This document shows positions 1 through 57,812 of a stretch of DNA of 57,812 nt, piece by piece (position 1 is the stretch's first letter; each line of letters begins with the position of its first letter). A model generated the notes under the pieces. The model was not told the DNA's origin. It did not search any database and was given only the letters and a program-made list of their open reading frames with translations. The position numbers and the translations under genes are program-made. This DNA comes from Micromonospora sp. CPCC 205371 (lineage in GTDB: Bacteria > Actinomycetota > Actinomycetes > Mycobacteriales > Micromonosporaceae): the NCBI RefSeq assembly GCF_026130045.1, contig NZ_JAIBNX010000002.1, forward strand, positions 62,674 through 120,485, in the 5' to 3' direction.

Positions 1-320
1 CTGCCGGAGCCGCCCGTGCCAACCAGAGCGCCGGTGTCGGTCTTCTCGACCGTCCACACCAGGCGGGCCCCCGACCAGCCGGGCGGGCCACCGGTGCATT
101 CCCACTCGACACGGGACGGCTCGTCGGCCACGGCGATCCGCATGTCCCAGGTGATCGGCGCGTCCGGGAAGCTCATCTTAAGCGTGTCGCGGACCGCCGC
201 GCCCGACACTTCGGCCCGGCTGGTCCACCAGCCGGTGATCCCGTCGCGGGTGGTCAGCGCCGCGTACGCCGCGGCGGCGTCGATGCCATCGATCTGGATG
301 AGGTGATGCATGTCGGCCAT
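1..320 (-). CDS. SRPBCC (AHSA1/START-like) domain protein, C-terminus beyond window
   Basis: Translation from the ATG at 320 reads MADMHHLIQIDGIDAA and continues open to the window edge (about 106 codons). Features typical of the AHSA1 branch of the SRPBCC fold are the N-terminal 'I.IDAPA..yaALTT..GI.gWWT' pattern (here YAALTTRDGITGWWT) and a later EWECTGGPPGW stretch. These proteins form a helix-grip cavity for hydrophobic ligands. No enzymatic residue can be assigned. It is divergent from the ArsR gene at 424, and the shared 103-bp gap carries two related operator-like repeats, so co-regulation by that ArsR is likely. An alternative ATG lies at 311. Confidence 0.8.
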   Translation of the reverse strand, partial: MADMHHLIQIDGIDAAAAYAALTTRDGITGWWTSRAEVSGAAVRDTLKMSFPDAPITWDMRIAVADEPSRVEWECTGGPPGWSGARLVWTVEKTDTGALVGTGGSG

Positions 321-347
321 GGCTCCTCAGGCTCCTCTCCCGCACAC

Positions 348-412
348 AATTTTAGTCGTCGCTAAAATTACTCTGGGCGAGCGCCGCTGGCAAGCTTTAG
401 TCGCGGCGTAAA
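348..412. promoter_or_regulatory. Two related operator-like palindromes between SRPBCC and arsR genes
   Basis: AATTTTAG (348-355) and CTAAAATT (362-369) form a perfect 8-bp inverted repeat with a 6-nt spacer. A second, imperfect version, TTTAGTCGCGGCGTAAA, lies at 396-412 just before the arsR start. The shared core is TTTAGTCGN(2-4)TAAA. The position in a divergent promoter region next to an ArsR gene suggests autoregulation of both transcripts. Binding is inferred. Confidence 0.6.
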
Positions 413-423
413 CTCGGAGGGCC

Positions 424-738
424 ATGGACGCCGCCAAGGTCATCGCCGAGCCACGCCGCCAGGACCTCCTGCGACTGTGCTGGGACAGCGAGCGCTCGGC
501 CGGCGACCTCGCGGCCCGGTCCGACGTCACATTCGGCGCGGTTTCCCAGCACCTCAAGGTGCTGCGCGACGCCGGCCTGGTCACGGTCCGCAAGGACGGC
601 ACCCGCCGCTACTATCGGGCAAACCGGACAGCGCTGGGGCCGCTCGCCGCCTATCTCGAGGCGAAATGGGAGCGGCAACTCGACCGGCTGGCAGGCCTGG
701 CCGAGGCCGCCGAGAGCGAAGGGCGTGACCTCACGTGA
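424..738 (+). CDS. ArsR/SmtB-family winged-helix repressor
   Basis: This 104-residue protein has one winged-helix domain. It starts MDAAKVIAEPRRQDLLRL, followed by the recognition-helix region GAVSQHLKVLRDAGLV and the wing VRKDGTRRYYRAN. No Cys or His metal-binding cluster is visible, so it belongs with the non-metal ArsR group commonly paired with SRPBCC genes. Its stop overlaps the GTG start of the next gene (GTGA), which implies translational coupling. Two palindromes immediately upstream are the likely operators. Confidence 0.9.
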   Translation: MDAAKVIAEPRRQDLLRLCWDSERSAGDLAARSDVTFGAVSQHLKVLRDAGLVTVRKDGTRRYYRANRTALGPLAAYLEAKWERQLDRLAGLAEAAESEGRDLT

Positions 739-1172
739 CGCGAGACGTCGTCACCGTACAGCGGAGCATCAAGGCCCGGCCGGCCACGGTGTTCTCGTTC
801 TTCACCGACCGCGATCGGTGGCTGTCCTGGCAAGGCGTCACCGCCGAGATCGACCCCCGGCCCGGCGGCGTGTTCCGGATGAACGTACGGGGCGACGGCT
901 GGGCGTCGGGCCGGTTCGTCGTCGTCGAACCGCCACACCGGATCACGTTCACCTGGGGCTGGGAAGGCGAGGACTCCCCCGTACCGCCCGGATCGAGCAC
1001 GGTCGAGGTGCTCCTCGAACCCGAGGGCGACGGCGGCACCCGGCTGACGCTTATCCACAGTGGACTCCCATTGCCCGCCTTGGGTATGCACCGCGAGGGC
1101 TGGCACCACTACCTGGACCGGCTCAGCGTGCGCGCCTCCGGCGGCGACCCAGGCCCCGACGCCACCGTGTGA
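735..1172 (+). CDS. SRPBCC family protein (AHSA1-like)
   Basis: 145 residues, GTG start overlapping the arsR stop by 4 bp. Family hallmarks are RSIKARPATVFSFFTDRDRW near the N-terminus, the DPRPGGVFRM strand, and the C-terminal LTLIHSGLP...GWHHYLDRL. This pattern is the usual ArsR-SRPBCC two-gene unit of actinobacteria, in which the regulator controls its own partner. The ligand is unknown. It converges on the GNAT gene with a 28-bp gap. Confidence 0.88.
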   Translation: MTRDVVTVQRSIKARPATVFSFFTDRDRWLSWQGVTAEIDPRPGGVFRMNVRGDGWASGRFVVVEPPHRITFTWGWEGEDSPVPPGSSTVEVLLEPEGDGGTRLTLIHSGLPLPALGMHREGWHHYLDRLSVRASGGDPGPDATV

Positions 1173-1200
1173 GGCGCGCGGCGCCGGCAGCGCCCGGTAG

Positions 1201-1956
1201 TCAACGTGGCACGTCCACACCGATGACGTACAGCACGTCGCGCCGTATCAACTCCATGCCCAGCCGCTCGGCGATCCGCCAACTGCCCGCATTGTCCGGC
1301 GAGGTGGTCCAGGTGGGCGTGCGGCCCCGCGCCACCACGCCGGCACACCAGGCCCGCGCGCAGGCGGTGGCCAGCCCACGCCCGCGCCACTGCGGCTCGG
1401 TCGCCACAACCGCGTCCTCGTGCCTGACACCCTGGAAGAAGCTGCCGACCACCGTCACCAGCCGGCCATCGGCGAACGCGCCGTAAGCGTGAGCATGGCT
1501 GGCCAGCCCGGCCGGCCCGCCCCAGGTCTTGGCGATCCAGGCGATCTCCTCGCTCAACGCCGCGACCGCTTCCGCATCCGCCGCGGACAGTGCGCGCACG
1601 CCGGTCAGCGGACCGGATGGCGGACCGCATCGCCCGGCCGGCAGCCGGTAAATGAGCCGGTCCCACACCACCCGGTCCGGGAAGGCCTCCGCCACCACCG
1701 GCGCGAAGACCTCGGACGCGGTGAGGAATCCCGTGACCAGGGGTCGTAGCGCCGCCGGGTCGACCGCCGCCGGCGTCCCCGCGAGCAGGTAGTTGCCGCC
1801 CGCCTCGACCAGCAACGCCGACGCCGAAGGCCACCGGTCGACCCACGCCCGGCCGTGACCGGTGGCGACCACGTGCCCGAGGATCGCGCCGGGGCCCGGC
1901 GCCTCTTCCGCGAGCCATGCAGCGATCGAGCCGCCGTACAGTGTGACCCTTCGCAT
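1201..1956 (-). CDS. GNAT-family N-acetyltransferase
   Basis: About 251 residues from the ATG at 1956 (MRRVTLYGGSIAAWL). The open frame continues upstream, but the extra 55 residues are Arg/Pro-rich and look like noncoding translation. The C-terminal half carries the acetyl-CoA binding pattern (WRGRGLATACARAWCAG, matching the R/Q-x-x-G-x-G/A loop), followed by SPDNAGSWRIAERLGM, the usual 'N..s.ria.klGF' element. The N-terminal half is less conserved and probably specifies the acceptor, which I cannot name. Confidence 0.85.
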   Translation of the reverse strand: MRRVTLYGGSIAAWLAEEAPGPGAILGHVVATGHGRAWVDRWPSASALLVEAGGNYLLAGTPAAVDPAALRPLVTGFLTASEVFAPVVAEAFPDRVVWDRLIYRLPAGRCGPPSGPLTGVRALSAADAEAVAALSEEIAWIAKTWGGPAGLASHAHAYGAFADGRLVTVVGSFFQGVRHEDAVVATEPQWRGRGLATACARAWCAGVVARGRTPTWTTSPDNAGSWRIAERLGMELIRRDVLYVIGVDVPR

Positions 1957-1989
1957 CCGGCTATTGTCGCCAGCCTCGTCAATCCCGAC

Positions 1990-2010
1990 GCGTGGAACGG
2001 TTCTCCACGC
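1990..2010 (-). terminator. Short hairpin after the esterase stop
   Basis: GCGTGGA (1990-1996) and TCCACGC (2004-2010) form a perfect 7-bp stem with a 7-nt loop, 17 nt beyond the stop of the secreted esterase on the minus strand. There is no U-tract, as is common for actinobacterial hairpin terminators, so termination is plausible but unproven. Confidence 0.4.
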
Positions 2011-2026
2011 CCGCGCGGACCAGCGC

Positions 2027-3307
2027 CTATGTGGCGGTGCAGGTCGCGGCCGGCACCGGGTTGCTGCCGGTCCACGATCCGAGGAAGCCGAACGTCGCTG
2101 TGCCGCCCGCCGCCAGGGCACCGTTCCAGCTCGCGTTCCTCGCGGTGACGGCCGTGCCGGTCTGGGTCACCGTCGCTCCCCATGCCTGGGTGATCCGCTG
2201 GCCGTTGCCGAAGGTGAACGTGGCGGTCCATGCCGACGTGGCAGCGGAGCTGCCGTTGCGTATGGTCACCTCCGCCTGGAAGCCACCGGTCCACTGACCG
2301 ACCACCGTGTACGTGGCCGTGCAGCCGCCGCTCGTCGGCGGGGTGGTGGTGGGCCCGACCGGCGGCGTGGTGGTCGGGTTCGGGTTGCTCTGGAACTGGG
2401 CGAAGAATCTCCACGTCACGTCCGGCAGCCAAGCCGTGTTGGAGCCCGCGTCGCGGGGCGTGGCTGTGTGACCACCGTCGAAGACGTGCCACTCAACCGG
2501 GTATCCCGCCCCGCATCCGGAGTAGGCGAAGCTTGTGTGCGTACCGCTGCCGGGTGCCGGCTCTGGCGGGCTCGCCGGGGTGCAGCCGTTGTTCCCGACG
2601 AACCGGTCACGCATCGGCCGCGCGCCGGAGATGCCCAGTACGTTGTCGCTGAGGCCGTGCGCCTGCAGGTACCCGATGGGCTGGGTGCCGCCGCTGCATC
2701 CGCTGATCACCCCGCCGGAGTAGATCGCGACAGCGCGGAACACGTTCGCCCGGGCACACGCCAGCGCGTAGCTCATGCCACCGCCGTAGCTGAAGCCCAG
2801 CGAGAACAGTTGGGTCGTGTCGACACACAAGTCACCGGTGATGCGGGCGACCATGTCGTCGGTGAAGGTTACGTCCCGACCGCCGGTATTGGCCCAGCCG
2901 TTGTCGAGTCCCTGCGGGGCGACGAAGATCGCGCTGTTGCCGGACAGGGCTCCGAGTCCGTAGTAGTCGCCGCTGGCGACGTTGTTCGCGGTGCCGCCAA
3001 GCCAGTGATAGCCGAAGATCAAGCGGTACGGACGGCTGTTGTCGTAGTTGTTGGGCAGCCTCAGGATGAAGCTGCGCTGCGTGCCGTTGCTCTGGATCGT
3101 GTGCGTGCCACTGGTCATTGTCGGGGCCCTGCCGCATCCGGCGCTGGCGGCCAGGACCCCGACGCTGGCGTGCGAATCCCTCGCGGCGGCACCCGACGGC
3201 GGCGCCGTCACCATGAACGCCGCAAGGCCCACGGTGGCGGCCGCGACGCACGACGTCGCCAGCACCGCGCGCCGACGCACACTCCTCCTCTTATCGACAG
3301 TCATCAT
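2027..3307 (-). CDS. Secreted polyhydroxybutyrate depolymerase/feruloyl-type esterase with CBM2
   Basis: 426 residues from ATG-ATG at 3307. An Arg-rich signal peptide ([15 protein letters not shown]...) is followed by an LpqC/PHB-depolymerase-type alpha/beta hydrolase. GFSYGGGMS carries the nucleophile Ser173, GLSDNVL supplies a candidate Asp, and [10 protein letters not shown] the His. A Pro/Thr linker (about 310-325) leads to a C-terminal family 2 carbohydrate-binding module with the paired Trp pattern ([15 protein letters not shown]...ASWNGAL...GFLGSWTG). It probably de-esterifies plant cell-wall polysaccharide outside the cell, next to two arabinan-active glycosidases. The frame stays open to 3679, but that part overlaps an unrelated gene remnant. 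Confidence 0.88.
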
Positions 3308-3357
3308 TCTTATACCGTAGGCATGGAAGTGACGACCGTCAATGAGATGACCAGTGT

Positions 3358-3600
3358 CTATCCGCCGCCGAACGCGGTCCGGTGATCGCGGGCAAATTCG
3401 GCGAACGTGCGCGGTGGCCGCCCCGTCAGCAGCCGCACGTCGTCGGTCGGGTGGGCGGCCAGGCCCTGCCTCGATCTCGGCAAAGAGCGCGCGCCGTTCG
3501 GGCTCGGCCAGCTCCCGGCCCACGAGGCGACCTGCCAGCGCCGCCGCCTCGGTCACCGCCAGCCGCGGCAGCACGATCTCCGACACGCCGACTCCAGGCG
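3358..3600 (-). pseudogene. Remnant of an NmrA/NAD(P)-binding protein C-terminus
   Basis: Upstream of the esterase start the minus strand encodes [19 protein letters not shown] and ALFAEIEAG in one frame. It then continues in another frame as [17 protein letters not shown] and [15 protein letters not shown] followed by TAG. That ending is typical of NmrA-like/NAD(P)H-binding family proteins ([15 protein letters not shown]). Removing one G from a GGG run near 3475 joins the two parts into one frame. No start or Rossmann domain is present, so it is a decayed fragment of about 80 codons. Confidence 0.5.
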
Positions 3601-3666
3601 CGGTCCCGTCCGGCGCTAGAGGGTATTGACGTCTCGCAACGCGTCGATAATACTCGCGGAACTGCC

Positions 3667-3712
3667 TGTTAACGCTCACACACTTCAGCCTCAGTCTATG
3701 TTAACGTTCACA
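3667..3712 (+). promoter_or_regulatory. Two LacI-type operators upstream of the arabinofuranosidase
   Basis: TGTTAACGCTCACA (3667-3680) and TGTTAACGTTCACA (3699-3712) are near-identical and match the palindromic LacI-family consensus TGTkAACGyTmACA used for sugar-operon repressors. Their starts are 32 bp apart, about three helical turns, suited to cooperative binding. The second ends 16 bp before the start codon, so a bound repressor would block the promoter or leader. No LacI gene lies in the window. Confidence 0.7.
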
Positions 3713-3728
3713 CGAACGGGAGCGACGC

Positions 3729-6269
3729 ATGACCCGACCGCCCACGCTCTTCGCGTTGGCCGCCGCCGCCCTGGTAGCCGCGACAGTCGCGGTCGCGGCG
3801 CCGGTCATGGCCACCGGTGAGGACGCGGACCCGGAGTACACCATCACAGTCGACGAGTCGGCCGCCGGGACCGCGATCGACGACACGATGTACGGCGTCT
3901 TCTTCGAAGACATCAACTACGCCGCGGACGGCGGCCTCTACGCGGAACTCGTGCGCAACCGCTCGTTCGAATTCCTGCCGGCCGACAACCGCTCCTTCAC
4001 CGGCATGACCGCATGGACACCTTCCGCCGAGCACGGCGGCGCCGGTACGGCCGCGGTGGTCGACGACGACGCCCGCCTCAACGAGCGCAACCGCACCTAT
4101 CTCAAGCTCGACCTCGCGAACCCCGACACCGGGCGGTACGGCGTCACGAACTCCGGATACAACACCGGCGTGGCGTTGACCGCGGGCGCCCGCTACGACT
4201 TCTCGGTCTGGGCGCGTACCAATGCCGCGGCGGGCACTCCGCTGGTGGTGACGCTGCACGACGCGGCCGGTGAGGTGCTCTCCCGAGCGTTGAGCCTCAC
4301 CGTCAACGGCGACACCTGGACGAAATACACCGGCACGCTGCGCGCCACCCGCACCACCGACCAGGGCCGCCTGTCCGTGCGCGCCGGCGGCGCCGGCACG
4401 CTGAGGCTAGACATGGTGTCGCTATTCCCGCAGGACACCTTCCTCGGCCGCAAGAACGGCCTCCGAAAGGACCTCGCCGAGAAGATCGCGGCGTTGAAGC
4501 CGGGCTTCGTGCGCTTCCCGGGCGGCTGCCTCGTGAACACCGGCAGCATGTACGGGTACGACGCCGCGTCCAACTTCCCGCGGGCCCGCTCGTATCAGTG
4601 GAAGGACACCGTCGGCCCGGTCGAGACCCGGGCGACCAACGCGAACTTTTGGGGTTACAACCAGTCGTACGGCATCGGCTACTTCGAGTACTTCCAGTTC
4701 TCCGAGGACATCGGCGCCATGCCGCTGCCGGTGGTGCCCGCCCTGGTGACCGGATGCGGGCAGAACCGCGCCACCAACGACGAGGCGCTACTACAGCGCC
4801 ACATCCAAGACACCTTGGACCTGATCGAGTTCGCCAACGGTCCGGTGACCTCGACGTGGGGCAAGCTGCGTGCCGACATGGGACACCCTGAGCCGTTCGG
4901 CCTCACGCACGTCGGCGTGGGCAACGAGGAGAACCTGCCCGACCAGTTCTTCGCGAACTTCCTGAAATTCCGTGCCGCGATCGAGGCCCGCTACCCGGAC
5001 ATCACCGTCGTCAGCAACTCGGGGCCGGACGACACGGGCACCACGTTCGACAGGCTCTGGCAGCTCAACCGGGACGCCAATGTGGACATGGTCGACGAGC
5101 ACTACTACAACAGCCCCACCTGGTTCCTGCAGAACAACGCCCGGTACGACGCCTACGACCGCAACGGCCCGAAGGTGTTCCTCGGCGAGTACGCCTCGCA
5201 GGACAACAAGCTGTTCAACTCGCTGGCCGAGGCGGCGTACATGACGGGGCTGGAGCGCAACGCCGATGTGGTGAAGATGGCGTCCTACGCGCCGCTGCTG
5301 GCCAACATCGACCACGTGCAGTGGCGACCGGACCTGATCTGGTACGACAACGACGAGTCCTGGGGCACCACCAGCTACCAGGTGCAGAAGCTGTTCATGA
5401 ACAACGTCGGCGACCGCACGGTACCGACGAAAGCGACCGGTCCGGGCATGGCGCCGAAGCCCATCACCGGCCGGATCGGACTGTCCACATGGCGCACGTC
5501 CGCGACGTACGACGACGTGCGGGTGACCGCACCCGACGGCACGGTGCTGTTCAGCGACGACTTCTCCGCCGGCGCCGGCAACTGGTCGCCGGTCGCGAAC
5601 CGCGGGACCTGGGCGGTGACCGACGGCGCGTACACCCAGTCGGACACCGCCGCCGAGGACACGCTGGTAGCCGCGGCCGACATCACGGTCAGCGACTACG
5701 ACTACAGCCTCAAGGCCAAGAAGAACGCGGGCGCCGAGGGCTTCCTGGTCGGGTTCGGTGTCAAGGACTCGGGCAACTTCTACTGGTGGAACCTCGGCGG
5801 CTGGAACAACACGCAGGGGGCGGTGGAGAAGGCCACCAACGGCGCGAAGGAAATCCTGCTAGCTAAGCCGAACGCGGTGACCACCGGCACCACGTACGAC
5901 ATCCGGATTCAGGTGCGGGGCACCAAGGTGACCCTGTTCCTCGACGGGCAGGAGTGGGGCAGCTTCGTCGACGACCGCGTGATCCAGCCGTTCGCGCAAG
6001 TGGTCACGCGCGACGACGCCACCGGCGAGCTGATCGTCAAGGTGGTCAACGCTCAGGACAAGCCGGCCGAGACCCGGATCGACCTCGGTGGCATCCGGGT
6101 ACACGACGAGGCGCGGATGACCGTCATCACCGGCGACCCCGGCGAGCAGAACACCCGCTCGGCGGAGCCGATACAGCCGATCACGACCACAGTGGACGGT
6201 GTCAGCTCGGCGTTCACCCGGACCTTCGAACCGAACTCCGTCACGTTCCTGCGCATCCGGACAAAGTGA
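3729..6269 (+). CDS. Secreted GH51-type alpha-L-arabinofuranosidase with inserted beta-sandwich domain
   Basis: 846 residues. A signal peptide (about 1-29) precedes the family N-terminus YGVFFEDINYAADGG. A CBM4/9-like sandwich (about 90-225) is inserted before the catalytic TIM barrel (FVRFPGGCLVNTG). The acid/base Glu lies in VGNEEN near residue 399 and the nucleophile Glu in FLGEYAS near 486. The C-terminal arabinofuranosidase sandwich is split by a laminin-G/DUF1080-like module (about 600-750, FSDDFSAGAGNW...WWNLGGWNN). It removes terminal arabinose from arabinan or arabinoxylan outside the cell. A GGGAG ribosome site sits 6 bp before the ATG, and two LacI-type operators lie upstream. The GH43 gene follows 10 bp downstream. 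Confidence 0.9.
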   Translation: MTRPPTLFALAAAALVAATVAVAAPVMATGEDADPEYTITVDESAAGTAIDDTMYGVFFEDINYAADGGLYAELVRNRSFEFLPADNRSFTGMTAWTPSAEHGGAGTAAVVDDDARLNERNRTYLKLDLANPDTGRYGVTNSGYNTGVALTAGARYDFSVWARTNAAAGTPLVVTLHDAAGEVLSRALSLTVNGDTWTKYTGTLRATRTTDQGRLSVRAGGAGTLRLDMVSLFPQDTFLGRKNGLRKDLAEKIAALKPGFVRFPGGCLVNTGSMYGYDAASNFPRARSYQWKDTVGPVETRATNANFWGYNQSYGIGYFEYFQFSEDIGAMPLPVVPALVTGCGQNRATNDEALLQRHIQDTLDLIEFANGPVTSTWGKLRADMGHPEPFGLTHVGVGNEENLPDQFFANFLKFRAAIEARYPDITVVSNSGPDDTGTTFDRLWQLNRDANVDMVDEHYYNSPTWFLQNNARYDAYDRNGPKVFLGEYASQDNKLFNSLAEAAYMTGLERNADVVKMASYAPLLANIDHVQWRPDLIWYDNDESWGTTSYQVQKLFMNNVGDRTVPTKATGPGMAPKPITGRIGLSTWRTSATYDDVRVTAPDGTVLFSDDFSAGAGNWSPVANRGTWAVTDGAYTQSDTAAEDTLVAAADITVSDYDYSLKAKKNAGAEGFLVGFGVKDSGNFYWWNLGGWNNTQGAVEKATNGAKEILLAKPNAVTTGTTYDIRIQVRGTKVTLFLDGQEWGSFVDDRVIQPFAQVVTRDDATGELIVKVVNAQDKPAETRIDLGGIRVHDEARMTVITGDPGEQNTRSAEPIQPITTTVDGVSSAFTRTFEPNSVTFLRIRTK

Positions 6270-6279
6270 GGGACGCACA

Positions 6280-7791
6280 ATGACACATCACATCAACCGG
6301 CGTGCCCTCCTCAAGGGCGGGCTCGGCGTCGCCGCCACCGGCGTGGTCGCCGGATTCTCGACCTCAGCTACCGCCGCGCCGGTACCGGAGAGCGACGCGG
6401 AGATCTACGGCGTGCCGACCATCAACCCGCTCATCGAGCAGCGGGCCGACCCGTTCATCACCCGGCCGGTCAACGGGATGTACTACTTCACCGCCTCGGT
6501 GCCCGAGTACGACCGGTTGATCGTGCGCGGGGCACCCACCATCGCCGGACTCGCCACCGCGACCGAGGCGGTGGTGTGGCGGCGTCCGTCGAGCGGCCAC
6601 ATGGGCGGCCACATCTGGGCGCCGGAGCTGCACCGCATCGACGGCAAGTGGTACATCTACTTCGCCGCCGGCGACTCCGACAACGTGTTCCGGATCAGGA
6701 TGTACGTCATCGAGTCCGCATTGGATGATCCGCGCGACCCGGCGGGCTGGAGCGCGTCCCGGCAGATCGTCACCGAGTGGGACAGCTTCTCCCTGGACGC
6801 CACCACGTTCGCGCACCGGAACAAGCGGTACCTGGTGTGGGCGCAGGGTGAGCCGGAGATCGCGGTCAACTCGAGCCTCTACATCGCGCAGATGGCCACC
6901 CCGTGGTCGCTGAAGACCAAGCCCACGCGTATCGCCACGCCCACGCGCAGCTGGGAGATCCAGGGCTTCCGGGTCAACGAGGGCGCGGCTGTGATCGTCC
7001 GCAATGGACGCGTCTTCATGACGTTCTCGGCGAGCGCAACCGACGCCCGGTACTGCATGGGCCTGCTCACCGCGGACGCCGACGCCGATCTGCTCGACCG
7101 CGCGTCGTGGGTCAAGACACCCGACCCGATATTCGTGACAAACGAGCAGACCAAGCAGTACGGCCCGGGACACAACTCGTTCACGGTCGCCGAGGACGGC
7201 GTCACGGACGTGCTCGTCTACCACGCCCGGGACTACCGGGACATCACAGGCGACCCGCTCTACGACCCGAATCGCCACACCCGGGTACAGAAGCTGTACT
7301 GGCGCCGTGACGGCACGCCAATGTTCGGGATACCGGTGGGCAAGGGTGGGCCGATCGTGCGCCTCTCCCCCGCCGACGCCCGCACGGCGTTCGTGCGACA
7401 CGCGGAGTCGATGCTGTACGTCGACGCGGACGGCCAGGCGCTGGCGGACAGCCAGTTCCGTTTCGTTGCCCGGTCTCCCCCGGGCGGGCCGCGCGGGCCC
7501 CCCCCGGGGGGGGCTGCCCCGCCCCCCGGCTTCGCCGGGGAAGGCACCGAGTCCATCCAGTCGGTGGACTTTCCCGACCGCTACGTGCGCGTCGTGGACG
7601 GAGCGGTGCGGCTGGACCCGGTCGAGTCCAGCGTCGGGTACGCGGGCCAGGCCAGCTTCCGCCGGGTGCCGCGGACCACGGGCGTGTCGATCCAGCTCGT
7701 CTCCGACAGCCGCGGCTACCTGACGCATGACGGTGGCCGGCTGATCGTGGGCCCGAGGGACGGCTCCCGTACCCGCTTCCTGCTCAGCTAG
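6280..7791 (+). CDS. Tat-exported GH43-family glycosidase with AbfB-like C-terminal module
   Basis: 503 residues from the ATG at 6280. A twin-arginine signal (NRRALLKGG plus a hydrophobic stretch) precedes a five-bladed GH43 domain with RADPFITRPVNGMYYF (catalytic base Asp), WAPELHRIDGKWYIYF and GPGHNSFTVAEDG. The C-terminal ~130 residues resemble an AbfB/CBM42 arabinose-binding trefoil (SVDFPDRYVRVVDG, FRRVPRTTG). An unusual Pro/Gly-rich segment encoded by C8G8-containing DNA interrupts this module. It is co-transcribed with the arabinofuranosidase and is probably an arabinan- or xylan-side-chain enzyme. A strong hairpin terminator follows. Confidence 0.88.
   Translation: MTHHINRRALLKGGLGVAATGVVAGFSTSATAAPVPESDAEIYGVPTINPLIEQRADPFITRPVNGMYYFTASVPEYDRLIVRGAPTIAGLATATEAVVWRRPSSGHMGGHIWAPELHRIDGKWYIYFAAGDSDNVFRIRMYVIESALDDPRDPAGWSASRQIVTEWDSFSLDATTFAHRNKRYLVWAQGEPEIAVNSSLYIAQMATPWSLKTKPTRIATPTRSWEIQGFRVNEGAAVIVRNGRVFMTFSASATDARYCMGLLTADADADLLDRASWVKTPDPIFVTNEQTKQYGPGHNSFTVAEDGVTDVLVYHARDYRDITGDPLYDPNRHTRVQKLYWRRDGTPMFGIPVGKGGPIVRLSPADARTAFVRHAESMLYVDADGQALADSQFRFVARSPPGGPRGPPPGGAAPPPGFAGEGTESIQSVDFPDRYVRVVDGAVRLDPVESSVGYAGQASFRRVPRTTGVSIQLVSDSRGYLTHDGGRLIVGPRDGSRTRFLLS
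7478..7544 (+). other. GC-palindromic insertion inside the AbfB-like module
   Basis: A run of eight C (7498-7505) meets eight G (7506-7513), followed by GCCCCGCCCCCCGGC and a CCGG-TTCG-type hairpin. The stretch keeps the reading frame but encodes a Pro/Gly segment not expected in an AbfB fold. It could be a small inserted palindromic element or a sequence-quality artefact. Confidence 0.55.
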
Positions 7792-7801
7792 CACCAGCGA
7801 G

Positions 7802-7841
7802 GCCCAGACGGCGATCCGGCGCTCCCGGTCGCCGTCTGGGC
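7802..7841 (+). terminator. Strong Rho-independent-type hairpin after the GH43 gene
   Basis: GCCCAGACGGCG (7802-7813) pairs perfectly with CGCCGTCTGGGC (7830-7841), a 12-bp stem with a 16-nt loop that itself contains CCGG/CCGG complementarity. It starts 10 bp after the GH43 stop and ends the arabinan operon. The stem may also stop transcripts from the opposite side, where the TetR gene ends at 7975. The 133 bp between hold no recognisable gene. Confidence 0.8.
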
Positions 7842-7974
7842 TTGAATGGACAGGTGGGTCGGGTGGCGTCCGTGGCGATCATGCCCGGCGGAGCAGCCGT
7901 CGCGTCCCAGCGGCCGGATGGACGTCGCATGTCAGCGTCGAGCGGACCGGCGCGAGGGCGTTTCCACGGGCAGG

Positions 7975-8700
7975 TCACGTGCGGGGATGGCTGGTGATGC
8001 CATCCAAGACGGTGGTCAGGTTGTCGGTGAACGTTTGCTCGGCGTTGAGGTGGGCGCCGTCGATGACGAGTCTGGCGATCGTGGGGTACCGGCCGGTTTC
8101 GAGCATGCGTGTCAGGTAGGGCCCGAGGGCGGCCTGCCAGGCGGGTTCGTCGGTGCCGGTGGAACGGGCGGTGCGTCGCTCGGTGACCTCTCTGCGGAGC
8201 GCTCCGATGATGAAGGCGTTGAGGGCGCCCAAAGCCCGCTGTAGGTCTTCGATGCCGCGTACGCCGGGGGCCTGGCTGAGCGCCGCTGCGGTCGATTCGC
8301 CCACGGCGAGCGCGTGAGGTCCCAGGTGTGGCCTTCCGCCGAGCAGGTCGGAAAACCACTCATGATCGAGGGCGGCGTCACGGGTCGCGTGGGCGATGGC
8401 CAGTACCGTGGCGCGCCACTCGGAGTGCTGGTCGGCCTCGGCGATCCGGGCGTAGACGGCGTCGACCATCAGATCGAGCAGTTCGGATCTGTTGGTCACA
8501 TAGTCGTAGAGCCGCATCGGGCCGACGCCGAGCTCCTTGGCAATCTTGCGAACCGATAGTCCGTCGAGGCCGTGCGCGTCGGCGAGCCGGATCGCCGTAG
8601 CGGCGATCTTTGCGCGGCTCAACGGCACCGGCGCCGCCCGCGGCCGGGGCTCAGGCCGTTCCCAGACGGGCAGCGGTGCGCTACCGTACGGTGTATCCAT
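7975..8700 (-). CDS. TetR-family repressor with TetR_C-type ligand domain
   Basis: 241 residues. A proline-rich N-terminal extension precedes the HTH (AATAIRLADAHGLDGLSVRKIAKELGVGPMRLYDYV). A long C-terminal domain of the tetracycline-repressor type follows (HPWFSDLL-like HEWFSDLLGGRPHLG). It is transcribed divergently from a DrrAB-like exporter. Its start codon lies within the spacer of a near-perfect inverted repeat, so it most likely represses itself and the exporter until a drug-like ligand binds. Confidence 0.9.
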   Translation of the reverse strand: MDTPYGSAPLPVWERPEPRPRAAPVPLSRAKIAATAIRLADAHGLDGLSVRKIAKELGVGPMRLYDYVTNRSELLDLMVDAVYARIAEADQHSEWRATVLAIAHATRDAALDHEWFSDLLGGRPHLGPHALAVGESTAAALSQAPGVRGIEDLQRALGALNAFIIGALRREVTERRTARSTGTDEPAWQAALGPYLTRMLETGRYPTIARLVIDGAHLNAEQTFTDNLTTVLDGITSHPRT

Positions 8701-8717
8701 GAGATACAGCGTACGGT
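8683..8717. promoter_or_regulatory. TetR operator, 15-bp inverted repeat
   Basis: ACCGTACGGTGTATC (8683-8697) and GATACAGCGTACGGT (8703-8717) are complementary at 14 of 15 positions around a 5-nt spacer that contains the tetR start codon. The right arm ends 13 bp before the ABC ATPase start. Its location and symmetry make it the likely operator for the divergent pair. Confidence 0.8.
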
Positions 8718-8730
8718 AAAGGAGAGGACG

Positions 8731-9702
8731 ATGGAAGAATCGATCATTTATACGAAAGCCCTGCGGAAGCAGTACGGGGACGTCGTGGCGCTGACCGGCC
8801 TAGACCTGGCCATTCCGCCGAATCTGGTCTATGGCCTGCTCGGCCCGAATGGTGCCGGCAAGAGCACCACCGTGCGCATCCTAAGCACGCTGACCAGGCC
8901 CAGCGGCGGGCAGGCTGTCGTCGGCGGATTCGACGTGGCCCGGGAGCCGGGAGAAGTTCGGAAGGTGATCGGCCTGGCCGGTCAGGACGCCACGCTCGAC
9001 GACAAACTGACGGCCAGGGAAAACCTGCGGATCTTCGGCCGCCTGTCGCGGCTGGGCTCGCGCAGGGCCCGGCGGCGCGCGGAGGAACTGCTCGAACGGT
9101 TCGGCCTCGCCCACGCCGGCAATCGGCTGGCCGGCACCTATTCCGGCGGCATGCGCCGCCGGCTAGACCTGATCGCCAGCCTGTTGCGTGCCCCCGCGGT
9201 GCTCTTCCTCGACGAGCCCACCACGGGGCTCGACGTCCGGAGTCGCATGGAGATCTGGGACACCGTCCGCGAGTTGGTCGCCGATGGCACCACGGTCCTG
9301 CTCACCAGCCAGTATCTGGAGGAGGTGGACCAACTCGCCTCGGCCGTCGGCGTGATCGACCACGGCCAGCTGATAGCCGAAGGCAGCCCGGCCCAGCTCA
9401 AGTCGCGGATCGGAAGCCATATCGACGTCGTGGTGGAGTCCACGGACCACCTACTGAATGCCATGGCGGTGCTGGAAAGGCTCACCGGTCACCGCCCGGA
9501 GGTCGACGGATCGCACATCGCCGTCGCCGCGGTGGATCCGGTGCCGTCCCTGCCGCAGATCGTGCGTGAACTCGACGCGTCCGGCGCCGTGATCCGCGAT
9601 GTCGGGATACGCGAGCCGAGCCTCGATGACGTCTTTCTCTCTCTGACCGGCAAGACCGTTGACCCGGCGAAGCCGGTTGAAGCACCGGCGGCAGTGGCAT
9701 GA
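8731..9702 (+). CDS. ABC transporter ATP-binding protein, DrrA-like
   Basis: 323 residues from the ATG at 8731, preceded by GGAGAGG. It has Walker A GPNGAGKST, Q-loop region GLAGQDATLDDKLTARENL, signature YSGGMRRRLDL, Walker B VLFLDEPTTGLD and the H-loop position as Gln (LLTSQYLEE), as in many DrrA proteins. The DrrA-type C-terminal extension (about 230-323) is present. It powers the membrane protein encoded immediately downstream (4-bp ATGA overlap). The pair probably exports a hydrophobic compound under the adjacent TetR. Confidence 0.92.
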   Translation: MEESIIYTKALRKQYGDVVALTGLDLAIPPNLVYGLLGPNGAGKSTTVRILSTLTRPSGGQAVVGGFDVAREPGEVRKVIGLAGQDATLDDKLTARENLRIFGRLSRLGSRRARRRAEELLERFGLAHAGNRLAGTYSGGMRRRLDLIASLLRAPAVLFLDEPTTGLDVRSRMEIWDTVRELVADGTTVLLTSQYLEEVDQLASAVGVIDHGQLIAEGSPAQLKSRIGSHIDVVVESTDHLLNAMAVLERLTGHRPEVDGSHIAVAAVDPVPSLPQIVRELDASGAVIRDVGIREPSLDDVFLSLTGKTVDPAKPVEAPAAVA

Positions 9703-10484
9703 ATGTCATCATCGACGGCTGGGCTCTGACCCAGCGAAACCTCCTGCGGTTGCGCCACGAACCCGGAACCCTGCTCACCATAATGCTGATGCCGACCGTG
9801 TTCGTGGTGCTGTTCGGATTCGTGTTCGGCAGTGCGATCGGCATACCGGGCTCCTCGAACTACCGCGAATACATGATGCCGGGGATGTTCGTGCTGGGCG
9901 CCGGAACCGCGCTGTCCTCGGCGATGGTGGACGTCGCGATGGACCAGGCGCGTGGGGTGATGGACCGCCTCCGCTCATTACCGACCAATCGCGTGTCCGT
10001 GCCGCTCGGCCAGAGCGGCGCGGAGGGAATCATCGGAGCGTACGGACTGGTGGTCCTGATGGTGTACGGGCTGATCGTCGGCTGGAGGCCGCACAACGGC
10101 ATTGGGCAGACGTTGGCCGGTATCGGCCTGCTTCTGCTGTTCCGATACACGCTGGCGTGGGTCGGTACCTACCTCGGACTGGCGATCCGTTCGGCGTCCA
10201 CCGCGGCCAACCTGGCGCCGTTGACGCTGCCGCTCACCATGGTGTCCAACGCGTTCGTGCCCACCGACGGGATGCCATTCTGGCTACGGACGATCTGTGA
10301 ATGGAACCCGCTCAGCGCGTTGGCGACGGCGACCCGGTCATTGTTCGGCAATCCCGGCGCCCCCGGGCCGGACGCCGCGTGGCCGCTGACCCATCCGGTG
10401 GCCGCGAGCCTATTGTGGGCCGGCCTGCTGTTGGCGATCTTCGTACCGCTCTCGGCGCGCCGCTTCGCCCGAGCGGGACTGTAG
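9699..10484 (+). CDS. ABC-2 type permease, DrrB-like
   Basis: 261 residues with about six membrane segments. It shows the ABC2_membrane family pattern: TLLTIMLMPTVFVVLFGFVFG at the first helix, then the MMPGMFVLG segment, the VMDRLRSLPTNRVSVPLGQ coupling region, and PLTMVSNAFVPTDGMPFWLRTICEWNPLS near the end. The start overlaps the ATPase stop. It forms the efflux channel with the preceding ATPase. Confidence 0.92.
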   Translation: MNVIIDGWALTQRNLLRLRHEPGTLLTIMLMPTVFVVLFGFVFGSAIGIPGSSNYREYMMPGMFVLGAGTALSSAMVDVAMDQARGVMDRLRSLPTNRVSVPLGQSGAEGIIGAYGLVVLMVYGLIVGWRPHNGIGQTLAGIGLLLLFRYTLAWVGTYLGLAIRSASTAANLAPLTLPLTMVSNAFVPTDGMPFWLRTICEWNPLSALATATRSLFGNPGAPGPDAAWPLTHPVAASLLWAGLLLAIFVPLSARRFARAGL

Positions 10485-10729
10485 ACGACGGCGGGGCCGC
10501 ATATGCGCCCATCTGATCTCGATGAACTACCTTCGGGTAGCGTCGCCTGCGCCAAGCGCCCGACCTCACCCGCGTTGCGGTTGCCGAAGGCCGGTCCGGC
10601 GAGACGCTCTCGCTGGATGCGCTACCCGAGGAGGTCCTGGGTCCGCTGTGAGCAACCGGGAGCCTGGAACTCGGTGGTGCGCCGCGGCCTGACGTGGCAG
10701 CGTAGTCGGCCGACCGACGGGAGACGATC
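10485..10729 (+). other. Interval with a possible small gene remnant
   Basis: No complete gene is convincing here. One frame ends RVAVAEGRSGETLSLDALPEE-VLGPL-stop at about 10650, which reads like a real protein C-terminus, but it is blocked upstream by an in-frame TAG and has no start. It may be debris from a deleted gene. The 3' part of the interval is the leader of the kinase-like gene. Confidence 0.3.
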
Positions 10730-11707
10730 ATGACACGGGCGTTCCTCCAGCCAAACGATCTGCACGGCTTGGTAGCGGAACAGTTCGGGGCGGACCGGCG
10801 GCTTAGTTCGCTGGAGCGGCTGACCGGAGGCAGCAAGAAGGGGGTCTACCGGCTTGGTCTGAACGACCAGACAACCATGATGCTGTACGTCTGGGCGCCG
10901 CACGAAAACTATTGGCCAGCAGCGGCGGCGGTCCCGGACGACCCGTTCACCGATGCGTCGGGCGCTGAATTGTTCGCTGCTAGCCACGCGGCGCTCCTCG
11001 CCGCAGGCGTGCGTGTCCCACAACTGATGATGTTCGACCGTGACCGCCGCTACCTCGACGCCGACATCGCGTTGGTCGAAGACGCCGGAGCTCTGCGGCT
11101 GGAGGCATTACTGGAACGGGACCGCGCCGCGGCCGACGCGCCGCTATCCGCCCTCGGCGACGCGTTGCGCCAGATGCACACCACGTTCGGCGCGCACTAC
11201 GGCAAGCTCGCCGCCATCGCCCGTGGCGAAGCGTCCCAGACGCGACGCACCGAGGACATCATCGTCGACCGGGCGCTCGGACACCTTGACGCCGCGGCGG
11301 CCCGCGACGACCGCCTGGCCGACGCGCATCACCAGATCGTCGCCCACGTGCGGCTTCTGCGCGGCGCAATCGCACCCCGTGAAGAATACGGACTGGTGCA
11401 CGGCGAACTTGGCCCGGATCACGTACTCGTCACCGCGGCCGGCGAGGCCGTCATCATCGACTTCGAGGGCCTGGCCTACTTCGACGTCGAATGGGACCAC
11501 GCCTGGCTGCAGATGCGCTTCGGTGACACGTACCCAGCACTCCGTCCGGTCGAACTCGATCTCGACCGGCTGGAGCTCTACCGGTACGCGCAGACCCTGT
11601 CCCTGATCGACGGACCGCTACGCATCGCGGACACCGACTTCCCGGATCGGCAGTGGATGCTGGACCTGGCAGAGTGGAACATCACCAAGGCGCTTACCGC
11701 GATCTGA
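10730..11707 (+). CDS. Aminoglycoside phosphotransferase (APH)-fold kinase-like protein
   Basis: 325 residues with a GGGAGACG ribosome site. The N-lobe has LTGGSKKGVYRLGL (nucleotide loop), and LYVW is a candidate for the ATP-lysine strand, although the Lys itself is not obvious. The C-lobe has LVHGELGPDHVLV at the Brenner-motif position and IIDFEGLAYFD at the DFG-like position. HGELGPDHV instead of HGDxxxxN is common in one actinobacterial APH subgroup. The substrate is unknown; this subgroup is not usually tied to antibiotic resistance. Confidence 0.8.
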   Translation: MTRAFLQPNDLHGLVAEQFGADRRLSSLERLTGGSKKGVYRLGLNDQTTMMLYVWAPHENYWPAAAAVPDDPFTDASGAELFAASHAALLAAGVRVPQLMMFDRDRRYLDADIALVEDAGALRLEALLERDRAAADAPLSALGDALRQMHTTFGAHYGKLAAIARGEASQTRRTEDIIVDRALGHLDAAAARDDRLADAHHQIVAHVRLLRGAIAPREEYGLVHGELGPDHVLVTAAGEAVIIDFEGLAYFDVEWDHAWLQMRFGDTYPALRPVELDLDRLELYRYAQTLSLIDGPLRIADTDFPDRQWMLDLAEWNITKALTAI

Positions 11708-11775
11708 CGTCTGCTCCTCCTACGCCAGAGGGCGGTCCGTCCGGATGGAAACCGCGCCCGTGCGGAGGGTTAACC

Positions 11776-12540
11776 ATGATCAGACGGCTCCTGGTGGGAT
11801 CGGTCGCGTTCCTGGCCGCCACGACCGTGGCGGCGAGCGCGTGCTCGACGCCCGGCGGCACAAAGCCGGCGGACACGGCACCACCGTCATCAGCCGCACC
11901 AGACAAGGCTTACCGCGAGGTCGAGTTCACCACGCGCGACGGCGAGCGGCGCAAAGGACGCTTGTTCGGCAACGGCACGACGGCAGTCGTCCTATCCCAC
12001 ATGGGTAGCCCAGGCGCCAGCCAGGACGACTGGACGACGTTCGCGGAGGAACTCGCCCGTCGTGGATACCAGGCCCTGACGTACGAACGCCGCACTACCT
12101 TCGGGGAGGTCTGGCAGGACGTGCTCGGCGCCGCGGACCACATGCGGGGCGCCGGCGCTGATCGCGTCATCGCCGCCGGCGCCAGCATCGGAGCGATGGC
12201 GTCACTGTACGCGGCCAGCCAACCGGACAACGGCCTCCACGGCGTGGTCTGGTTGGCCGGCGTCATCCGGAACCGGCACTACGACTTCCAACAGGCCGAT
12301 GTCGCGGCGATCGCCTGCCCCACCATTTACATCTCCGGCGACAAGGACGCCTATCTCGCCGCGGACGACGCGCGGAAGCTGCACACCTGGACGAAGAACA
12401 CCAGCCAGCTCCTCATCCTCCCAAGCACGCGCCACGGCACCGAGATCCTGACCCAGGGCGATCCCAGCAGCGCCCCACTGACGAAAGCAATGAGCGACTT
12501 CATCGGGCGTGTGTCCAATGGCCGCGGCCCCGCCTGCTGA
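11776..12540 (+). CDS. Alpha/beta-hydrolase lipoprotein (dienelactone hydrolase-like)
   Basis: 254 residues from the ATG at 11776, with a GGAGGG site about 8 bp upstream. A signal peptide ends in the lipobox AASAC, so the protein is probably lipid-anchored outside the membrane. The hydrolase core has AVVLSHMGSPG, then GASIGAMAS with the nucleophile Ser, ISGDKDAYLA with a candidate acid, and STRHGTEI with the His. The substrate is unknown. It stands alone after the APH-like gene. Confidence 0.85.
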   Translation: MIRRLLVGSVAFLAATTVAASACSTPGGTKPADTAPPSSAAPDKAYREVEFTTRDGERRKGRLFGNGTTAVVLSHMGSPGASQDDWTTFAEELARRGYQALTYERRTTFGEVWQDVLGAADHMRGAGADRVIAAGASIGAMASLYAASQPDNGLHGVVWLAGVIRNRHYDFQQADVAAIACPTIYISGDKDAYLAADDARKLHTWTKNTSQLLILPSTRHGTEILTQGDPSSAPLTKAMSDFIGRVSNGRGPAC

Positions 12541-12567
12541 GACACCACCCGTGAGCGAAGGACGGGG

Positions 12568-13632
12568 CTAGGAGTCTGCCAACCATGCCAGCAAGCGGCC
12601 ACGCGACCAGCAGCGGCCGATGGCTTCGGCGCGCAGAGCCGATCCGTCGAACACCGCCAGACCGATGATGCTGTGGCCAGAGGCGCGGCGATCGCCAAGC
12701 GTCGGTATCGTCGGCGCGACTCCGACCCCCTCCACGGACACCCACGCCACTGCCCGGCCGGCCGACGCTTCGTCGAGGCGGTGCAGGAAGCGTAGGCGGC
12801 TCTCGAGCGGAAACCGCGACAGCGCCCACGTCGTCGTGACAACAGGCAAGACGTCCGCGGGCACGCGGGCTAAAGCGTCGGGCATCACCTCGACGGCGTC
12901 ACCTCGCACCAGCTGCGGAGGCGCCGTCGCGGCCAACGCCATCTCCGCTTCGAGCCTCGCGGCCCGTTCCGGCTGATCCGGCCACAGACAGGCGCGCAAC
13001 CATCGGGCGTCATCAGGGTCGGTCACGTCGACCGGATCGAGGTCGACACCGACTCGGGTGACGACCTCGGGCATCGTCCGGGTCGGGATTGGCCGGTCTC
13101 CCACGATCGAGGCTGTCAGCCGCACGGGGGACGACGGATCGCCAAGCGACTGCCCGTTGCTGTAGGTGATGCCAACGCGATCGACATTGAGGTTGAACCC
13201 CGCCGAGCAGCCCACATCGATCAGCCCGACCGCGTTCGCGCCCACCCGGCGCGCCGCCTCGGCAATGGCCGGATACAGCACGGCGTAGCGTCCGGTCTCA
13301 TCGGCGCGGACCTGTCGGCGCCCGGCGATGGCCAGGACCGAGTCGGTCATTCGCAGTAGCGTGTCGATGGCCGCGCCGGCTGCGGCGTCGCCGTTCGCGG
13401 CGGCATACGCCGCGGCGAGCGCCGGGGCGTGTCCGGCGAGGGCGAGGTCGTGCAGCGCGGCGAGGATCACCGTGGGGTGCCGCTTGCGCGCTGGCGCCGC
13501 CTCGATGGCGCGCAGCGCCACGTGGGACTCACTCATGGCGACAGCGACACGCTCGTATAGGGGCGAGGTTCCGGCGGCGTCGACCTCACCGAAGTTTCGG
13601 TACACCTGGGCGAGTGTGCGGGCCCTACCCAC
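12568..13632 (-). CDS. DUF2332 family protein
   Basis: 354 residues from a GTG at 13632 that overlaps the tetR stop (GTGGGTAG), so translation is coupled to tetR. The family start pattern is present (TLAQVYRNFGEVDAAGTSPLYERVA). Mid-protein elements are VGLIDVGCSAGFNLNVDRV, resembling a SAM-binding Gly-rich loop, and DLDPVDVTDPDDARWLRACLWPDQPER. The fold looks methyltransferase-like and the function is unknown. A longer open frame to 14577 only overlaps tetR and noncoding DNA. Confidence 0.85.
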   Translation of the reverse strand: MGRARTLAQVYRNFGEVDAAGTSPLYERVAVAMSESHVALRAIEAAPARKRHPTVILAALHDLALAGHAPALAAAYAAANGDAAAGAAIDTLLRMTDSVLAIAGRRQVRADETGRYAVLYPAIAEAARRVGANAVGLIDVGCSAGFNLNVDRVGITYSNGQSLGDPSSPVRLTASIVGDRPIPTRTMPEVVTRVGVDLDPVDVTDPDDARWLRACLWPDQPERAARLEAEMALAATAPPQLVRGDAVEVMPDALARVPADVLPVVTTTWALSRFPLESRLRFLHRLDEASAGRAVAWVSVEGVGVAPTIPTLGDRRASGHSIIGLAVFDGSALRAEAIGRCWSRGRLLAWLADS

Positions 13633-14251
13633 GGTGGTTCGAGGTGGGGCGGAGGCCATTGATGACGGCGTCGACCACCGTTCTGAGTTGGTCGCGCAGG
13701 ATCGCCGTAGTGGTGTCTTGGCCGGCGGCCCACCGGATGAGGGCGCCGATGTAGGCATCGAGCAGCACTCGACCGGCGCTGCCGGGATCGATGTCGCCTC
13801 GTAGCTGTCCGAGGGCTTGGGCGTCGCGGACGGTGTCAGCGAAGACCTCGGCGGTGGCGAAGGCGTCGGGGAACAGTGGGCCGCCCGCCTGGACCCACGC
13901 TCGGGTGAGCGCCTGGTTGCCGGCGGTGTCGGTGTCGAAGGCGTCGCAGAGATTGGTGAAGACGCGGTGGAGCCGATCCGCCACGTCGGCGGCTTGGGGC
14001 TGCTCGCGGGCCAGCAGCTCCACGACGGCGGCTCTGCGGTGTTCCACCAGGGCGAGCAGGAGTTCGTCCTTGCGGGGGAAGTAGTTGAAGGCGGTCGCCC
14101 GGGATACGTCCGCGTGGGCGGCGATGTCCTCCATGGTGGTCCCGTCGTAGCCGCGTTCGGCGAAGAGGGCTTGCGCCGCGGTGAGGAGCCGTTCGCGGGT
14201 GGCGCGCTGTTTGCGCTCCCGCATGGTTGGTGCGCGGTTCTCCGTTGACAC
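13625..14251 (-). CDS. TetR/AcrR-family transcriptional regulator
   Basis: 208 residues. The HTH reads RERLLTAAQALFAERGYDGTTMEDIAAHADVSRATAFNYFPRKDELLLAL, a typical AcrR-type domain. The C-terminal ligand domain is about 140 residues. It is divergent from a serine hydrolase gene at 14351 and translationally coupled to the DUF2332 gene downstream. Palindromes in the 99-bp divergent region suggest that it regulates itself and the hydrolase. An internal ATG at about 14224 is an alternative start. Confidence 0.9.
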   Translation of the reverse strand: MSTENRAPTMRERKQRATRERLLTAAQALFAERGYDGTTMEDIAAHADVSRATAFNYFPRKDELLLALVEHRRAAVVELLAREQPQAADVADRLHRVFTNLCDAFDTDTAGNQALTRAWVQAGGPLFPDAFATAEVFADTVRDAQALGQLRGDIDPGSAGRVLLDAYIGALIRWAAGQDTTTAILRDQLRTVVDAVINGLRPTSNHRG

Positions 14252-14271
14252 GTTCTGGACTCCGGTCTATG

Positions 14272-14297
14272 TTTGGACTGCGATCCAAATCTAGATT
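14272..14297. promoter_or_regulatory. Palindromes in the tetR/serine hydrolase promoter region
   Basis: TTTGGA (14272-14277) and TCCAAA (14284-14289) form an inverted repeat with a 6-nt spacer. They run directly into the perfect 10-bp palindrome AATCTAGATT (14288-14297). The AT-rich segment stands out from the flanking GC-rich DNA and is the likely promoter-operator of the divergent pair. Confidence 0.6.
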
Positions 14298-14350
14298 GTG
14301 ATCTATTAATGGACGCAAGTCTACCAAGCATCGAGGGATGGGGAGACACC

Positions 14351-15463
14351 ATGGCAACGACACGCGTCCCAGGATCCAACCGCGACGCGGTGCAGCAGAT
14401 ACTCGACGATGCAGTGTCTTCGGGCGCGACACCGGGCATCGTGACCGAGGTCCGCAAGGGCGGCTCCCGCTGGTTCGCGTCTGCCGGCAAAGCCGACATC
14501 AGCACCGGCCGCGCGCGCAAACCCAACGAGTTGTTCCGGATCGGCAGTGCCGCCAAGGCGTTCACCGCGGCCACCACGCTGAAGCTGGTTGGCGAGGGCC
14601 TGCTCAGCCTCGACGATACGGTGGAGAAGTGGCTGCCCGGCTTGCTCGACGACAGTCACTACGACGGCGACAAGATCACGTTGCGCCAGTTGCTGAACCA
14701 GACCAGCGGCATCTTCAACTTCAGCATGGACCCAGAGTTCTATGCCAGTGGCCAAGGCGAGGCATGGTACGAACGCCGCTTCCAAATCTTCACGCCCGAA
14801 GAGCTGGTGCGGATCGCTCTGCGGCATCCGCCCTACAACGCGCCCGGCGAGGCGTTCCGGTACTCCAACACTCAGTACTTCCTCGCCGCGATGATGGTTG
14901 AGAAGGCCACGGGTGAGCCGTACGGCAATGTGCTTGATCGGCTCCTCCTGCGGCCGCTGGACCTGACCGGGACGTCGTTACCCACCACACAGACGGTCAT
15001 CCCCGGCCCGCATCCGGTGCACTACTCCAGGCTGGAACTGCACGACCCAGCGGCATCGCTGCGCGATGCGACCGAGTCGAACGAGACAACCGCCTGGAGC
15101 GCGGGCGGCATGATCTCCACGACCGGCGACCTACTCACGTTCTTCTCGGCGCTGTTCTCAGGTCAGATCCTCAAGCCGGCGCAGATGAAGGAGATGTTTA
15201 CGACCGTGTCGACCGACGGCGCTGGGTGGTTACCCCAGACTCGTTACGGGCTCGGTGTGTGGGTCGAGCAGAAGCTAGACAGCGGCGTGCGCGTATGGGG
15301 CAACGGCGGCGCCGACTACGGCACTTTCACCCTCGTCATGGGCAGCCGCGACGGCAGGCATATGGTCGCCAGCCACGTAAACACCGACTTCTCCCCCGAA
15401 GCCTATGCGGCGTTCCTGGCCATCCTCGACATCGAGTTCGACAGCGGCCGGCACGCCAATTGA
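14351..15463 (+). CDS. Serine hydrolase of the beta-lactamase / D-Ala-D-Ala carboxypeptidase fold
   Basis: 370 residues from the ATG at 14351, preceded by GGGGAGA. It has the catalytic SxxK tetrad (Ser66-Ala-Ala-Lys69 in RIGSAAKAF), the second motif Y171-S-N (FRYSNTQYF), and a third-motif region GNGGADYGTF in place of KTG/HTG. No signal peptide is apparent from this start, which points to a cytoplasmic esterase or peptidase rather than a penicillin-binding protein. An in-frame ATG at 14309 would add 14 residues. It is probably controlled by the divergent TetR. Confidence 0.88.
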   Translation: MATTRVPGSNRDAVQQILDDAVSSGATPGIVTEVRKGGSRWFASAGKADISTGRARKPNELFRIGSAAKAFTAATTLKLVGEGLLSLDDTVEKWLPGLLDDSHYDGDKITLRQLLNQTSGIFNFSMDPEFYASGQGEAWYERRFQIFTPEELVRIALRHPPYNAPGEAFRYSNTQYFLAAMMVEKATGEPYGNVLDRLLLRPLDLTGTSLPTTQTVIPGPHPVHYSRLELHDPAASLRDATESNETTAWSAGGMISTTGDLLTFFSALFSGQILKPAQMKEMFTTVSTDGAGWLPQTRYGLGVWVEQKLDSGVRVWGNGGADYGTFTLVMGSRDGRHMVASHVNTDFSPEAYAAFLAILDIEFDSGRHAN

Positions 15464-15472
15464 CCACTTACC

Positions 15473-16348
15473 TCACGGCGACAAGGTTCGACCGAGGAAG
15501 TCGCGCATCAGGGCGACCACCTCGTCGAGATGGGTCTCCAGCAGCCAGTGTCCACCGTCGAGCAGATGCAGTTCGGCGTCGGGCAGGTCGCGCCGGTACG
15601 CTTCAGCGGCCCCCGCGGGCATGTACCCATCGTGCGGGCCCCAGACGATCAGCGTGGGTGGCTGGTGCTCACGCAGGTACTTCTGTTGGCGCGGAAACCA
15701 ATCGACCGTGGTGCGCTGATCGGCGAGCAGGTGAACCAGGTTGTCTGGGCCGGGTGGCCGGCCAACCTGGGCCCAGGACAACGTCCACAGGTCCGGACTG
15801 ATGCGGTCGGCGATCGTTTCCGGGACCTCGCCGACGAACTCATCCCGGAACCCCGCCTCCGACACGTGCTCGGCGACCGGCGCCAGTGCCTGCGGGCTCG
15901 GGTCGGCCCACATCCGCTTGAGCGGCTCGTACTTCGGACCGTGCTGATCCTCATAGATGTCGCCATTCTGAATGACCAGCGCGGCGACCCGTTCGGGCGC
16001 GCTCATCGCGAGCCGCAGCCCGAATTGTGAGCCGTAATCCTGCAGATAAATGGCGTACCGGGTCAGGCCGAGCACGACCGTGAACCGCGCCAGAAACTCG
16101 GCGTACGCGTCGAACGTGTACGCGAACCGCCGCCGGTCGGCTCGGGTGTAGCCAAATCCCGGCAGGTCTGGCGCCACCAGACGCCACCGGTCACCGAGCC
16201 TGGGCATGAGGTTGCGGAACTGGAACGACGACGACGGATAGCCGTGCGGTAACAACACCACTGGCGCGCCCGGCGGGCCGGCCTCCCGGTAGAAGGTCGC
16301 AATGCCGTCGACGTCTACGGTGCGATGGGCAACCGGAGCGTTGATCAT
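15473..16348 (-). CDS. Alpha/beta hydrolase, haloalkane dehalogenase/epoxide hydrolase-like
   Basis: 291 residues (MINAPVAHRTVDVDG). The oxyanion element is VLLPHGYPSSSFQFRNLMPRL. The nucleophile elbow YLQDYGSQFGLRL has Asp rather than Ser, as in dehalogenases and epoxide hydrolases. A cap domain (about 130-215) follows, then IVWGPHDGYMP and LDGGHWLLETH with the catalytic His. The Asp nucleophile is read from the alignment pattern and the substrate is not known. It converges on the serine hydrolase gene with a 9-bp gap. Confidence 0.85.
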   Translation of the reverse strand: MINAPVAHRTVDVDGIATFYREAGPPGAPVVLLPHGYPSSSFQFRNLMPRLGDRWRLVAPDLPGFGYTRADRRRFAYTFDAYAEFLARFTVVLGLTRYAIYLQDYGSQFGLRLAMSAPERVAALVIQNGDIYEDQHGPKYEPLKRMWADPSPQALAPVAEHVSEAGFRDEFVGEVPETIADRISPDLWTLSWAQVGRPPGPDNLVHLLADQRTTVDWFPRQQKYLREHQPPTLIVWGPHDGYMPAGAAEAYRRDLPDAELHLLDGGHWLLETHLDEVVALMRDFLGRTLSP

Positions 16349-16460
16349 AAGGTTGCTGTCTCCACCGCGCCGACGGATAAACCGTTCCGGCCTGGATGCC
16401 CTCATAGGTGAAGTGCGCGGAGGACGCCCGTGCGGGTGAACCAGTGGCTTGTCGCGCGAG

Positions 16461-16790
16461 CTAGGTGCCTGGTGCCTGGCGGCGTTGGAGGCGCGCGTTG
16501 ATTTCGAGGGCTTCGGCGAGTTGGTCTTCGAGGATGACGATGCGGCAGGCGGCCTCGATGCCGGTGCCTTGGTCGGCGATCTCACGAACCCGGGCGGCCA
16601 AGCGCAGTTGGTACCGGCTGTAGCGGCGGTGTCCGCCGCTGGATCGGGTGGGTTCGAACAGGCGCGCCTGCTCCACCGCGCGCAGGAATCCTGGGGTGGC
16701 GCCGATCATCTCCGCGGCCCGGCCCATGGTGTATGCGGGGTAGTGCTCGTCTTCAAACTTGTCAGTCGAACCATTGTGGCTAGAGGTCAT
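16461..16790 (-). CDS. Small MerR-family regulator (HspR-like HTH)
   Basis: 109 residues from the ATG at 16790, preceded by GGAAAGG. A single MerR winged helix is present: YTMGRAAEMIGATPGFLRAVEQARLFEPTRS, then GGHRRYSRYQL as wing 1. A short C-terminal coiled coil (AACRIVILEDQLAEALEINARLQ) replaces an effector domain, so it probably does not sense a ligand directly. The hydrolase gene lies 112 bp downstream on the same strand. An 11-bp perfect stem-loop sits in its leader. Confidence 0.85.
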   Translation of the reverse strand: MTSSHNGSTDKFEDEHYPAYTMGRAAEMIGATPGFLRAVEQARLFEPTRSSGGHRRYSRYQLRLAARVREIADQGTGIEAACRIVILEDQLAEALEINARLQRRQAPGT

Positions 16791-16814
16791 AAACACCTTT
16801 CCGGAAACGCGTGT

Positions 16815-16847
16815 GAGGATCCCGGTGCCGATGGCGCCGGGATCCTC
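16815..16847 (-). promoter_or_regulatory. Large stem-loop in the merR leader
   Basis: GAGGATCCCGG (16815-16825) and CCGGGATCCTC (16837-16847) are perfectly complementary over 11 bp with an 11-nt loop, ending 25 nt before the merR start codon. No U-tract follows. It could be a long operator palindrome for the MerR dimer or an RNA structure affecting translation. Confidence 0.55.
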
Positions 16848-17252
16848 GGAGAGTGTTTCGTCCATACCGTTACCGGCTGGATGTGGCTGCGGACCACCTT
16901 CCGTTCGCGGAGGTCTGCAGCTCCTGCCTGGCTGTGTTACGCCGGGCAGGGATCCGATGGCATTCACTCCTCTCGTCGTACGCACCGCTTCAGCGGCTGG
17001 GACGGATGTGGGCCCGGGTCCGGCCCGCGAGCCCACTCACTTTCGTGAGCTGACGTGGCCGGACCGCTCGAGCCGTTTACCTGTGCGCCAGGTCGGCTGT
17101 CGCACCCGCTGGATCTCTCTTCGCAACACCCGGAACCATACACACGCCGACACGGCATGTCTACCTTCGCGGAAGAAGATTTCCTCGTGTCGGCTGCGAT
17201 GGATTAGCCCGCGTGTCATGCGCCGCCGCGCGAGAGGGCTAGGTTCGATGTC
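16848..17252. other. Intergenic region without a recognisable gene
   Basis: Open frames here are Arg/Pro-rich with no family resemblance on either strand. A small hairpin CTCAC-TTTC-GTGAG is present near 17036-17049. It contains the promoters of the merR gene and of the small protein at 17253, but I see no clear -10/-35 pair. Confidence 0.5.
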
Positions 17253-17477
17253 ATGGCGACGATAGTGCTTCGTGTCCGGCTCACCGGCGGCGATCGTATG
17301 GACATCACGTACGAAGAGCCGCAAACCTCCGACGAAGACGAACTCGTCGAGCACGTCGTCACGACGCTTGCCGAGGATTCGGGCGTGCTCCGCAGCAGGC
17401 ACGGCGACCGGCTCATGGTGCTCTACGGCAGGGGTGTCGCCGCCATCGAAGTGGCACCGCGCGGAGCGGTCCTGTAA
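17253..17477 (+). CDS. Small conserved hypothetical protein
   Basis: 74 residues, acidic in the middle (MDITYEEPQTSDEDELVEHVVTTLAED) and ending RLMVLYGRGVAAIEVAPRGAVL. The pattern of a short beta-alpha-beta protein with an in-frame ATG and good codon bias resembles small hypothetical proteins common in streptomycetes and micromonosporas. I assign no function. The hydrolase gene follows 28 bp downstream and may be co-transcribed. Confidence 0.6.
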   Translation: MATIVLRVRLTGGDRMDITYEEPQTSDEDELVEHVVTTLAEDSGVLRSRHGDRLMVLYGRGVAAIEVAPRGAVL

Positions 17478-17505
17478 ATCAGCCGTCGTTGCGGGTCGTA
17501 CGCCG

Positions 17506-18387
17506 ATGACCGGAGGCACCCCCGCTCCCGGGCGGACGGACAATGGAGGCGTGGTAAGGCTGCCGGCTCCCGCGCGGGTCGCGCTGGTCGTGCTCCTGGT
17601 ACTGGCGCTCCTGACCGCCGTGATCTGGGTGCTGCAGCGGCGACTGATCTACTTCCCGGATCGGTCGGCACCACCACCGGCCGGCCAAGTCATCCCCGGC
17701 GGACGGGACATCACACTGCACACCGCCGATGGGCTGCGCCTCCGCGCCTGGCTCATCCCGCCGCCGCCAGGACCGCCGGACCGGCGCGCGGCCGTACTGG
17801 TGGCGCCAGGCAACGCGGGCAACCGGCTGGCTCGGGCCCCACTCGCCGAGGCATTGGCCAACGAGGGCCTGACCGTGCTGCTCGTCGACTACCGCGGCTA
17901 CGGCGGCAACCCGGGCAGCCCAAGTGAGCAGGGTCTGGCACACGACGTACGCGCGGCACGGAGATACCTGATCGAACACGCGCGCATTCCGGACGAACGG
18001 CTGCTCTACTACGGCGAGAGCCTCGGCGCCGCGGTGGCAACCGCGCTGGCAACCGAACACCCGCCCGCCGGCCTGGTGCTGCGTTCGCCCTTCACCGACC
18101 TGCCCTCGGTAGGCCAGGAGCACTATCCGCTGCTTCCGGTGCGGTTGCTGGCCCGAGACCGCTTCCCGGTGACGGATCTGCTTCCCCGGGTGCGCGTGCC
18201 GACCGTCGTCGTGTACGGCACCGCCGATTCGATCGTGCCACCGGCGCAGAGCCGAGCCGTCGCTGACCACGCCCCAGTGCTGGCACGGATCGTCGCCGTC
18301 GATGGCGCCGACCACAACGACATGGCGCTACTGTCGGGCGAACAGCTGGTCGGCGCCGTGGTGGATCTGGCGGATCAGATTGCCTGA
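17506..18387 (+). CDS. Membrane-anchored alpha/beta hydrolase (Bem46/ABHD13-like)
   Basis: 293 residues from the ATG at 17506; a GTG at 17551 is an alternative. One N-terminal membrane helix (VALVVLLVLALLTAVIWVL) is followed by RRLIYFPD, the hallmark start of this family. The core has VDYRGYGGNPGSPSEQGL, the nucleophile elbow YYGESLGAAVA, VYGTADSIVPPAQS with the acid, and DGADHNDMALL with the His. It is likely an inner-membrane serine hydrolase of unknown substrate. Confidence 0.87.
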   Translation: MTGGTPAPGRTDNGGVVRLPAPARVALVVLLVLALLTAVIWVLQRRLIYFPDRSAPPPAGQVIPGGRDITLHTADGLRLRAWLIPPPPGPPDRRAAVLVAPGNAGNRLARAPLAEALANEGLTVLLVDYRGYGGNPGSPSEQGLAHDVRAARRYLIEHARIPDERLLYYGESLGAAVATALATEHPPAGLVLRSPFTDLPSVGQEHYPLLPVRLLARDRFPVTDLLPRVRVPTVVVYGTADSIVPPAQSRAVADHAPVLARIVAVDGADHNDMALLSGEQLVGAVVDLADQIA

Positions 18388-18407
18388 TCGGTGCAGATTT
18401 GGTTGAT

Positions 18408-18830
18408 TCAGCCGAGGCCGGATCTGGCGATGACGTTGGTGATGGCGATGCGAACCGCGGTGAAGCCTTCCCGTACGAATGATTCGACGATGTCCTCTGC
18501 GGGTTGAGAGGGGTAGTAGCGGCCGGCGATGCCCGCGGCGATGTGTTTGACCTGGTCCGGCTCGGCAGAGGTTCGTGCATGCCCTTCCATGGTCACGAAG
18601 CCGTAGGGTTGCCGCTCATCGCTGACGCAGACTGCGACGCGCCCGTCACGGGCCAAGCTCTTGCCTTTGACGCTCCCTGGCGATAAGGCGAAGGCGAGTT
18701 CATCGCCGTCGAGAATGAAGCAGACGGGGGTGACGTGGGGTCGCCCATCGGCGCGGGCGAGGGCTATGTGGGCAAGCCTCGTTCCCGCTGTGACGAACGC
18801 TCGCCATTCGTTGTCGGTCATTGTTGTCAT
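18408..18830 (-). CDS. PPOX-class flavin/F420-dependent oxidoreductase-like protein
   Basis: 140 residues from the ATG at 18830. The split-barrel family signature reads MTDNEWRAFVTAGTRLAHIAL, then DGRPHVTPVCFILDGDELAF and GKSLARDGRVAVCVSDE. The family binds FMN or F420 and reduces unsaturated small molecules or quenches toxic ones. The exact cofactor cannot be read from the sequence. It converges on the alpha/beta hydrolase gene. Confidence 0.85.
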   Translation of the reverse strand: MTTMTDNEWRAFVTAGTRLAHIALARADGRPHVTPVCFILDGDELAFALSPGSVKGKSLARDGRVAVCVSDERQPYGFVTMEGHARTSAEPDQVKHIAAGIAGRYYPSQPAEDIVESFVREGFTAVRIAITNVIARSGLG

Positions 18831-19240
18831 TGGTGTCTTCCTTTCGTTCGATCTCGCGATTCCCGCCGTGCCGTGCGTCGTACCAACGACGCTATGCCGG
18901 TCGACGCATTGGGAAAAGCGATGGTCTCCGATCAAGTCGATCGCCACCGGCGATGCTACGGCTGGCCAAACCACCAGGCACCCCGCGTGCGGCGCGACCG
19001 CCGTGGACGGTGCCGACTCAGCAGCCCCTCCAGCCGGCGCCGCGTTTCGCCGGTGCGGCGAACGTCATTCCTGCCACCGTCGAGGCGCCCGGGGGGCCGC
19101 GCAAATGGCCGAGAAGCTGGCCGCGTTCCGGCGTGGCGAGATCAAACCTGCGGTGGTCGATCATCCTGGAGCAAGTCGACGACGGGATCCTGTGACCCAC
19201 CCCCTTCCACCGCCGGTGCGGCAGGCGTATAAGTAACTAT
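18831..19240. other. Intergenic region before the catabolic island
   Basis: About 410 bp without a convincing gene. Short frames such as one ending SIILEQVDDGIL-stop near 19194 look protein-like only at their ends, so decayed coding sequence is possible. The distal end carries TATAAG near 19229 and the regulatory site before the large dehydratase gene. Confidence 0.4.
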
Positions 19241-19250
19241 CTAGTACGTT
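19241..19250 (+). promoter_or_regulatory. Candidate TetR site upstream of the dehydratase fusion
   Basis: CTAGTACGTT lies 21 bp before the start codon, partly within ACTATCTAGT, itself nearly palindromic. The same 10-mer with one transition, CTGGTACGTT, lies before the tetR gene at 27084. A shared regulator is inferred from this match. Confidence 0.45.
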
Positions 19251-19271
19251 CACAACGGCTGGAGGGGTGCG

Positions 19272-22022
19272 ATGTCGACCCGCATCGAGGACCGGGCCGC
19301 TGCGGACTATCGCCTGGCCATCGCGACCGTGTGTCTTTCGGGAACCCTCGAGGACAAGCTCTCGGCCGCCGCGGCGGCGCGCTTCCAGAGCATCGAATTG
19401 TTCGACAGCGACCTCATCGGGTCGTCGTGGTCGCCACGCCGGGTGCGCCAGGAGTGCGCGCGGCGCGGGCTGTCGATCGACCTGTACCAGCCGTTTCGTG
19501 ACTTCGAGGCGGTCGCTCCCGACGTCTTCGCCGCCAACCTGCGGCGTGCGGAGCGAACGCTCGACGTGCTCGAGGAGTTGGGCGCCACCACCCTGCTGGT
19601 CTGCTCGTCGGTGTCGGCGGACGCGGTCGACGACGATGACCTCGCCGCCGAGCAGCTGCATGCCCTGGCCGGCCGAGCCGCGGAGCGCGGCCTGCGGATC
19701 GCATACGAGGCACTGGCCTGGGGCCGGTTCGTGAACACCTACGCGCACGCGTGGCGTATCGTGCGGCGCGCCGGCCACCCGGCGCTGGGCCTGTGTCTGG
19801 ACAGCTTCCACGTGCTCTCGCGCGGCGACGATCCGGCCGGCATCCGGGTCGTGCCCGGGGCGAAGGTGTTCCACGTGCAGTTGGCGGACGCACCACGGCT
19901 GAGCATGGACGTGGTGGAGTGGAGCCGGCACCATCGCCTGTTTCCCGGGCTCGGCTCGTTCGACCTCACCGCCTTCGTCGGCCATGTGCTGGCCACCGGC
20001 TACGACGGGCCGCTGTCGCTGGAGGTCTTCAATGACGTCTACCGGCAGGCAGATCCCCGGTACGCGGCGATCGACGGTATGCGCTCGCTGCTTGCCCTGC
20101 AGGAGGCGGCGGCCGTGGCCGCCGGCCCCGCGGTACGGGAGCGGCTTCAACTGAGTGGTTTGCCGCCGGCGCCTTCGCTGGCCGGGCACGTGTTCACCGA
20201 GCTTGCCGTCGACGCCGTCTCTGGCGCGGCGACGGCACGCGCCTTGACCGCGCTCGGGTTCGCCCACACCAGGCAACACCGCTCCAAGCCGGTGCAGCTT
20301 TGGGAGCAGGGCAAGGCCCGGATTCTGCTGAACTTCGCTCCACAGAGGACGGTAATCCCGGGTACGGCTTCGATCTGCGCGCTGGCGGTGGAGAGCGAGG
20401 ATCCGGTCGGGTCGACGCGGCGGGCGGAACGGTTGCTCGCCCCGGTGCTGCCGCGCCTGCGCCAGCCGGAGGAGGCGGAGCTCACGTCGGTCGCCGCCCC
20501 GGACGGGACGGCGGTCTTCCTGGTCCGCACCGGTGTCGACGGTGACAGCTGGCTGCAGGATTTCACCCCGACCGACGCGACGGTGTCCGCCACGGGCGGC
20601 ATCACCGACACTGACCACGTCTCGCTGACCGACGCCGTCGACGACTTCGACGAGACGACGCTGTTCTACCGCGCGGTGCTCGGCCTGCACGCCGGCCAGA
20701 CCACTGAGATCGCCGCGCCTTTCGGCCTGATCCGCAGCCGGGCCGCCACCGATCCGGCCGGGCGGGTCAGAATCAGCCTTCATACGGCGCCGCTGCGTCG
20801 CGGCGACTGGGCGCCGGCCATCCCCAACCCACAGCACGTCGCTTTCCGCACCGACGACGCGATCGCCAGCGCGAAGGCCATGCGGGCGTTCGGCGCACCG
20901 ATCCTGAAGATCCCGGACAACTACTACGCCGACCTCGACGCCCGCCTCGACCTGCCACCGGACCTGCTGGCGGCGCTGCGCGAGTACTCGATCCTCTACG
21001 ACCGTGACGAGTACGGCGCGTACCTGCACTTCTACACCGAGATGCTCGGCTCGCGCGTCTTCTTCGCTGTGGTGCAACGCGTCGGCGCGTACGGGGGCTA
21101 CGGCGATCCGAGTGCTCCGGTCCGGATGGCGGCGCATCGGGAACGCCGGCTGATCGCGTTGCGGGACACCCCGGTGTCGCGTCGGGACGAGCGGCACGAG
21201 TATTCGCTGGCCCATCTGACGGCGTTGAGCCTGTCCCCGCCGGAGCTCGTCGATGCCGCCGCGGACGCCGGCTACCGGTATGTCGGGTTGCGGCTGACGC
21301 GGGTGACGCCGCAGGAGCCGCACTACCCGCTGGCCACCGATCCGGCCCTGATGCGCACCACCAGGGTGCGCCTCGCCGCGACCGGCGTCGAGGTCCTCGA
21401 CATCGAGCTCGCCCGGATCAGCCCGGACGAGGACCCGAAGGACTTCCTGCGCTTCCTGGAGGCGGGCGCGGAGCTCGGGGCACGGCACGTCATCGCACAG
21501 CTACCCGATCCCGACCGGGTGCGCAAGGTCGACCGGTTCGCGCAGCTGTGCGAGATGGCGCGACCGCTCGGCCTCACGGTCGACCTGGAGTTTCCATCGT
21601 GGACGGAGACACCGGACCTCCGCGAGGCGGTGCGCGTGCTGCGCAGCGCCGACCAGCCCAACGCGGGCATCCTCGTCGACCTGCTGCACTTCGCCCGCTC
21701 CGGATCGAGCGTCGCGGACCTCCGCCAGCTGCCGGCCGAGTGGTTCCACTTCGTGCATGTCTGCGACGCGCCACCGAAGGTGCCAGCCACGAACGAGGGC
21801 CTCATCCACACCGCGCGGTTCGAGCGGCTCTTTCCCGGTGAAGGGGGTATCGACGTACACGGCATCCTGGAGGCCTTGCCGCGCGGCCTGCCGTACGCCT
21901 TGGAGATCCCGAAGGCGACGCTGGTGGCGCAGGTGGGCGGCAAGGAGCACGCCCGCTTGGCGATTGCGGCCGCGCGCGAACATCTCGACCGCGCACCGGA
22001 AGCGGCCGGATCAGTGTCCTGA
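19272..22022 (+). CDS. 3-dehydroshikimate dehydratase fused to HPPD-like VOC and a second xylose-isomerase-like TIM barrel
   Basis: 916 residues, ATG preceded by GGAGGGG. Residues 12-280 are an AsbF/QsuB-type sugar-phosphate-isomerase barrel with metal-ligand candidates E146, D177, H180, Q203 and E251. This type converts 3-dehydroshikimate to protocatechuate. Residues about 295-630 form an HPPD-like double VOC with H449, H522 and E590 as a 2-His-1-Glu set, as in the QsuB layout. Residues about 640-910 are unlike the usual ~620-residue architecture: a second TIM barrel with E773, D803, H806, H829 and E878 in comparable positions. The product would feed protocatechuate catabolism. No dioxygenase gene for that product is in the window. 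The stop overlaps the convergent dehydrogenase gene by 12 bp. Confidence 0.88.
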   Translation: MSTRIEDRAAADYRLAIATVCLSGTLEDKLSAAAAARFQSIELFDSDLIGSSWSPRRVRQECARRGLSIDLYQPFRDFEAVAPDVFAANLRRAERTLDVLEELGATTLLVCSSVSADAVDDDDLAAEQLHALAGRAAERGLRIAYEALAWGRFVNTYAHAWRIVRRAGHPALGLCLDSFHVLSRGDDPAGIRVVPGAKVFHVQLADAPRLSMDVVEWSRHHRLFPGLGSFDLTAFVGHVLATGYDGPLSLEVFNDVYRQADPRYAAIDGMRSLLALQEAAAVAAGPAVRERLQLSGLPPAPSLAGHVFTELAVDAVSGAATARALTALGFAHTRQHRSKPVQLWEQGKARILLNFAPQRTVIPGTASICALAVESEDPVGSTRRAERLLAPVLPRLRQPEEAELTSVAAPDGTAVFLVRTGVDGDSWLQDFTPTDATVSATGGITDTDHVSLTDAVDDFDETTLFYRAVLGLHAGQTTEIAAPFGLIRSRAATDPAGRVRISLHTAPLRRGDWAPAIPNPQHVAFRTDDAIASAKAMRAFGAPILKIPDNYYADLDARLDLPPDLLAALREYSILYDRDEYGAYLHFYTEMLGSRVFFAVVQRVGAYGGYGDPSAPVRMAAHRERRLIALRDTPVSRRDERHEYSLAHLTALSLSPPELVDAAADAGYRYVGLRLTRVTPQEPHYPLATDPALMRTTRVRLAATGVEVLDIELARISPDEDPKDFLRFLEAGAELGARHVIAQLPDPDRVRKVDRFAQLCEMARPLGLTVDLEFPSWTETPDLREAVRVLRSADQPNAGILVDLLHFARSGSSVADLRQLPAEWFHFVHVCDAPPKVPATNEGLIHTARFERLFPGEGGIDVHGILEALPRGLPYALEIPKATLVAQVGGKEHARLAIAAAREHLDRAPEAAGSVS

Positions 22023-22865
22023 GCTCAGCAGCTCGGCCGAGTGGGCGCGCATCGCCGCCGCGTCCGCGACCCGCCCGGTGAACAGCTCGAACGCGACGGC
22101 GGCCTGGTATGCGTTCATGCCGCCGCCGTGCAGTGTTGGCGCGCCGACGGCGCGGGCGGCGCGGAGCAGGGCGGTGTCGAACGGCCGGTAGACGACGTCG
22201 GCCACCCACAGGTCCTTGCGCAGGTCGGCTTCCGGGACGGGCGATCCCGGATGGTGTGCCATGCCGACCGGCGTGGCGTTGACGACGCCGTCGGCCTCCG
22301 CGAGCGCGGCGGTCAGCTTGCCCGGTTGCGCCGCTGTGACGCGGTCCTCGCCGAACTCGGCCGCGAGGGCGTCGGCCAGCCGGGTCGACTTGGCGAGGTC
22401 GAGGTCGACGAGGGTCAGGGTGCCGACGCCGAGTGTCAGCAGGGCGTGCGCGACCGCGCATCCGGCCCCGCCGGCGCCGAGCTGCACGACGCGGTCTCGC
22501 GGGGCGTCGGCGAAGTCCTGGGCGAAGCTGCGGGCGAATCCGGGGGCGTCGGTGTTGTAACCACGGCTGGCATCGCCGTCGAAAACGACCGTGTTGACCG
22601 CGCCGAGTACCCGGGCGTCGTCCGACAGCTCGTCGAGGTGCGGCACGATCTCCTGTTTGAACGGATGGGTGACGTTCAGTCCGCGGTATCCGAGCGTGCG
22701 GGCCCAGTGGAGCAGGTCGGGCAGGTCAGCGGCCGTCAGGCCGCGTTCGGCCGAGTCGATGGTCGTGTAGTGGAGCCGGATTCCCTGGCGATCGGCCTCC
22801 GCCTGGTGCAGCAGCGGTGCGTGTGATCGTTGGATGCCCTCGCCAACCAGTCCGATCAGGACCAT
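22011..22865 (-). CDS. Quinate/shikimate dehydrogenase (AroE superfamily)
   Basis: 284 residues (MVLIGLVGEGIQRSHAPLLHQ). Substrate-domain residues are present: NVTHPFKQ with the catalytic Lys and YNTDAPGF with the catalytic Asp. The Rossmann loop is QLGAGGAGCAVAHALL, and LVDLDLAKSTRLA suggests NAD rather than NADP because Asp follows the beta-2 strand. The GIQRSHAP and THPFKQ forms resemble catabolic QsuD-type enzymes more than biosynthetic AroE. It oxidises quinate and/or shikimate in the cytoplasm. It is the last gene of the TRAP transporter operon, 80 bp after dctP. Confidence 0.88.
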   Translation of the reverse strand: MVLIGLVGEGIQRSHAPLLHQAEADRQGIRLHYTTIDSAERGLTAADLPDLLHWARTLGYRGLNVTHPFKQEIVPHLDELSDDARVLGAVNTVVFDGDASRGYNTDAPGFARSFAQDFADAPRDRVVQLGAGGAGCAVAHALLTLGVGTLTLVDLDLAKSTRLADALAAEFGEDRVTAAQPGKLTAALAEADGVVNATPVGMAHHPGSPVPEADLRKDLWVADVVYRPFDTALLRAARAVGAPTLHGGGMNAYQAAVAFELFTGRVADAAAMRAHSAELLSSGH

Positions 22866-22945
22866 GGACACCTCCCGGTCGGGGCCGTTGGAGAAACGTG
22901 GAGGGCCGGGCACCCGGCCCTCCACATCGGACACGGCGTGACGGA

Positions 22946-23962
22946 TCAGGCGGACGCGCGGACGTTCTTGTACAGCTCCAGGTCCGCACCCTTGAAGTAG
23001 GTGTTGAAGTACGCCTCGGCCTTGCTGATGAACGCCTGGCGGTCGACCTGGTCGATCTCCACCACGGTCCGTCCCGACTCCGCTCGCCACCCGTCGAGCA
23101 CCTTCTCGGTTTCGTCGTCGACGCACTTGCGGTTTTCGGCGCGGATGTCGCGGATAGCCTTGAACAACGCGTCCTTCTGTGCCTGGCTCATCTTGTCCAG
23201 CGTCTTGTCCGACATGACGACGTAGTGGGTACCGACCTGGTGGTTTGTCAGGCTGGCGACCTTGAGGATCTCGTCGAACTTCTGCGCGTGGGTGGCGACG
23301 ACCGGGTTCTCCTGTCCTTGCGCGACGCCCTGCTGCAGCGCCAGGTAGAGCTCCTCCACGGCGATCGCCACAGCGTTCGCACCGAGCGCCTTGGCGTTGG
23401 CCAGAAACTGCGGCGTGTTCGGGAAGCGGATCTTCAGCCCGGCGAGGTCCTCAGGCTTGCGGATCGGCTTGGTCGCGGTGAAGGTCCGCATCCCGAAGTA
23501 CCAGGCGTCCACGATGGTCGTATCGGTGGCGGAGTTGAACTCCTTGAAGAATTCCTGTCCATTTTGGTCGATCCACTTGAAGAAGTGGTCGACGTCGTTG
23601 AACACGTATGCCGCGTCGAGGACGCCGATCTTCGGGAAGGCGGTGGACATCGCCGAGCCGCCCTGCAGGTCGATGTCGATGTCGCCGGCCTGCACGCTGG
23701 CGAACCGCTCGGCGTCAGGGCCGAGCTGGCTGTTCGGGAACAGGTCGAGGGTGAGATTGAGGTTCTGTCCTTCGACGCGCTCCTTGAGCAGCTTCATCCC
23801 GCAGTAGAAGTTGGGCTGGGTCTCGGGCTGGGAGCTACCGATCTTCAACGTGAGACGGGGGTTCTCACCTTCGGCGGCGGGTGCGTTGCTCTCCGTGGAG
23901 CAGCCGGTGGCGAGAAGCAAGGGCATGGTGAGGGCGAGCGCTGCGACGAGCCTTGAATACAT
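22946..23962 (-). CDS. dctP: TRAP transporter solute-binding lipoprotein, DctP family
   Basis: 338 residues with a lipoprotein signal (LLLATGCST). The DctP-family core includes LKIGSSQPETQPNFYCGMKLLKERVE, the conserved Arg/Asn region LAGLKIRFPNTPQFLANAKALGANAV and LYLALQQGVAQGQENP. TRAP receptors bind organic acids through an Arg-carboxylate salt bridge; R in KIRFPN is the candidate. With dctQM upstream and a quinate/shikimate dehydrogenase downstream, the cargo is probably quinate, shikimate or a related carboxylate. Lipid anchoring suits a Gram-positive. Confidence 0.92.
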   Translation of the reverse strand: MYSRLVAALALTMPLLLATGCSTESNAPAAEGENPRLTLKIGSSQPETQPNFYCGMKLLKERVEGQNLNLTLDLFPNSQLGPDAERFASVQAGDIDIDLQGGSAMSTAFPKIGVLDAAYVFNDVDHFFKWIDQNGQEFFKEFNSATDTTIVDAWYFGMRTFTATKPIRKPEDLAGLKIRFPNTPQFLANAKALGANAVAIAVEELYLALQQGVAQGQENPVVATHAQKFDEILKVASLTNHQVGTHYVVMSDKTLDKMSQAQKDALFKAIRDIRAENRKCVDDETEKVLDGWRAESGRTVVEIDQVDRQAFISKAEAYFNTYFKGADLELYKNVRASA

Positions 23963-23999
23963 GGGGTCTCCCTCTCCTCTCAGATCAGGGATGGGGTGG

Positions 24000-25280
24000 T
24001 CAGAATCCGAGGACGCGGGGCAGCCACAGGGCGACCGCTGGGAAGGCGGAGATCAGCACGAGTACGCCGACCAACGGGATCAGGAAGGGGGCAACCCCGC
24101 GGAACACCTCTTCGACCGGCCGCCCCGTTACCGAAGCGGTGACGAAGAGGACGCTCCCGACGGGTGGCGTCAACAGGCCGATCATCAGATTGATGATCAT
24201 TATGACCCCGAAGTAGACCGGATCGATCCCGAGGTCGATGGCGATCGGCAGCAGCACCGGCACGGTCACGAGGATGGCGGCCACCGCATCGACCACCGTG
24301 CCGAGGATGAGCATGACGATGTTGACCATGATGATGAAGGCCCACGGTTCGGTCGACACCGACGTCACCAGCTCTGCCACATCACGCGACACGTGCGCGC
24401 GAGTCAGGATCAGGCCCAGCAGCGCAGCCGAGCCCAGGATCAGCCCGATGCCGCCGGTGATGGCGGCCGTCTCGCGCAGGGCCTGCAGCAGCACCCGCGG
24501 CGTCAGCGTGCGGTAGGCCAGGCCCAGCATGAACATCAAGAGCACGGCCACCGACGCGGCCTCGGTCGGGGTGAACGTGCCCGACAGGATTCCACCGAGC
24601 AGGATGACCGGGACGAAGGCCGGGCCGATGGTGCCGATCGCCGCTCGGCGCAACCGCTTGCGGTCGAACGGCACGGAGGCCAGGTCGGGGCGGCGCGCGG
24701 TCCAGACGAAGACGTACACGCAGAGGCCGACCGCCATGAGCAGTGCTGGGACCACGGAAGCGGCGAACAGGGCCCCGGTGGAGACGGTCGCGGTGGCCGC
24801 GTAGATGACGGCGGGGATGCTCGGTGGCATGACCGGGCTGATGAGCGCCGACGACGCCGACAAGCCGGCGGCGAACCTGTAGGGGTAGCCCGCCTTGACC
24901 ATGTGCGGGACTTCGATCTTGCCCAGCCCGGCCACGTCGGCGAGCGCTGATCCGCTCATCCACGAGAAGCCCACCGCGGTGCCGATATTGACGTAGGCGA
25001 GGTTGCCACGAACTCGGGCGAGCGCCGCGAGGCAGAACTCGTAGAGCCGGTCTGCGATGCCGAGCCGGTTGGCCAGCACCCCGACGAGGATGAACAGTGG
25101 GACGGCCAGCAGCGGAAAGCTGTTGAGACCGTCGAATGTGGTCTTCAACGCGAACCCGCCGGAGTTTCCGTCGGCGAGCGCCCACCACAGGCTGGGGCCG
25201 ATGAAGGCGAGCCCGACCGGCACCCGGATCAACAGCAGGAAGACGATGACGAGGCCAACCATCCAGAGTTCGAGGATCAT
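24000..25280 (-). CDS. dctM: TRAP transporter large permease, DctM family
   Basis: 426 residues with about 12 hydrophobic segments. The DctM signatures are LLAVPLFILVGVLANRLGIADRLYEF, GFSWMSGSALADVAGLGKIEVPHMVKAGYP, SSALISPVMPPSIPAVIYA and NLMIGLLTPPVGSVLFV. The ATG at 25280 overlaps the dctQ stop (ATGA). It is the Na+-coupled transport subunit. The gene order Q-M-P differs from the common P-Q-M order. Confidence 0.93.
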   Translation of the reverse strand: MILELWMVGLVIVFLLLIRVPVGLAFIGPSLWWALADGNSGGFALKTTFDGLNSFPLLAVPLFILVGVLANRLGIADRLYEFCLAALARVRGNLAYVNIGTAVGFSWMSGSALADVAGLGKIEVPHMVKAGYPYRFAAGLSASSALISPVMPPSIPAVIYAATATVSTGALFAASVVPALLMAVGLCVYVFVWTARRPDLASVPFDRKRLRRAAIGTIGPAFVPVILLGGILSGTFTPTEAASVAVLLMFMLGLAYRTLTPRVLLQALRETAAITGGIGLILGSAALLGLILTRAHVSRDVAELVTSVSTEPWAFIIMVNIVMLILGTVVDAVAAILVTVPVLLPIAIDLGIDPVYFGVIMIINLMIGLLTPPVGSVLFVTASVTGRPVEEVFRGVAPFLIPLVGVLVLISAFPAVALWLPRVLGF

Positions 25281-25840
25281 CGGACCTCCGCCGCGTCGAA
25301 GACGGAGTCCGGCCGGTTGGCCAGGAAGATGCGCACGATCGCCCGCACGGTGCCGGAAAGGAACCCGACAAGCGGGAACGCGTACAGGATCCAGATCGGG
25401 ATCTCGAGAGCGGCCGTGCGCCGGTTGGGATAGGCCTGGATCAGCTCGAACGCTTCCCACACCAGCGCCGCGCAAATCACCGCCGTGCACGCGGCCGACA
25501 CAGCCTTGACGACCACGAGGGCCCGGCCTTTGACGACGTAGTCGATGATCTGGATGGCGATGTGGCCGTTGTTGCCGATGAGGTAGCCGACCATGACGAA
25601 CGTCAGGACGATCAGCGAGTAGTTGGCTATCTCCCCCACGCCGGGCCAGTTGAGGGCCGGCACGTACCTGCTGATTACCTGCCAGAGCACGCTGACGAAG
25701 ATGGCGACCACCGCGGCACAGGCGATCGACAGCTCCACTGACGCCCATACGCGCAGAACCGTCGGCTCCCACCGCCGGGGCACCTGCTCGGCGGCGTCCG
25801 CCGCGGAGCCGTCGGCGGTCTCCAGTTGCTCCGCTGTCAT
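25277..25840 (-). CDS. dctQ: TRAP transporter small permease, DctQ family
   Basis: 187 residues, four membrane segments. DctQ features are VLWQVISRYVPALNWPGVGEIANYSLIVLTFVMVGYLI and EIPIWILYAFPLVGFLSG. It has a longer acidic N-terminal tail than usual. It is the first gene of a minus-strand operon (dctQ-dctM-dctP-dehydrogenase), divergent from an IclR regulator. Confidence 0.92.
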   Translation of the reverse strand: MTAEQLETADGSAADAAEQVPRRWEPTVLRVWASVELSIACAAVVAIFVSVLWQVISRYVPALNWPGVGEIANYSLIVLTFVMVGYLIGNNGHIAIQIIDYVVKGRALVVVKAVSAACTAVICAALVWEAFELIQAYPNRRTAALEIPIWILYAFPLVGFLSGTVRAIVRIFLANRPDSVFDAAEVR

Positions 25841-25916
25841 GGACCGTCACTCCCCACACGAGACGGGCGCCAGCACGCGGTGCCGGCGGCGGAGGGCGGA
25901 TGTTGACCTTCCGTAT

Positions 25917-25934
25917 TGGACCGCTAGCCGGACC
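25917..25934. promoter_or_regulatory. Candidate IclR operator, dctQ/iclR region
   Basis: TGGACCG-N5-CGGACC at 25917-25934 is a near-palindrome (GGaCCG/CGGaCC). A second copy of the same form is found only in the other divergent promoter of this island (34750). A shorter variant, TGGACCG-N3-CGGAT, lies at 26003 beside the iclR start. The site lies 77 bp from the dctQ start. Confidence 0.5.
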
Positions 25935-26050
25935 TTGTGGGCCATCTGGCGGACTGGATGTTAAGGTACGGGTGCCCACCGCTTCTGGCAAGAGTTCGAG
26001 TCTGGACCGTTACGGATGTGTGAAACGCGCTGGCAGGTAGGAGAATCGCG

Positions 26051-26926
26051 GTGACGCGTGGTTCGATGGTTCGCTCGACACCAACCACCGGTTCGCAAGG
26101 AGAGTGGGAGAGCGTGGAGTCGCGCACCAGGCGAGGTGCTCCAGCGGCGCAGGCCCAGTCGGCGGAGGCCACCGACGCGCAGGGCGTGCGGAGCGTGCAA
26201 CGCGCGTTGGACATCCTCGGCCTGCTCACCGAGGATCGACCCACCATCTCGGTCCGGGAGATCATAGAGGCGACCGGCCTGGCGAAGACGACCGTGCTCC
26301 GGATGCTGTCGACATTGGAGCAAAGTGGCCTGCTCTGGGCCACCGCCAACGGATACATGGCCGGGCCCGGGCTCTGGCGATGGGCACACCTGGTCCAGCG
26401 CTCGTGGGAGCTGCCGCCGGATACGCAGCGCAGCATGCGCGAGCTCGCCATGCGCCAGCGCGAGACTGTCAACGTCTATGTCGTCCGTGACATGTATCGG
26501 GTGTGCATCGCGCAGCAGGAGGGCCCCCAGCCCTTGCGGCACGTGGTCCACGTCGGCGACGAGCTGCCGATGTGGGCCGGCGCCTCGGCGAAGATCCTGC
26601 TGCGCGACGCCAGCCCCGCTCTGCTGGACCGGATCGCGCGGAGCTCGCCCTACGGCCCGAAGCACGTCAAACGGCTGCGCGAGTGGATCGACGAAGCCGC
26701 GGTGAAGGGATACGCCGAGAGCCACGGCGAGCGCGAGGAAGGCTTGTCCGCCGTAGCCGCACCGATCATCGGCGGATCCGGGCAGGTCATCGCGGCACTG
26801 GGGCTCAGCGGCCCGACGGTCCGCTTCACCGAGACTCGGGTCGCCGAGTTCGCCGCCGACCTCATGCGGATGGCTCGCCAGATGTCCGAGCGCGGGTTCA
26901 GCCACCCGTTCGGCGCCGCCAGCTAG
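26051..26926 (+). CDS. IclR-family transcriptional regulator
   Basis: 291 residues from a GTG with AGGAG 7 bp upstream; GTG at 26114 is an alternative. N-terminal winged helix: VQRALDILGLLTEDRPTISVREIIEATGLAKTTVLRMLSTLEQ. The C-terminal IclR effector domain is recognised by LPMWAGASAKILLRDAS and GLSAVAAPIIGGSGQVIAALGLSGP. IclR proteins often regulate quinate and protocatechuate catabolism (PcaR, PobR, QuiR-type). It is divergent from the TRAP operon and is the prime candidate for control of this island. Confidence 0.92.
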   Translation: MTRGSMVRSTPTTGSQGEWESVESRTRRGAPAAQAQSAEATDAQGVRSVQRALDILGLLTEDRPTISVREIIEATGLAKTTVLRMLSTLEQSGLLWATANGYMAGPGLWRWAHLVQRSWELPPDTQRSMRELAMRQRETVNVYVVRDMYRVCIAQQEGPQPLRHVVHVGDELPMWAGASAKILLRDASPALLDRIARSSPYGPKHVKRLREWIDEAAVKGYAESHGEREEGLSAVAAPIIGGSGQVIAALGLSGPTVRFTETRVAEFAADLMRMARQMSERGFSHPFGAAS

Positions 26927-26993
26927 CGTCTCGCCCGCTTCTGAAAACACAAGTTCTGTCACCTCCGGCCATGGTGACCGGTTGTTATACGAA

Positions 26994-27003
26994 CTGGTAC
27001 GTT
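26994..27003 (+). promoter_or_regulatory. Candidate TetR autoregulatory site
   Basis: CTGGTACGTT sits within ACGAAC-TG-GTACGT, which is palindromic except for one pair, and is 80 bp upstream of the tetR ATG. It matches the site before the dehydratase fusion at 19241. A TTATAC element directly precedes it. Binding is inferred. Confidence 0.45.
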
Positions 27004-27083
27004 AGTTAGCCACTCGTTGGCGTGAAAGTCAAGGGCCGTGGCAAGCTCGTTCACGCCGCACCGGCTGGACATCGGAGGACGGG

Positions 27084-27746
27084 ATGGCAGGAACGCGGGT
27101 GACGGCCGCCGAAGGACGCGTGCGGGACAGCGCGCGGACGCGCGAGGAGATCCTCGACGTCGCCACGTCGCAGTTCGCCGCGCACGGCTACCACGGCTCG
27201 CGGGTGGACGAGATCGCCGCGCTGACCCGCACGACCAAGCGGATGATCTACTACCACTTCGGCGGCAAGAAGCAGCTCTACATCGCCGTCCTCGAGCGGG
27301 CGTACGCCCGGATTCGCGCGGCCGAGCGCGAGGTCAGCGTCGACAACCTCGATCCGGTCACGGCGTTGCGGCGGGTCGCGGAGGTGACGTTCGACCACCA
27401 CGGCGCCCATCCGGAGTTCATCCGGCTGGTCAGCATCGAAAACATCCACAACGCCGAGCACGTCAAGGAACTGGTGAAGCTCGTGGACCTCAGCGGGCCG
27501 GTGATCTCGATGCTGGACGGCATACTGCGCCGTGGACGGTCGGAAGGCCTGTTCCGCACGGACGTCGACGCGGTCGACGTCCACATGATGATCAGCGCGT
27601 TCTGCGTGTTCCATGTCGCCAACCGGCACACGTTCGGTGCCATCTTCGGGCGCGACCTGCTCGACCCGTCGCGCCGCGCCCACTACCGGACCATGTGCGG
27701 TGACATGGTCGTGCGGTACCTCGCCGCCGGCGAGGGCTACGCGTGA
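27084..27746 (+). CDS. TetR/AcrR-family regulator of the catabolic island
   Basis: 220 residues. HTH: TREEILDVATSQFAAHGYHGSRVDEIAALTRTTKRMIYYHFGGKKQLYIAVLE, the form seen in TetR proteins linked to 3-dehydroshikimate dehydratase genes. The C-terminal domain resembles TetR_C_41-like folds (FIRLVSIENIHNAEHVKEL). Its 3' end overlaps the convergent Gfo/Idh/MocA gene by 10 bp. A shared upstream 10-mer suggests that it controls itself and the dehydratase fusion. Confidence 0.88.
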   Translation: MAGTRVTAAEGRVRDSARTREEILDVATSQFAAHGYHGSRVDEIAALTRTTKRMIYYHFGGKKQLYIAVLERAYARIRAAEREVSVDNLDPVTALRRVAEVTFDHHGAHPEFIRLVSIENIHNAEHVKELVKLVDLSGPVISMLDGILRRGRSEGLFRTDVDAVDVHMMISAFCVFHVANRHTFGAIFGRDLLDPSRRAHYRTMCGDMVVRYLAAGEGYA

Positions 27747-28786
27747 GTGAGGTTCACGGGTGCGCCAGACCGTGACGACGCGTAGATCGCCTCGATGATC
27801 TGAAGAGAGCGGACGGCGTCGACGCCGGTCACCGCCGGCTCGCGGTCGTGGGCGATGGCGTCGAGGAAGTCCTCGATCTGCCTGGCGTGATAGGGCGCCA
27901 GATGGTCGTGGATCTCGGCGAGCGGCAGGTCTGGCGCGCCGGCCTCGAGGCGGCCGGTCTGCGAGGTCTCCTCGCCAGGGAGCGTGGACAGGTCGGTGAA
28001 GCCGACACCCTCCGGAAACTCCATCACGCTGGCGGTGCGTCCGTGCGCGTCGCTGACCCAGACCTGCGCGCCGAGCCCGGGCTGAAAAGTGGTGCCGGCC
28101 TGGATGGTGGCCAGCGCACCGGAGGCGAACTCGACCACCGCCGCCGCGGTGTCCTCCACCTCGATGAGGTCGCGGTGCACGAGCGTGGCGCAGCGCCCGG
28201 TCACCCGCCGGGCCGGCCCCATGAACCACTGGAGGAGGTCGATGTGATGGATGGCTTGCGTCATGAGGACGCCGCCGCCCTCCGTGGCCAGGCGCCCGCG
28301 CCACGGCTCGGCGTAGTAATCGGCGTCGCGGTTGAGTCGCGCCACTACGCCGCCACAGATCGGTGTGCCCAGCCGGCGGTCGTCGATCGCCCGGCGGATC
28401 TGCGCCGCTGCCGGCCAGAAGCGGCGCTGGAACAGCACGCCGAACCGGATACCGGCCGAGGCGGCGGCGGTGACCATGCGGTGGGCCTGGGCCACGGTGA
28501 GAGCGATGGGTTTCTCGCATAGGACGTGCGTGCGGTGCCGGGCCGCCGCCAGGACGCCCTCCTCGTGTGCGGCGTGCGGCGTGCAGATGGTGACGGCGTC
28601 CAAGCCCGTGACGAGCATCTGGTCCGCGTCCTGGTAGGCGTGCGGGATGCCGTGGGTCGCGGCGAACGCACGGGCGCGTCCGATGTCGACGTCGACGACC
28701 GCGACCACGTGGACGCCTGCGATACCGCGCAGGGCGGTCAGGTGGCTCCGCGCGATCTTGCCGCAGCCGATGATCCCGACGCGCAC
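27737..28786 (-). CDS. Gfo/Idh/MocA-family NAD(P)-dependent oxidoreductase
   Basis: 349 residues. N-terminal Rossmann domain: MRVGIIGCGKIARSHLTALRG with VVAVVDVDIGRA. The family EKP motif, which carries the catalytic Lys, is present (VLCEKPIALTVAQAHRM). The C-terminal beta-sheet domain includes GGVLMTQAIHHIDLLQWFMGP with the conserved His pair. It oxidises a ring or sugar hydroxyl; given its operon it may act on a quinate-like cyclitol acid. It is the last gene of the minus-strand operon starting at 34713. Confidence 0.9.
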   Translation of the reverse strand: MRVGIIGCGKIARSHLTALRGIAGVHVVAVVDVDIGRARAFAATHGIPHAYQDADQMLVTGLDAVTICTPHAAHEEGVLAAARHRTHVLCEKPIALTVAQAHRMVTAAASAGIRFGVLFQRRFWPAAAQIRRAIDDRRLGTPICGGVVARLNRDADYYAEPWRGRLATEGGGVLMTQAIHHIDLLQWFMGPARRVTGRCATLVHRDLIEVEDTAAAVVEFASGALATIQAGTTFQPGLGAQVWVSDAHGRTASVMEFPEGVGFTDLSTLPGEETSQTGRLEAGAPDLPLAEIHDHLAPYHARQIEDFLDAIAHDREPAVTGVDAVRSLQIIEAIYASSRSGAPVNLTHA

Positions 28787-28792
28787 CTCGGT

Positions 28793-29236
28793 TCACCCCG
28801 GGGCCATGGCCTGGAGCCCGCGCATGGCCAGCTCATACACGTCCGCGCCGAACCCGGCCAGGAATCCGCCGGCCGCGCGGGCCGTGAGCAGCCCCTCGTG
28901 GTAGGTCGCCTCCCGGCTGAAGACGTTCGTGAGGTGCACCTCGATGACCGGTTGCTCGATCATCCGGAGCGCGTCGTGCAGAGCGACCGACCGGGCGGAC
29001 AGCCCGGCAGGGTTGATGATGACCGACGCCGCCTCGTCGTAGGCCCGGTGCAGCCAATCGATCAGCTGTCCCTCGGCATTGGACTGTCCAAAGTACAGGT
29101 CGAAGTCGAGCTCGGCGGCCAGCGTCCGGCACCGTTTCTCGATCTCGGCCAGTGTGACGGTCCCGTATACCCGCGGCTCGCGGCGCCCGAGCATGTCGAG
29201 GTTGGGACCGTTGAGGATGAACAGGCGGCGTGCCAC
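28793..29236 (-). CDS. aroQ: Type II 3-dehydroquinate dehydratase-like protein (AroQ), altered pocket
   Basis: 147 residues from a GTG that shares one base with the preceding stop. It keeps the family core LNGPNLDMLGRREPRVYG with the catalytic Arg and Tyr of the lid loop, the Asn of IINPAG, the Asp of VALHDA and the catalytic His of EVHLTN. Compared with the M. tuberculosis enzyme (from memory), the His81 position is Ala (GLSARS instead of GLTHTS), the Arg112 position is Tyr, and Ser103 is Thr. These contact ring hydroxyls or the carboxylate, so the substrate may differ from 3-dehydroquinate. It normally interconverts 3-dehydroquinate and 3-dehydroshikimate. Confidence 0.87.
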   Translation of the reverse strand: MARRLFILNGPNLDMLGRREPRVYGTVTLAEIEKRCRTLAAELDFDLYFGQSNAEGQLIDWLHRAYDEAASVIINPAGLSARSVALHDALRMIEQPVIEVHLTNVFSREATYHEGLLTARAAGGFLAGFGADVYELAMRGLQAMAPG

Positions 29237-31359
29237 TAGTAGACCTCGATCTTGCCGGTCGATCGGGGGCTGGCCGGGTCGTTGAAGAAGTACTCGCCGG
29301 TGCGGTCGAAGGTGTACTGGAAGGACGCGCCGGGTGCGAGGCGGACGTCGAAGAGGCCCTCGAAGAACTGGGTCGCGCCGCGTTCGCCGGCGTTGCCGGG
29401 ATGGTTGGTGAACGTGACGGTGGTGCCGACGGGGATGCGCAGATGGGTGGGGGCCATGCCGGCGACGGCGAACGACTCGGTCGTCCCGATCTGCCCGGTG
29501 GCGGCGTTGTAGGTGCGGCCGATGACGACGGTGTTGGCCACCGCGGCGCCTTCGACCGGCCCGCCGGAGACCGGCCGGCGGATCACCGGGGGCGGTGGGG
29601 TCGGCGCCGGTCCGACGGGTCCGTCGATCTCGAAGGCCCAGAGAAAGTCGCCGCGGGGTGCGGAGTTTCCGTACGGGATGTTGGTCCCACCGGCGTACAC
29701 GGCGAGGTATTCCTTGCCGCCGGCCCGGTACATGATCGGGCTGGCGCTGATCGCCGCGCCGGTCTGGAAGCGCCACAGCTCACGACTGGTGCGGGCGTCC
29801 ATGGCGATCAGGTTGCCGTCCGGCTGGCCGATGAACAGCAGGTCGCTGTCGGTGGTGAGGATGCCGTTGCCGTGCGCCAGCGAGTAGGGCATCCGCCGCT
29901 TCCACCTCACCTGGTTGGTACTCACGTCGACGGCGACGATGCCGCCGGTCTGGTACTCCCCCGGCGGCCGCAGGCCGTTGCTGCTCTCGGTGAGCGAGTG
30001 GGCGGCTGCGACGTATCCGAAGCCGGTGTAGACCAGGCCGGTGCGGTGGCTGAAGGACAGGTGCGACCAGTCCGCGCCGCCGCCGTGGCCGGGGATGGAC
30101 AGGACCGGCACGTCCCAGTGCGGGTCGTACAGGGCGCCCTGCACGTAGTTCGGCACGGCCCGGTTGGGGTCGCCCGGTACGGAGGTGCCCAGCGGCTGAT
30201 CCACGACACGCTGCTCGGTCCAGCCGCCCTGCACCGGGAACGGCTGGGTCGGCCACGTCTTCTGGCGCGGCTCCTGCGGCACCGGCCGCTCGACGATGCC
30301 CAGCGGCGCCGTGCCGTCGACCCGGTCGAGGATGAAGAACATGCCGGACTTGCTGCCGTAGACGACCACCTTGCGCCGCCGGCCCCGGATCTTGACGTCG
30401 GCGAGCACCGGCGCCATCACGTTGTCCATGTCCCAGATGTCGTGGTGCACCGACTGGAAGTGCCATCGGTACGCACCGGTGCGCATGTCCAGCGCCACCA
30501 GCGAATTCGCGAACAGGTTCTGCCCGCCGCGCGCCGAACCGTCCTGCGAGGAGTTGTTGCCGCGGGCGTTGCCGAACGTCCAGTACGTGAGCCCCAGCTC
30601 GGGGTCGACGGCCGGGTGAATCCACGGCGTGGCGCCACCCTCCAGGTAGGAGTCGCCCTCCCAGGTGTCGTTTCCGAACTCGCCCGGTCCGGGCGTGCCC
30701 CAGAAGTGCCACAGCAGGTCGCCGTTGCGGGCGTCGAGCGCCACGGCGGCACCGCGCGGACCGTCATTGGTGCCGCAGAACAGCATGCCGTCGCAGTACA
30801 CGACCGCGACCTTCTCGATGTTGCCGAAGCCGTTGACCTGGCGCTCCCACACGACCTGGCCGGTTGCCTGGTCCAGTGCGATGACGTAGTTCTCGTTCGA
30901 CTTCGTGAACACCTTGCCGTCACCGACCGCCACGCCGCGGCGGACCAGCGTGCCGCGCGTCTGCTCGTAACGCCATTTCGTCTGGCCGGTGACGCCGTCG
31001 ACGGCGACGACGTTGCCGGGCGCGGACTCGATGTAGATCGTCCCGTCGACCGCGACCGCCGTGCTCTCGTTGTTGCCTACGGTGATCCCGCCCTCGATGC
31101 GGTTGACCCACGCCCCGCGCAGGCGGCGCACGTTGCCGGGATTGATACGCCGCAGCGAGGTGTAGTTCTGGTTCCCCAGGTTGCCACCGACCTTGGGGAA
31201 GTCCTTGTCGCCCGGGGTGTCGAAACGGAGCAGGTCAGCGGCGCCGGGAGCGCGCCCGCCCGCGGCGGCGGGTGCCGCGGTGATGGCGGGGCCTGCTGTG
31301 GCCGCGGGGGGCGCCGCCCCGGCTGGCGTGGGGACGGTTCCTGGGGCGGTGTGTGCCAT
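29236..31359 (-). CDS. PQQ-dependent dehydrogenase with C-terminal cupredoxin-like domain
   Basis: 707 residues. After an Ala/Pro-rich N-terminus (1-45) without a recognisable signal peptide comes an eight-bladed quinoprotein propeller with repeated 'ALDA.tG..lW' blades (VALDARNGDLLWHFWG, VALDMRTGAYRWHFQ, AMDARTSRELWRFQTG). HHDIWDMDNVMAP carries the catalytic Asp. The last ~120 residues (IPVGTTVTFTNHPGN...FDRTGEYFF) form a cupredoxin-like fold, but the usual Cys-x-x-His copper loop is absent, and there is no CxxCH haem motif. It probably oxidises an alcohol; the related QuiA enzyme oxidises quinate. An in-frame stop upstream excludes a longer N-terminus. Confidence 0.87.
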   Translation of the reverse strand: MAHTAPGTVPTPAGAAPPAATAGPAITAAPAAAGGRAPGAADLLRFDTPGDKDFPKVGGNLGNQNYTSLRRINPGNVRRLRGAWVNRIEGGITVGNNESTAVAVDGTIYIESAPGNVVAVDGVTGQTKWRYEQTRGTLVRRGVAVGDGKVFTKSNENYVIALDQATGQVVWERQVNGFGNIEKVAVVYCDGMLFCGTNDGPRGAAVALDARNGDLLWHFWGTPGPGEFGNDTWEGDSYLEGGATPWIHPAVDPELGLTYWTFGNARGNNSSQDGSARGGQNLFANSLVALDMRTGAYRWHFQSVHHDIWDMDNVMAPVLADVKIRGRRRKVVVYGSKSGMFFILDRVDGTAPLGIVERPVPQEPRQKTWPTQPFPVQGGWTEQRVVDQPLGTSVPGDPNRAVPNYVQGALYDPHWDVPVLSIPGHGGGADWSHLSFSHRTGLVYTGFGYVAAAHSLTESSNGLRPPGEYQTGGIVAVDVSTNQVRWKRRMPYSLAHGNGILTTDSDLLFIGQPDGNLIAMDARTSRELWRFQTGAAISASPIMYRAGGKEYLAVYAGGTNIPYGNSAPRGDFLWAFEIDGPVGPAPTPPPPVIRRPVSGGPVEGAAVANTVVIGRTYNAATGQIGTTESFAVAGMAPTHLRIPVGTTVTFTNHPGNAGERGATQFFEGLFDVRLAPGASFQYTFDRTGEYFFNDPASPRSTGKIEVY

Positions 31360-31468
31360 GGGGTCACCTCTTCCTGGCCGCGGCTACCGGTCCCGTGCGC
31401 GTTGGGGGGCGGCCCGGGACGGTGCGATGCCGGCGCGGCCGTGGCTTGGTTGTCGGATTACGCGGGGT

Positions 31469-33244
31469 TCAGTCGAAGACGCCCTGGTAGATGTCCTTGA
31501 TGTTCCAGTGCCCCGGGGTGGGTACGGGTTCGTTGACCATGGGTACGTCGAGGACCGCCGGCCGGCGGGCCGCGATGGCGGCGCGGAGGGCCTCGCCGAG
31601 CGCGTCGGCGCTGTCCACGGTGTAGCCGTCCGCGCCGCAGGCTCGGCCGAAGGCGGCGAAGTCCGGGCTGTACGGCGCGCCGTCGGGCCCGAGGAAGTCG
31701 CAGCCGTAGCTGCGGCCGAAGTTCGCCGACTGGAGGTCGGAGATGGTGCCGTGGGACCGGTTGTTCATGACCACGAAGATCACGGGCGCGCCCTGCTCGA
31801 CGGCCATCGGCACGGCGGGTAGCTGTGCCCCCATACCGCCGTCGCCGATCAGGGCGACCACGGTGCGGTCGGGCTGGGCGATCTGGACGCCGACCGCCGC
31901 CGCCGGGCCGAAGCCCATTGTCGAGGCGCCCCCCGGGGTGATGAAGCGGCCCTGCTCGGGAAGTTCGTAGCACTGGGCCACGCCGTTCTTGTTCCACCCC
32001 ACGTCGGTGACGAGGATGGCGTCCGGCGGCAGGATGGCCCGCAGGTCGGTGAGAATCCGTTCGGGCCGCAACGGAAACCGCGCGCTCGTGCCGCGTTCCC
32101 GGCTCTCGGTGAAGAGGGTGCGGCGGGTGGCGGTGATGGTTTCCCGCAAACCAGGCCGCCGGCTGGGTGCGGGCTGCCGTTCGCGGACGGCCGCGTCGAT
32201 CGCCCGTACGGCGTCGGCCACGTCGGCGACGGCGCCGATGGTGACCGGGAAGTTGCGGCCGATCTCGGCCGGGTCGATGTCGATCTGGATGAGCCGCCCG
32301 GGTGGGAACTGCCACGTGTACCGGCGGTCCCAGGAGCTGGCGTCGGTCTCGGCGAAGCGGGTAGCCAGCGCCAACACGACGTCCGCCTCGCGGGTGTATC
32401 GGTTGGTCAACTCCAGACCCCAGAAACCCGGCATGCCCAGCAACAGCGGGTGGCTGTCCGGCAGTGTGCCCTTGGCCATCAGCGAATGCGCGACCGGGAT
32501 GTCCAGGTGCTCGACCAGCGAGCGCAGGGCCTCCAGGCCGGGGCCGCGACGTAGGCCGCCGCCCAAGTAGACCAGCGGCCGCTCGGCGGCGACGAGCAGG
32601 TCGGCGATGCGTCCGGCGGCGTCGGCGGGCAGGCCGGGCCGCTCCGGGGTCGCGAGCGGGAAGCCGTCGGCGGTATCACGCGGGACTGGGCGCGAGAAGT
32701 GGTCCATCGGTACGCTCAGCAGCACCGCGCCGGGACGCCCGGAGGTCGCGGTCCAGAACGCCCGCTCCGTGAACCGGGCCAGGTCGCCGACCCGGTGCAC
32801 CTGCCAGGCCCGCTTCACGAACGGCCGGTAGATGGCGGCCTGGTCGCCGTCGGCGTGCAGGTTCACCTCCTGGTGCGGATGCCGCCCCCGGTAGTAGGAC
32901 GGGATGTCGCCGGTGATCGCCACCAGCGGCACCGAGTCGAGCGCGGCGGTCATGACACCGGTGACCGCGTTGGTCATGCCGGGCCCGACATGCAGCAGTA
33001 CGACGCCCGGCTTACCGGTGGCGCGAGCGTAGCCATCAGCGGCGTGCGCGGCCGCCTGCTCGTGCCGGGCGATGACGAACCGGATGCTGCTGCGCCCCAT
33101 CGCGTCCAGCAGGGCGATGTTGGTGTGCCCGCAGGTGCCGAAGACGTGCTCGACGCCGTACGACTCGAGCTGCGCCACCATGGCCTCGGCCGCGGTGACC
33201 GTGTCGTTGCGCCGGCTGGCGTCCACCAGCTCGTCGAGGCTCAT
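31469..33244 (-). CDS. ThDP-dependent enzyme, acetolactate synthase/decarboxylase superfamily
   Basis: 591 residues with the three-domain ThDP architecture. The N-terminal Pyr domain has catalytic E62 (ARHEQAAAHAADGYARA). The middle domain has LIQIDIDPAEIGRNF, a DHS-like fold region. The C-terminal PP domain has VALIGDGGMGAQ...NNRSHG for Mg-ThDP. Its ATG overlaps the aldehyde dehydrogenase stop (ATGA), so an aldehyde product passed to that enzyme is likely. Candidate reactions are 2-oxoacid decarboxylation or, like cyclohexane-1,2-dione hydrolase and IolD of this superfamily, C-C cleavage of a cyclic 1,2-dione. The sequence alone does not decide between them. Confidence 0.88.
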   Translation of the reverse strand: MSLDELVDASRRNDTVTAAEAMVAQLESYGVEHVFGTCGHTNIALLDAMGRSSIRFVIARHEQAAAHAADGYARATGKPGVVLLHVGPGMTNAVTGVMTAALDSVPLVAITGDIPSYYRGRHPHQEVNLHADGDQAAIYRPFVKRAWQVHRVGDLARFTERAFWTATSGRPGAVLLSVPMDHFSRPVPRDTADGFPLATPERPGLPADAAGRIADLLVAAERPLVYLGGGLRRGPGLEALRSLVEHLDIPVAHSLMAKGTLPDSHPLLLGMPGFWGLELTNRYTREADVVLALATRFAETDASSWDRRYTWQFPPGRLIQIDIDPAEIGRNFPVTIGAVADVADAVRAIDAAVRERQPAPSRRPGLRETITATRRTLFTESRERGTSARFPLRPERILTDLRAILPPDAILVTDVGWNKNGVAQCYELPEQGRFITPGGASTMGFGPAAAVGVQIAQPDRTVVALIGDGGMGAQLPAVPMAVEQGAPVIFVVMNNRSHGTISDLQSANFGRSYGCDFLGPDGAPYSPDFAAFGRACGADGYTVDSADALGEALRAAIAARRPAVLDVPMVNEPVPTPGHWNIKDIYQGVFD

Positions 33245-34713
33245 GGCGTGCCTTCCTGGTCGCCGAACAGTGACATGCCGCGCAGCAGGAGCGTCTTGAC
33301 GACCGTGTAGTCGTCGATCATCCAGCGGGGCGACTCGCGGCCGAAGCCCGAGTCCTTGACGCCGCCGAACGGCACGTGGTCGAGGCGGTAGTTCGACGAA
33401 CCGTTGACCACCAGGCCGCCGACCTCCAGCTCGCGCCAGGCGGTGACGATCCGGCGGACATCGTTGGTGAACAGGCCCGCCTGCAAGCCGTAGCGGCTGT
33501 CGTTGCAGGTGGCGACCACGCCGTCGAAGTCGTCGTAGGGCAGGACGCTGACGGCGGCGCCGAACACCTCGTCGCGCAGCAGCCGGGCGTCTTCGGGTGG
33601 TGACGCCACGACCGTGGGGATCACGGTGGCGCCGTCGCGGCGACCGCCGGTGGTGACCGTCGCGCCGGCGGCTGCCGCCTCACCCCCCCCCGCGGCAACC
33701 CCCTGGGCCGCGCCCTCCTCCACCACCGCCCCCAGGTCGGGGGGGGGGTCGGGGCGGGCGCCGACCGTCAGCTTCTCCACCTGCTGGGTGAAGCTGTCGA
33801 GAAACTCCTCGTGACGGCTGCGGTGGACGTAGACCCGCTGCACGGATATGCAGCTCTGGCCCGAGTTGCTGTAGCCGGTGGCGGCACAGATCCGCGCCGC
33901 CAGGCCGACATCCGCGTCGTCGCACACGATGGTGGCCGCGTTGCCCCCCAGCTCCATGACGAGCCGCTTGGCGCCGGCCGCCCGGGCCACCGCCGCCCCG
34001 GTGGCCACGCTGCCGGTAAAGCTGATGACGCCGACCTCCGGCGCGGCGCACAGTGCCGCGCCGACGCGGCCGTCGCCGTGCAGCACTTGGACCGCCTCCG
34101 GCGGCATGCCCGCGTCCAGCAGCAGCGCCACGACCGCGGTCGAGGCGGCGGGAGCTTGCGGCGGCGGCTTGACGATCGTCGTGTTGCCGGCCGCGAACGA
34201 CGCCGCCAGCTTGTGCGCGAGCAGGTTGGCCGGCGCGTTGAACGGCGTGATGGCCAGCGCCACTCCCACCGGTGCGCGGTGCGTGAACGCGGTGGTACCG
34301 ACGCCCCGTGCCCAGCCGGCGACCGGAAGCACCTCGCCACCGATCCGGCGGGCCTCGGCGGCCGAGACCGCGAAGGTGTCGGCCACCCGGTCGATCTCGC
34401 CCAAGCCGTCCTTGATGGGCTTGCCGAGCTCCAGCGCCAACAGGCGGGCCAGTCCCTGCCGCCCTTCGACGGCGGCGGCCGCCGCCCGCTCCAGGACCTC
34501 GGCACGCGCCGCCCGCGGCATCCGGGCGACCGCCCTGGCCCCGTTCCGCGCGTACGCCAAGGCGGCCCGCACGTCGCTGTCGTCCGCCTGCCGGGCTGTG
34601 CTGACGACCCGGCGTGTCCAGGGACCAACCCGGTCGAGCCGCGTCCCGCCGGTGCGCCAGTCGCCCGCGACGAGGCAGCCGACCTCGACGAGTTCGGCCG
34701 AGTTGTCGAGCAT
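33241..34713 (-). CDS. Aldehyde dehydrogenase (NAD(P)-dependent)
   Basis: 490 residues from the ATG at 34713, first gene of the five-gene minus-strand operon. ALDH hallmarks are ITPFNAPANLLAHKLA, the catalytic Glu in VMELGGNAA, the catalytic Cys near residue 288 in GYSNSGQSCISVQR, and the C-terminal YRLDHVPFGGVKDSGFGRE. Residues 305-350 are abnormal (PDPPPDLGAVVEEG...VAAGGGEAAAAG): a helix normally rich in Glu, Trp and Val is Gly/Pro-biased, coinciding with C9 and G10 runs. It likely oxidises the aldehyde made by the overlapping ThDP enzyme. Confidence 0.9.
   Translation of the reverse strand: MLDNSAELVEVGCLVAGDWRTGGTRLDRVGPWTRRVVSTARQADDSDVRAALAYARNGARAVARMPRAARAEVLERAAAAAVEGRQGLARLLALELGKPIKDGLGEIDRVADTFAVSAAEARRIGGEVLPVAGWARGVGTTAFTHRAPVGVALAITPFNAPANLLAHKLAASFAAGNTTIVKPPPQAPAASTAVVALLLDAGMPPEAVQVLHGDGRVGAALCAAPEVGVISFTGSVATGAAVARAAGAKRLVMELGGNAATIVCDDADVGLAARICAATGYSNSGQSCISVQRVYVHRSRHEEFLDSFTQQVEKLTVGARPDPPPDLGAVVEEGAAQGVAAGGGEAAAAGATVTTGGRRDGATVIPTVVASPPEDARLLRDEVFGAAVSVLPYDDFDGVVATCNDSRYGLQAGLFTNDVRRIVTAWRELEVGGLVVNGSSNYRLDHVPFGGVKDSGFGRESPRWMIDDYTVVKTLLLRGMSLFGDQEGTP
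33683..33748. other. Homopolymer-rich tract inside the aldehyde dehydrogenase gene
   Basis: Nine C (33683-33691) and ten G (33739-33748) bracket a segment whose translation departs from ALDH consensus but stays in frame. Substitutions toward G or C in a hard-to-sequence region would explain this. Real divergence is the alternative. Confidence 0.5.
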
Positions 34714-34749
34714 CACCGCTCCTCCACCTGAACCACTAAGCGGCCCATC

Positions 34750-34767
34750 TGGACCGTTGTGCGGACT
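34750..34767. promoter_or_regulatory. Candidate IclR operator, aldehyde dehydrogenase/CoA-transferase region
   Basis: TGGACCG-N5-CGGACT, with the same form and spacing as the site at 25917. It is followed by ACTAGGTGTAACGTACGGG, which resembles GGACTGGATGTTAAGGTACGGG beside the first site (25941-25962). The site is 37 bp from the aldehyde dehydrogenase start and 72 bp from the CoA-transferase start. A shared regulator is inferred. Confidence 0.5.
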
Positions 34768-34838
34768 AGGTGTAACGTACGGGCGGCGAGGCCACCCTGG
34801 CAATAGCTGGTTCCAAACCAACGACCGAGGGGCAACGC

Positions 34839-36035
34839 ATGGAAGACCGACCGTTGCACGGCGTACGGGTCCTTGACCTGACCAACGTCCTGGCAGGCCC
34901 GTACTGCAGCTACCAGCTGATGCTCCTCGGCGCCGAGGTCGTCAAGATCGAGAAACCCGGTCACGGCGATCTCGCCCGCCGGCTCGGCCCCGAACCGGCG
35001 CTCAACAAGGCCGCCCTAGGCGCGTCCTTCCTCGCCCAGAACGCCGGGAAGAAATCGGTCGAGCTCGACCTCAAGGACCCACCCGACCGGGCCACCTTCG
35101 AAAGGCTGCTGGCCGGCGCGGACGTCTTACTGGAGAACTTCCGCGCGGGTGTCATGGAGCGCATGGGCTACGGCTGGGAGGCGCTGCACCGCATCAACCC
35201 GCGGCTGATCTACTGCGCGATCTCCGGTTTCGGTCAGGCCGGGCCGATGAGCCAGGCCCCGGCGTACGACCAGGTGATCCAGGGGCTCTCGGGCATGATG
35301 AGCATCACCGGCACCCCCGATACGGCCCCCCTGCGGGTCGGATTTCCGGTCTGCGACTCGGTGGGCGGCCTGGCGGCCGCGATGTCGATCTGCGCCGCCC
35401 TGGCCGGCCGGGCACACACCGGCAAGGGTGTCTTCCTCGACGTGTCGATGTTGGAGGCGTCCATGTCGGCAATGGGCTGGGCGGCCTCGAACTACCTCAT
35501 CAGCGACGTGCGGCCGGAGCCCATGGGCGACCAGAACGCCACCGCCGCGCCCTCCGGCACCTTCGAAGCGGCCGACGGGCCTCTCAACATCGCCGCGAAC
35601 CGGCAGGAACAGTTCGAGACCCTGTGCCATCTCATCGACCGGCGCGACCTGGTCACCGACGATCGCTTCGCCGACCGCGAGGCGCGCAAAGCGAACCGGG
35701 CCGCCCTCAACCACGAGATCAACGGGGCGTTGCGACGACGGCCAGCGCTGGAGTGGGAGCGACTGCTGTCCACGGCGGGCGTGCCGGCGGCCCGCATCCT
35801 CACCGTCGCGCAGGCTGTCGAGCTGGAACAGCTGCGGGTACGCGGCTACTTCACCGACCTTCCGTTCCCCGGCAACCCCGATCGCACATTGCGGGTCAGC
35901 GGCAACGGCGTACATCTCAACCGCGCCCCGCTGCGGCCAAGCTCGCCGCCACCGCTGCTGGGTGAACACAACGCCGAGTTCGAGATGCCGGACGCGGATT
36001 TGGCCGCCACGACGGAGCAGGTGACCGCGCCATGA
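34839..36035 (+). CDS. Class III CoA-transferase (CaiB/BaiF family)
   Basis: 398 residues. N-terminal family signature: LHGVRVLDLTNVLAGPYCSYQLMLLGAEVVKIEKP. The catalytic Asp144 lies in APAYDQVIQGLSGMMSITG, the residue that forms the mixed anhydride and Asp-CoA. LNIAANRQEQFETLC is the small-domain start. It moves CoA between a CoA thioester (for example succinyl-CoA) and a carboxylic acid. The 4-bp overlap with a citryl-CoA-lyase-like gene implies that its product is the lyase substrate. Confidence 0.93.
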   Translation: MEDRPLHGVRVLDLTNVLAGPYCSYQLMLLGAEVVKIEKPGHGDLARRLGPEPALNKAALGASFLAQNAGKKSVELDLKDPPDRATFERLLAGADVLLENFRAGVMERMGYGWEALHRINPRLIYCAISGFGQAGPMSQAPAYDQVIQGLSGMMSITGTPDTAPLRVGFPVCDSVGGLAAAMSICAALAGRAHTGKGVFLDVSMLEASMSAMGWAASNYLISDVRPEPMGDQNATAAPSGTFEAADGPLNIAANRQEQFETLCHLIDRRDLVTDDRFADREARKANRAALNHEINGALRRRPALEWERLLSTAGVPAARILTVAQAVELEQLRVRGYFTDLPFPGNPDRTLRVSGNGVHLNRAPLRPSSPPPLLGEHNAEFEMPDADLAATTEQVTAP

Positions 36036-36844
36036 GCGACGAACGCGCGCCCACGGTCCAGGACGTGGCCGACTGGTGGTCCACAGCCGTCTCGCGCGTC
36101 GAACCCAACCTGATAGAGCTGCGCGGCCGACCGGTCCAGGAACTCATCGGAAGCATGAGCTTCGTCGGGATGATCTGGTTGCTGCTGCGCGGGCAACCGC
36201 CCACCCCTGCACAGGAGCGACTCCTCGAGGCCGCCCTGGTGTCCTCTGTGGACCACGGTCCGCACGCGCCGTCGATCGCGGTCGCCCGCATCGCGGCAAC
36301 GTGCGGCATCGGTTTGAACAACGCCATCGCCAGCGCCGTGAACACGCTGGGCGACGTACACGGCGGCGCCGGCGAGCAGTGCATGCGGATGCTCGCCGAG
36401 GTCACCGCCCGCGCCGAGGCAGGCGAAACGATCGACCGCGCCGCGTCGTCCGTCGTCGCCGAATGGCGGGCGCGTTCACGGTACCTGCCGGGGTACGGGC
36501 ACCGGTTCCACACCGTCGACCCGCGGCGCGTCCCGCTGTTGCACCGCGTCGAGGAGGCGGTCGCGGACGGCACCGTTGCGGGTGCCTACCTGCGCGCCGC
36601 AACGGCTGTCGAACAGGTCCTCGCGACCGGACGGGCCAGTCCCATACCGATCAATGTGGACGGTTGCACCGCCGTGATCTACGGCGAGCTCGGATTCGCC
36701 CCGCCGCTCGCCCGCGGCCTGTTCGTCCTGAGCCGCAGCGTCGGCATCCTCGCCCACGCCTGGGAGGAGACCGGCCAAGGCCGTCGCAACAAAGGCCCGA
36801 TCCCACCGTCCATCACACCGACCTTCCTCGACCAAGGAGCATGA
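36032..36844 (+). CDS. Citryl-CoA lyase-like protein (short citrate synthase family)
   Basis: 270 residues, only the citrate-synthase large and small domain core without the N-terminal part of true citrate synthases. Catalytic elements are retained: LGDVHGGAGEQ (first His), LPGYGHRFHTVDPR (second His) and INVDGCTAVIYGELG (Asp). Short homologues cleave citryl-CoA-type thioesters into acetyl-CoA and a 2-oxoacid. Coupled to the CoA-transferase (ATGA), it likely cleaves a tertiary-alcohol thioester derived from the pathway. Confidence 0.88.
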   Translation: MSDERAPTVQDVADWWSTAVSRVEPNLIELRGRPVQELIGSMSFVGMIWLLLRGQPPTPAQERLLEAALVSSVDHGPHAPSIAVARIAATCGIGLNNAIASAVNTLGDVHGGAGEQCMRMLAEVTARAEAGETIDRAASSVVAEWRARSRYLPGYGHRFHTVDPRRVPLLHRVEEAVADGTVAGAYLRAATAVEQVLATGRASPIPINVDGCTAVIYGELGFAPPLARGLFVLSRSVGILAHAWEETGQGRRNKGPIPPSITPTFLDQGA

Positions 36845-36845
36845 C

Positions 36846-37826
36846 ATGCCCCTGAGACGTAACACGATCCTCAGCACCGCGTTCGGCGCCGCTATGGCGG
36901 CGACCGTCATGCTGCTGACCACGTCCATCCCCAGCGCGGCCGAGAAGCCGGCACACGACCCGAAGGAAAGCGGGGCACAGAACCTCGGAAACCCGGACTA
37001 CGGCGTCTGCCGAGGCACCGATCCGGAGTGCTACCACGACTGGGGCAACTTCGACCCGGCCACCGATGGATACCGCGTGCTGGTCTACAGCCGCACCGCC
37101 GGTCCGCGCCACGCCCACCTCGGTCCGGCCCTCCCACCCGGGCTGAACCCGCCACTCACACCCGCCCATGCCGCGCAGAACGCGCTCGTCAAGCTCGGCG
37201 CGGAGAACGACTTCGCCGTCGACTGGACCGAGGACGTCACCCAGCTCTCGTCACCGTCGCGGCTGTTCCGCTACAACGCGGTCATCTTCATGAGCACCAC
37301 CCGCGACACCCTCGACGACCCCGCTCAGACCGCACTGCGCCAGTACATCCGCGGCGGTGGCGGCTTCGTCGGCATCCACAACGCTTTTGGCACCGAGTAC
37401 AACTGGGAGTGGTACGAGGGCCTGCTGGGCGGCGCCAACTACTACGACCACGGGCGCAACCAGTCCGGCACCGTCGTGACGATGAGCCGCCGCGACGCCT
37501 CGACCGCCGGGCTGCCGGCCCGCTGGGAGTTCACGGACGAGTGGTACAACCTCGTGCCCTTCCCCAGCCGGGTCCGGATTCTCGCCAACGTCGACGAGGC
37601 CACACTGCCCGACGGGCCGACCGGCGGCAGCGGCCATCCCGGCCACGGCCGCAACCACCCCGTCTCGTGGTGCCAGTACTACGACGGCGGTCGCTCCTGG
37701 GTCACCACGCTCGGACACGCCGTCGAGGCGTGGACCGATACACCGACGACCGGCGACGAGTACTTCCTGCGCCACGTGCTCGGCGGGATCGAGTCGGCCA
37801 TGGGACGCGAGCCGTTCTGCCGATGA
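36846..37826 (+). CDS. Secreted ThuA-domain protein
   Basis: 326 residues with a signal peptide (about 1-31, ending SAA-EK). The ThuA/trehalose-utilisation fold, a class I glutaminase-like flavodoxin variant, is recognised by YRVLVYSRTAG, YNAVIFMSTTRDTLDD, YIRGGGGFVGIHNAFGTEY and the C-terminal GGRSWVTTLGHAVEAW. ThuA-like proteins often accompany sugar or cyclitol oxidoreductases, but a reaction is rarely known. It starts 1 bp after the lyase stop, so it is part of that operon. Confidence 0.88.
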   Translation: MPLRRNTILSTAFGAAMAATVMLLTTSIPSAAEKPAHDPKESGAQNLGNPDYGVCRGTDPECYHDWGNFDPATDGYRVLVYSRTAGPRHAHLGPALPPGLNPPLTPAHAAQNALVKLGAENDFAVDWTEDVTQLSSPSRLFRYNAVIFMSTTRDTLDDPAQTALRQYIRGGGGFVGIHNAFGTEYNWEWYEGLLGGANYYDHGRNQSGTVVTMSRRDASTAGLPARWEFTDEWYNLVPFPSRVRILANVDEATLPDGPTGGSGHPGHGRNHPVSWCQYYDGGRSWVTTLGHAVEAWTDTPTTGDEYFLRHVLGGIESAMGREPFCR

Positions 37827-37886
37827 TCGGCGATCTGATCGCCCGAGTCCGCCATCAGCGTGGCGGTCCCCGCGCTGACGCGGTGT

Positions 37887-38846
37887 TCACACGGCGTCGA
37901 GCAGCGCAGTCCCCAGCGGTGTGCGGGTGTGCAGCACGGCCTTGCCGGCCCGGGTGGTGCGTATCAGGTGCGCCTCGCGCAGCACCGCCGTGTGCTGGCT
38001 GATCGACGCCGCGCTCACGCCGATCAGGCGCGCCAGGTCGGACGTTGTGCGCCCGTCGCCGATGGTCTCCAGCACCAGCGTCCGGGTGTACCCGATCAGC
38101 GACATCACGGCCGTACGTGACTCGCCGGCGTCGTGCCGCACGTCGTGCTCGACCGGATAGACGAGCACCGGTGGCAGCGTGTCGTCGCGCAGGAAGTCCG
38201 GCGTACCCCAGGAGAGGTAGGCCGGCACCAGCAGCAGCCCTCGGCCGTCCAGGTGCAGCGACTGCTCGTACGGCACGTCGACCTCCAGGACCGGCGGCGT
38301 CCAGCACATCGCCGGCCGGAAGCTGCGCAGCAGGCCCTCGCAGCCCTCGTCGAGCAGCACCCGCGTGCGCCGGGCGCGGTCGGCGTCCACCTGCGCGCGG
38401 GCCTGCGTCCAGAACGGCGCCACCACGGCCTCGTACTGCGATCGCACCGCCTCGGCGAGCCGGTCCAGGGCCTGCCGGTCGCCGTCGGCCAGCCGGCGCA
38501 TCCACGACGGCACCGGCCCGCCCAGCCCCGCGAGGTGGGTGAGCTCGCGGCGCAGCCGGGAGGTTGGCGTGGAGCGCAGGGCGTCGAGCGCGGCGGGCAG
38601 GCCCAGTGCGCCCTCCGCGGGCGTGAGAAAGTCCGGGTAGTACGCGTTGCGGACGAGCGCCCGCAACACGTCGAGGTCGGCTCGGCGGCTGGCACGGATC
38701 GCGTGCGCGCGCCAGCGCCCGAAGATCAGCTCCGGGCCGGGCCGGCGCATGCGGAACACGCTGAACACCGTCTCCCACAACGGATCTGGCTCACGCGCGA
38801 TCCGGACGCGTCCAATGTCTTCCGCGGTGAAGTGAATGCGCAACAC
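37887..38846 (-). CDS. DUF5937 / ArsR-type winged-helix transcriptional regulator
   Basis: 319 residues from a GTG at 38846 (LRIHFTAEDIGRVRIAREPDPLWE). The long N-terminal ligand-type domain (1-240) of the DUF5937 family ends in an ArsR-like winged helix: LVLETIGDGRTTSDLARLIGVSAASISQHTAVLREAHLI with wing TRAGKAVLHTRTPLG. The family is actinobacterial and usually regulates neighbouring secondary-metabolite or efflux genes. The nearest same-strand neighbour is the methyltransferase 113 bp upstream. Confidence 0.88.
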   Translation of the reverse strand: MLRIHFTAEDIGRVRIAREPDPLWETVFSVFRMRRPGPELIFGRWRAHAIRASRRADLDVLRALVRNAYYPDFLTPAEGALGLPAALDALRSTPTSRLRRELTHLAGLGGPVPSWMRRLADGDRQALDRLAEAVRSQYEAVVAPFWTQARAQVDADRARRTRVLLDEGCEGLLRSFRPAMCWTPPVLEVDVPYEQSLHLDGRGLLLVPAYLSWGTPDFLRDDTLPPVLVYPVEHDVRHDAGESRTAVMSLIGYTRTLVLETIGDGRTTSDLARLIGVSAASISQHTAVLREAHLIRTTRAGKAVLHTRTPLGTALLDAV

Positions 38847-38959
38847 GTCAGCCCCCGTCAGCGCCCGCCGACCCACGCTCGTGCTGCCCAGTCTATGGCC
38901 CGCTGTCGATCCCCGGTGTTGGGCGGCAGCCATGGCCGGCCGCCGCCCCGCACCGTTGG

Positions 38960-39772
38960 TCAGGCTTCGGAGCGCGCCGGCTTGTGGATGACGGCTTCCA
39001 GGTAGTCCATCCGCAGCACCAGCGTGTCGTCGCCGGATACGTTGAACCGCTTGACGACGTCGAGCATGTCGGCCCGCAGGTCTGCTGCGCGGTCGGCCGC
39101 GACCGCCGAAGCGGCCCGGTTGGTCGGGCCGTAGAAGGTGGTGAAGAACTCCACCTGGTGCTCGGCGGACGGGAACCGCCACCCGAAGCTGCGCCGCGGT
39201 GCCGAGATGGTGACATCGGGCCCGAACAGCTCGCGCAGCCGGTCCGTGCTGCCCCACAGCACCGGCGGCTGGAGCCCCGGCGGGGGCGGCACGTACTGGC
39301 CGATCGTGCGGAACAGCTCGCCGACGTAGCTGTCCGGGGTCCAGTTGACCATGCCGATCCGCCCGCCCGGCCGGCAGACCCGCAGCAGCTCGCGGGCGGT
39401 CTGCTCCTGATCCGGCGCGAACATGGCGCCGCAGGTCGACAGCACGGCGTCGAACGAGGCGTCGTCGAACGGCAGCGACTCCGCGTCGGCCTCCCGGAAG
39501 GTCACGTCGAGCCCCTCGGCGGCGGCGCGCTGGCGGGCCCGGTCCAGCAGGGCAGGTACGAAGTCGACGCCCACGACCTGGCCGAACCGGCGGGCCGCGG
39601 CCAGGGCGGCGTTGCCGTTGCCGCAGGCCACATCCAGCACCAGCTCGCCGGCGCGCAGGTCGACGGCCTCGCACAGCAGCTCGGCCACCGGCAGCAGCCG
39701 GGTGCCGACGGCCGCGTAGTCTCCCGCGGCCCAGGTGGCCTGCTGCCGTTGCTTGATGGTTGCGATGTCCAT
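38960..39772 (-). CDS. Class I SAM-dependent methyltransferase
   Basis: 270 residues. SAM-binding motif I: VLDVACGNGNAALAAARRFG; acidic loop GVDFVPALLDRA; motif II DAESLPFDDASFDAVLSTCGAMF; motif III LLRVCRPGGRIGMVNW. It is similar to UbiE/COQ5-like small-molecule methyltransferases. The acceptor is not identifiable. It lies between the LAL regulator and the DUF5937 regulator on the same strand. Confidence 0.9.
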   Translation of the reverse strand: MDIATIKQRQQATWAAGDYAAVGTRLLPVAELLCEAVDLRAGELVLDVACGNGNAALAAARRFGQVVGVDFVPALLDRARQRAAAEGLDVTFREADAESLPFDDASFDAVLSTCGAMFAPDQEQTARELLRVCRPGGRIGMVNWTPDSYVGELFRTIGQYVPPPPGLQPPVLWGSTDRLRELFGPDVTISAPRRSFGWRFPSAEHQVEFFTTFYGPTNRAASAVAADRAADLRADMLDVVKRFNVSGDDTLVLRMDYLEAVIHKPARSEA

Positions 39773-39861
39773 GGTTGTTTCCCCCTCCCGCGATCCCGTG
39801 GTGGGATCGGTCAGGCTGACCGTAGGACCGGCGACCTGGTGCCCGGATCGGGAGCGGCTCC

Positions 39862-42489
39862 CTAGCTTTGATGCTTCGGTTCCCTATCTTTGGCCGCGGC
39901 GAGCCCGAGCCGCCGGGCGGCCGCGGCGGCCTCGGGCCGCGACGCGACGCCGAGCTTCGCCAGCAGCGCCGAGACGTGGTGGCCCACGGTCTTGGTGGAC
40001 AACGACAGGTGCGCGGCGATGGCGGCGTCGGTCAGCCCCTCCGCCAGCAGCCCGAGCACATCGATCTGCCGGGAGGTGAGACCGGCCGGGTTTGCGGCGG
40101 TGGCTCGGATCGGGCCGCGCGGCACCCGCCGGTGCCCGCGGCGCCGCAGGTCCCGGCGCACCCGCAACGCGGTCTGCCGGGCACCCAGACCGTCGAGCAG
40201 CTCCAGCGCCTCCGACAGCGCCTCGTCCCGGTCGCCGTGGGCGAGGGCCAGGGCCACCTGGTACGGGCACCCCCGCTCCCGCCACGCGTCCGCGGACCCC
40301 CGCCAGTCCCCCGACAGCAGCAACCGGTACGGCTCGGCGATCACCGCGGGCGTCTCGGACAGGGCGCCAGCGAGCCACATCCACAGCGCCAGCTCGCCGG
40401 TGAACCACGGGTGAGCCAGCTCCACGGCTCGCTCGTACATGCGGGTGGCCTCTTCGGCGATCCGGTCGTCGTCGCCGTACAGCCAGGCGTACTCGGCGCG
40501 GGCCGCGGCCACCGGCGCGGTCCATTGCAGCTCGACCGTGGCGAAGCCGCGCTCGGTCGCCTCCTGGAGTGTGGCCGCCGCGGCCGCGGGGTCGCCGCGA
40601 CGGGCCTGCAACAGCCCCAATGGCACCAGGGCGTCGACCACCCTGGCACCGCCGCGCACCGGCTCGTCCAGCGCCTCCCGAGCGTCCTGCTCCGCGCCCA
40701 TCCAGTCGCCCTGGTCCAGCCGCACGCGAGCGCGATGCCCCAACACATGCTGGACGTACCCGGACAGCTCGCGCGCCTGGACAAACCCGAGCGCGCGGTC
40801 GAGATCCTGGGGGGCGTAGCGGTAGTCGCGCATCTCCGCGTTGAGCGTCCCCAGGTTGCACAGGGCGCGGGCCGTGTGGTCCTCCAGCCCGGCGGCGTCC
40901 GCCACGTCGATCGCCCGCTCCAGGTCGGCGCGGCCACCCGGGTCACCGCCGCGGATGCGGGCCGAGCCGATGTTGGTGAGGGCATGGCTGAGCGTTTCCC
41001 GGTCGTCCAGCCGCTGGGCTAGCCGGATCGCCCGCTCGGCCCAGCCGGCGGCCGTATCCAGCCGGTCGGCCAGCACTTCGAGCTGCGCCCGGTTGCTGTA
41101 CGCCATCGCCAGCTCGTGGCCGGGCTCCAGCGTCTCCAGCACGGCGATGGCGCGCGCGGCGGCCGCCTCCGCCTCCCGCCGGTCGCCGTCCCACCAGTGC
41201 ATGCGCGACAGCCAGCGCAGACTCGCGCCGACCCGCTCCAGGTCGCCGGTGGCCTCGCGCAGATCGACGGCGTCTCGGCGGGCCGAGACCGCCTCGACGG
41301 AGAGCCCCGACAGGTAGCACTCCACGGAGAAGCCCTCCAGCAGCTCCGCGTGCACCGCTGGAGGCAGCCGTTCTGCGTGTGCCAGGACCGCCCGGTAGTG
41401 CCCCACCGCCTCGCGGTGGGCGGCCACGGCGGCCGCTTGCCGGGCCGCCTCCGGCCCGTACCGCAGCACCGCCTCGGCGGCCGCGGCCTCCGGGGGCGGG
41501 TGCTGCCACCCGGCCCCGTCGCCGCCCCCCGCCTCGCGCCCGGTGAGCACCTCCAGCACGCGACGGTTCAGCTCCCGGCGGGCGATCGCGGACAACGAAC
41601 CCTCCACCGCGCGCCGCAACAGCTCGTGCCGGAAGCCGACCACATCCGAACCCGCGATCAGCAGCCCCGCCGCCACACCGGGATCGACCGCCGCCAGCCC
41701 GAACCCCAGCGCCTCCTCCAGCAGCCACAGCTCCGTACGCGTCGGCACGACGGCGACCAACCGGACCGCATCCTGCGCCTCCACGGGGAGGCCGCCGAAC
41801 CGCGCGAGGACCAGATCCCGCACCGTCAGCGGCACGCCGGCGTCACCGGCCGCCAGCACCTCGCTCACCAGCAGCGGATTTCCCCCGGTCAGCGCCCGCA
41901 GCCCGGTGGCCGGACGCCCCGCGCGCGTGGCCAGCTCCGCCACCGCCGCCTCGGACAGCGGCTGTGGCCGTACGCGCCGCACCACCTCCGGCGGCAGCCG
42001 CCCCACGACCGCCCGCAGCGGGTGCTCCACGCCCAGCTCGTCGTCCCGGTACGTGACGATCAGCAGCGTGCGCGTACGCCCCATCCGTCGCCCCAGAAAC
42101 AGCAGCAGGTCCAGCGTCGCCTCGTCGGCCCAGTGGGCGTCCTCAATGACGACCACCTGCCGCCGCGACCGCTGGTCCAGCTCGTCGAGGAGCGCCGCGA
42201 ACAGCTGCTCACGAGGGCTCCCAGCAGCCAGTAGCTCGGCCAGCCGGCCACCCACGTCCCGCCCGAGATCGTGCAGCGGGCCGAGCGCCCGCGGCGTAAG
42301 CAGCGGATCGCACACCCCGTACAGGAATCGGGTCTCCCCCGCGTGCAGTTCGGCGAAGCGCCGGACCAGCGCCGACTTGCCGATACCGGCCTCACCGGCG
42401 ACCAGCACCACCTTGCCCGAGGTCGAGGTCTCGGCCAGTACGCGACCCATCTCATCGAGCAGCGCCGCGCGCTCCAGAAGTTCCCCCAC
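39862..42489 (-). CDS. LuxR-family LAL regulator with AAA-type ATPase domain
   Basis: 875 residues. The N-terminal ATPase has Walker A GEAGIGKS (32-39) and Walker B-like VVVIEDAHWADEATLDLLL. A central TPR-like alpha-helical region (about 330-780) follows. The C-terminal LuxR HTH is LTSRQIDVLGLLAEGLTDAAIAAHLSLSTKTVGHHVSALLAKLG. Large ATP-binding LuxR (LAL/MalT-like) proteins activate polysaccharide-use or specialised-metabolite genes. Its target may be the methyltransferase downstream (89 bp), but no binding site can be shown. Confidence 0.92.
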   Translation of the reverse strand: MGELLERAALLDEMGRVLAETSTSGKVVLVAGEAGIGKSALVRRFAELHAGETRFLYGVCDPLLTPRALGPLHDLGRDVGGRLAELLAAGSPREQLFAALLDELDQRSRRQVVVIEDAHWADEATLDLLLFLGRRMGRTRTLLIVTYRDDELGVEHPLRAVVGRLPPEVVRRVRPQPLSEAAVAELATRAGRPATGLRALTGGNPLLVSEVLAAGDAGVPLTVRDLVLARFGGLPVEAQDAVRLVAVVPTRTELWLLEEALGFGLAAVDPGVAAGLLIAGSDVVGFRHELLRRAVEGSLSAIARRELNRRVLEVLTGREAGGGDGAGWQHPPPEAAAAEAVLRYGPEAARQAAAVAAHREAVGHYRAVLAHAERLPPAVHAELLEGFSVECYLSGLSVEAVSARRDAVDLREATGDLERVGASLRWLSRMHWWDGDRREAEAAAARAIAVLETLEPGHELAMAYSNRAQLEVLADRLDTAAGWAERAIRLAQRLDDRETLSHALTNIGSARIRGGDPGGRADLERAIDVADAAGLEDHTARALCNLGTLNAEMRDYRYAPQDLDRALGFVQARELSGYVQHVLGHRARVRLDQGDWMGAEQDAREALDEPVRGGARVVDALVPLGLLQARRGDPAAAAATLQEATERGFATVELQWTAPVAAARAEYAWLYGDDDRIAEEATRMYERAVELAHPWFTGELALWMWLAGALSETPAVIAEPYRLLLSGDWRGSADAWRERGCPYQVALALAHGDRDEALSEALELLDGLGARQTALRVRRDLRRRGHRRVPRGPIRATAANPAGLTSRQIDVLGLLAEGLTDAAIAAHLSLSTKTVGHHVSALLAKLGVASRPEAAAAARRLGLAAAKDREPKHQS

Positions 42490-42561
42490 GACATGACGCT
42501 ACCCATCGCCCCGCCCCCTGTGTATCGACAACACCGGTGAGGACGCCGACCGATGCGCGTC

Positions 42562-43770
42562 TCACTGTGTCGGTGTGGTCGCGGGCGCCGGTAACGCAGG
42601 TTGATCGGTGATTCGCAGGCCGTGGGCGTCGGCGCCGCGCAGGTTGACGTACCCGGCGATGCGGCGGTGGATGCGGGCGTAGTCAGCGGCACGGGGGCCG
42701 GCAGTGGCCTTGGCGGTGGTGAGGTCGACGAGTCGGGCCTTCGGGTGGTAGTCCATGAAGACGGGCCGGACCTCGACCGCGCTGACGCGCCACGTTCCAG
42801 GTGCCGCCTGGGTGAAGGTGAAGGTGGGTATGACGGAGTCGGCGGTGTGCTCCGGAGAACCGTCCTGGAAGCGTACGAGGAGGTTACCCAGCCCGTAGGC
42901 GACCCATTTTTCGCCGATCTTCTCGATGGGCTGCACGACGTGGGCATGCATTCCGATGATCAGGTCGATGCTGGGGCTGGCGAGCAGTTGGCGGCCTAAG
43001 CCGAGTTGGCCGGCGTCGGCCGCGTTCTGGTACTCGGTGCCCCAGTGCAGGGACGCGATTACGATCTCGGCACCCGCGCTCTTGGCTCGGCGGGCCTCGG
43101 CCAGGATGGCTTCCGGGTCGATGAGGTTGGCGATCCACGGCTGCCCAGGTGGCCTTTCGATGCCGTTGAAGCTGAACGTGTACGACAGCTGCGCGATCTT
43201 GACGCCGAACACGTCAATGATGTTCGGGGTCGCCGCCTCCTGTGCCGATCGGGCCGAGCCGGTGTGGTGCAGGCCGACCCGGTCGAGGTGGTCGAGCGTG
43301 CGGGTGACGCCCTCGGCGCCGTAGTCGAGGGTGTGGTTGGAGGCTGTCGAGCAGGTGTCGAAGCCGGCCGCGGCCGCGTCGTCGGCCAGTTCTACCGGGG
43401 CGTTGAAGATCGGGAATCCGGTGAACGGTCCCTGCTCGGGGCCGAGGGGCTGCTCCATGTGGCACACGGCGAGGTCAGCGGTCTGGATCGTCGGGACGAC
43501 GGCCGCCATGATCTGGCTGAAGTCGTACCCGTCCCGACCTGCCGCCTGCGCATCGGATCGCGCCTGCGCGACCAGCGGCGGTTGGACGAACAGGTCCCCG
43601 GCCGCCACGATGGTCAGGCTCGTGGGCCGGGCGGGCGACGCCGACGGCCGGGCCGATGCCTCCCGAACGGGCGCGTCCCGTTGAGCTCCGTTGTCGCCGC
43701 TACATCCGCCGAGCACCAGGGCGAGCGCCACGGCTCCCGCTGTCCAGCGCCTACGCCGCATATCCGGCAT
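42562..43770 (-). CDS. CapA-family (PGA_cap) lipoprotein, metallophosphatase fold
   Basis: 402 residues with lipobox LVLGGC (Cys23). The CapA/PgsA metallophosphatase motifs are VAAGDLFVQPPL, LAVCHMEQPLG, DTCSTASNHTLDYGAEG, VIASLHWGTEYQNAA and IIGMHAHVVQPIEKIGEKWVAYGLGNLL. Homologues act in poly-gamma-glutamate synthesis or as cell-envelope phosphoesterases. With no capBC genes nearby a PGA role is unlikely. It is probably surface-exposed. Confidence 0.9.
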   Translation of the reverse strand: MPDMRRRRWTAGAVALALVLGGCSGDNGAQRDAPVREASARPSASPARPTSLTIVAAGDLFVQPPLVAQARSDAQAAGRDGYDFSQIMAAVVPTIQTADLAVCHMEQPLGPEQGPFTGFPIFNAPVELADDAAAAGFDTCSTASNHTLDYGAEGVTRTLDHLDRVGLHHTGSARSAQEAATPNIIDVFGVKIAQLSYTFSFNGIERPPGQPWIANLIDPEAILAEARRAKSAGAEIVIASLHWGTEYQNAADAGQLGLGRQLLASPSIDLIIGMHAHVVQPIEKIGEKWVAYGLGNLLVRFQDGSPEHTADSVIPTFTFTQAAPGTWRVSAVEVRPVFMDYHPKARLVDLTTAKATAGPRAADYARIHRRIAGYVNLRGADAHGLRITDQPALPAPATTPTQ

Positions 43771-43873
43771 TCTCGGCGCAAAGCTGATGGGTTGCGGACG
43801 TGATCGGCGAAGTTGGGGCCCGTGGGGCGCACGGCCTTGTTGAGAACCGTCTGGGCTGCGCGAATTCGGCTGG

Positions 43874-44596
43874 CTACCAGTCCATCCACCCGTCCAGCGG
43901 GGGCTTGCGCAGGTACGGCGGCTCGTCGTAGTCGATCGCGGTCAGCCACCGCGCCCCTGGCATCACCCGGTAGCCGAGCTTGCCGGTCAACTCCCGGACC
44001 ACGGTCGGCATGTGCAGCGCCCCGAAGACGACGGCCACCTCCATGTCCTCGGCGGCGAACTCGCCGTCGATCTCCCGCATCACGCCGAGCAGCAGACCCT
44101 CCCGCTTGCGGTCACTGGCGTCCCGGTCGACCTCGGTGTGGTCGTGGATGTCGAGCGGGCTGTTGCCGAGCCAGTCGCCGTCGCCCGTGAGGGCCATGTG
44201 CAGCGCGAGGATCGGCGTCATCACGGTCGCGGCCAGCCGCTCTTGACGCGACATCCGGCGGTCCGGGTCCGCGTTCGGCGCGAGGTAGTCGTCGGGGAAG
44301 ATGACCGGTACGCCGAGCGCGCCGTAGTCGATGTCCTGCGGCACCAGGTCACGGCTGGCTCGCTGGCGGGCCAGCCGCATCGCGTTGGCGAAAGCCATCC
44401 CGGTGGAACTGGGCCCGTCCCAGATCTCGGCGATGACAGCCTGGCAGGACCGCAGCCGCTGCCAGATCTCCCAGTAGTAGTCGGCGTGCCCCATGTGGAT
44501 GGTCGGGATGATCACCCAGCGCAGCCCGCCTGCGGGACGCCGGAACACAGTGACCGACGTCCGGAACCCCATGACGCTCATCTCGGTCAGCTGCAT
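43874..44596 (-). CDS. TraB/TIKI-superfamily-like conserved protein
   Basis: 240 residues. The pattern IIPTIHMGHADYYWEIWQRLRSCQAVIAEIW resembles the GTIHMG...L..cd.vi.E motif of TraB/PrgY/TIKI proteins. VVFGALHMPTVVREL near residue 200 matches the second His motif. These proteins are thought to be metal-dependent peptidases. No signal peptide or membrane helix is seen here. I make the family assignment on motif similarity only. Confidence 0.6.
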   Translation of the reverse strand: MQLTEMSVMGFRTSVTVFRRPAGGLRWVIIPTIHMGHADYYWEIWQRLRSCQAVIAEIWDGPSSTGMAFANAMRLARQRASRDLVPQDIDYGALGVPVIFPDDYLAPNADPDRRMSRQERLAATVMTPILALHMALTGDGDWLGNSPLDIHDHTEVDRDASDRKREGLLLGVMREIDGEFAAEDMEVAVVFGALHMPTVVRELTGKLGYRVMPGARWLTAIDYDEPPYLRKPPLDGWMDW

Positions 44597-44655
44597 GACG
44601 ACAGCGTAAAAAGCCGTTACCAGCCCGCCCAGCGCGCGACTTGTCGCCTCGATCG

Positions 44656-45009
44656 TTACGGAACGCTGGGGCCCAGTGGGACGTCGGCAGTTGGCGCGGC
44701 GGTGGGTGCGGGCTCCTTCAACTCGATGAAGATGCTGTGCGACGCGGTGTCGCCGACGTTCTCGCCGGTGTGCTCCTGCGCCCCCACCCAGCGGACTTCG
44801 CCGGCCTTCAGTTCGACGTCGACGTTGCGTCCGCCGGACGCGACACGGCGACGGAAGGCGCTCAGCGTCACCATCACGCTGTCTGGGTGCCGGTGTGCGT
44901 GCGTGTGGTCACCGGGTTCGTCGCGGTACTCCAGGACTCGCACTCGCTCGTTCTCGAATATCACGCGGTAGAGGTTCGGGTCGGTGATAGTCGGGTCGTG
45001 GGAGTTCAT
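44656..45009 (-). CDS. Small cupin-domain protein
   Basis: 117 residues. Cupin metal motif 1 reads YRDEPGDHTHAHRHPDSVMVTL (His-rich) and motif 2 is GEVRWVGAQEHTGENVG. It is a single-domain cupin that could bind a divalent metal. It is divergent from a TetR gene with a 62-bp gap full of palindromes, so it is the likely target of that repressor. The function is unknown. Confidence 0.83.
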   Translation of the reverse strand: MNSHDPTITDPNLYRVIFENERVRVLEYRDEPGDHTHAHRHPDSVMVTLSAFRRRVASGGRNVDVELKAGEVRWVGAQEHTGENVGDTASHSIFIELKEPAPTAAPTADVPLGPSVP

Positions 45010-45030
45010 CGCCGTCTCCTCCGCGCTTCG

Positions 45031-45055
45031 TGGGACTCCAGTCCCATATGGGACT
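45031..45055. promoter_or_regulatory. Three alternating TGGGACT half-sites between cupin and tetR genes
   Basis: TGGGACT (45031-45037), AGTCCCA (45040-45046) and TGGGACT (45049-45055) are spaced 9 bp apart. They form two overlapping perfect palindromes, TGGGACT-CC-AGTCCCA and AGTCCCATATGGGACT. This arrangement allows two TetR dimers to bind and covers both promoters. Confidence 0.8.
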
Positions 45056-45071
45056 ACGGTACCATGACGGC

Positions 45072-45698
45072 GTGGCGACGCCGTACGAATCCACCGGCCG
45101 GACAGCGCAGAAGTCGCGCACCCGACACGCGCTCATCGCCGCCACTCAAGACCTGCTCACGGCCGGACACACCCCCAAGGTCGAAGACGCCGCCGAACGG
45201 GCGGGCATCTCCCGCACCACCGCCTACCGCTACTTCCCCAACCAACGCAGCCTGCTTCTAGCGGCTCGGCCGACCATCTCGCCGGACAGCCTGATGCCAC
45301 CCGACGCACCCGCCGATCCGCGGGGACGCCTCGACGCGGTCATGACCGCGTTCACCCGGTACAACCTCACCTGGGAACCCCAGTTGCGCACCTCGCTGCG
45401 GCTGTCGCTGGAACCGGACGCCGACCAGCCGGTACTGCGCCAGGGACGCGCCATCGGCTGGATCGCCGAGGCTCTGACGCCATTGCGGGACAGCCACCCG
45501 CACGTCGACATCGACCGGCTCGCGGTCGCGATCCGCTCAGCGACGGGCATAGAAACACTCATCTGGCTCATCGACATCGCCGGTTACACCCGGGAGCAGG
45601 CAGCCATCACCGTCAAGGCAACCGCCCGCGCGCTCCTGGACGCCGCCCTCCACGGCGACGCCCCAGCCGCCACGACGACGATCCGGTCGCGGGATTAG
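45072..45698 (+). CDS. TetR-family transcriptional regulator
   Basis: 208 residues from the GTG at 45072. HTH: KSRTRHALIAATQDLLTAGHTPKVEDAAERAGISRTTAYRYFPNQRSLLLA. The open frame runs further upstream through the palindromic operator, so the downstream GTG is the better start. It probably represses itself and the divergent cupin gene. Its stop overlaps the convergent hxlR gene by 4 bp. Confidence 0.88.
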   Translation: MATPYESTGRTAQKSRTRHALIAATQDLLTAGHTPKVEDAAERAGISRTTAYRYFPNQRSLLLAARPTISPDSLMPPDAPADPRGRLDAVMTAFTRYNLTWEPQLRTSLRLSLEPDADQPVLRQGRAIGWIAEALTPLRDSHPHVDIDRLAVAIRSATGIETLIWLIDIAGYTREQAAITVKATARALLDAALHGDAPAATTTIRSRD

Positions 45699-46159
45699 TT
45701 GGCCAGTCTGGCCAGGACGCTGTTGTCGCCGACGAAGATGCATCCGCCCTCGCGGACCGTGTCGGTGATCAGCCGGGTCATCCGTTCCTTGTCCGAGTTG
45801 ACCAGCGCGATCCAGTCCGGTGGGGCGTCGGTGTCCGGATCGGCGCGGGCGCTCCAGGCCGCGATTTCGAGCAGGACCGGGATCAGGGCGAGGCCGGTCT
45901 CGGTAAGCCGATAACTGGTCTTGCGGCGGTCACTGTCGTCGCGGGTACGGACGAGGATGTTCCGCTGTTCCAGATTGGCCAGGCGGTTGGCGAGGATGCT
46001 GGGCGCGATCCGTTCCTCGGCGGCCAGAAACTCGGAGAAGGTGCGCTTGCCGAAGTAGACGATGTCGCGGACCACCAGCAGGGACCAGGCATCGCCGAAC
46101 GCTTCCAGGCCGAAGTTGATTGGGCAGTGGGACTTGCCAGTCGCGCGCTTCAACCCCAA
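45695..46159 (-). CDS. HxlR-family winged-helix regulator
   Basis: 154 residues. HxlR hallmarks are CPINFGLEAFGDAWSLLVVRDIVYFGKRTFSEFLAAEERIAPSILANRLANLEQRNIL and RKTSYRLTETGLALIPVLLEI. The conserved N-terminal Cys (SHCPI) is present and in some members senses reactive electrophiles. It is divergent from an SRPBCC gene, a frequent HxlR target arrangement. Confidence 0.9.
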   Translation of the reverse strand: MGLKRATGKSHCPINFGLEAFGDAWSLLVVRDIVYFGKRTFSEFLAAEERIAPSILANRLANLEQRNILVRTRDDSDRRKTSYRLTETGLALIPVLLEIAAWSARADPDTDAPPDWIALVNSDKERMTRLITDTVREGGCIFVGDNSVLARLAN

Positions 46160-46164
46160 CTCCC

Positions 46165-46192
46165 TTGACTACGATAATGAAAGCAATATACC
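46165..46192 (+). promoter_or_regulatory. Candidate sigma-70-type promoter for the SRPBCC gene
   Basis: TTGACT (46165-46170) and TATACC (46187-46192) have a 16-bp spacer, in an AT-rich island between the divergent genes. A start of transcription about 7 bp later would fall at the ATG at 46201, giving a leaderless or nearly leaderless message. Confidence 0.5.
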
Positions 46193-46200
46193 GTACCGGC

Positions 46201-46734
46201 ATGTCAGCCAGCGCCCCGCAGACGTTGGACGTCACCGCCCGCCGCACCTATCCCGCCCCGGTCGAGGCCGTGTGGGCCGCCTGGACGGAGTCCGAGCTGA
46301 TCCGCCGATGGTGGGGACCGGAGGGTTTCACCTGCCCACTCGCGCGGATGGACGTGCGCGCCGGTGGCGTCAGCCTGCTCGCCATGCAAGCACCGCAGCG
46401 GTACGGCGGTGGCCAGACGTACAACACCTGGACGTACAGCGTGGTCGAACCGATGGCTCGGCTGGAGTACGTCATGCGGTTCGCCGACCCGACGGGTACG
46501 ACGATCAGCCCCGCCGACGCGGGCATCCCATTCGGCGTGCCCGACGCGGTGCCCCATGTCGTGACCTTCACGCCCACGGCCGACGGCAGCACAGAGCTGA
46601 GCATCACCGAGTCGGGCTACACCACGGCACCGGCCCGCGACATGTCCCAGGCCGGGCTCGACCAGTGCCTGGACAAGCTCGCCGTGGCACTGGCCGACAC
46701 CGCCGGCACCCAGCCTCCAAGGCCGCCGGCCTAG
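46201..46734 (+). CDS. SRPBCC family protein (AHSA1-like)
   Basis: 177 residues from the ATG at 46201; ATG 46177 is possible. The AHSA1 signature is VTARRTYPAPVEAVWAAWTESELIRRWWGPEGFTCPLARMDVRAGGVSLLAM. The C-terminal part has VTFTPTADGSTELSITESGY. No ribosome site is evident, consistent with leaderless translation. It is likely regulated by the divergent HxlR. The ligand is unknown. Confidence 0.88.
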   Translation: MSASAPQTLDVTARRTYPAPVEAVWAAWTESELIRRWWGPEGFTCPLARMDVRAGGVSLLAMQAPQRYGGGQTYNTWTYSVVEPMARLEYVMRFADPTGTTISPADAGIPFGVPDAVPHVVTFTPTADGSTELSITESGYTTAPARDMSQAGLDQCLDKLAVALADTAGTQPPRPPA

Positions 46735-46775
46735 CCGCCGTCCAAGAAGAGACCACCCGCTGAAGCAGCGAGGCT

Positions 46776-47213
46776 ATGGACCGTATCGAATTTCGCACCA
46801 TCGAGCAGGAACTCGGCGTCGGGGTATTGCCGACACTCGTCCCGCACCTTAACGGCGTTCCTCTGCCCGACCTGGTTCGCGAGGTTGAGCGACCCTTTGC
46901 GCGGCGCGAGGGAAAGCCTGATCTCGCAGGCAGTTACGCGGGTCTGCTCGACGAGCGGGTGCGCTGGCCGGGTCGGCACTACCTCGGTGATCCGGTCCTG
47001 AGCTGGTTCGGCGACGGTGACACCGTCCTGCTCGGGTGTGTCTGCAGTGACTGGGGCTGCTGGCCGTTCACCGCGATGGTCACGGTCGAGGAGGAGACGG
47101 TCACTTGGTGCCGCTACCGCACCGGGCATCGCGATTGGGACTACCGCGAACTGCGCGACGCTATCTTCGATCGCCGCCAGTACGAGGAAGCGTTACGTGC
47201 GACGGCTCGTTGA
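46776..47213 (+). CDS. Conserved hypothetical protein
   Basis: 145 residues (MDRIEFRTIEQELGVGVLPTLVPHLNGVPLPDLVREVERPF). A Cys/Trp cluster VLLGCVCSDWGCWPFTAMVTV and a C-terminal HRDWDYRELRDAIFDRRQYEEAL give it a distinctive character seen in actinobacterial hypothetical proteins. No catalytic signature is evident. It is 41 bp after the SRPBCC gene and possibly co-transcribed. Confidence 0.75.
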   Translation: MDRIEFRTIEQELGVGVLPTLVPHLNGVPLPDLVREVERPFARREGKPDLAGSYAGLLDERVRWPGRHYLGDPVLSWFGDGDTVLLGCVCSDWGCWPFTAMVTVEEETVTWCRYRTGHRDWDYRELRDAIFDRRQYEEALRATAR

Positions 47214-47218
47214 GCAGC

Positions 47219-47929
47219 CTACCCGCGTGGAGCGGTGCGGCGCTCGCGGATCTCCCGCAGCGTAAACCACGCCAACGGCCCCAGGGCGCTCACCGCGAAC
47301 GCCAGCACCGACAACCATGGAACGCGGTCAAAGGAGAGTGCGACGAGAGCGGTCCCGAAGGCCAGCAGGGCTGCGGCCGTCGCGTACGCACCGCTGGAGT
47401 TGTAGCCGAAGACATACTTCGGCCCCTCCTTCCGCAGCCGCCACAGCCGGTAAACCTGCAGCACCATCAGTACGAACGCCGGCGGCAGCGGCAGGAACAC
47501 CATCGAGGCGCCCGGCGTCCACGGCGTGCGCACGTACTTATCCTCGACGGCGACGAGGTGCCCGTGCCACATACCCACCCGGACGGTCTGCCCCTCGTCG
47601 ACGTCGAGGTACGCCTTCCGGTCCTTCAGCAAAGACGTCCTCTCGCCGCCGCTGTGTAGGCGAAACCGGACCTCCTGCGAGTTGCCGCCGCCGTAACCGC
47701 CCGTGCCGCTGAAGTAGTTGATTTCCACGACCTCCGCCGGCTCCAGCGCGAGCGTGCCGTTGCGATGCGCGGAGTACGCCGCCGTTTCCACGTATGCGCG
47801 GTGTCCAAAGTAGGCCAGGAGGATGGCGGCGAGCGTGCCGGATATGACCACCACCCAGACGCGCAACCGGACCTCTCCCCGCAAGACCGCCGGTACGCCG
47901 TCACGCCTCGCCGACGCCATGCCCACCAT
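47219..47929 (-). CDS. Predicted membrane protein, DUF3592-like
   Basis: 236 residues from ATG 47929 (MVGMASARRDG); a GTG at 47947 adds six. An N-terminal helix (VWVVVISGTLAAILLAYFG) is followed by a soluble middle section and about three C-terminal helices (MVFLPLPPAFVLMVLQVYRLW, AAALLAFGTALVALSF, LSVLAFAVSALGPLAWF). The middle GETVRVGMW-like part (DVDEGQTVRVGMWHGHLVAV) resembles DUF3592 proteins. The function is unknown. Confidence 0.7.
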   Translation of the reverse strand: MVGMASARRDGVPAVLRGEVRLRVWVVVISGTLAAILLAYFGHRAYVETAAYSAHRNGTLALEPAEVVEINYFSGTGGYGGGNSQEVRFRLHSGGERTSLLKDRKAYLDVDEGQTVRVGMWHGHLVAVEDKYVRTPWTPGASMVFLPLPPAFVLMVLQVYRLWRLRKEGPKYVFGYNSSGAYATAAALLAFGTALVALSFDRVPWLSVLAFAVSALGPLAWFTLREIRERRTAPRG

Positions 47930-47974
47930 GCTAATGAACGGCCGCACCTTCCAGGCCGCCGCTGGACGGCAGGG

Positions 47975-48835
47975 TCAGAAGCTTCCAAACCCCCCGACGT
48001 CGCCGACCCCGTAACCGCTGTGGTGGCTGGTGCCACGTTCGAGTCGTTCGCGGCTGCGGCGGGTCGGCACCGGCCACGGCGGCCGGTTCGTACACCAAGC
48101 GGTGGGGCCTCGGTGCGCCTTCTCCCACGGGCCTACGGCCGCCCACCACTGGGCGAAGGAGAGCGGGTGGCCGGCCGCCGCGCAGTCGGCGACCACCGCC
48201 TGCTTCGTGCCGGCGTCCCAGCGGACGGTGGTCATGCCGTACTCGTACAGTTCGTCGCCCAGCACGTCCAGCCGGAACGGCCCGCGTGCCCTGGCGTCCG
48301 CGCGCAGCGGCCCGGTGTCCGCAACGTCATGCCGGAACACCACGGCACTCGCCCGTCCCTTTTGGACCCAGCCCCACACCGGGCGGCGGATCACCGCGGT
48401 AAGCCGCCCATGCCGTTCCTCGGCCGCCCGGGCGGCGCGCTGGCGCTCCTCGCGAACCGCCCTCACCCTGGCGTGGATCTCTTCCTCGACCGGCCGGTAC
48501 CGTGCCCGTGCCTGGGCTAGCAGCGCAGCGTTCTCAGCGAATCGCGCCCGTTGCTCGGCCCGGTATCCCGGCAGCCAGCGGAGACCGGCCAGCCGGCCGC
48601 GCCGCCACCACGGCCGCTTGACGGGACTGCGGAAAACGGTGGCGGCGTGAGTGAGGTCTTCTTCGAAGCGCCGGCGGGCGGCCGTCCACCGCTCGCGGTC
48701 ATCGCCGGTACCGGGCACGCGCTCGGCGCCACTCCCCTCCGTGCCCCACCAAGGACTCTCGCCGGGCCGGACCGTGATCGCGTACTGGCCGTCCAGCACC
48801 GGCGCCACCTCGATCGTGCCCTCCTCGCCCGTCAC
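47975..48835 (-). CDS. Hypothetical Arg/Ala-rich protein with central coiled coil
   Basis: 286 residues from a GTG at 48835 with AAGGAG 6 bp upstream, which is a better start than the ATG at 48871. It begins VTGEEGTIEVAPVLDGQYAITV. A coiled-coil-like stretch (YRPVEEEIHARVRAVREERQRAARAAEERHG) lies in the middle. The C-terminus is Gly-rich (GYGVGDVGGFGSF). No known domain is recognised. The two genes on this strand (47219 and this one) are close and may form a unit. Confidence 0.65.
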   Translation of the reverse strand: MTGEEGTIEVAPVLDGQYAITVRPGESPWWGTEGSGAERVPGTGDDRERWTAARRRFEEDLTHAATVFRSPVKRPWWRRGRLAGLRWLPGYRAEQRARFAENAALLAQARARYRPVEEEIHARVRAVREERQRAARAAEERHGRLTAVIRRPVWGWVQKGRASAVVFRHDVADTGPLRADARARGPFRLDVLGDELYEYGMTTVRWDAGTKQAVVADCAAAGHPLSFAQWWAAVGPWEKAHRGPTAWCTNRPPWPVPTRRSRERLERGTSHHSGYGVGDVGGFGSF

Positions 48836-48883
48836 GGCTGCTCCTTCGCCTTTCGGGTGACGAGCCGGCACTCGCCTGCCCGA

Positions 48884-49393
48884 TCAGCGATGCCAAAACT
48901 GGCGTGGCGCGAACCCTTCACGTCGCAGCCAGTGCTCGGTATAGACGATCCGCTCCGCCTCAACGACCACGAGTGTATCCTCGGGCGGCTCGGACAACGG
49001 TCGCCCTCGCTCGGCGTGCTCGCTCTCCCATCGGAACGCCTCCCAGTAGTGCGCGCGGTCCGGATGCTCCGGCCCAAGCACCCTGGCGGTTCCGAACAGT
49101 TGAGCGCCGCGGCTGCTGGCCAGCCCAACCAACGGCGCGAATATGCCGATCGACACGCGCGGATCCGTGGCGAGGTTCCGCATCTTCGGCGAACGCGGCG
49201 CGGCGGTGAAGAGCACCGCGAAGTCCAGCGGGTAGTACCGCACCGGGGTCGCCAACGGTCCGTCCGGACCCGTGGTCGCGAGCACGCACATGTTCTGCGA
49301 CGACAGCAGGTTGAGAATGCGCTCTTCAAGTCGCTGACGATCGAGCCGCTTCGCCGGCGTGGGCCTGGCCAGCCACGGATTCGTCAACGGCAT
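48884..49393 (-). CDS. Pyridoxamine 5'-phosphate oxidase-family protein
   Basis: 169 residues. The split-barrel flavin-binding pattern reads RILNLLSSQNMCVLATTGPDGPLATPVRYYPLDFAVLFTAAPRSPKMRNLATDPRVSIGIFAP. The C-terminal part AERIVYTEHWLRREGFAPRQFW is typical of one PPOX-like actinobacterial subgroup. Cofactor and substrate are not known. Confidence 0.83.
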   Translation of the reverse strand: MPLTNPWLARPTPAKRLDRQRLEERILNLLSSQNMCVLATTGPDGPLATPVRYYPLDFAVLFTAAPRSPKMRNLATDPRVSIGIFAPLVGLASSRGAQLFGTARVLGPEHPDRAHYWEAFRWESEHAERGRPLSEPPEDTLVVVEAERIVYTEHWLRREGFAPRQFWHR

Positions 49394-49510
49394 TCAGCGT
49401 CCTCGATCATGGCGAGCACCCTACCCGGCGACCGCGAGGAGGCGCTGTGTAGCATGCCTGGAGACGGTGCAGTAATGAAAACCAAATTCAGACCGTGCCG
49501 GGGGATGTTG

Positions 49511-49777
49511 ATGGAGATCGACCACGTGGTGCTCGCGGCCCGGAGCAAGTCCGACGCCGAGCACGCGCTACGCGAGGCTGGGCTGGGAGTGGCCCGCGGC
49601 CGGAACATCCCCGGTTTCGGGCTGTCCAACCTGGTCGTGCCGTTGGGGCAATCACTACTGGAAGTCCAGTACCCCAACGGTGAGCAGCCGGCACCCGGAG
49701 CCCCACCCCTGGTCGAACTGGACTACAAGGCGTTCGCCGCGCACCCGGACGAGCCGCCGACCGCCCCGCCGCCCTGA
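49511..49777 (+). pseudogene. Truncated glyoxalase/VOC-like protein
   Basis: 88 codons: MEIDHVVLAARSKSDAEHALREAGLGVARGRNIPGFGLSNLVVPLGQSLLEVQYPNGEQPAPGAPPLVELD, then a Pro-rich end PDEPPTAPPP. This matches only the first half of the glyoxalase-like VOC family, usually about 200 residues. The second VOC half is missing and the tail is low-complexity, so the gene is probably truncated. The next 120 bp show no continuation that I can recognise. Confidence 0.55.
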
Positions 49778-49898
49778 CCGCGCCGCACACCCGTCAACCC
49801 ACCGGCATCCTCGGCCTCGACGTGGCCGGGCCCACCGCGGCCGGAGGGCCGGACACGCTGGTTGCGTATCCGGCACTTGCCGACCGAAGCACCATGGC

Positions 49899-50204
49899 TC
49901 AGTGCTCGTCGTAGTGGTCGTCGTGTGCGGCGTGACGGTGCCCGTCGTGCACGTAGTCGACGTGGTCGCCGTGCGTCACGGTGCTGTGGCCGCAGTTGGC
50001 CCCGTGCGTGTGGTCATGCGCTTCGGCCGAGGCGTGCACCTCGGTGAGCGCGCACTCGTCGTAGTGATCCTCGTGGGGATGGTGGGCATGCCCGTCGTGC
50101 AGGTAGTCGACGTGGTCGGCGTGCGCCACGCTGGCGTGTCCGCACCCCTCGGCGTGGGTGTGCTCGTGCCCGGCGTGCGGGCGGTGTTCGGTCGCGGTCG
50201 TCAT
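49899..50204 (-). CDS. His-rich tandem-repeat metal-binding protein
   Basis: 101 residues, 27 of them His. Two ~37-residue repeats differ at few positions: HTHAEGCGHASVAHADHVDY then LHDGHAHHPHEDHYDE, and HTHGANCGHSTVTHGDHVDY then VHDGHRHAAHDDHYDE. Each has one Cys and many His/Asp, suggesting Zn or Ni buffering in the cytoplasm; no signal peptide is present. Its ATG overlaps the ArsR stop (ATGA), so it is made with the metal sensor. The anchored-repeat metal ABC operon lies next to it. Confidence 0.85.
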   Translation of the reverse strand: MTTATEHRPHAGHEHTHAEGCGHASVAHADHVDYLHDGHAHHPHEDHYDECALTEVHASAEAHDHTHGANCGHSTVTHGDHVDYVHDGHRHAAHDDHYDEH

Positions 50205-50527
50205 GATGATCCTTCCTTGCTGCCTTCATTACTGTGGGCAATGGCATCCCGCACGATGTGTGCGACGTGCTCGTCGCGCAGCGCATACGCCATCTGCCGC
50301 CCCCTACGGACCCGCCGCACCAACCGGGCATCCCGCAGCACCCTCAAGTGCTGCGAGACCAGCGGCTGCGCCAGCCCGGTCGCCTCGGTCAGCTGACGCA
50401 CAAAACGTTCCTGGCCAGCGAGCAGGTCCACGATCGCTACCCGCACCGGCGAGGCCAGCACCCGAAACACCTGCGCCACCGCGCCGTACCGGTCAAGCAG
50501 CGAGTCAGTCACAACACATAGTCTCAT
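50201..50527 (-). CDS. ArsR/SmtB-family metal-responsive repressor
   Basis: 108 residues from ATG 50527, or 103 from GTG 50512. Winged helix: YGAVAQVFRVLASPVRVAIVDLLAGQERFVRQLTEATGLAQPLVSQHLRVLRDARLVRRV. An alpha-5 His/Asp/Glu-containing helix (DEHVAHIVRDAIAHSNE) is the usual SmtB/CzrA-type zinc site (D-x-H...H-x(2)-H/E). Translational coupling to the His-rich protein points to zinc sensing. The ATG at 50527 lies inside the palindromic operator, which favours the GTG start. Confidence 0.88.
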   Translation of the reverse strand: MRLCVVTDSLLDRYGAVAQVFRVLASPVRVAIVDLLAGQERFVRQLTEATGLAQPLVSQHLRVLRDARLVRRVRRGRQMAYALRDEHVAHIVRDAIAHSNEGSKEGSS

Positions 50528-50543
50528 GCGCAAACTAGCATGA
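50524..50543. promoter_or_regulatory. ArsR/SmtB-type operator palindrome
   Basis: TCATGC (50524-50529) and GCATGA (50538-50543) are perfect inverted arms with an 8-nt spacer, similar in form to SmtB/CzrA operators with TGA...TCA ends. It overlaps the upstream candidate start codon of the regulator itself, consistent with autorepression. Confidence 0.6.
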
Positions 50544-50555
50544 AAAGTCGACAAC

Positions 50556-50568
50556 GATAACCACGATC
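50556..50568. promoter_or_regulatory. Candidate Zur box upstream of arsR/His-rich operon
   Basis: GATAACCACGATC resembles the actinobacterial Zur/Fur core GATAATCATTATC at about 9 of 13 positions. It lies 29 bp upstream of arsR in a short AT-richer segment. Dual control by Zur and ArsR would be unusual, and I hold this one as weak. Confidence 0.3.
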
Positions 50569-50632
50569 GACTCGCCGGTTGCCCAGCTCGCCACGCCGAT
50601 CGTGGCTGGCCAAGATTCATGGATTTCGAGCT

Positions 50633-50652
50633 ACCGCGACGCCCGTCGCGGT
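50633..50652. terminator. Stem-loop in the arsR/permease intergenic region
   Basis: ACCGCGAC and GTCGCGGT form a perfect 8-bp stem with loop GCCC. It lies over 200 bp beyond the permease stop and could end read-through into the arsR promoter. No U-tract is present. Confidence 0.4.
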
Positions 50653-50751
50653 CCATGCCCGCTGCTCCCGCGGCCTCACCCTGCGCGTCCAGTCACGGGC
50701 GGCCTCCGCCGGGACTGGTGGGGGGTTGGGCTTGGCCCCGCGGAGCCGGCA

Positions 50752-50798
50752 GCGCAGGCCGGGGATTTCGGCGAGCTCTGCGAGCCGCCGGCCTGCGC
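50752..50798 (-). terminator. Large stem-loop after the metal permease gene
   Basis: GCGCAGGCCGG (50752-50762) pairs perfectly with CCGGCCTGCGC (50788-50798) over 11 bp, with a 25-nt loop. It starts 65 nt past the permease stop on the minus strand and is the best candidate for the end of the anchored-repeat operon. The rest of 50528-50862 has no gene. Confidence 0.5.
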
Positions 50799-50862
50799 GG
50801 TGCCCGCGGGAGCAAACGGTCCGCCACTGACACGGACCGGGGCACTAAAGAACGGAGGCTCT

Positions 50863-51708
50863 CTAGACGTATCGGGCGAGTAGGCCGTGTCTCGGAGCTA
50901 GGAGCCACGCGATCAGGAAGACGGCGGTCAGCGTGAGCACGATGGTGCCGCCGACCGGGAGGTCCCACGACCAAGACACATAGAGGCCGACGAGCGCGCA
51001 GACACCGCCGATGAGCGGTGCGATGAGCATCATGGCGGCGAGCCGGTCGGTCAGTAGGCGGGCCGCCGCGGCCGGTGTGATGAGCAGGGCGAGCACCAGG
51101 ATGTTGCCGATGGTCTGCACGGAAATGACCACCGCGAGGGTCACCAGCACGTAGAGCGCCAGGTCGAGCCAGAACGCGCGCAGGCCGATCGCCCGGGCCA
51201 TCTCCCGATCCAGCGCGACCGCGACGAACTCCTTGTGCAGCAGGAACATCGCCATGAGCAGGACGAGGCCGGTGATGGCCACGATGTAGACGTCGCGGTC
51301 GGGGATGCCGGTGATGGAGCCGAACAGGAACTGTTGCAGCGATCCGGCGTAGCCGGGTGCTCGGGAGATGATGACGATGCCGAGGGCGAACGCGGCGACG
51401 AAGAACACCCCGATGACGGAGTCCTCTTTCAGCCGCCGGTGTTGGGAGAAGATGGCGACGAGCACGGCGGTGACGACCCCGGCGATGGTGCCGCCGAGGA
51501 CCAGGTTGCCGGAGATGACGAACGCGACCGCAAGGCCGGGGAACACCGCGTGGGCGACCGCGTCGCCGATGAACGCCATCCCCCGCAGCACCACGTAGCA
51601 GCCAACGACCCCGCATACGATGGCGGACATGACCGCGATCAGCAGCGCCCTGGGCAGGAACGCCAGGTCGGGGTTGAAAAGGTCGGCGATGAAGTCGAGT
51701 GGTGACAT
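50863..51708 (-). CDS. Anchored repeat-type ABC transporter permease (ZnuB-like)
   Basis: 281 residues with about eight membrane helices. ABC-3/ZnuB family features are VVLRGMAFIGDAVAHAVFPGLAVAFV, SVIGVFFVAAFALGIVI, ALDREMARAIGLRAFWLDLALYVLVTLAVVISVQTIGNILVLALLITPAAAARLL. It is the channel for zinc or manganese with the ATPase encoded 1 bp upstream. The neighbouring repeat proteins place it in the actinobacterial 'anchored repeat' subgroup. Confidence 0.92.
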   Translation of the reverse strand: MSPLDFIADLFNPDLAFLPRALLIAVMSAIVCGVVGCYVVLRGMAFIGDAVAHAVFPGLAVAFVISGNLVLGGTIAGVVTAVLVAIFSQHRRLKEDSVIGVFFVAAFALGIVIISRAPGYAGSLQQFLFGSITGIPDRDVYIVAITGLVLLMAMFLLHKEFVAVALDREMARAIGLRAFWLDLALYVLVTLAVVISVQTIGNILVLALLITPAAAARLLTDRLAAMMLIAPLIGGVCALVGLYVSWSWDLPVGGTIVLTLTAVFLIAWLLAPRHGLLARYV

Positions 51709-51709
51709 G

Positions 51710-52471
51710 TCACATCCTCGCCGTCTCGACGCTCAGGCCGAGCGCCGCGAACAGGTGGCTGCGCTCACTGACCCCGAACGTCTCCATCCACAGTCGAGGC
51801 TCGCGCAACTGGTCCGGCGATCCCACGGCGACCACGGTCTCGTTCAGCAAGGCCAGCCGGTCGCAGGTGTGCATGGCCGCCGCCAGGTCGTGGGTCGCCA
51901 TCAGCACCGCATGCTCCTTGCCGAGCTCGGCGAAGAGATCGCCGAGCAGTTCCTGGGTCGGCATGTCCAGGCCGGTGAACGGCTCGTCCAGCAGCAGCAC
52001 GTCGGGCCGCAGGGCCAGCGCCCGGGCGACCAGTACCCGCTGCCGCTGCCCGCCGGACAGCTCGCCCACCGGGCGGCGGCGCAGGTCGGCCAGGCGGACC
52101 CGGTCGAGCGCCTCGGCGACCGTCCGCCAGTCCGCGACGCCGGGCCGGCGGAACAGGCCCAGGCGCCTGGTGCGGCCGGTCATCACCGCGTCCTGGACGG
52201 AGATCGGGAAGTCCCAGGTGAACTCGTGCCGTTGCGGCACGTACCCGACCCGGGACGCGCCGGGCTTGGCCGGCGCGCCCGCGACCTGGATGCGGCCGGT
52301 CTTGAGGCGCAGCAGCCCGAGAATGCTGCGCAGCAGGGTGGTCTTGCCGGCTCCGTTCGGTCCGACCAGGCCGACGAACTGGCCGGCGTCGATGGTGAGG
52401 TTGACGTCGCGCAGTACCAGCCGCTTTCCCAACTCGACGCCGACGTTCTCGACCGCGAGGACTTCGCTCAT
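51710..52471 (-). CDS. Anchored repeat-type ABC transporter ATP-binding subunit (ZnuC-like)
   Basis: 253 residues. Walker A VGPNGAGKTT, Q-loop YVPQRHEFTWDFPISV (characteristic of metal ABC ATPases), signature LSGGQRQRVLVARAL, Walker B VLLLDEPFTGLD and H-loop MATHDLAAA. Its ATG overlaps the stop of the repeat protein gene upstream (ATGA). It drives metal uptake with the permease and the lipoprotein receptor. Confidence 0.94.
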   Translation of the reverse strand: MSEVLAVENVGVELGKRLVLRDVNLTIDAGQFVGLVGPNGAGKTTLLRSILGLLRLKTGRIQVAGAPAKPGASRVGYVPQRHEFTWDFPISVQDAVMTGRTRRLGLFRRPGVADWRTVAEALDRVRLADLRRRPVGELSGGQRQRVLVARALALRPDVLLLDEPFTGLDMPTQELLGDLFAELGKEHAVLMATHDLAAAMHTCDRLALLNETVVAVGSPDQLREPRLWMETFGVSERSHLFAALGLSVETARM

Positions 52472-53400
52472 GCCGAACCGTCCACTTGCTCGTCCGCGGC
52501 CCGGCGCCGGGCCCGTGCGCCACGCGCCAGGACGAGGACGGCCACGCCGGCGAAGGCGACCGCCACGACGCCGATCACGATGGGCAGCGTGCTGCCCGAT
52601 CCGCCGCCGCCAGAACCGCCGCCATCACGCGGGTCCGCTGCCGCTACGGCGGTGGGGCTGGCGCTGGCCGTGGCGGTGGGCAGGCCGGCGGTGTACTGGG
52701 CGGCGAACGCCTCGTCGACGCTGGTGCCGTCACCGACCGCGAGCCGCAGCACGCTGCGGCCGCTGGCCTGCCCGCCGGCCGCCAGCTCCGCGGTAATCTC
52801 CACCGCGACCAGGTACACGCCCGGCTTGGTGAAGATCCAGTTCGCGTGCGTATGGGTGTTGGTGTCCACCCACAGCGGCTGCGGGTACGGCAGCGTCGAG
52901 TTCCACAGCACCTGCGGCGCGCCCAGGTTGCCCGACTGTAGGTAGACGATCACGCTACCGGGCCCCTGCACGCCGAGCAGGTTCATGGTCACGCCGCGCC
53001 CGATTCCACTGAGGACGCCCGGGTCCTGGGTGTTCCAGCCGAGCCACACCACGTCCGGGTTCTGCGTCTGCGGTACGACGTGGACGGGTGTGCCAGGCTG
53101 CTGGCCGAGGAAGGCGTACGTCGGGTCGTCCGGCACCCGCTCGACGGCCGCGTCTCGCACCCGAAGCACCACATCGGACGGTTGCCGCCAGACGGGCGGA
53201 ACGACGGTGCCGTCGTGCACCTGGATGGTCCACTTGCCGTCCCGGTACCGGGGACCGACGTCCACGTGCCCCTTCTCCAGCACAGCGCGGCCGGCGACCT
53301 CGCGCTGGTTCGGGTCGAGCGACTGCGTCAGGCCGTCCGGCGCCGGTGTCGGCGTCGCCGCCAGCCCCGCGGTCATCACGGCGGCCACCAGTGTCTTCAT
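52468..53400 (-). CDS. Membrane-anchored 'choice-of-anchor M' repeat protein
   Basis: 310 residues from ATG 53400, overlapping the binding-protein stop (ATGA). A signal peptide (1-19) is followed by one complete repeat domain: VLEKGHVDVGPRYRDGKW, RQPSDVVLRV, FLGQQPGTPVHVVPQTQ, VVWLGWNTQ, then the HxHxNWxF motif (THTHANWIFTKPGVYLV). A Gly/Ser linker (GGGSGGGGSG) leads to a C-terminal membrane helix (LPIVIGVVAVAFAGVAVLVL) and an Arg-rich tail. It probably stands on the outer membrane face beside the transporter. Confidence 0.88.
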   Translation of the reverse strand: MKTLVAAVMTAGLAATPTPAPDGLTQSLDPNQREVAGRAVLEKGHVDVGPRYRDGKWTIQVHDGTVVPPVWRQPSDVVLRVRDAAVERVPDDPTYAFLGQQPGTPVHVVPQTQNPDVVWLGWNTQDPGVLSGIGRGVTMNLLGVQGPGSVIVYLQSGNLGAPQVLWNSTLPYPQPLWVDTNTHTHANWIFTKPGVYLVAVEITAELAAGGQASGRSVLRLAVGDGTSVDEAFAAQYTAGLPTATASASPTAVAAADPRDGGGSGGGGSGSTLPIVIGVVAVAFAGVAVLVLARGARARRRAADEQVDGSA

Positions 53401-54944
53401 CGGGTGAGGCACTCCTTCAGGGAGTCGGCGTTGAAGCGCATCATCTTCACGTACGTGTCGACGGTGTCGTCGAAGGCGTCGCCATAGATGTCACATACGG
53501 CGACGTCCTGCTCCTTGGCTATCTGCACCAAAGCGGACGATCGTGCGCGCAGGTTGGGCTCCAGGAACACGGCACGTACGTTCAGGTTGCGGATCGTCTC
53601 GGTCAGCTTGACGCGGTCGGCGAGGCTCGGCTCGGTGGCGGGGTTCGGGGTGACGAACCCGGCGACCGGTATGCCGTAGGCGTGCGCCAGGTAGGCGAAC
53701 GCGTCGTGCGTGGTCACCAGGTATCGCCGGGCCGGCGGGATCGACGCGATGGTGGCGGCGACGTACGTGTCGAGCTCGGTCAGCGCGGCCAGGTAGACCT
53801 CGGTGTTGCGCCGGTATTCGGCGGCGCCCTGCGGGTCGACGCCGATCAGCGTGTCTCGAATGAGTTCCACATAGGACTGGACGTTGCCGACGTCTTGCCA
53901 CAGGTGCGGGTCGATCTCACCGTGCACGTGCTTGCCGAGCACCGCCTGCGGCAGCTGGTACACCCGCTCACCGGCCCGGCCGAGGAACCGGAAGCCGCGG
54001 CCCGCCGGTACCTCCTTCAACGCCTTGTTCGGCACCTCGATCACGGTGCGAGCCGGGTCGTACTCCTGCTGGCGCACCGCACCACCGCCCTGCGGATCGG
54101 CATACAGGTAGAGGCGGCCGGTGTCCGTGTCCACCGCGACGTCCGCGTGCCCGGCGCCGAGCACGTCCGCGCCTTCCATTCCCGGTATCGAGTGCGGGTC
54201 GACGCCGACCGCGAACGTGAACGTCTGCCGGCCCAGCGCGATCGGCGTGGACCGCTCCGACACCACCAGACGCGCCTCGACCGTCAGCTTGTACACGCCC
54301 GGCGCGGTGAACGCCCAACTCATGTGCGTGTGCGCGTCGGGCGGGAGGACCGCGGTGTCGTCGTCGAGCCCGTCCGAGGAGTTGAAGTAGAAGTCCGGGT
54401 CACCGAACGACTCGGTCAGATACGCCACCAGGTGCCCGGGGCCGGTCACGTCGGTGGCGGTCAACAGCACGTCCGAGGCGCGGGTGGCCTTGTACTGCGC
54501 ACCGGTGCCCCGCACCCGCAGGCCCAGCCAGATCGTGTCCAGCGAGACGTCCTCGACCAGCGGGATGATCTCAGCGGCGTACTTGGACGCGCCCTCGGCC
54601 AGCGACACGTTCGGCACGCCGTCGCGCAGGTTAGCATCCAGCGCCTTGATCACATTCTGCGCCTCCAGCAGCAGATAGTTACTGAAGGCCACATCGGCGT
54701 ACACGACGTTGCGCACGTCCCGCAGGGTCGGCTCGTACACATGCGAGTCCGCGTTGTCCGGCACGATCGAGTCGACCAGCACCCGCTCGCCGCCCACGTT
54801 GCGCACCAGGTCCGCCAGGATCCCCGTGGTCGTGACCACCTGCACCCGATCCTCGGAACCGGTGAACGTCACCGGGGCCGCGCATCCAGACAACACGAGT
54901 GCGAGGCAGGCAGTTGCCACCAGTCGTGCCGTAGACGCCCTCAT
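53397..54944 (-). CDS. Metal-binding lipoprotein (ZnuA-like) with inserted anchored-repeat domain
   Basis: 515 residues, lipobox LSGC (Cys21). The N-lobe (30-125) and C-lobe (336-515) make a cluster A-I metal receptor with ligand candidates H68 (ADSHVYEPT), H341 (HVHGEIDPHLW), H413 (TTHDAFAY) and D485/D489 (CDIYGDA). Residues about 132-335 are inserted at the site of the usual His-rich loop. They contain the later half of a choice-of-anchor M domain (TIWLGL...DAHTHMSWAFTAPGVY) followed by the earlier half (VLGAGHADVAVDTD...FLGRAGERVYQLPQA), so the repeat appears circularly permuted. It delivers Zn or Mn to the permease. Confidence 0.9.
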   Translation of the reverse strand: MRASTARLVATACLALVLSGCAAPVTFTGSEDRVQVVTTTGILADLVRNVGGERVLVDSIVPDNADSHVYEPTLRDVRNVVYADVAFSNYLLLEAQNVIKALDANLRDGVPNVSLAEGASKYAAEIIPLVEDVSLDTIWLGLRVRGTGAQYKATRASDVLLTATDVTGPGHLVAYLTESFGDPDFYFNSSDGLDDDTAVLPPDAHTHMSWAFTAPGVYKLTVEARLVVSERSTPIALGRQTFTFAVGVDPHSIPGMEGADVLGAGHADVAVDTDTGRLYLYADPQGGGAVRQQEYDPARTVIEVPNKALKEVPAGRGFRFLGRAGERVYQLPQAVLGKHVHGEIDPHLWQDVGNVQSYVELIRDTLIGVDPQGAAEYRRNTEVYLAALTELDTYVAATIASIPPARRYLVTTHDAFAYLAHAYGIPVAGFVTPNPATEPSLADRVKLTETIRNLNVRAVFLEPNLRARSSALVQIAKEQDVAVCDIYGDAFDDTVDTYVKMMRFNADSLKECLTR

Positions 54945-54954
54945 CCGCGCCCGC

Positions 54955-55401
54955 CTAGAAGAAGTCGGTGTTATAGGCGGTCTTGTCCTTGCAGTCCTTC
55001 CAGGTGCCGTCAGGCAGCAGCTTGCACACCCTGAACAGGATCTCTTCGTTCTGGCGGGGGCCGCCGTTGTAGTGGTTCTTGACGTCGATGTAGTTCGTTG
55101 AGCCGTCGCCCCGGACGCTGACGACGTTGACGAGGACCCACCGCCCGGACCGGTACACGTACAGCCCCGCGATGATGCCGTTGCTGCCGTCAGGAAAGTT
55201 GTCTTCCACGTACAGGTATCCGTTGTCATAAGACCCGTACGGCCGGGACGCCCAATAGCCGTAGCCCAGGTAGGCGCCGCTGACGCCGTACATGTTCGTT
55301 CGGCTGCTCTCCGCGGACGCCGGCGTAGAGATGCTCACCAGCGCCGTTGCGGCGATGACGCATCCCGCGAGCAGCCGGGCGATCCATCCGCGAGTACCCA
55401 A
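54955..55401 (-). CDS. Small secreted protein, unknown function
   Basis: 148 residues from a TTG at 55401 with GGAG 9 bp upstream; GTG 55410 is an alternative but sits on the ribosome site. Signal peptide: RLLAGCVIAATALVSISTPASA. The mature part is Tyr/Gly-rich (YGVSGAYLGYGYWASRPYGSY) with a C-terminal two-Cys pattern (FRVCKLLPDGTWKDCKD), probably a disulphide. It sits inside the metal operon between the receptor and the wall protein genes. Similarity to other operon members is not evident. Confidence 0.75.
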   Translation of the reverse strand: MGTRGWIARLLAGCVIAATALVSISTPASAESSRTNMYGVSGAYLGYGYWASRPYGSYDNGYLYVEDNFPDGSNGIIAGLYVYRSGRWVLVNVVSVRGDGSTNYIDVKNHYNGGPRQNEEILFRVCKLLPDGTWKDCKDKTAYNTDFF

Positions 55402-55454
55402 TTGACACACTCCATACGTAGTTCTTGCGGCGATGCGCGCGGCTGGCGCGCCGA

Positions 55455-57425
55455 TCACGACGCCCTCCGGCGGCGGATGGTCAGGATCATGAGGAGGCCG
55501 CCGCCGAGCAGCAGGCCGGCACCGACCGCCACCGGCCCCACGAGCGAGGTGCCGGTCAAGGCCAGTGGACCGCAGCTCGTGCCGCTGTAGGCGAAGGTGC
55601 GGCTGCTGGTGCGCCGGGCCAGCGACTGCGGGTCGGTGCTGCCCACCGCGATCGTGACCGTGGCGGTGTCGCTGACCGACCGTCCATTCGCGAGGGTGGC
55701 CCGCTGCGTGAAGGTCAACTTGTAGGCGCCCTGCTTGGTGAACGCCCAGTTGCCGTGCGCGTGGGTGCCGGTCGGCACGGTGTACCGGTCGGGCAGCCCG
55801 TCGCCGCTGTTGAACACCACCCGCGGCTGGCCGAACGCCTCGAACAGGTAGACCACCAGCTTGCCGGGACCCTCCACCTTGTCCAGTGACCAGCTCAGCG
55901 ACCCTCCGCGCAGCTGCGACGCCTGGATCTCCTCGGTGTTCCAGCCCAGCCACAGCATGCTGGAGTTCTGCGTCTGCGGGATCTGCCAGATCTGGGTCCC
56001 GGCCGGGCCGAGGAAACCGAAGTTCCCGGCGGGCACCGTCGTGGCGCCGGCCGGCTTGAGGTGCAGCACGACGTCTTGCGGGTCACGCCACGTCGTCTTG
56101 CCGGCCACGGTGCCGTCCTTGACCTGCGAGACGAGGTTGCCGCCGGTCAGCCGGGCCGCGTAGTCGACGTGCCCCTGAGCCAGTACGGCGGCGGTGGTCG
56201 TGGATGTGCTCGTCGAGGTTCGGGTCACTGGCACGCACGACGGCGATGGGCTGGCGGTGGTGGGACCGTTCTGCGACGGCGACGTGACCGGGCTCGTCGT
56301 GGTTGGGCTCGTCGTGGTTGGGCTGGTCGGCGTGACGCTCGAGGTCGGGCTGGCGCTGGGCGTACCCGATGACGTGGGTGACGCGGAGGGTGAGCCGGAC
56401 GCGGTGGGCGAGGCCGACGGCGTGCCTGTCCCGGACACCACCAGGGTGACCGGGGGTGAGGTCGACGGCGCGTGGTCGTTGGCGTAGGTCGGCGTGTACC
56501 GCGCGGTGAGCGAGTGTGAGCCGCCGGCAAGCGCTCTCGTGCTGTGCGTGGCTTGGCCGGCGGAGACCGCGGCGTACCCGAGTGACGCCGTGCCGTCGAA
56601 GAACTCCACCCAGCCGCTGGCCGTCGCCGGCGACACCGTCGCGGACAGCGTGACCTCGTCGCCGGCGGAGGGGTTGCTCGGGCTGGCCGACAGCGCCGTC
56701 TGGGTTGGCTCCGGCGCCACGTCGCTGGCCTGCGTGCCGCCCACGTACCAGGTATAGGTGGCGCGCGCGGGCGGCAGCGCGGTGCCGTTCGCAGCCGTGG
56801 CACGCACCTCGAAGGTCAGTTCGTAGCGGCCAAGGGCGGAAAATACCCAGTTCGCGTGCGTATGGTTGGACACCACTTCGCGCAGCGTGCGGAGCTGGGC
56901 GTCGGTGCTGCTGAGCATGCGCACAGGCATCCCGACACGGTCGTACCCGAAGATCTCCACCCGTCCGGGCCCGGCGACCTCGACCAGACTCAGGTCGACC
57001 GCGTCCCCCACCAGGACGCCGCGCGGGATGGACTCGGTGTCCCAGCCGGCGAACAGCAGCTCGTCGATCTCGGTCTGCGGCGCGATCCAGACCGGGTCGC
57101 CCGGACTGCCGAGGAACGCGTACTCGGGCAGGTCCGGCACGCCGAGCCGGGAGACCTGGTCGATGTCCTTGACCTGGAAGAGCACGTCGCGCGGGTCGTA
57201 GAAGTCGTGGGGCGCCTCGCCGACCCGGGTCCGCAGGCGCAGCGCGCCGTCCGCGTACTCGACGTGCACCACGTCGGTGTGCACGTCGTTTACCACCACG
57301 CGCTGCCGGCTCGCCGGCGGCGCGGCACCCGCCGAGCCTCCGGCCACCACCACGGGCACCGCTGCCAGCAGCGCCAGCATCCCGAGAACGGCCGCGAACC
57401 ACCGCGGTCTTGTCGTGTCGCGCAT
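55455..57425 (-). CDS. Cell-wall-anchored repeat protein with LAxTG sorting signal
   Basis: 656 residues from the ATG at 57425. A signal peptide (1-35) is followed by a first choice-of-anchor M repeat (about 38-230, with NHTHANWVF), an Ig-like Big_3-type domain (235-330, SASPSNPSAGDEVTLSATV), a Ser/Thr/Pro linker (335-430) and a second repeat (about 432-610, GHVDYAARLTGG...THAHGNWAF). The C-terminus has LALTG, a membrane helix (VGPVAVGAGLLLGGGLLMILTI) and RRRRAS, a sortase E-type sorting signal. It is first in the metal ABC operon and divergent from another secreted protein. Candidate Zur boxes precede it. Confidence 0.9.
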   Translation of the reverse strand: MRDTTRPRWFAAVLGMLALLAAVPVVVAGGSAGAAPPASRQRVVVNDVHTDVVHVEYADGALRLRTRVGEAPHDFYDPRDVLFQVKDIDQVSRLGVPDLPEYAFLGSPGDPVWIAPQTEIDELLFAGWDTESIPRGVLVGDAVDLSLVEVAGPGRVEIFGYDRVGMPVRMLSSTDAQLRTLREVVSNHTHANWVFSALGRYELTFEVRATAANGTALPPARATYTWYVGGTQASDVAPEPTQTALSASPSNPSAGDEVTLSATVSPATASGWVEFFDGTASLGYAAVSAGQATHSTRALAGGSHSLTARYTPTYANDHAPSTSPPVTLVVSGTGTPSASPTASGSPSASPTSSGTPSASPTSSVTPTSPTTTSPTTTSPVTSPSQNGPTTASPSPSCVPVTRTSTSTSTTTAAVLAQGHVDYAARLTGGNLVSQVKDGTVAGKTTWRDPQDVVLHLKPAGATTVPAGNFGFLGPAGTQIWQIPQTQNSSMLWLGWNTEEIQASQLRGGSLSWSLDKVEGPGKLVVYLFEAFGQPRVVFNSGDGLPDRYTVPTGTHAHGNWAFTKQGAYKLTFTQRATLANGRSVSDTATVTIAVGSTDPQSLARRTSSRTFAYSGTSCGPLALTGTSLVGPVAVGAGLLLGGGLLMILTIRRRRAS

Positions 57426-57490
57426 CAGCCTGCTCCCCTTCAGGCCCCCGGCGAGCGGAACGGTCAGCGCATCACCCGAGGGATCAATCT

Positions 57491-57506
57491 GAACATGATT
57501 ATCGTT
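57491..57506. promoter_or_regulatory. Candidate Zur box, wall-protein side
   Basis: GAACATGATTATCGTT; its complement AACGATAATCATGTTC contains GATAATCAT, the central core of the actinobacterial Zur/Fur box TGATAATCATTATCA. It lies 66 bp upstream of the wall-protein start. The linked genes encode a zinc-type ABC system, which supports Zur. Confidence 0.55.
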
Positions 57507-57670
57507 AGCCCGGGTGCGTTTGTCCAATCGCGCGACATGAACACCGGCACACCAAGGCGCCGCCTGCCCGTAAATGACCGGTATCGCGACATCGCGACAT
57601 CTGGCCACATTGGACCGATCGCTCCCCTTCACGCGGTGTCCACCGGCGGACAATCACCTTGACAGCTTAA

Positions 57671-57689
57671 TGAAAACCGTTACCGTTTC
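57671..57689. promoter_or_regulatory. Candidate Zur box, right-hand divergent gene
   Basis: TGAAAACCGTTACCGTTTC is a near-palindrome (AAACCGTTACCGTTT) of the TGAAAAxCxTTxTC Zur-like type, 42 bp upstream of the ATG at 57731. The remainder of the 305-bp divergent region holds no gene. Confidence 0.5.
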
Positions 57690-57730
57690 GATCTAGTTGA
57701 GCATCTCCATCGACAACCAGGAGGATCTGC

Positions 57731-57812
57731 ATGCGTCTCAGAGTCCCGCTGCTCACCACCGCGACGGTGGCCGCCACGGCCGCGTTGCTGGTCTGGGGGG
57801 GCCCCGCCCCGG
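57731..57812 (+). CDS. Secreted protein, N-terminus only (window edge)
   Basis: An AGGAGGA ribosome site precedes an ATG at 57731. The 27 visible codons encode a signal peptide start (MRLRVPLLTTATVAATAALLV, then WGGPAP). Divergence from the wall repeat protein and a Zur-like box upstream suggest another member of the anchored-repeat system. The last bases are a G7-C4-rich tract that could be unreliable. Confidence 0.6.
   Translation, partial: MRLRVPLLTTATVAATAALLVWGGPAP

Follow-up and report, generated by a model that had tools for sequence, protein, structure and literature searches.

A conserved gene block in Micromonospora that may open the quinate and shikimate ring without aromatisation

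The window analysed here is a stretch of 57,812 nucleotides from Micromonospora sp. CPCC 205371, in which the island of interest occupies positions 19272 to 37826. It begins on the forward strand with a gene for a 916-aa fusion protein (19272..22022) composed of a QuiC-type 3-dehydroshikimate dehydratase barrel (about 19308-20127), an HPPD-like domain (about 20172-21153) and an extra AP_endonuc_2 barrel, termed APE2C (about 21192-21993). On the reverse strand lie the genes for a shikimate/quinate dehydrogenase (SDH, 22011..22865; NF009201, 377 bits against a cut-off of 235) and for the TRAP solute-binding protein DctP (22946..23962), large permease DctM (24000..25280) and small permease DctQ (25277..25840). 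Forward-strand genes for IclR-family (26051..26926) and TetR-family (27084..27746) regulators separate these from a second reverse-strand run, which encodes a Gfo/Idh/MocA oxidoreductase that is IolG-like but below cut-off (27737..28786), a type II 3-dehydroquinate dehydratase (28793..29236), a quinoprotein-like beta-propeller (29236..31359), a ThDP enzyme that we propose to be a ring-opening 1,2-dione hydrolase (31469..33244) and an NAD-type aldehyde dehydrogenase (33241..34821, with a possible ATG start at 34713). The forward strand then carries a class III CoA-transferase (34839..36035; PF02515, 396 bits), a citryl-CoA-lyase-type lyase, proposed to be a homocitryl-CoA lyase (36032..36844; NF004864, 404.5 bits against a cut-off of 261), and a ThuA-family protein (36846..37826). 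Profile matches recovered every family at the position given in the first-pass annotation, and the 4-bp overlaps it described between the aldehyde dehydrogenase and ThDP genes (33241-33244) and between the CoA-transferase and lyase genes (36032-36035) are real. The ThuA, IclR and TetR genes are further island members beyond its list. The IclR-family regulator accompanies the core block in 17 of the 18 related loci fetched, and many actinobacterial loci also carry the quinoprotein-like and ThuA genes. Type II 3-dehydroquinate dehydratase is present in two copies in the genome, one of them here, and no type I dehydroquinase (PF01487) was found in this genome. The predicted aromatising branch, in the form of the QuiC domain, is encoded beside the putative ring-opening set.

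For the ThDP enzyme, the NCBIfam family with the highest score is acetolactate synthase, and genes of the intradiol-dioxygenase family occur elsewhere in the genome; both speak for an island that encodes the classical protocatechuate route only, with an unrelated ThDP neighbour that is simply an acetolactate synthase or a benzoylformate decarboxylase. However, the TIGR00118 score of 369.7 lies below the cut-off of 538, and the columns in which acetolactate synthase-like controls have Met (28/28) and Trp (25/28) hold Thr (68/71) and Leu (69/71) in the ThDP family. The column of His28 of cyclohexane-1,2-dione hydrolase (CDH) is His at all 71 ThDP-family loci versus Gly in all 28 controls, the GHT string containing this residue is present in 70 of the 71 proteins, and the column of CDH His31 is Ile in 67/71. 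Judged from these residues, the enzyme is unlikely to be only one of the two ordinary enzymes, an outcome that the first-pass annotation had set against its own proposal, and the conservation and co-inheritance of the block described below make the unrelated-neighbour explanation hardly credible. Against the IolD model TIGR04377 the ThDP protein (locus L134) scored 191.5 bits, far below the cut-off of 715; a separate IolD above cut-off is encoded elsewhere in the genome.

The neighbourhoods of 71 ThDP-family loci (70 distinct, as L034 and L044 have an identical ThDP protein and contigs of equal length, and so are one locus; several contigs are short) were compared with those of 28 remote ThDP enzymes chosen by the same scan. 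Counted with HMMs that were seeded from the same loci and whose bimodal scores were split at thresholds chosen by eye, an acyl-CoA-forming set, either an NAD aldehyde dehydrogenase with a class III CoA-transferase or, in place of both, a CoA-acylating aldehyde dehydrogenase, was present in 63/71 loci, a retro-Claisen lyase of the citryl-CoA-lyase or HMG-CoA-lyase type, never the two together, in 61/71, and a shikimate/quinate gene in 44/71. None of the 28 control loci carried any of the 17 scored families, therefore the association of the block exceeds chance. Among the 42 non-actinobacterial loci, the acyl-CoA set was found in 35, a lyase in 34, and APE2C and a shikimate/quinate gene in 27 each; SDH, APE2C, the ThDP enzyme, the acyl set and a lyase were all present in 19. 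Conservation of the gene set as a block in other genomes, which had been named earlier as a check, is thus seen across many phyla and together with quinate/shikimate genes. Counter to this pattern, L050 and the KH32C plasmid have a CoA-transferase, lyase, ThDP enzyme, SDH and QuiC-like barrel with no aldehyde dehydrogenase nearby. An apparent fusion of ThDP enzyme and acylating dehydrogenase in L057 and L066 was rejected because it arose only from a reading frame that stays open upstream of the gene in the GC-rich sequence.

Two compact loci, L073 and L079, contain SDH, dehydroquinase I, APE2C, the ThDP enzyme, an acylating dehydrogenase, an HMG-CoA-lyase-type lyase, a LysR regulator and a transporter (LysR, Liv, Tct and ThuA names outside the window were assigned partly by eye from the sequences), and in their flanks no second candidate non-aldehyde dehydrogenase was found besides SDH. 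The first-pass annotation had assigned dione formation to extra dehydrogenases (PQQ, Gfo/Idh); as a general rule this is not supported. The flanks of the compact loci showed SDH as the sole non-aldehyde dehydrogenase family, together with a QuiC/IolI-like barrel, an arrangement that suggests dehydration, with acetyl-CoA and 2-oxoglutarate as the resulting products. In a fuller form of that earlier version, a second oxidation of dehydroquinate by the Gfo/Idh/MocA enzyme, a Zn-alcohol dehydrogenase or the quinoprotein would give a 5-hydroxy-3,4-dione, and ring opening, activation and retro-Claisen cleavage would yield acetyl-CoA and 4-hydroxy-2-oxoglutarate. Gfo/Idh/MocA genes are indeed present in this window and a minority of other loci, and a Zn-alcohol dehydrogenase gene lies between the aldehyde dehydrogenase and ThDP genes in 10 loci; in the APE2C-less L030, L032, L039, L042 and L048 it has this position. 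An HpcH/HpaI aldolase, as this route would want, adjoins the ThDP gene in two Rhodobacterales loci (L060 and L064); however, this family matched only 2 of the 114 remaining ORFs within 5 kb, and no KHG/KDPG aldolase occurs among the 25 of 94 families listed for these ORFs. The frequent partner of the block is instead APE2C, from an elimination/isomerisation family. We consider a second oxidation unlikely overall, and the Zn-alcohol dehydrogenase in barrel-less loci favours oxidation there.

The quinoprotein-like protein reached the cut-off of none of the PQQ-dehydrogenase models that it matched (TIGR03074, 197 against 833; TIGR03075, 274 against 480), and in an alignment to 1kb0 it apparently lacks the PQQ-site residues, the Cys-Cys pair and a Glu. 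PqqE was not found over cut-off in the genome by a model that also found none in 14 control genomes and so is without a positive control. The 'PQQ dehydrogenase' therefore seems from its sequence to be degenerate. Quinate dehydrogenase QuiA is a PQQ enzyme, matching the name of TIGR03074. Since the part of PMC4213383 available to us places QuiA in the classical route, such an enzyme is not surplus in kind, contrary to the claim that this route does not need it.

The label 'dehydroshikimate dehydratase' given earlier to the fusion protein stands for its N-terminal barrel, in which the metal-site residues are intact (QuiC model NF042435, 604 bits over residues 16-625, below the cut-off of 1200), and overlooked the extra C-terminal IolI/QuiC-like barrel. 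APE2C is a stand-alone protein in other phyla, and its nearest relatives by sequence and predicted fold are IolI, Lmo2234 and QuiC. Metal-site residues are kept in 36/36 complete APE2C domains; a metal ligand is missing in 6/20 QuiC-barrel matches from the same loci. The QuiC-barrel matches of L046 (189) and L082 (227) are weak, as most full matches score 311-429, and could represent different barrels. In many loci the QuiC barrel is missing or has lost metal ligands. The IolE model TIGR04379 did not match the C-terminal barrel at E 1e-5, and the IolE structure 3cny appeared only at rank 27 in the fold search. Because APE2C is closer in sequence and fold to the isomerase IolI, its best PDB match (E 8.4e-21; Foldseek rank 1), than to IolE or AsbF, isomerase action is possible; the ThDP enzyme would then cut an alpha-hydroxyketone, either dehydroquinate or its isomer, in a retro-acyloin reaction to give a dialdehyde whose C3 end is made into the thioester before the lyase acts. 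The leftover hydroxy-oxo-aldehyde would need another dehydrogenase, which was not found in the compact loci, and the fused partner QuiC belongs to a dehydratase family, so that we find isomerisation rather improbable. We propose APE2C, from its sequence and modelled fold, as a dehydroquinate C5-dehydratase, which would probably make it a new dehydratase family.

The distribution of the genes was further examined in 151 related genomes. The ThDP gene was present in 19 and the lyase gene in 22, including all 19 with the ThDP gene, the three others being G023, G076 and G116. APE2C was present in 14, of which 13 also had the ThDP gene. By hand count, APE2C occurs in 13/17 genomes with both QuiC and the ThDP gene and in 1/21 with QuiC but without the ThDP gene, therefore APE2C tracks the ThDP enzyme and not QuiC. 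At E 1e-40, six of the 19 related genomes with the ThDP gene lacked APE2C (one of the six is 69% complete), and it was missing in 11 of the 21 genomes or records searched whose locus held none, a set that did not include the barrel-less L049, L054 and L071, which lie on short contigs. This absence from some block-bearing genomes is a further point for a second oxidation, and such genomes must, on the proposed chemistry, draw the dione from another source or use another substrate.

Some block-bearing genera are presumably anaerobes, and a QuiC-barrel query against 12 such genomes gave a match under E 1e-6 in only one (30 bits, 19% identity). This bears on a placement of the block after aromatisation, in which the ThDP enzyme would decarboxylate 4-carboxy-4-hydroxy-2-oxoadipate to citrate semialdehyde, and aldehyde oxidation to citrate and its activation to citryl-CoA would lead to acetyl-CoA and oxaloacetate. 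The chemistry closes on true citryl-CoA and the aromatising QuiC domain is present; however, no extradiol ring-cleavage dioxygenase family was found among the families scanned or listed, and the lyase would be superfluous for free citrate. This citrate-forming route from protocatechuate 4,5-cleavage appeared very improbable and was dropped, since the block accompanies quinate genes and APE2C and occurs in these presumably anaerobic genera.

His75, His110 and Asp163 of the lyase, whose catalytic roles we assume from citrate synthase, are each at least 93% conserved across the 21 seed sequences, consistent with citryl-CoA cleavage by the window enzyme. Elsewhere its replacement meets the HMG-CoA lyase model (324 against 246 in one example). 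The two types are exclusive in the 42 non-actinobacterial loci (citryl-CoA-lyase 15, HMG-CoA-lyase 19, both 0, neither 8), with a Fisher p of 5e-6 that overstates the significance because related sequences are not independent. An order of ThDP enzyme, aldehyde oxidation, CoA thioester and retro-Claisen lyase would explain both exchanges, of aldehyde dehydrogenase plus CoA-transferase for a CoA-acylating aldehyde dehydrogenase and of the citrate-synthase-type lyase for the HMG-CoA-lyase type. Block conservation and these replacements lend support to the core of the first-pass proposal, namely ThDP-dependent ring opening, CoA activation and a retro-Claisen cut.

From the gene families, their conservation, replacements and co-inheritance we infer the substrates, bond order and products. 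SDH would oxidise quinate to 3-dehydroquinate, with shikimate entering through SDH and dehydroquinase run in reverse. APE2C would abstract the C4 proton beside the C3 ketone and expel the C5 hydroxyl, mirroring QuiC on dehydroshikimate, to give 1-hydroxy-3,4-dioxocyclohexane-1-carboxylate, a dione formed without a second oxidation that could not aromatise because the C1 tertiary alcohol remains. The ThDP enzyme, like IolD and CDH, would hydrolytically cut C3-C4 to homocitrate semialdehyde, which aldehyde dehydrogenase and CoA-transferase, or elsewhere one acylating dehydrogenase, would convert to homocitryl-CoA. The lyase would split this into acetyl-CoA and 2-oxoglutarate, and the carbon balance closes (C7 = C2 + C5). 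On balance we think it probable, with reservations, that the island encodes such a non-aromatising quinate/shikimate route beside the classical aromatising enzyme. A wider reading could about equally be right or wrong: a widespread central pathway from quinate/shikimate through dehydroquinate, the 3,4-dione, homocitrate semialdehyde and homocitryl-CoA to acetyl-CoA and 2-oxoglutarate, working with or without oxygen, with a new 3-dehydroquinate dehydratase family and two unrelated folds of new homocitryl-CoA lyases, which would also provide the genes so far missing for the anaerobic fermentation of hydroaromatic acids.

Plants produce esters of quinate and shikimate in abundance, and protocatechuate ring cleavage requires oxygen in the familiar pathways. 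Ilyobacter insuetus and Propionivibrio limicola have reportedly been described as specialised fermenters of hydroaromatic compounds; the genes behind this fermentation were not found in the open-access literature. In the accessible part of PMC4213383, bacterial quinate/shikimate breakdown proceeds via protocatechuate. No description of the present ring-opening route, and no paper on homocitryl-CoA or on quinate together with citryl-CoA lyase, was found in the open-access literature, a weak absence given that coverage, and papers on homocitrate plus quinate degradation were unrelated by title and abstract start. The block thus offers candidate genes for an unrecognised direct ring opening of quinate and shikimate, chemistry that would be new for these compounds, and a case in which two unrelated lyase folds serve the same retro-Claisen step.

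In myo-inositol catabolism, the metal-dependent barrel IolE removes water from an alpha,beta-dihydroxyketone, and the ThDP hydrolase IolD opens the resulting cyclic 1,2-dione. APE2C shares the IolI/IolE fold, but the proposed substrate is a carboxylated cyclitol with a tertiary alcohol, and the downstream steps would be CoA activation and retro-Claisen cleavage instead of the kinase and aldolase steps of the myo-inositol pathway. CDH, for which the part of PMC12247030 available to us names C-C cleavage and an H28A/N484A variant, resembles the window enzyme in the proposed ThDP cleavage of a cyclic 1,2-dione and in the shared GHT motif, but identity is 28% and the Asn484 column is Ile in 70/71; 22Lin has both CDH (L131) and ThDP-family enzymes (L052/L126). 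The classical QuiA/QuiB/QuiC route to protocatechuate shares SDH, dehydroquinase and the QuiC domain with this island, but has no counterpart of the island's extra barrel and ThDP enzyme, nor of its thioester formation and lyase. Finally, the window lyase matches the citryl-CoA lyase model, whereas its proposed substrate, in contrast to those of citryl-CoA and HMG-CoA lyases, would be homocitryl-CoA.

Gene calls and profile scans confirmed that the gene parts named in the first-pass annotation are present in the window (G000:C112:62674-120485; 69% GC, from a genome of 9.36 Mb), as are both 4-bp gene overlaps. Two copies of the dehydroquinase gene exist in this genome, consistent with the one here being a catabolic duplicate. 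The protein annotated as a dehydroshikimate dehydratase does match QuiC, but this assignment covers only part of it: the QuiC model NF042435 (635 positions) aligns to residues 16-625 of a 916-aa protein (19272..22022, + strand), in which a second AP_endonuc_2 barrel, here called APE2C, follows. Contig C121 of the same genome has a pair of neighbouring ORFs of the intradiol-dioxygenase family, likely pcaH/pcaG, so that the aromatising route and a ring-opening route may both run in this organism.

The ring-opening route proposed for the window relies on a gene set that proved to be kept together as a block in other genomes. A protein search found the ThDP enzyme in 19 of 151 related genomes, and about 20 kb was fetched around 18 of the 19 sites outside the window, leaving out the 3.6-kb contig of G010. 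ThDP enzyme and NAD aldehyde dehydrogenase (ALDH) genes were present in all 18 loci, CoA-transferase and lyase genes in 17 (the exception, L023, meets a contig edge beside its ALDH gene) and an IclR gene in 17 (exception L027), while the presence of TRAP, shikimate/quinate dehydrogenase (SDH), dehydroquinase, QuiC, quinoprotein and ThuA genes was variable. A Liv-type ABC transporter replaces TRAP in many loci, including 18 of 29 actinobacterial ones. In a scan of named genomes the ThDP alignment matched at least 80 loci, of which at least 52, at 39-77% identity, are family members; the titles of the 52 listed include Actinomycetota, Pseudomonadota, Bacillota, Acidobacteria, Spirochaetes, Gemmatimonadetes, Phycisphaerales, Synergistales and a Thermoplasma bin. 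The 71 family loci compared are 42 non-actinobacterial and 29 actinobacterial ones (window included), and 28 remote ThDP loci of the scan, at 31-37% identity, served as controls. An acyl-CoA-forming set was found in 63 of the 71 family loci and a lyase in 61, with both lyase types together in none; at least one shikimate/quinate gene was found in 44, a transporter of one of three scored families in 47 and APE2C in 39. None of the 17 scored families occurred in any of the 28 control loci. On the 738-kb plasmid pAZKH of Azoarcus sp. KH32C (L139), typed as mobilizable, the block forms a compact run of genes for an HPPD-like protein, sugar isomerase, CoA-transferase, citryl-CoA lyase, ThDP enzyme, SDH and AroD. 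In two Bacillota a shikimate-kinase-family gene adjoins the block (L045:6616-7305 and L053:6531-7085, both on the - strand); the L045 gene matches Pfam SKI and is 55% identical to that of L053, and these genes possibly encode a sensor or salvage kinase.

Among the 42 non-actinobacterial loci of the family, two steps of the block can each be carried by one of two kinds of enzyme. A CoA-acylating aldehyde dehydrogenase, SauS-like but under the SauS model cut-off (437 bits in one example), is present in 29 of the 42, ALDH in 11 and CoA-transferase in 11; one or other complete acyl-CoA-forming set is present in 35, and both kinds of aldehyde dehydrogenase in 4. No aldehyde dehydrogenase was found in the examined stretches of L050 and of the KH32C plasmid operon. 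The lyase is of the citryl-CoA-lyase type in 15 of the 42 loci and of the HMG-CoA-lyase type (324 bits, above the model cut-off, in one example) in 19; none has both, and 8, several of them short contigs, have neither. With phyla taken from titles, both kinds occur within Bacillota (L048 versus L045, L053 and L065) and within Acidobacteria (L063 versus L089), which suggests that the lyase type was swapped more than once. The exclusive use of the two types indicates that the step is probably defined by a 3-hydroxyacyl-CoA cut adjoining a tertiary alcohol, whatever the fold.

When the 916-aa protein was split by domain, its N-terminal barrel matched QuiC proteins, and its C-terminal barrel (residues 631-905) matched a protein of 268-325 aa that other phyla encode on its own, close to the ThDP gene; in clear cases this protein scored 142-300 bits to the C-terminal part and at most 63 bits to the N-terminal part. 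A single open frame encodes all three domains in the window, L023, L025, L027, L035 and L083, and the cut ends of L036 and L038 show the same arrangement. Of the 151 genomes, 14 carry the C-terminal barrel, 13 of them with the ThDP gene (Fisher p = 2e-13), and 38 carry QuiC; the barrel accompanies 13 of the 17 with both QuiC and ThDP versus 1 of the 21 with QuiC but no ThDP (Fisher p = 5e-6). Both tests overstate significance, since related sequences are not independent. The barrel genome without a ThDP match, G023, carries the lyase, and its QuiC half starts a separate contig, so the assembly is broken at that point. This distribution argues that APE2C belongs with the ThDP pathway and not with QuiC. 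For 21 genomes or records whose locus had no APE2C, a wider test found it elsewhere in 10, including the KH32C plasmid, 14 kb away, and did not find it in the other 11. The core block also occurs without APE2C in the actinobacterial genomes of L039, L040, L042, L044 and L085 and in G041, G102, G124 and G132. Matches in two relatives (G001:C2 and G059:C124) contain one in-frame stop, which could be the gene end, a sequencing error or decay. Of 39 APE2C domains found, 3 are cut; the 36 complete ones all keep a Glu/Asp/His(Gln)/Glu site. The predicted APE2C model (pLDDT 93.3) best matches IolI, then Lmo2234 and QuiC, and lower down AtHYD (2-hydroxy-3-keto-glucal hydratase), IolE and AsbF.

With QuiC active-site residues taken from an account of QsuB (PMC7442255), at least one metal ligand is lost in 6 of 20 QuiC-barrel hits of the block loci (L046, L057, L058, L059, L062 and L082). 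Two of these six, L046 and L082, are weak hits. The hits in L036 and L028 are truncated, split or poorly aligned. The L052 barrel has Glu replaced by Asp. Beside the ThDP block, QuiC-HPPD-like proteins with ligand-losing barrels are encoded at L058:899-2785, L059:911-2827 and L062:3765-5657, all on the + strand, with changes of Glu to Leu/Gln, Asp to Asn and the last Glu to Ala/Asp; APE2C is intact in all three loci, and these proteins are possibly dead aromatising enzymes retained in the operon. Twelve family genomes were counted as having no clear QuiC, since the QuiC-barrel query gave a single match of 30 bits and 19% identity; most of them belong to what we take to be anaerobe genera.

The first-pass annotation had two ring oxidations preceding ring opening. 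The second oxidation may hold for the barrel-less subset. The barrel-less loci L039, L040, L042, L044 and L085 all carry quinoprotein-like and ThuA genes. A Zn-alcohol dehydrogenase gene lies between those for ALDH and the ThDP enzyme in 10 loci altogether, L030, L032, L039 and L042 among them. In 41 of the 42 non-actinobacterial loci (all but L088), 114 remaining ORFs of 180-700 aa lie no more than 5 kb from the ThDP gene; in the first 25 of 94 families listed for them, Gfo/Idh/MocA matched 7 and HpcH/HpaI 2. The window quinoprotein-like protein scores best with the 'empty quinoprotein' model, yet under its cut-off, and its alignment to 1kb0 lacks the Cys-Cys pair and the Glu that is presumably a calcium ligand. 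No PqqE over the cut-off was found in the window genome, nor in 14 control genomes with the same model, which thus had no positive control. The propeller protein (29236-31359) has a C-terminal tail that looks cupredoxin-like by eye, and its gene often shares a locus with the ThuA gene.

Two ring oxidations are unlikely in L073 and L079, the clearest loci for pathway inference, because SDH is the sole candidate ring dehydrogenase there. Both loci contain dehydroquinase I, SDH, the barrel, the ThDP enzyme, the acylating dehydrogenase, an HMG-CoA-lyase type lyase, a LysR gene and a transporter; other flanking ORFs are Dak2, RpiB-like and one of 722 aa without a Pfam match in L073, and PhzF-like, OsmC, RNA- and protein-methyltransferase, dicarboxylate symporter and radical-SAM in L079. 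In QuiC chemistry the C3 ketone is enolised at C4 and the C5 hydroxyl is expelled. Such chemistry on dehydroquinate (C7H10O6; quinate, C7H12O6) would give a 3,4-dione (C7H8O5) that could not aromatise because C1 bears a tertiary alcohol. Opening at C3-C4 would yield homocitrate semialdehyde (C7H10O6; homocitrate, C7H10O7), and the thioester at C3, homocitryl-CoA, would fit as retro-Claisen substrate and release acetyl-CoA and 2-oxoglutarate. We infer this whole route from the gene sets, and found no description of it in the literature searched, which was open-access and mostly outside subscription journals.

The window ThDP enzyme scores under the acetolactate synthase and IolD cut-offs. The gene for cyclohexane-1,2-dione hydrolase (CDH) was recovered from the Aromatoleum diolicum 22Lin genome (L131), and its product matches 2pgn over all 589 residues; the same genome also carries a member of the ThDP family studied here (L052), distinct from CDH. 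In a joint alignment, the column of CDH His28 is His in 71 of 71 family sequences versus Gly in 28 of 28 controls, and two further histidines, in the motifs LxHxGPG and PHQE, are kept in all 71, with Thr and Phe in the controls. In our reading the LxHxGPG histidine, which MAFFT left unaligned with it, would be the counterpart of CDH His76.
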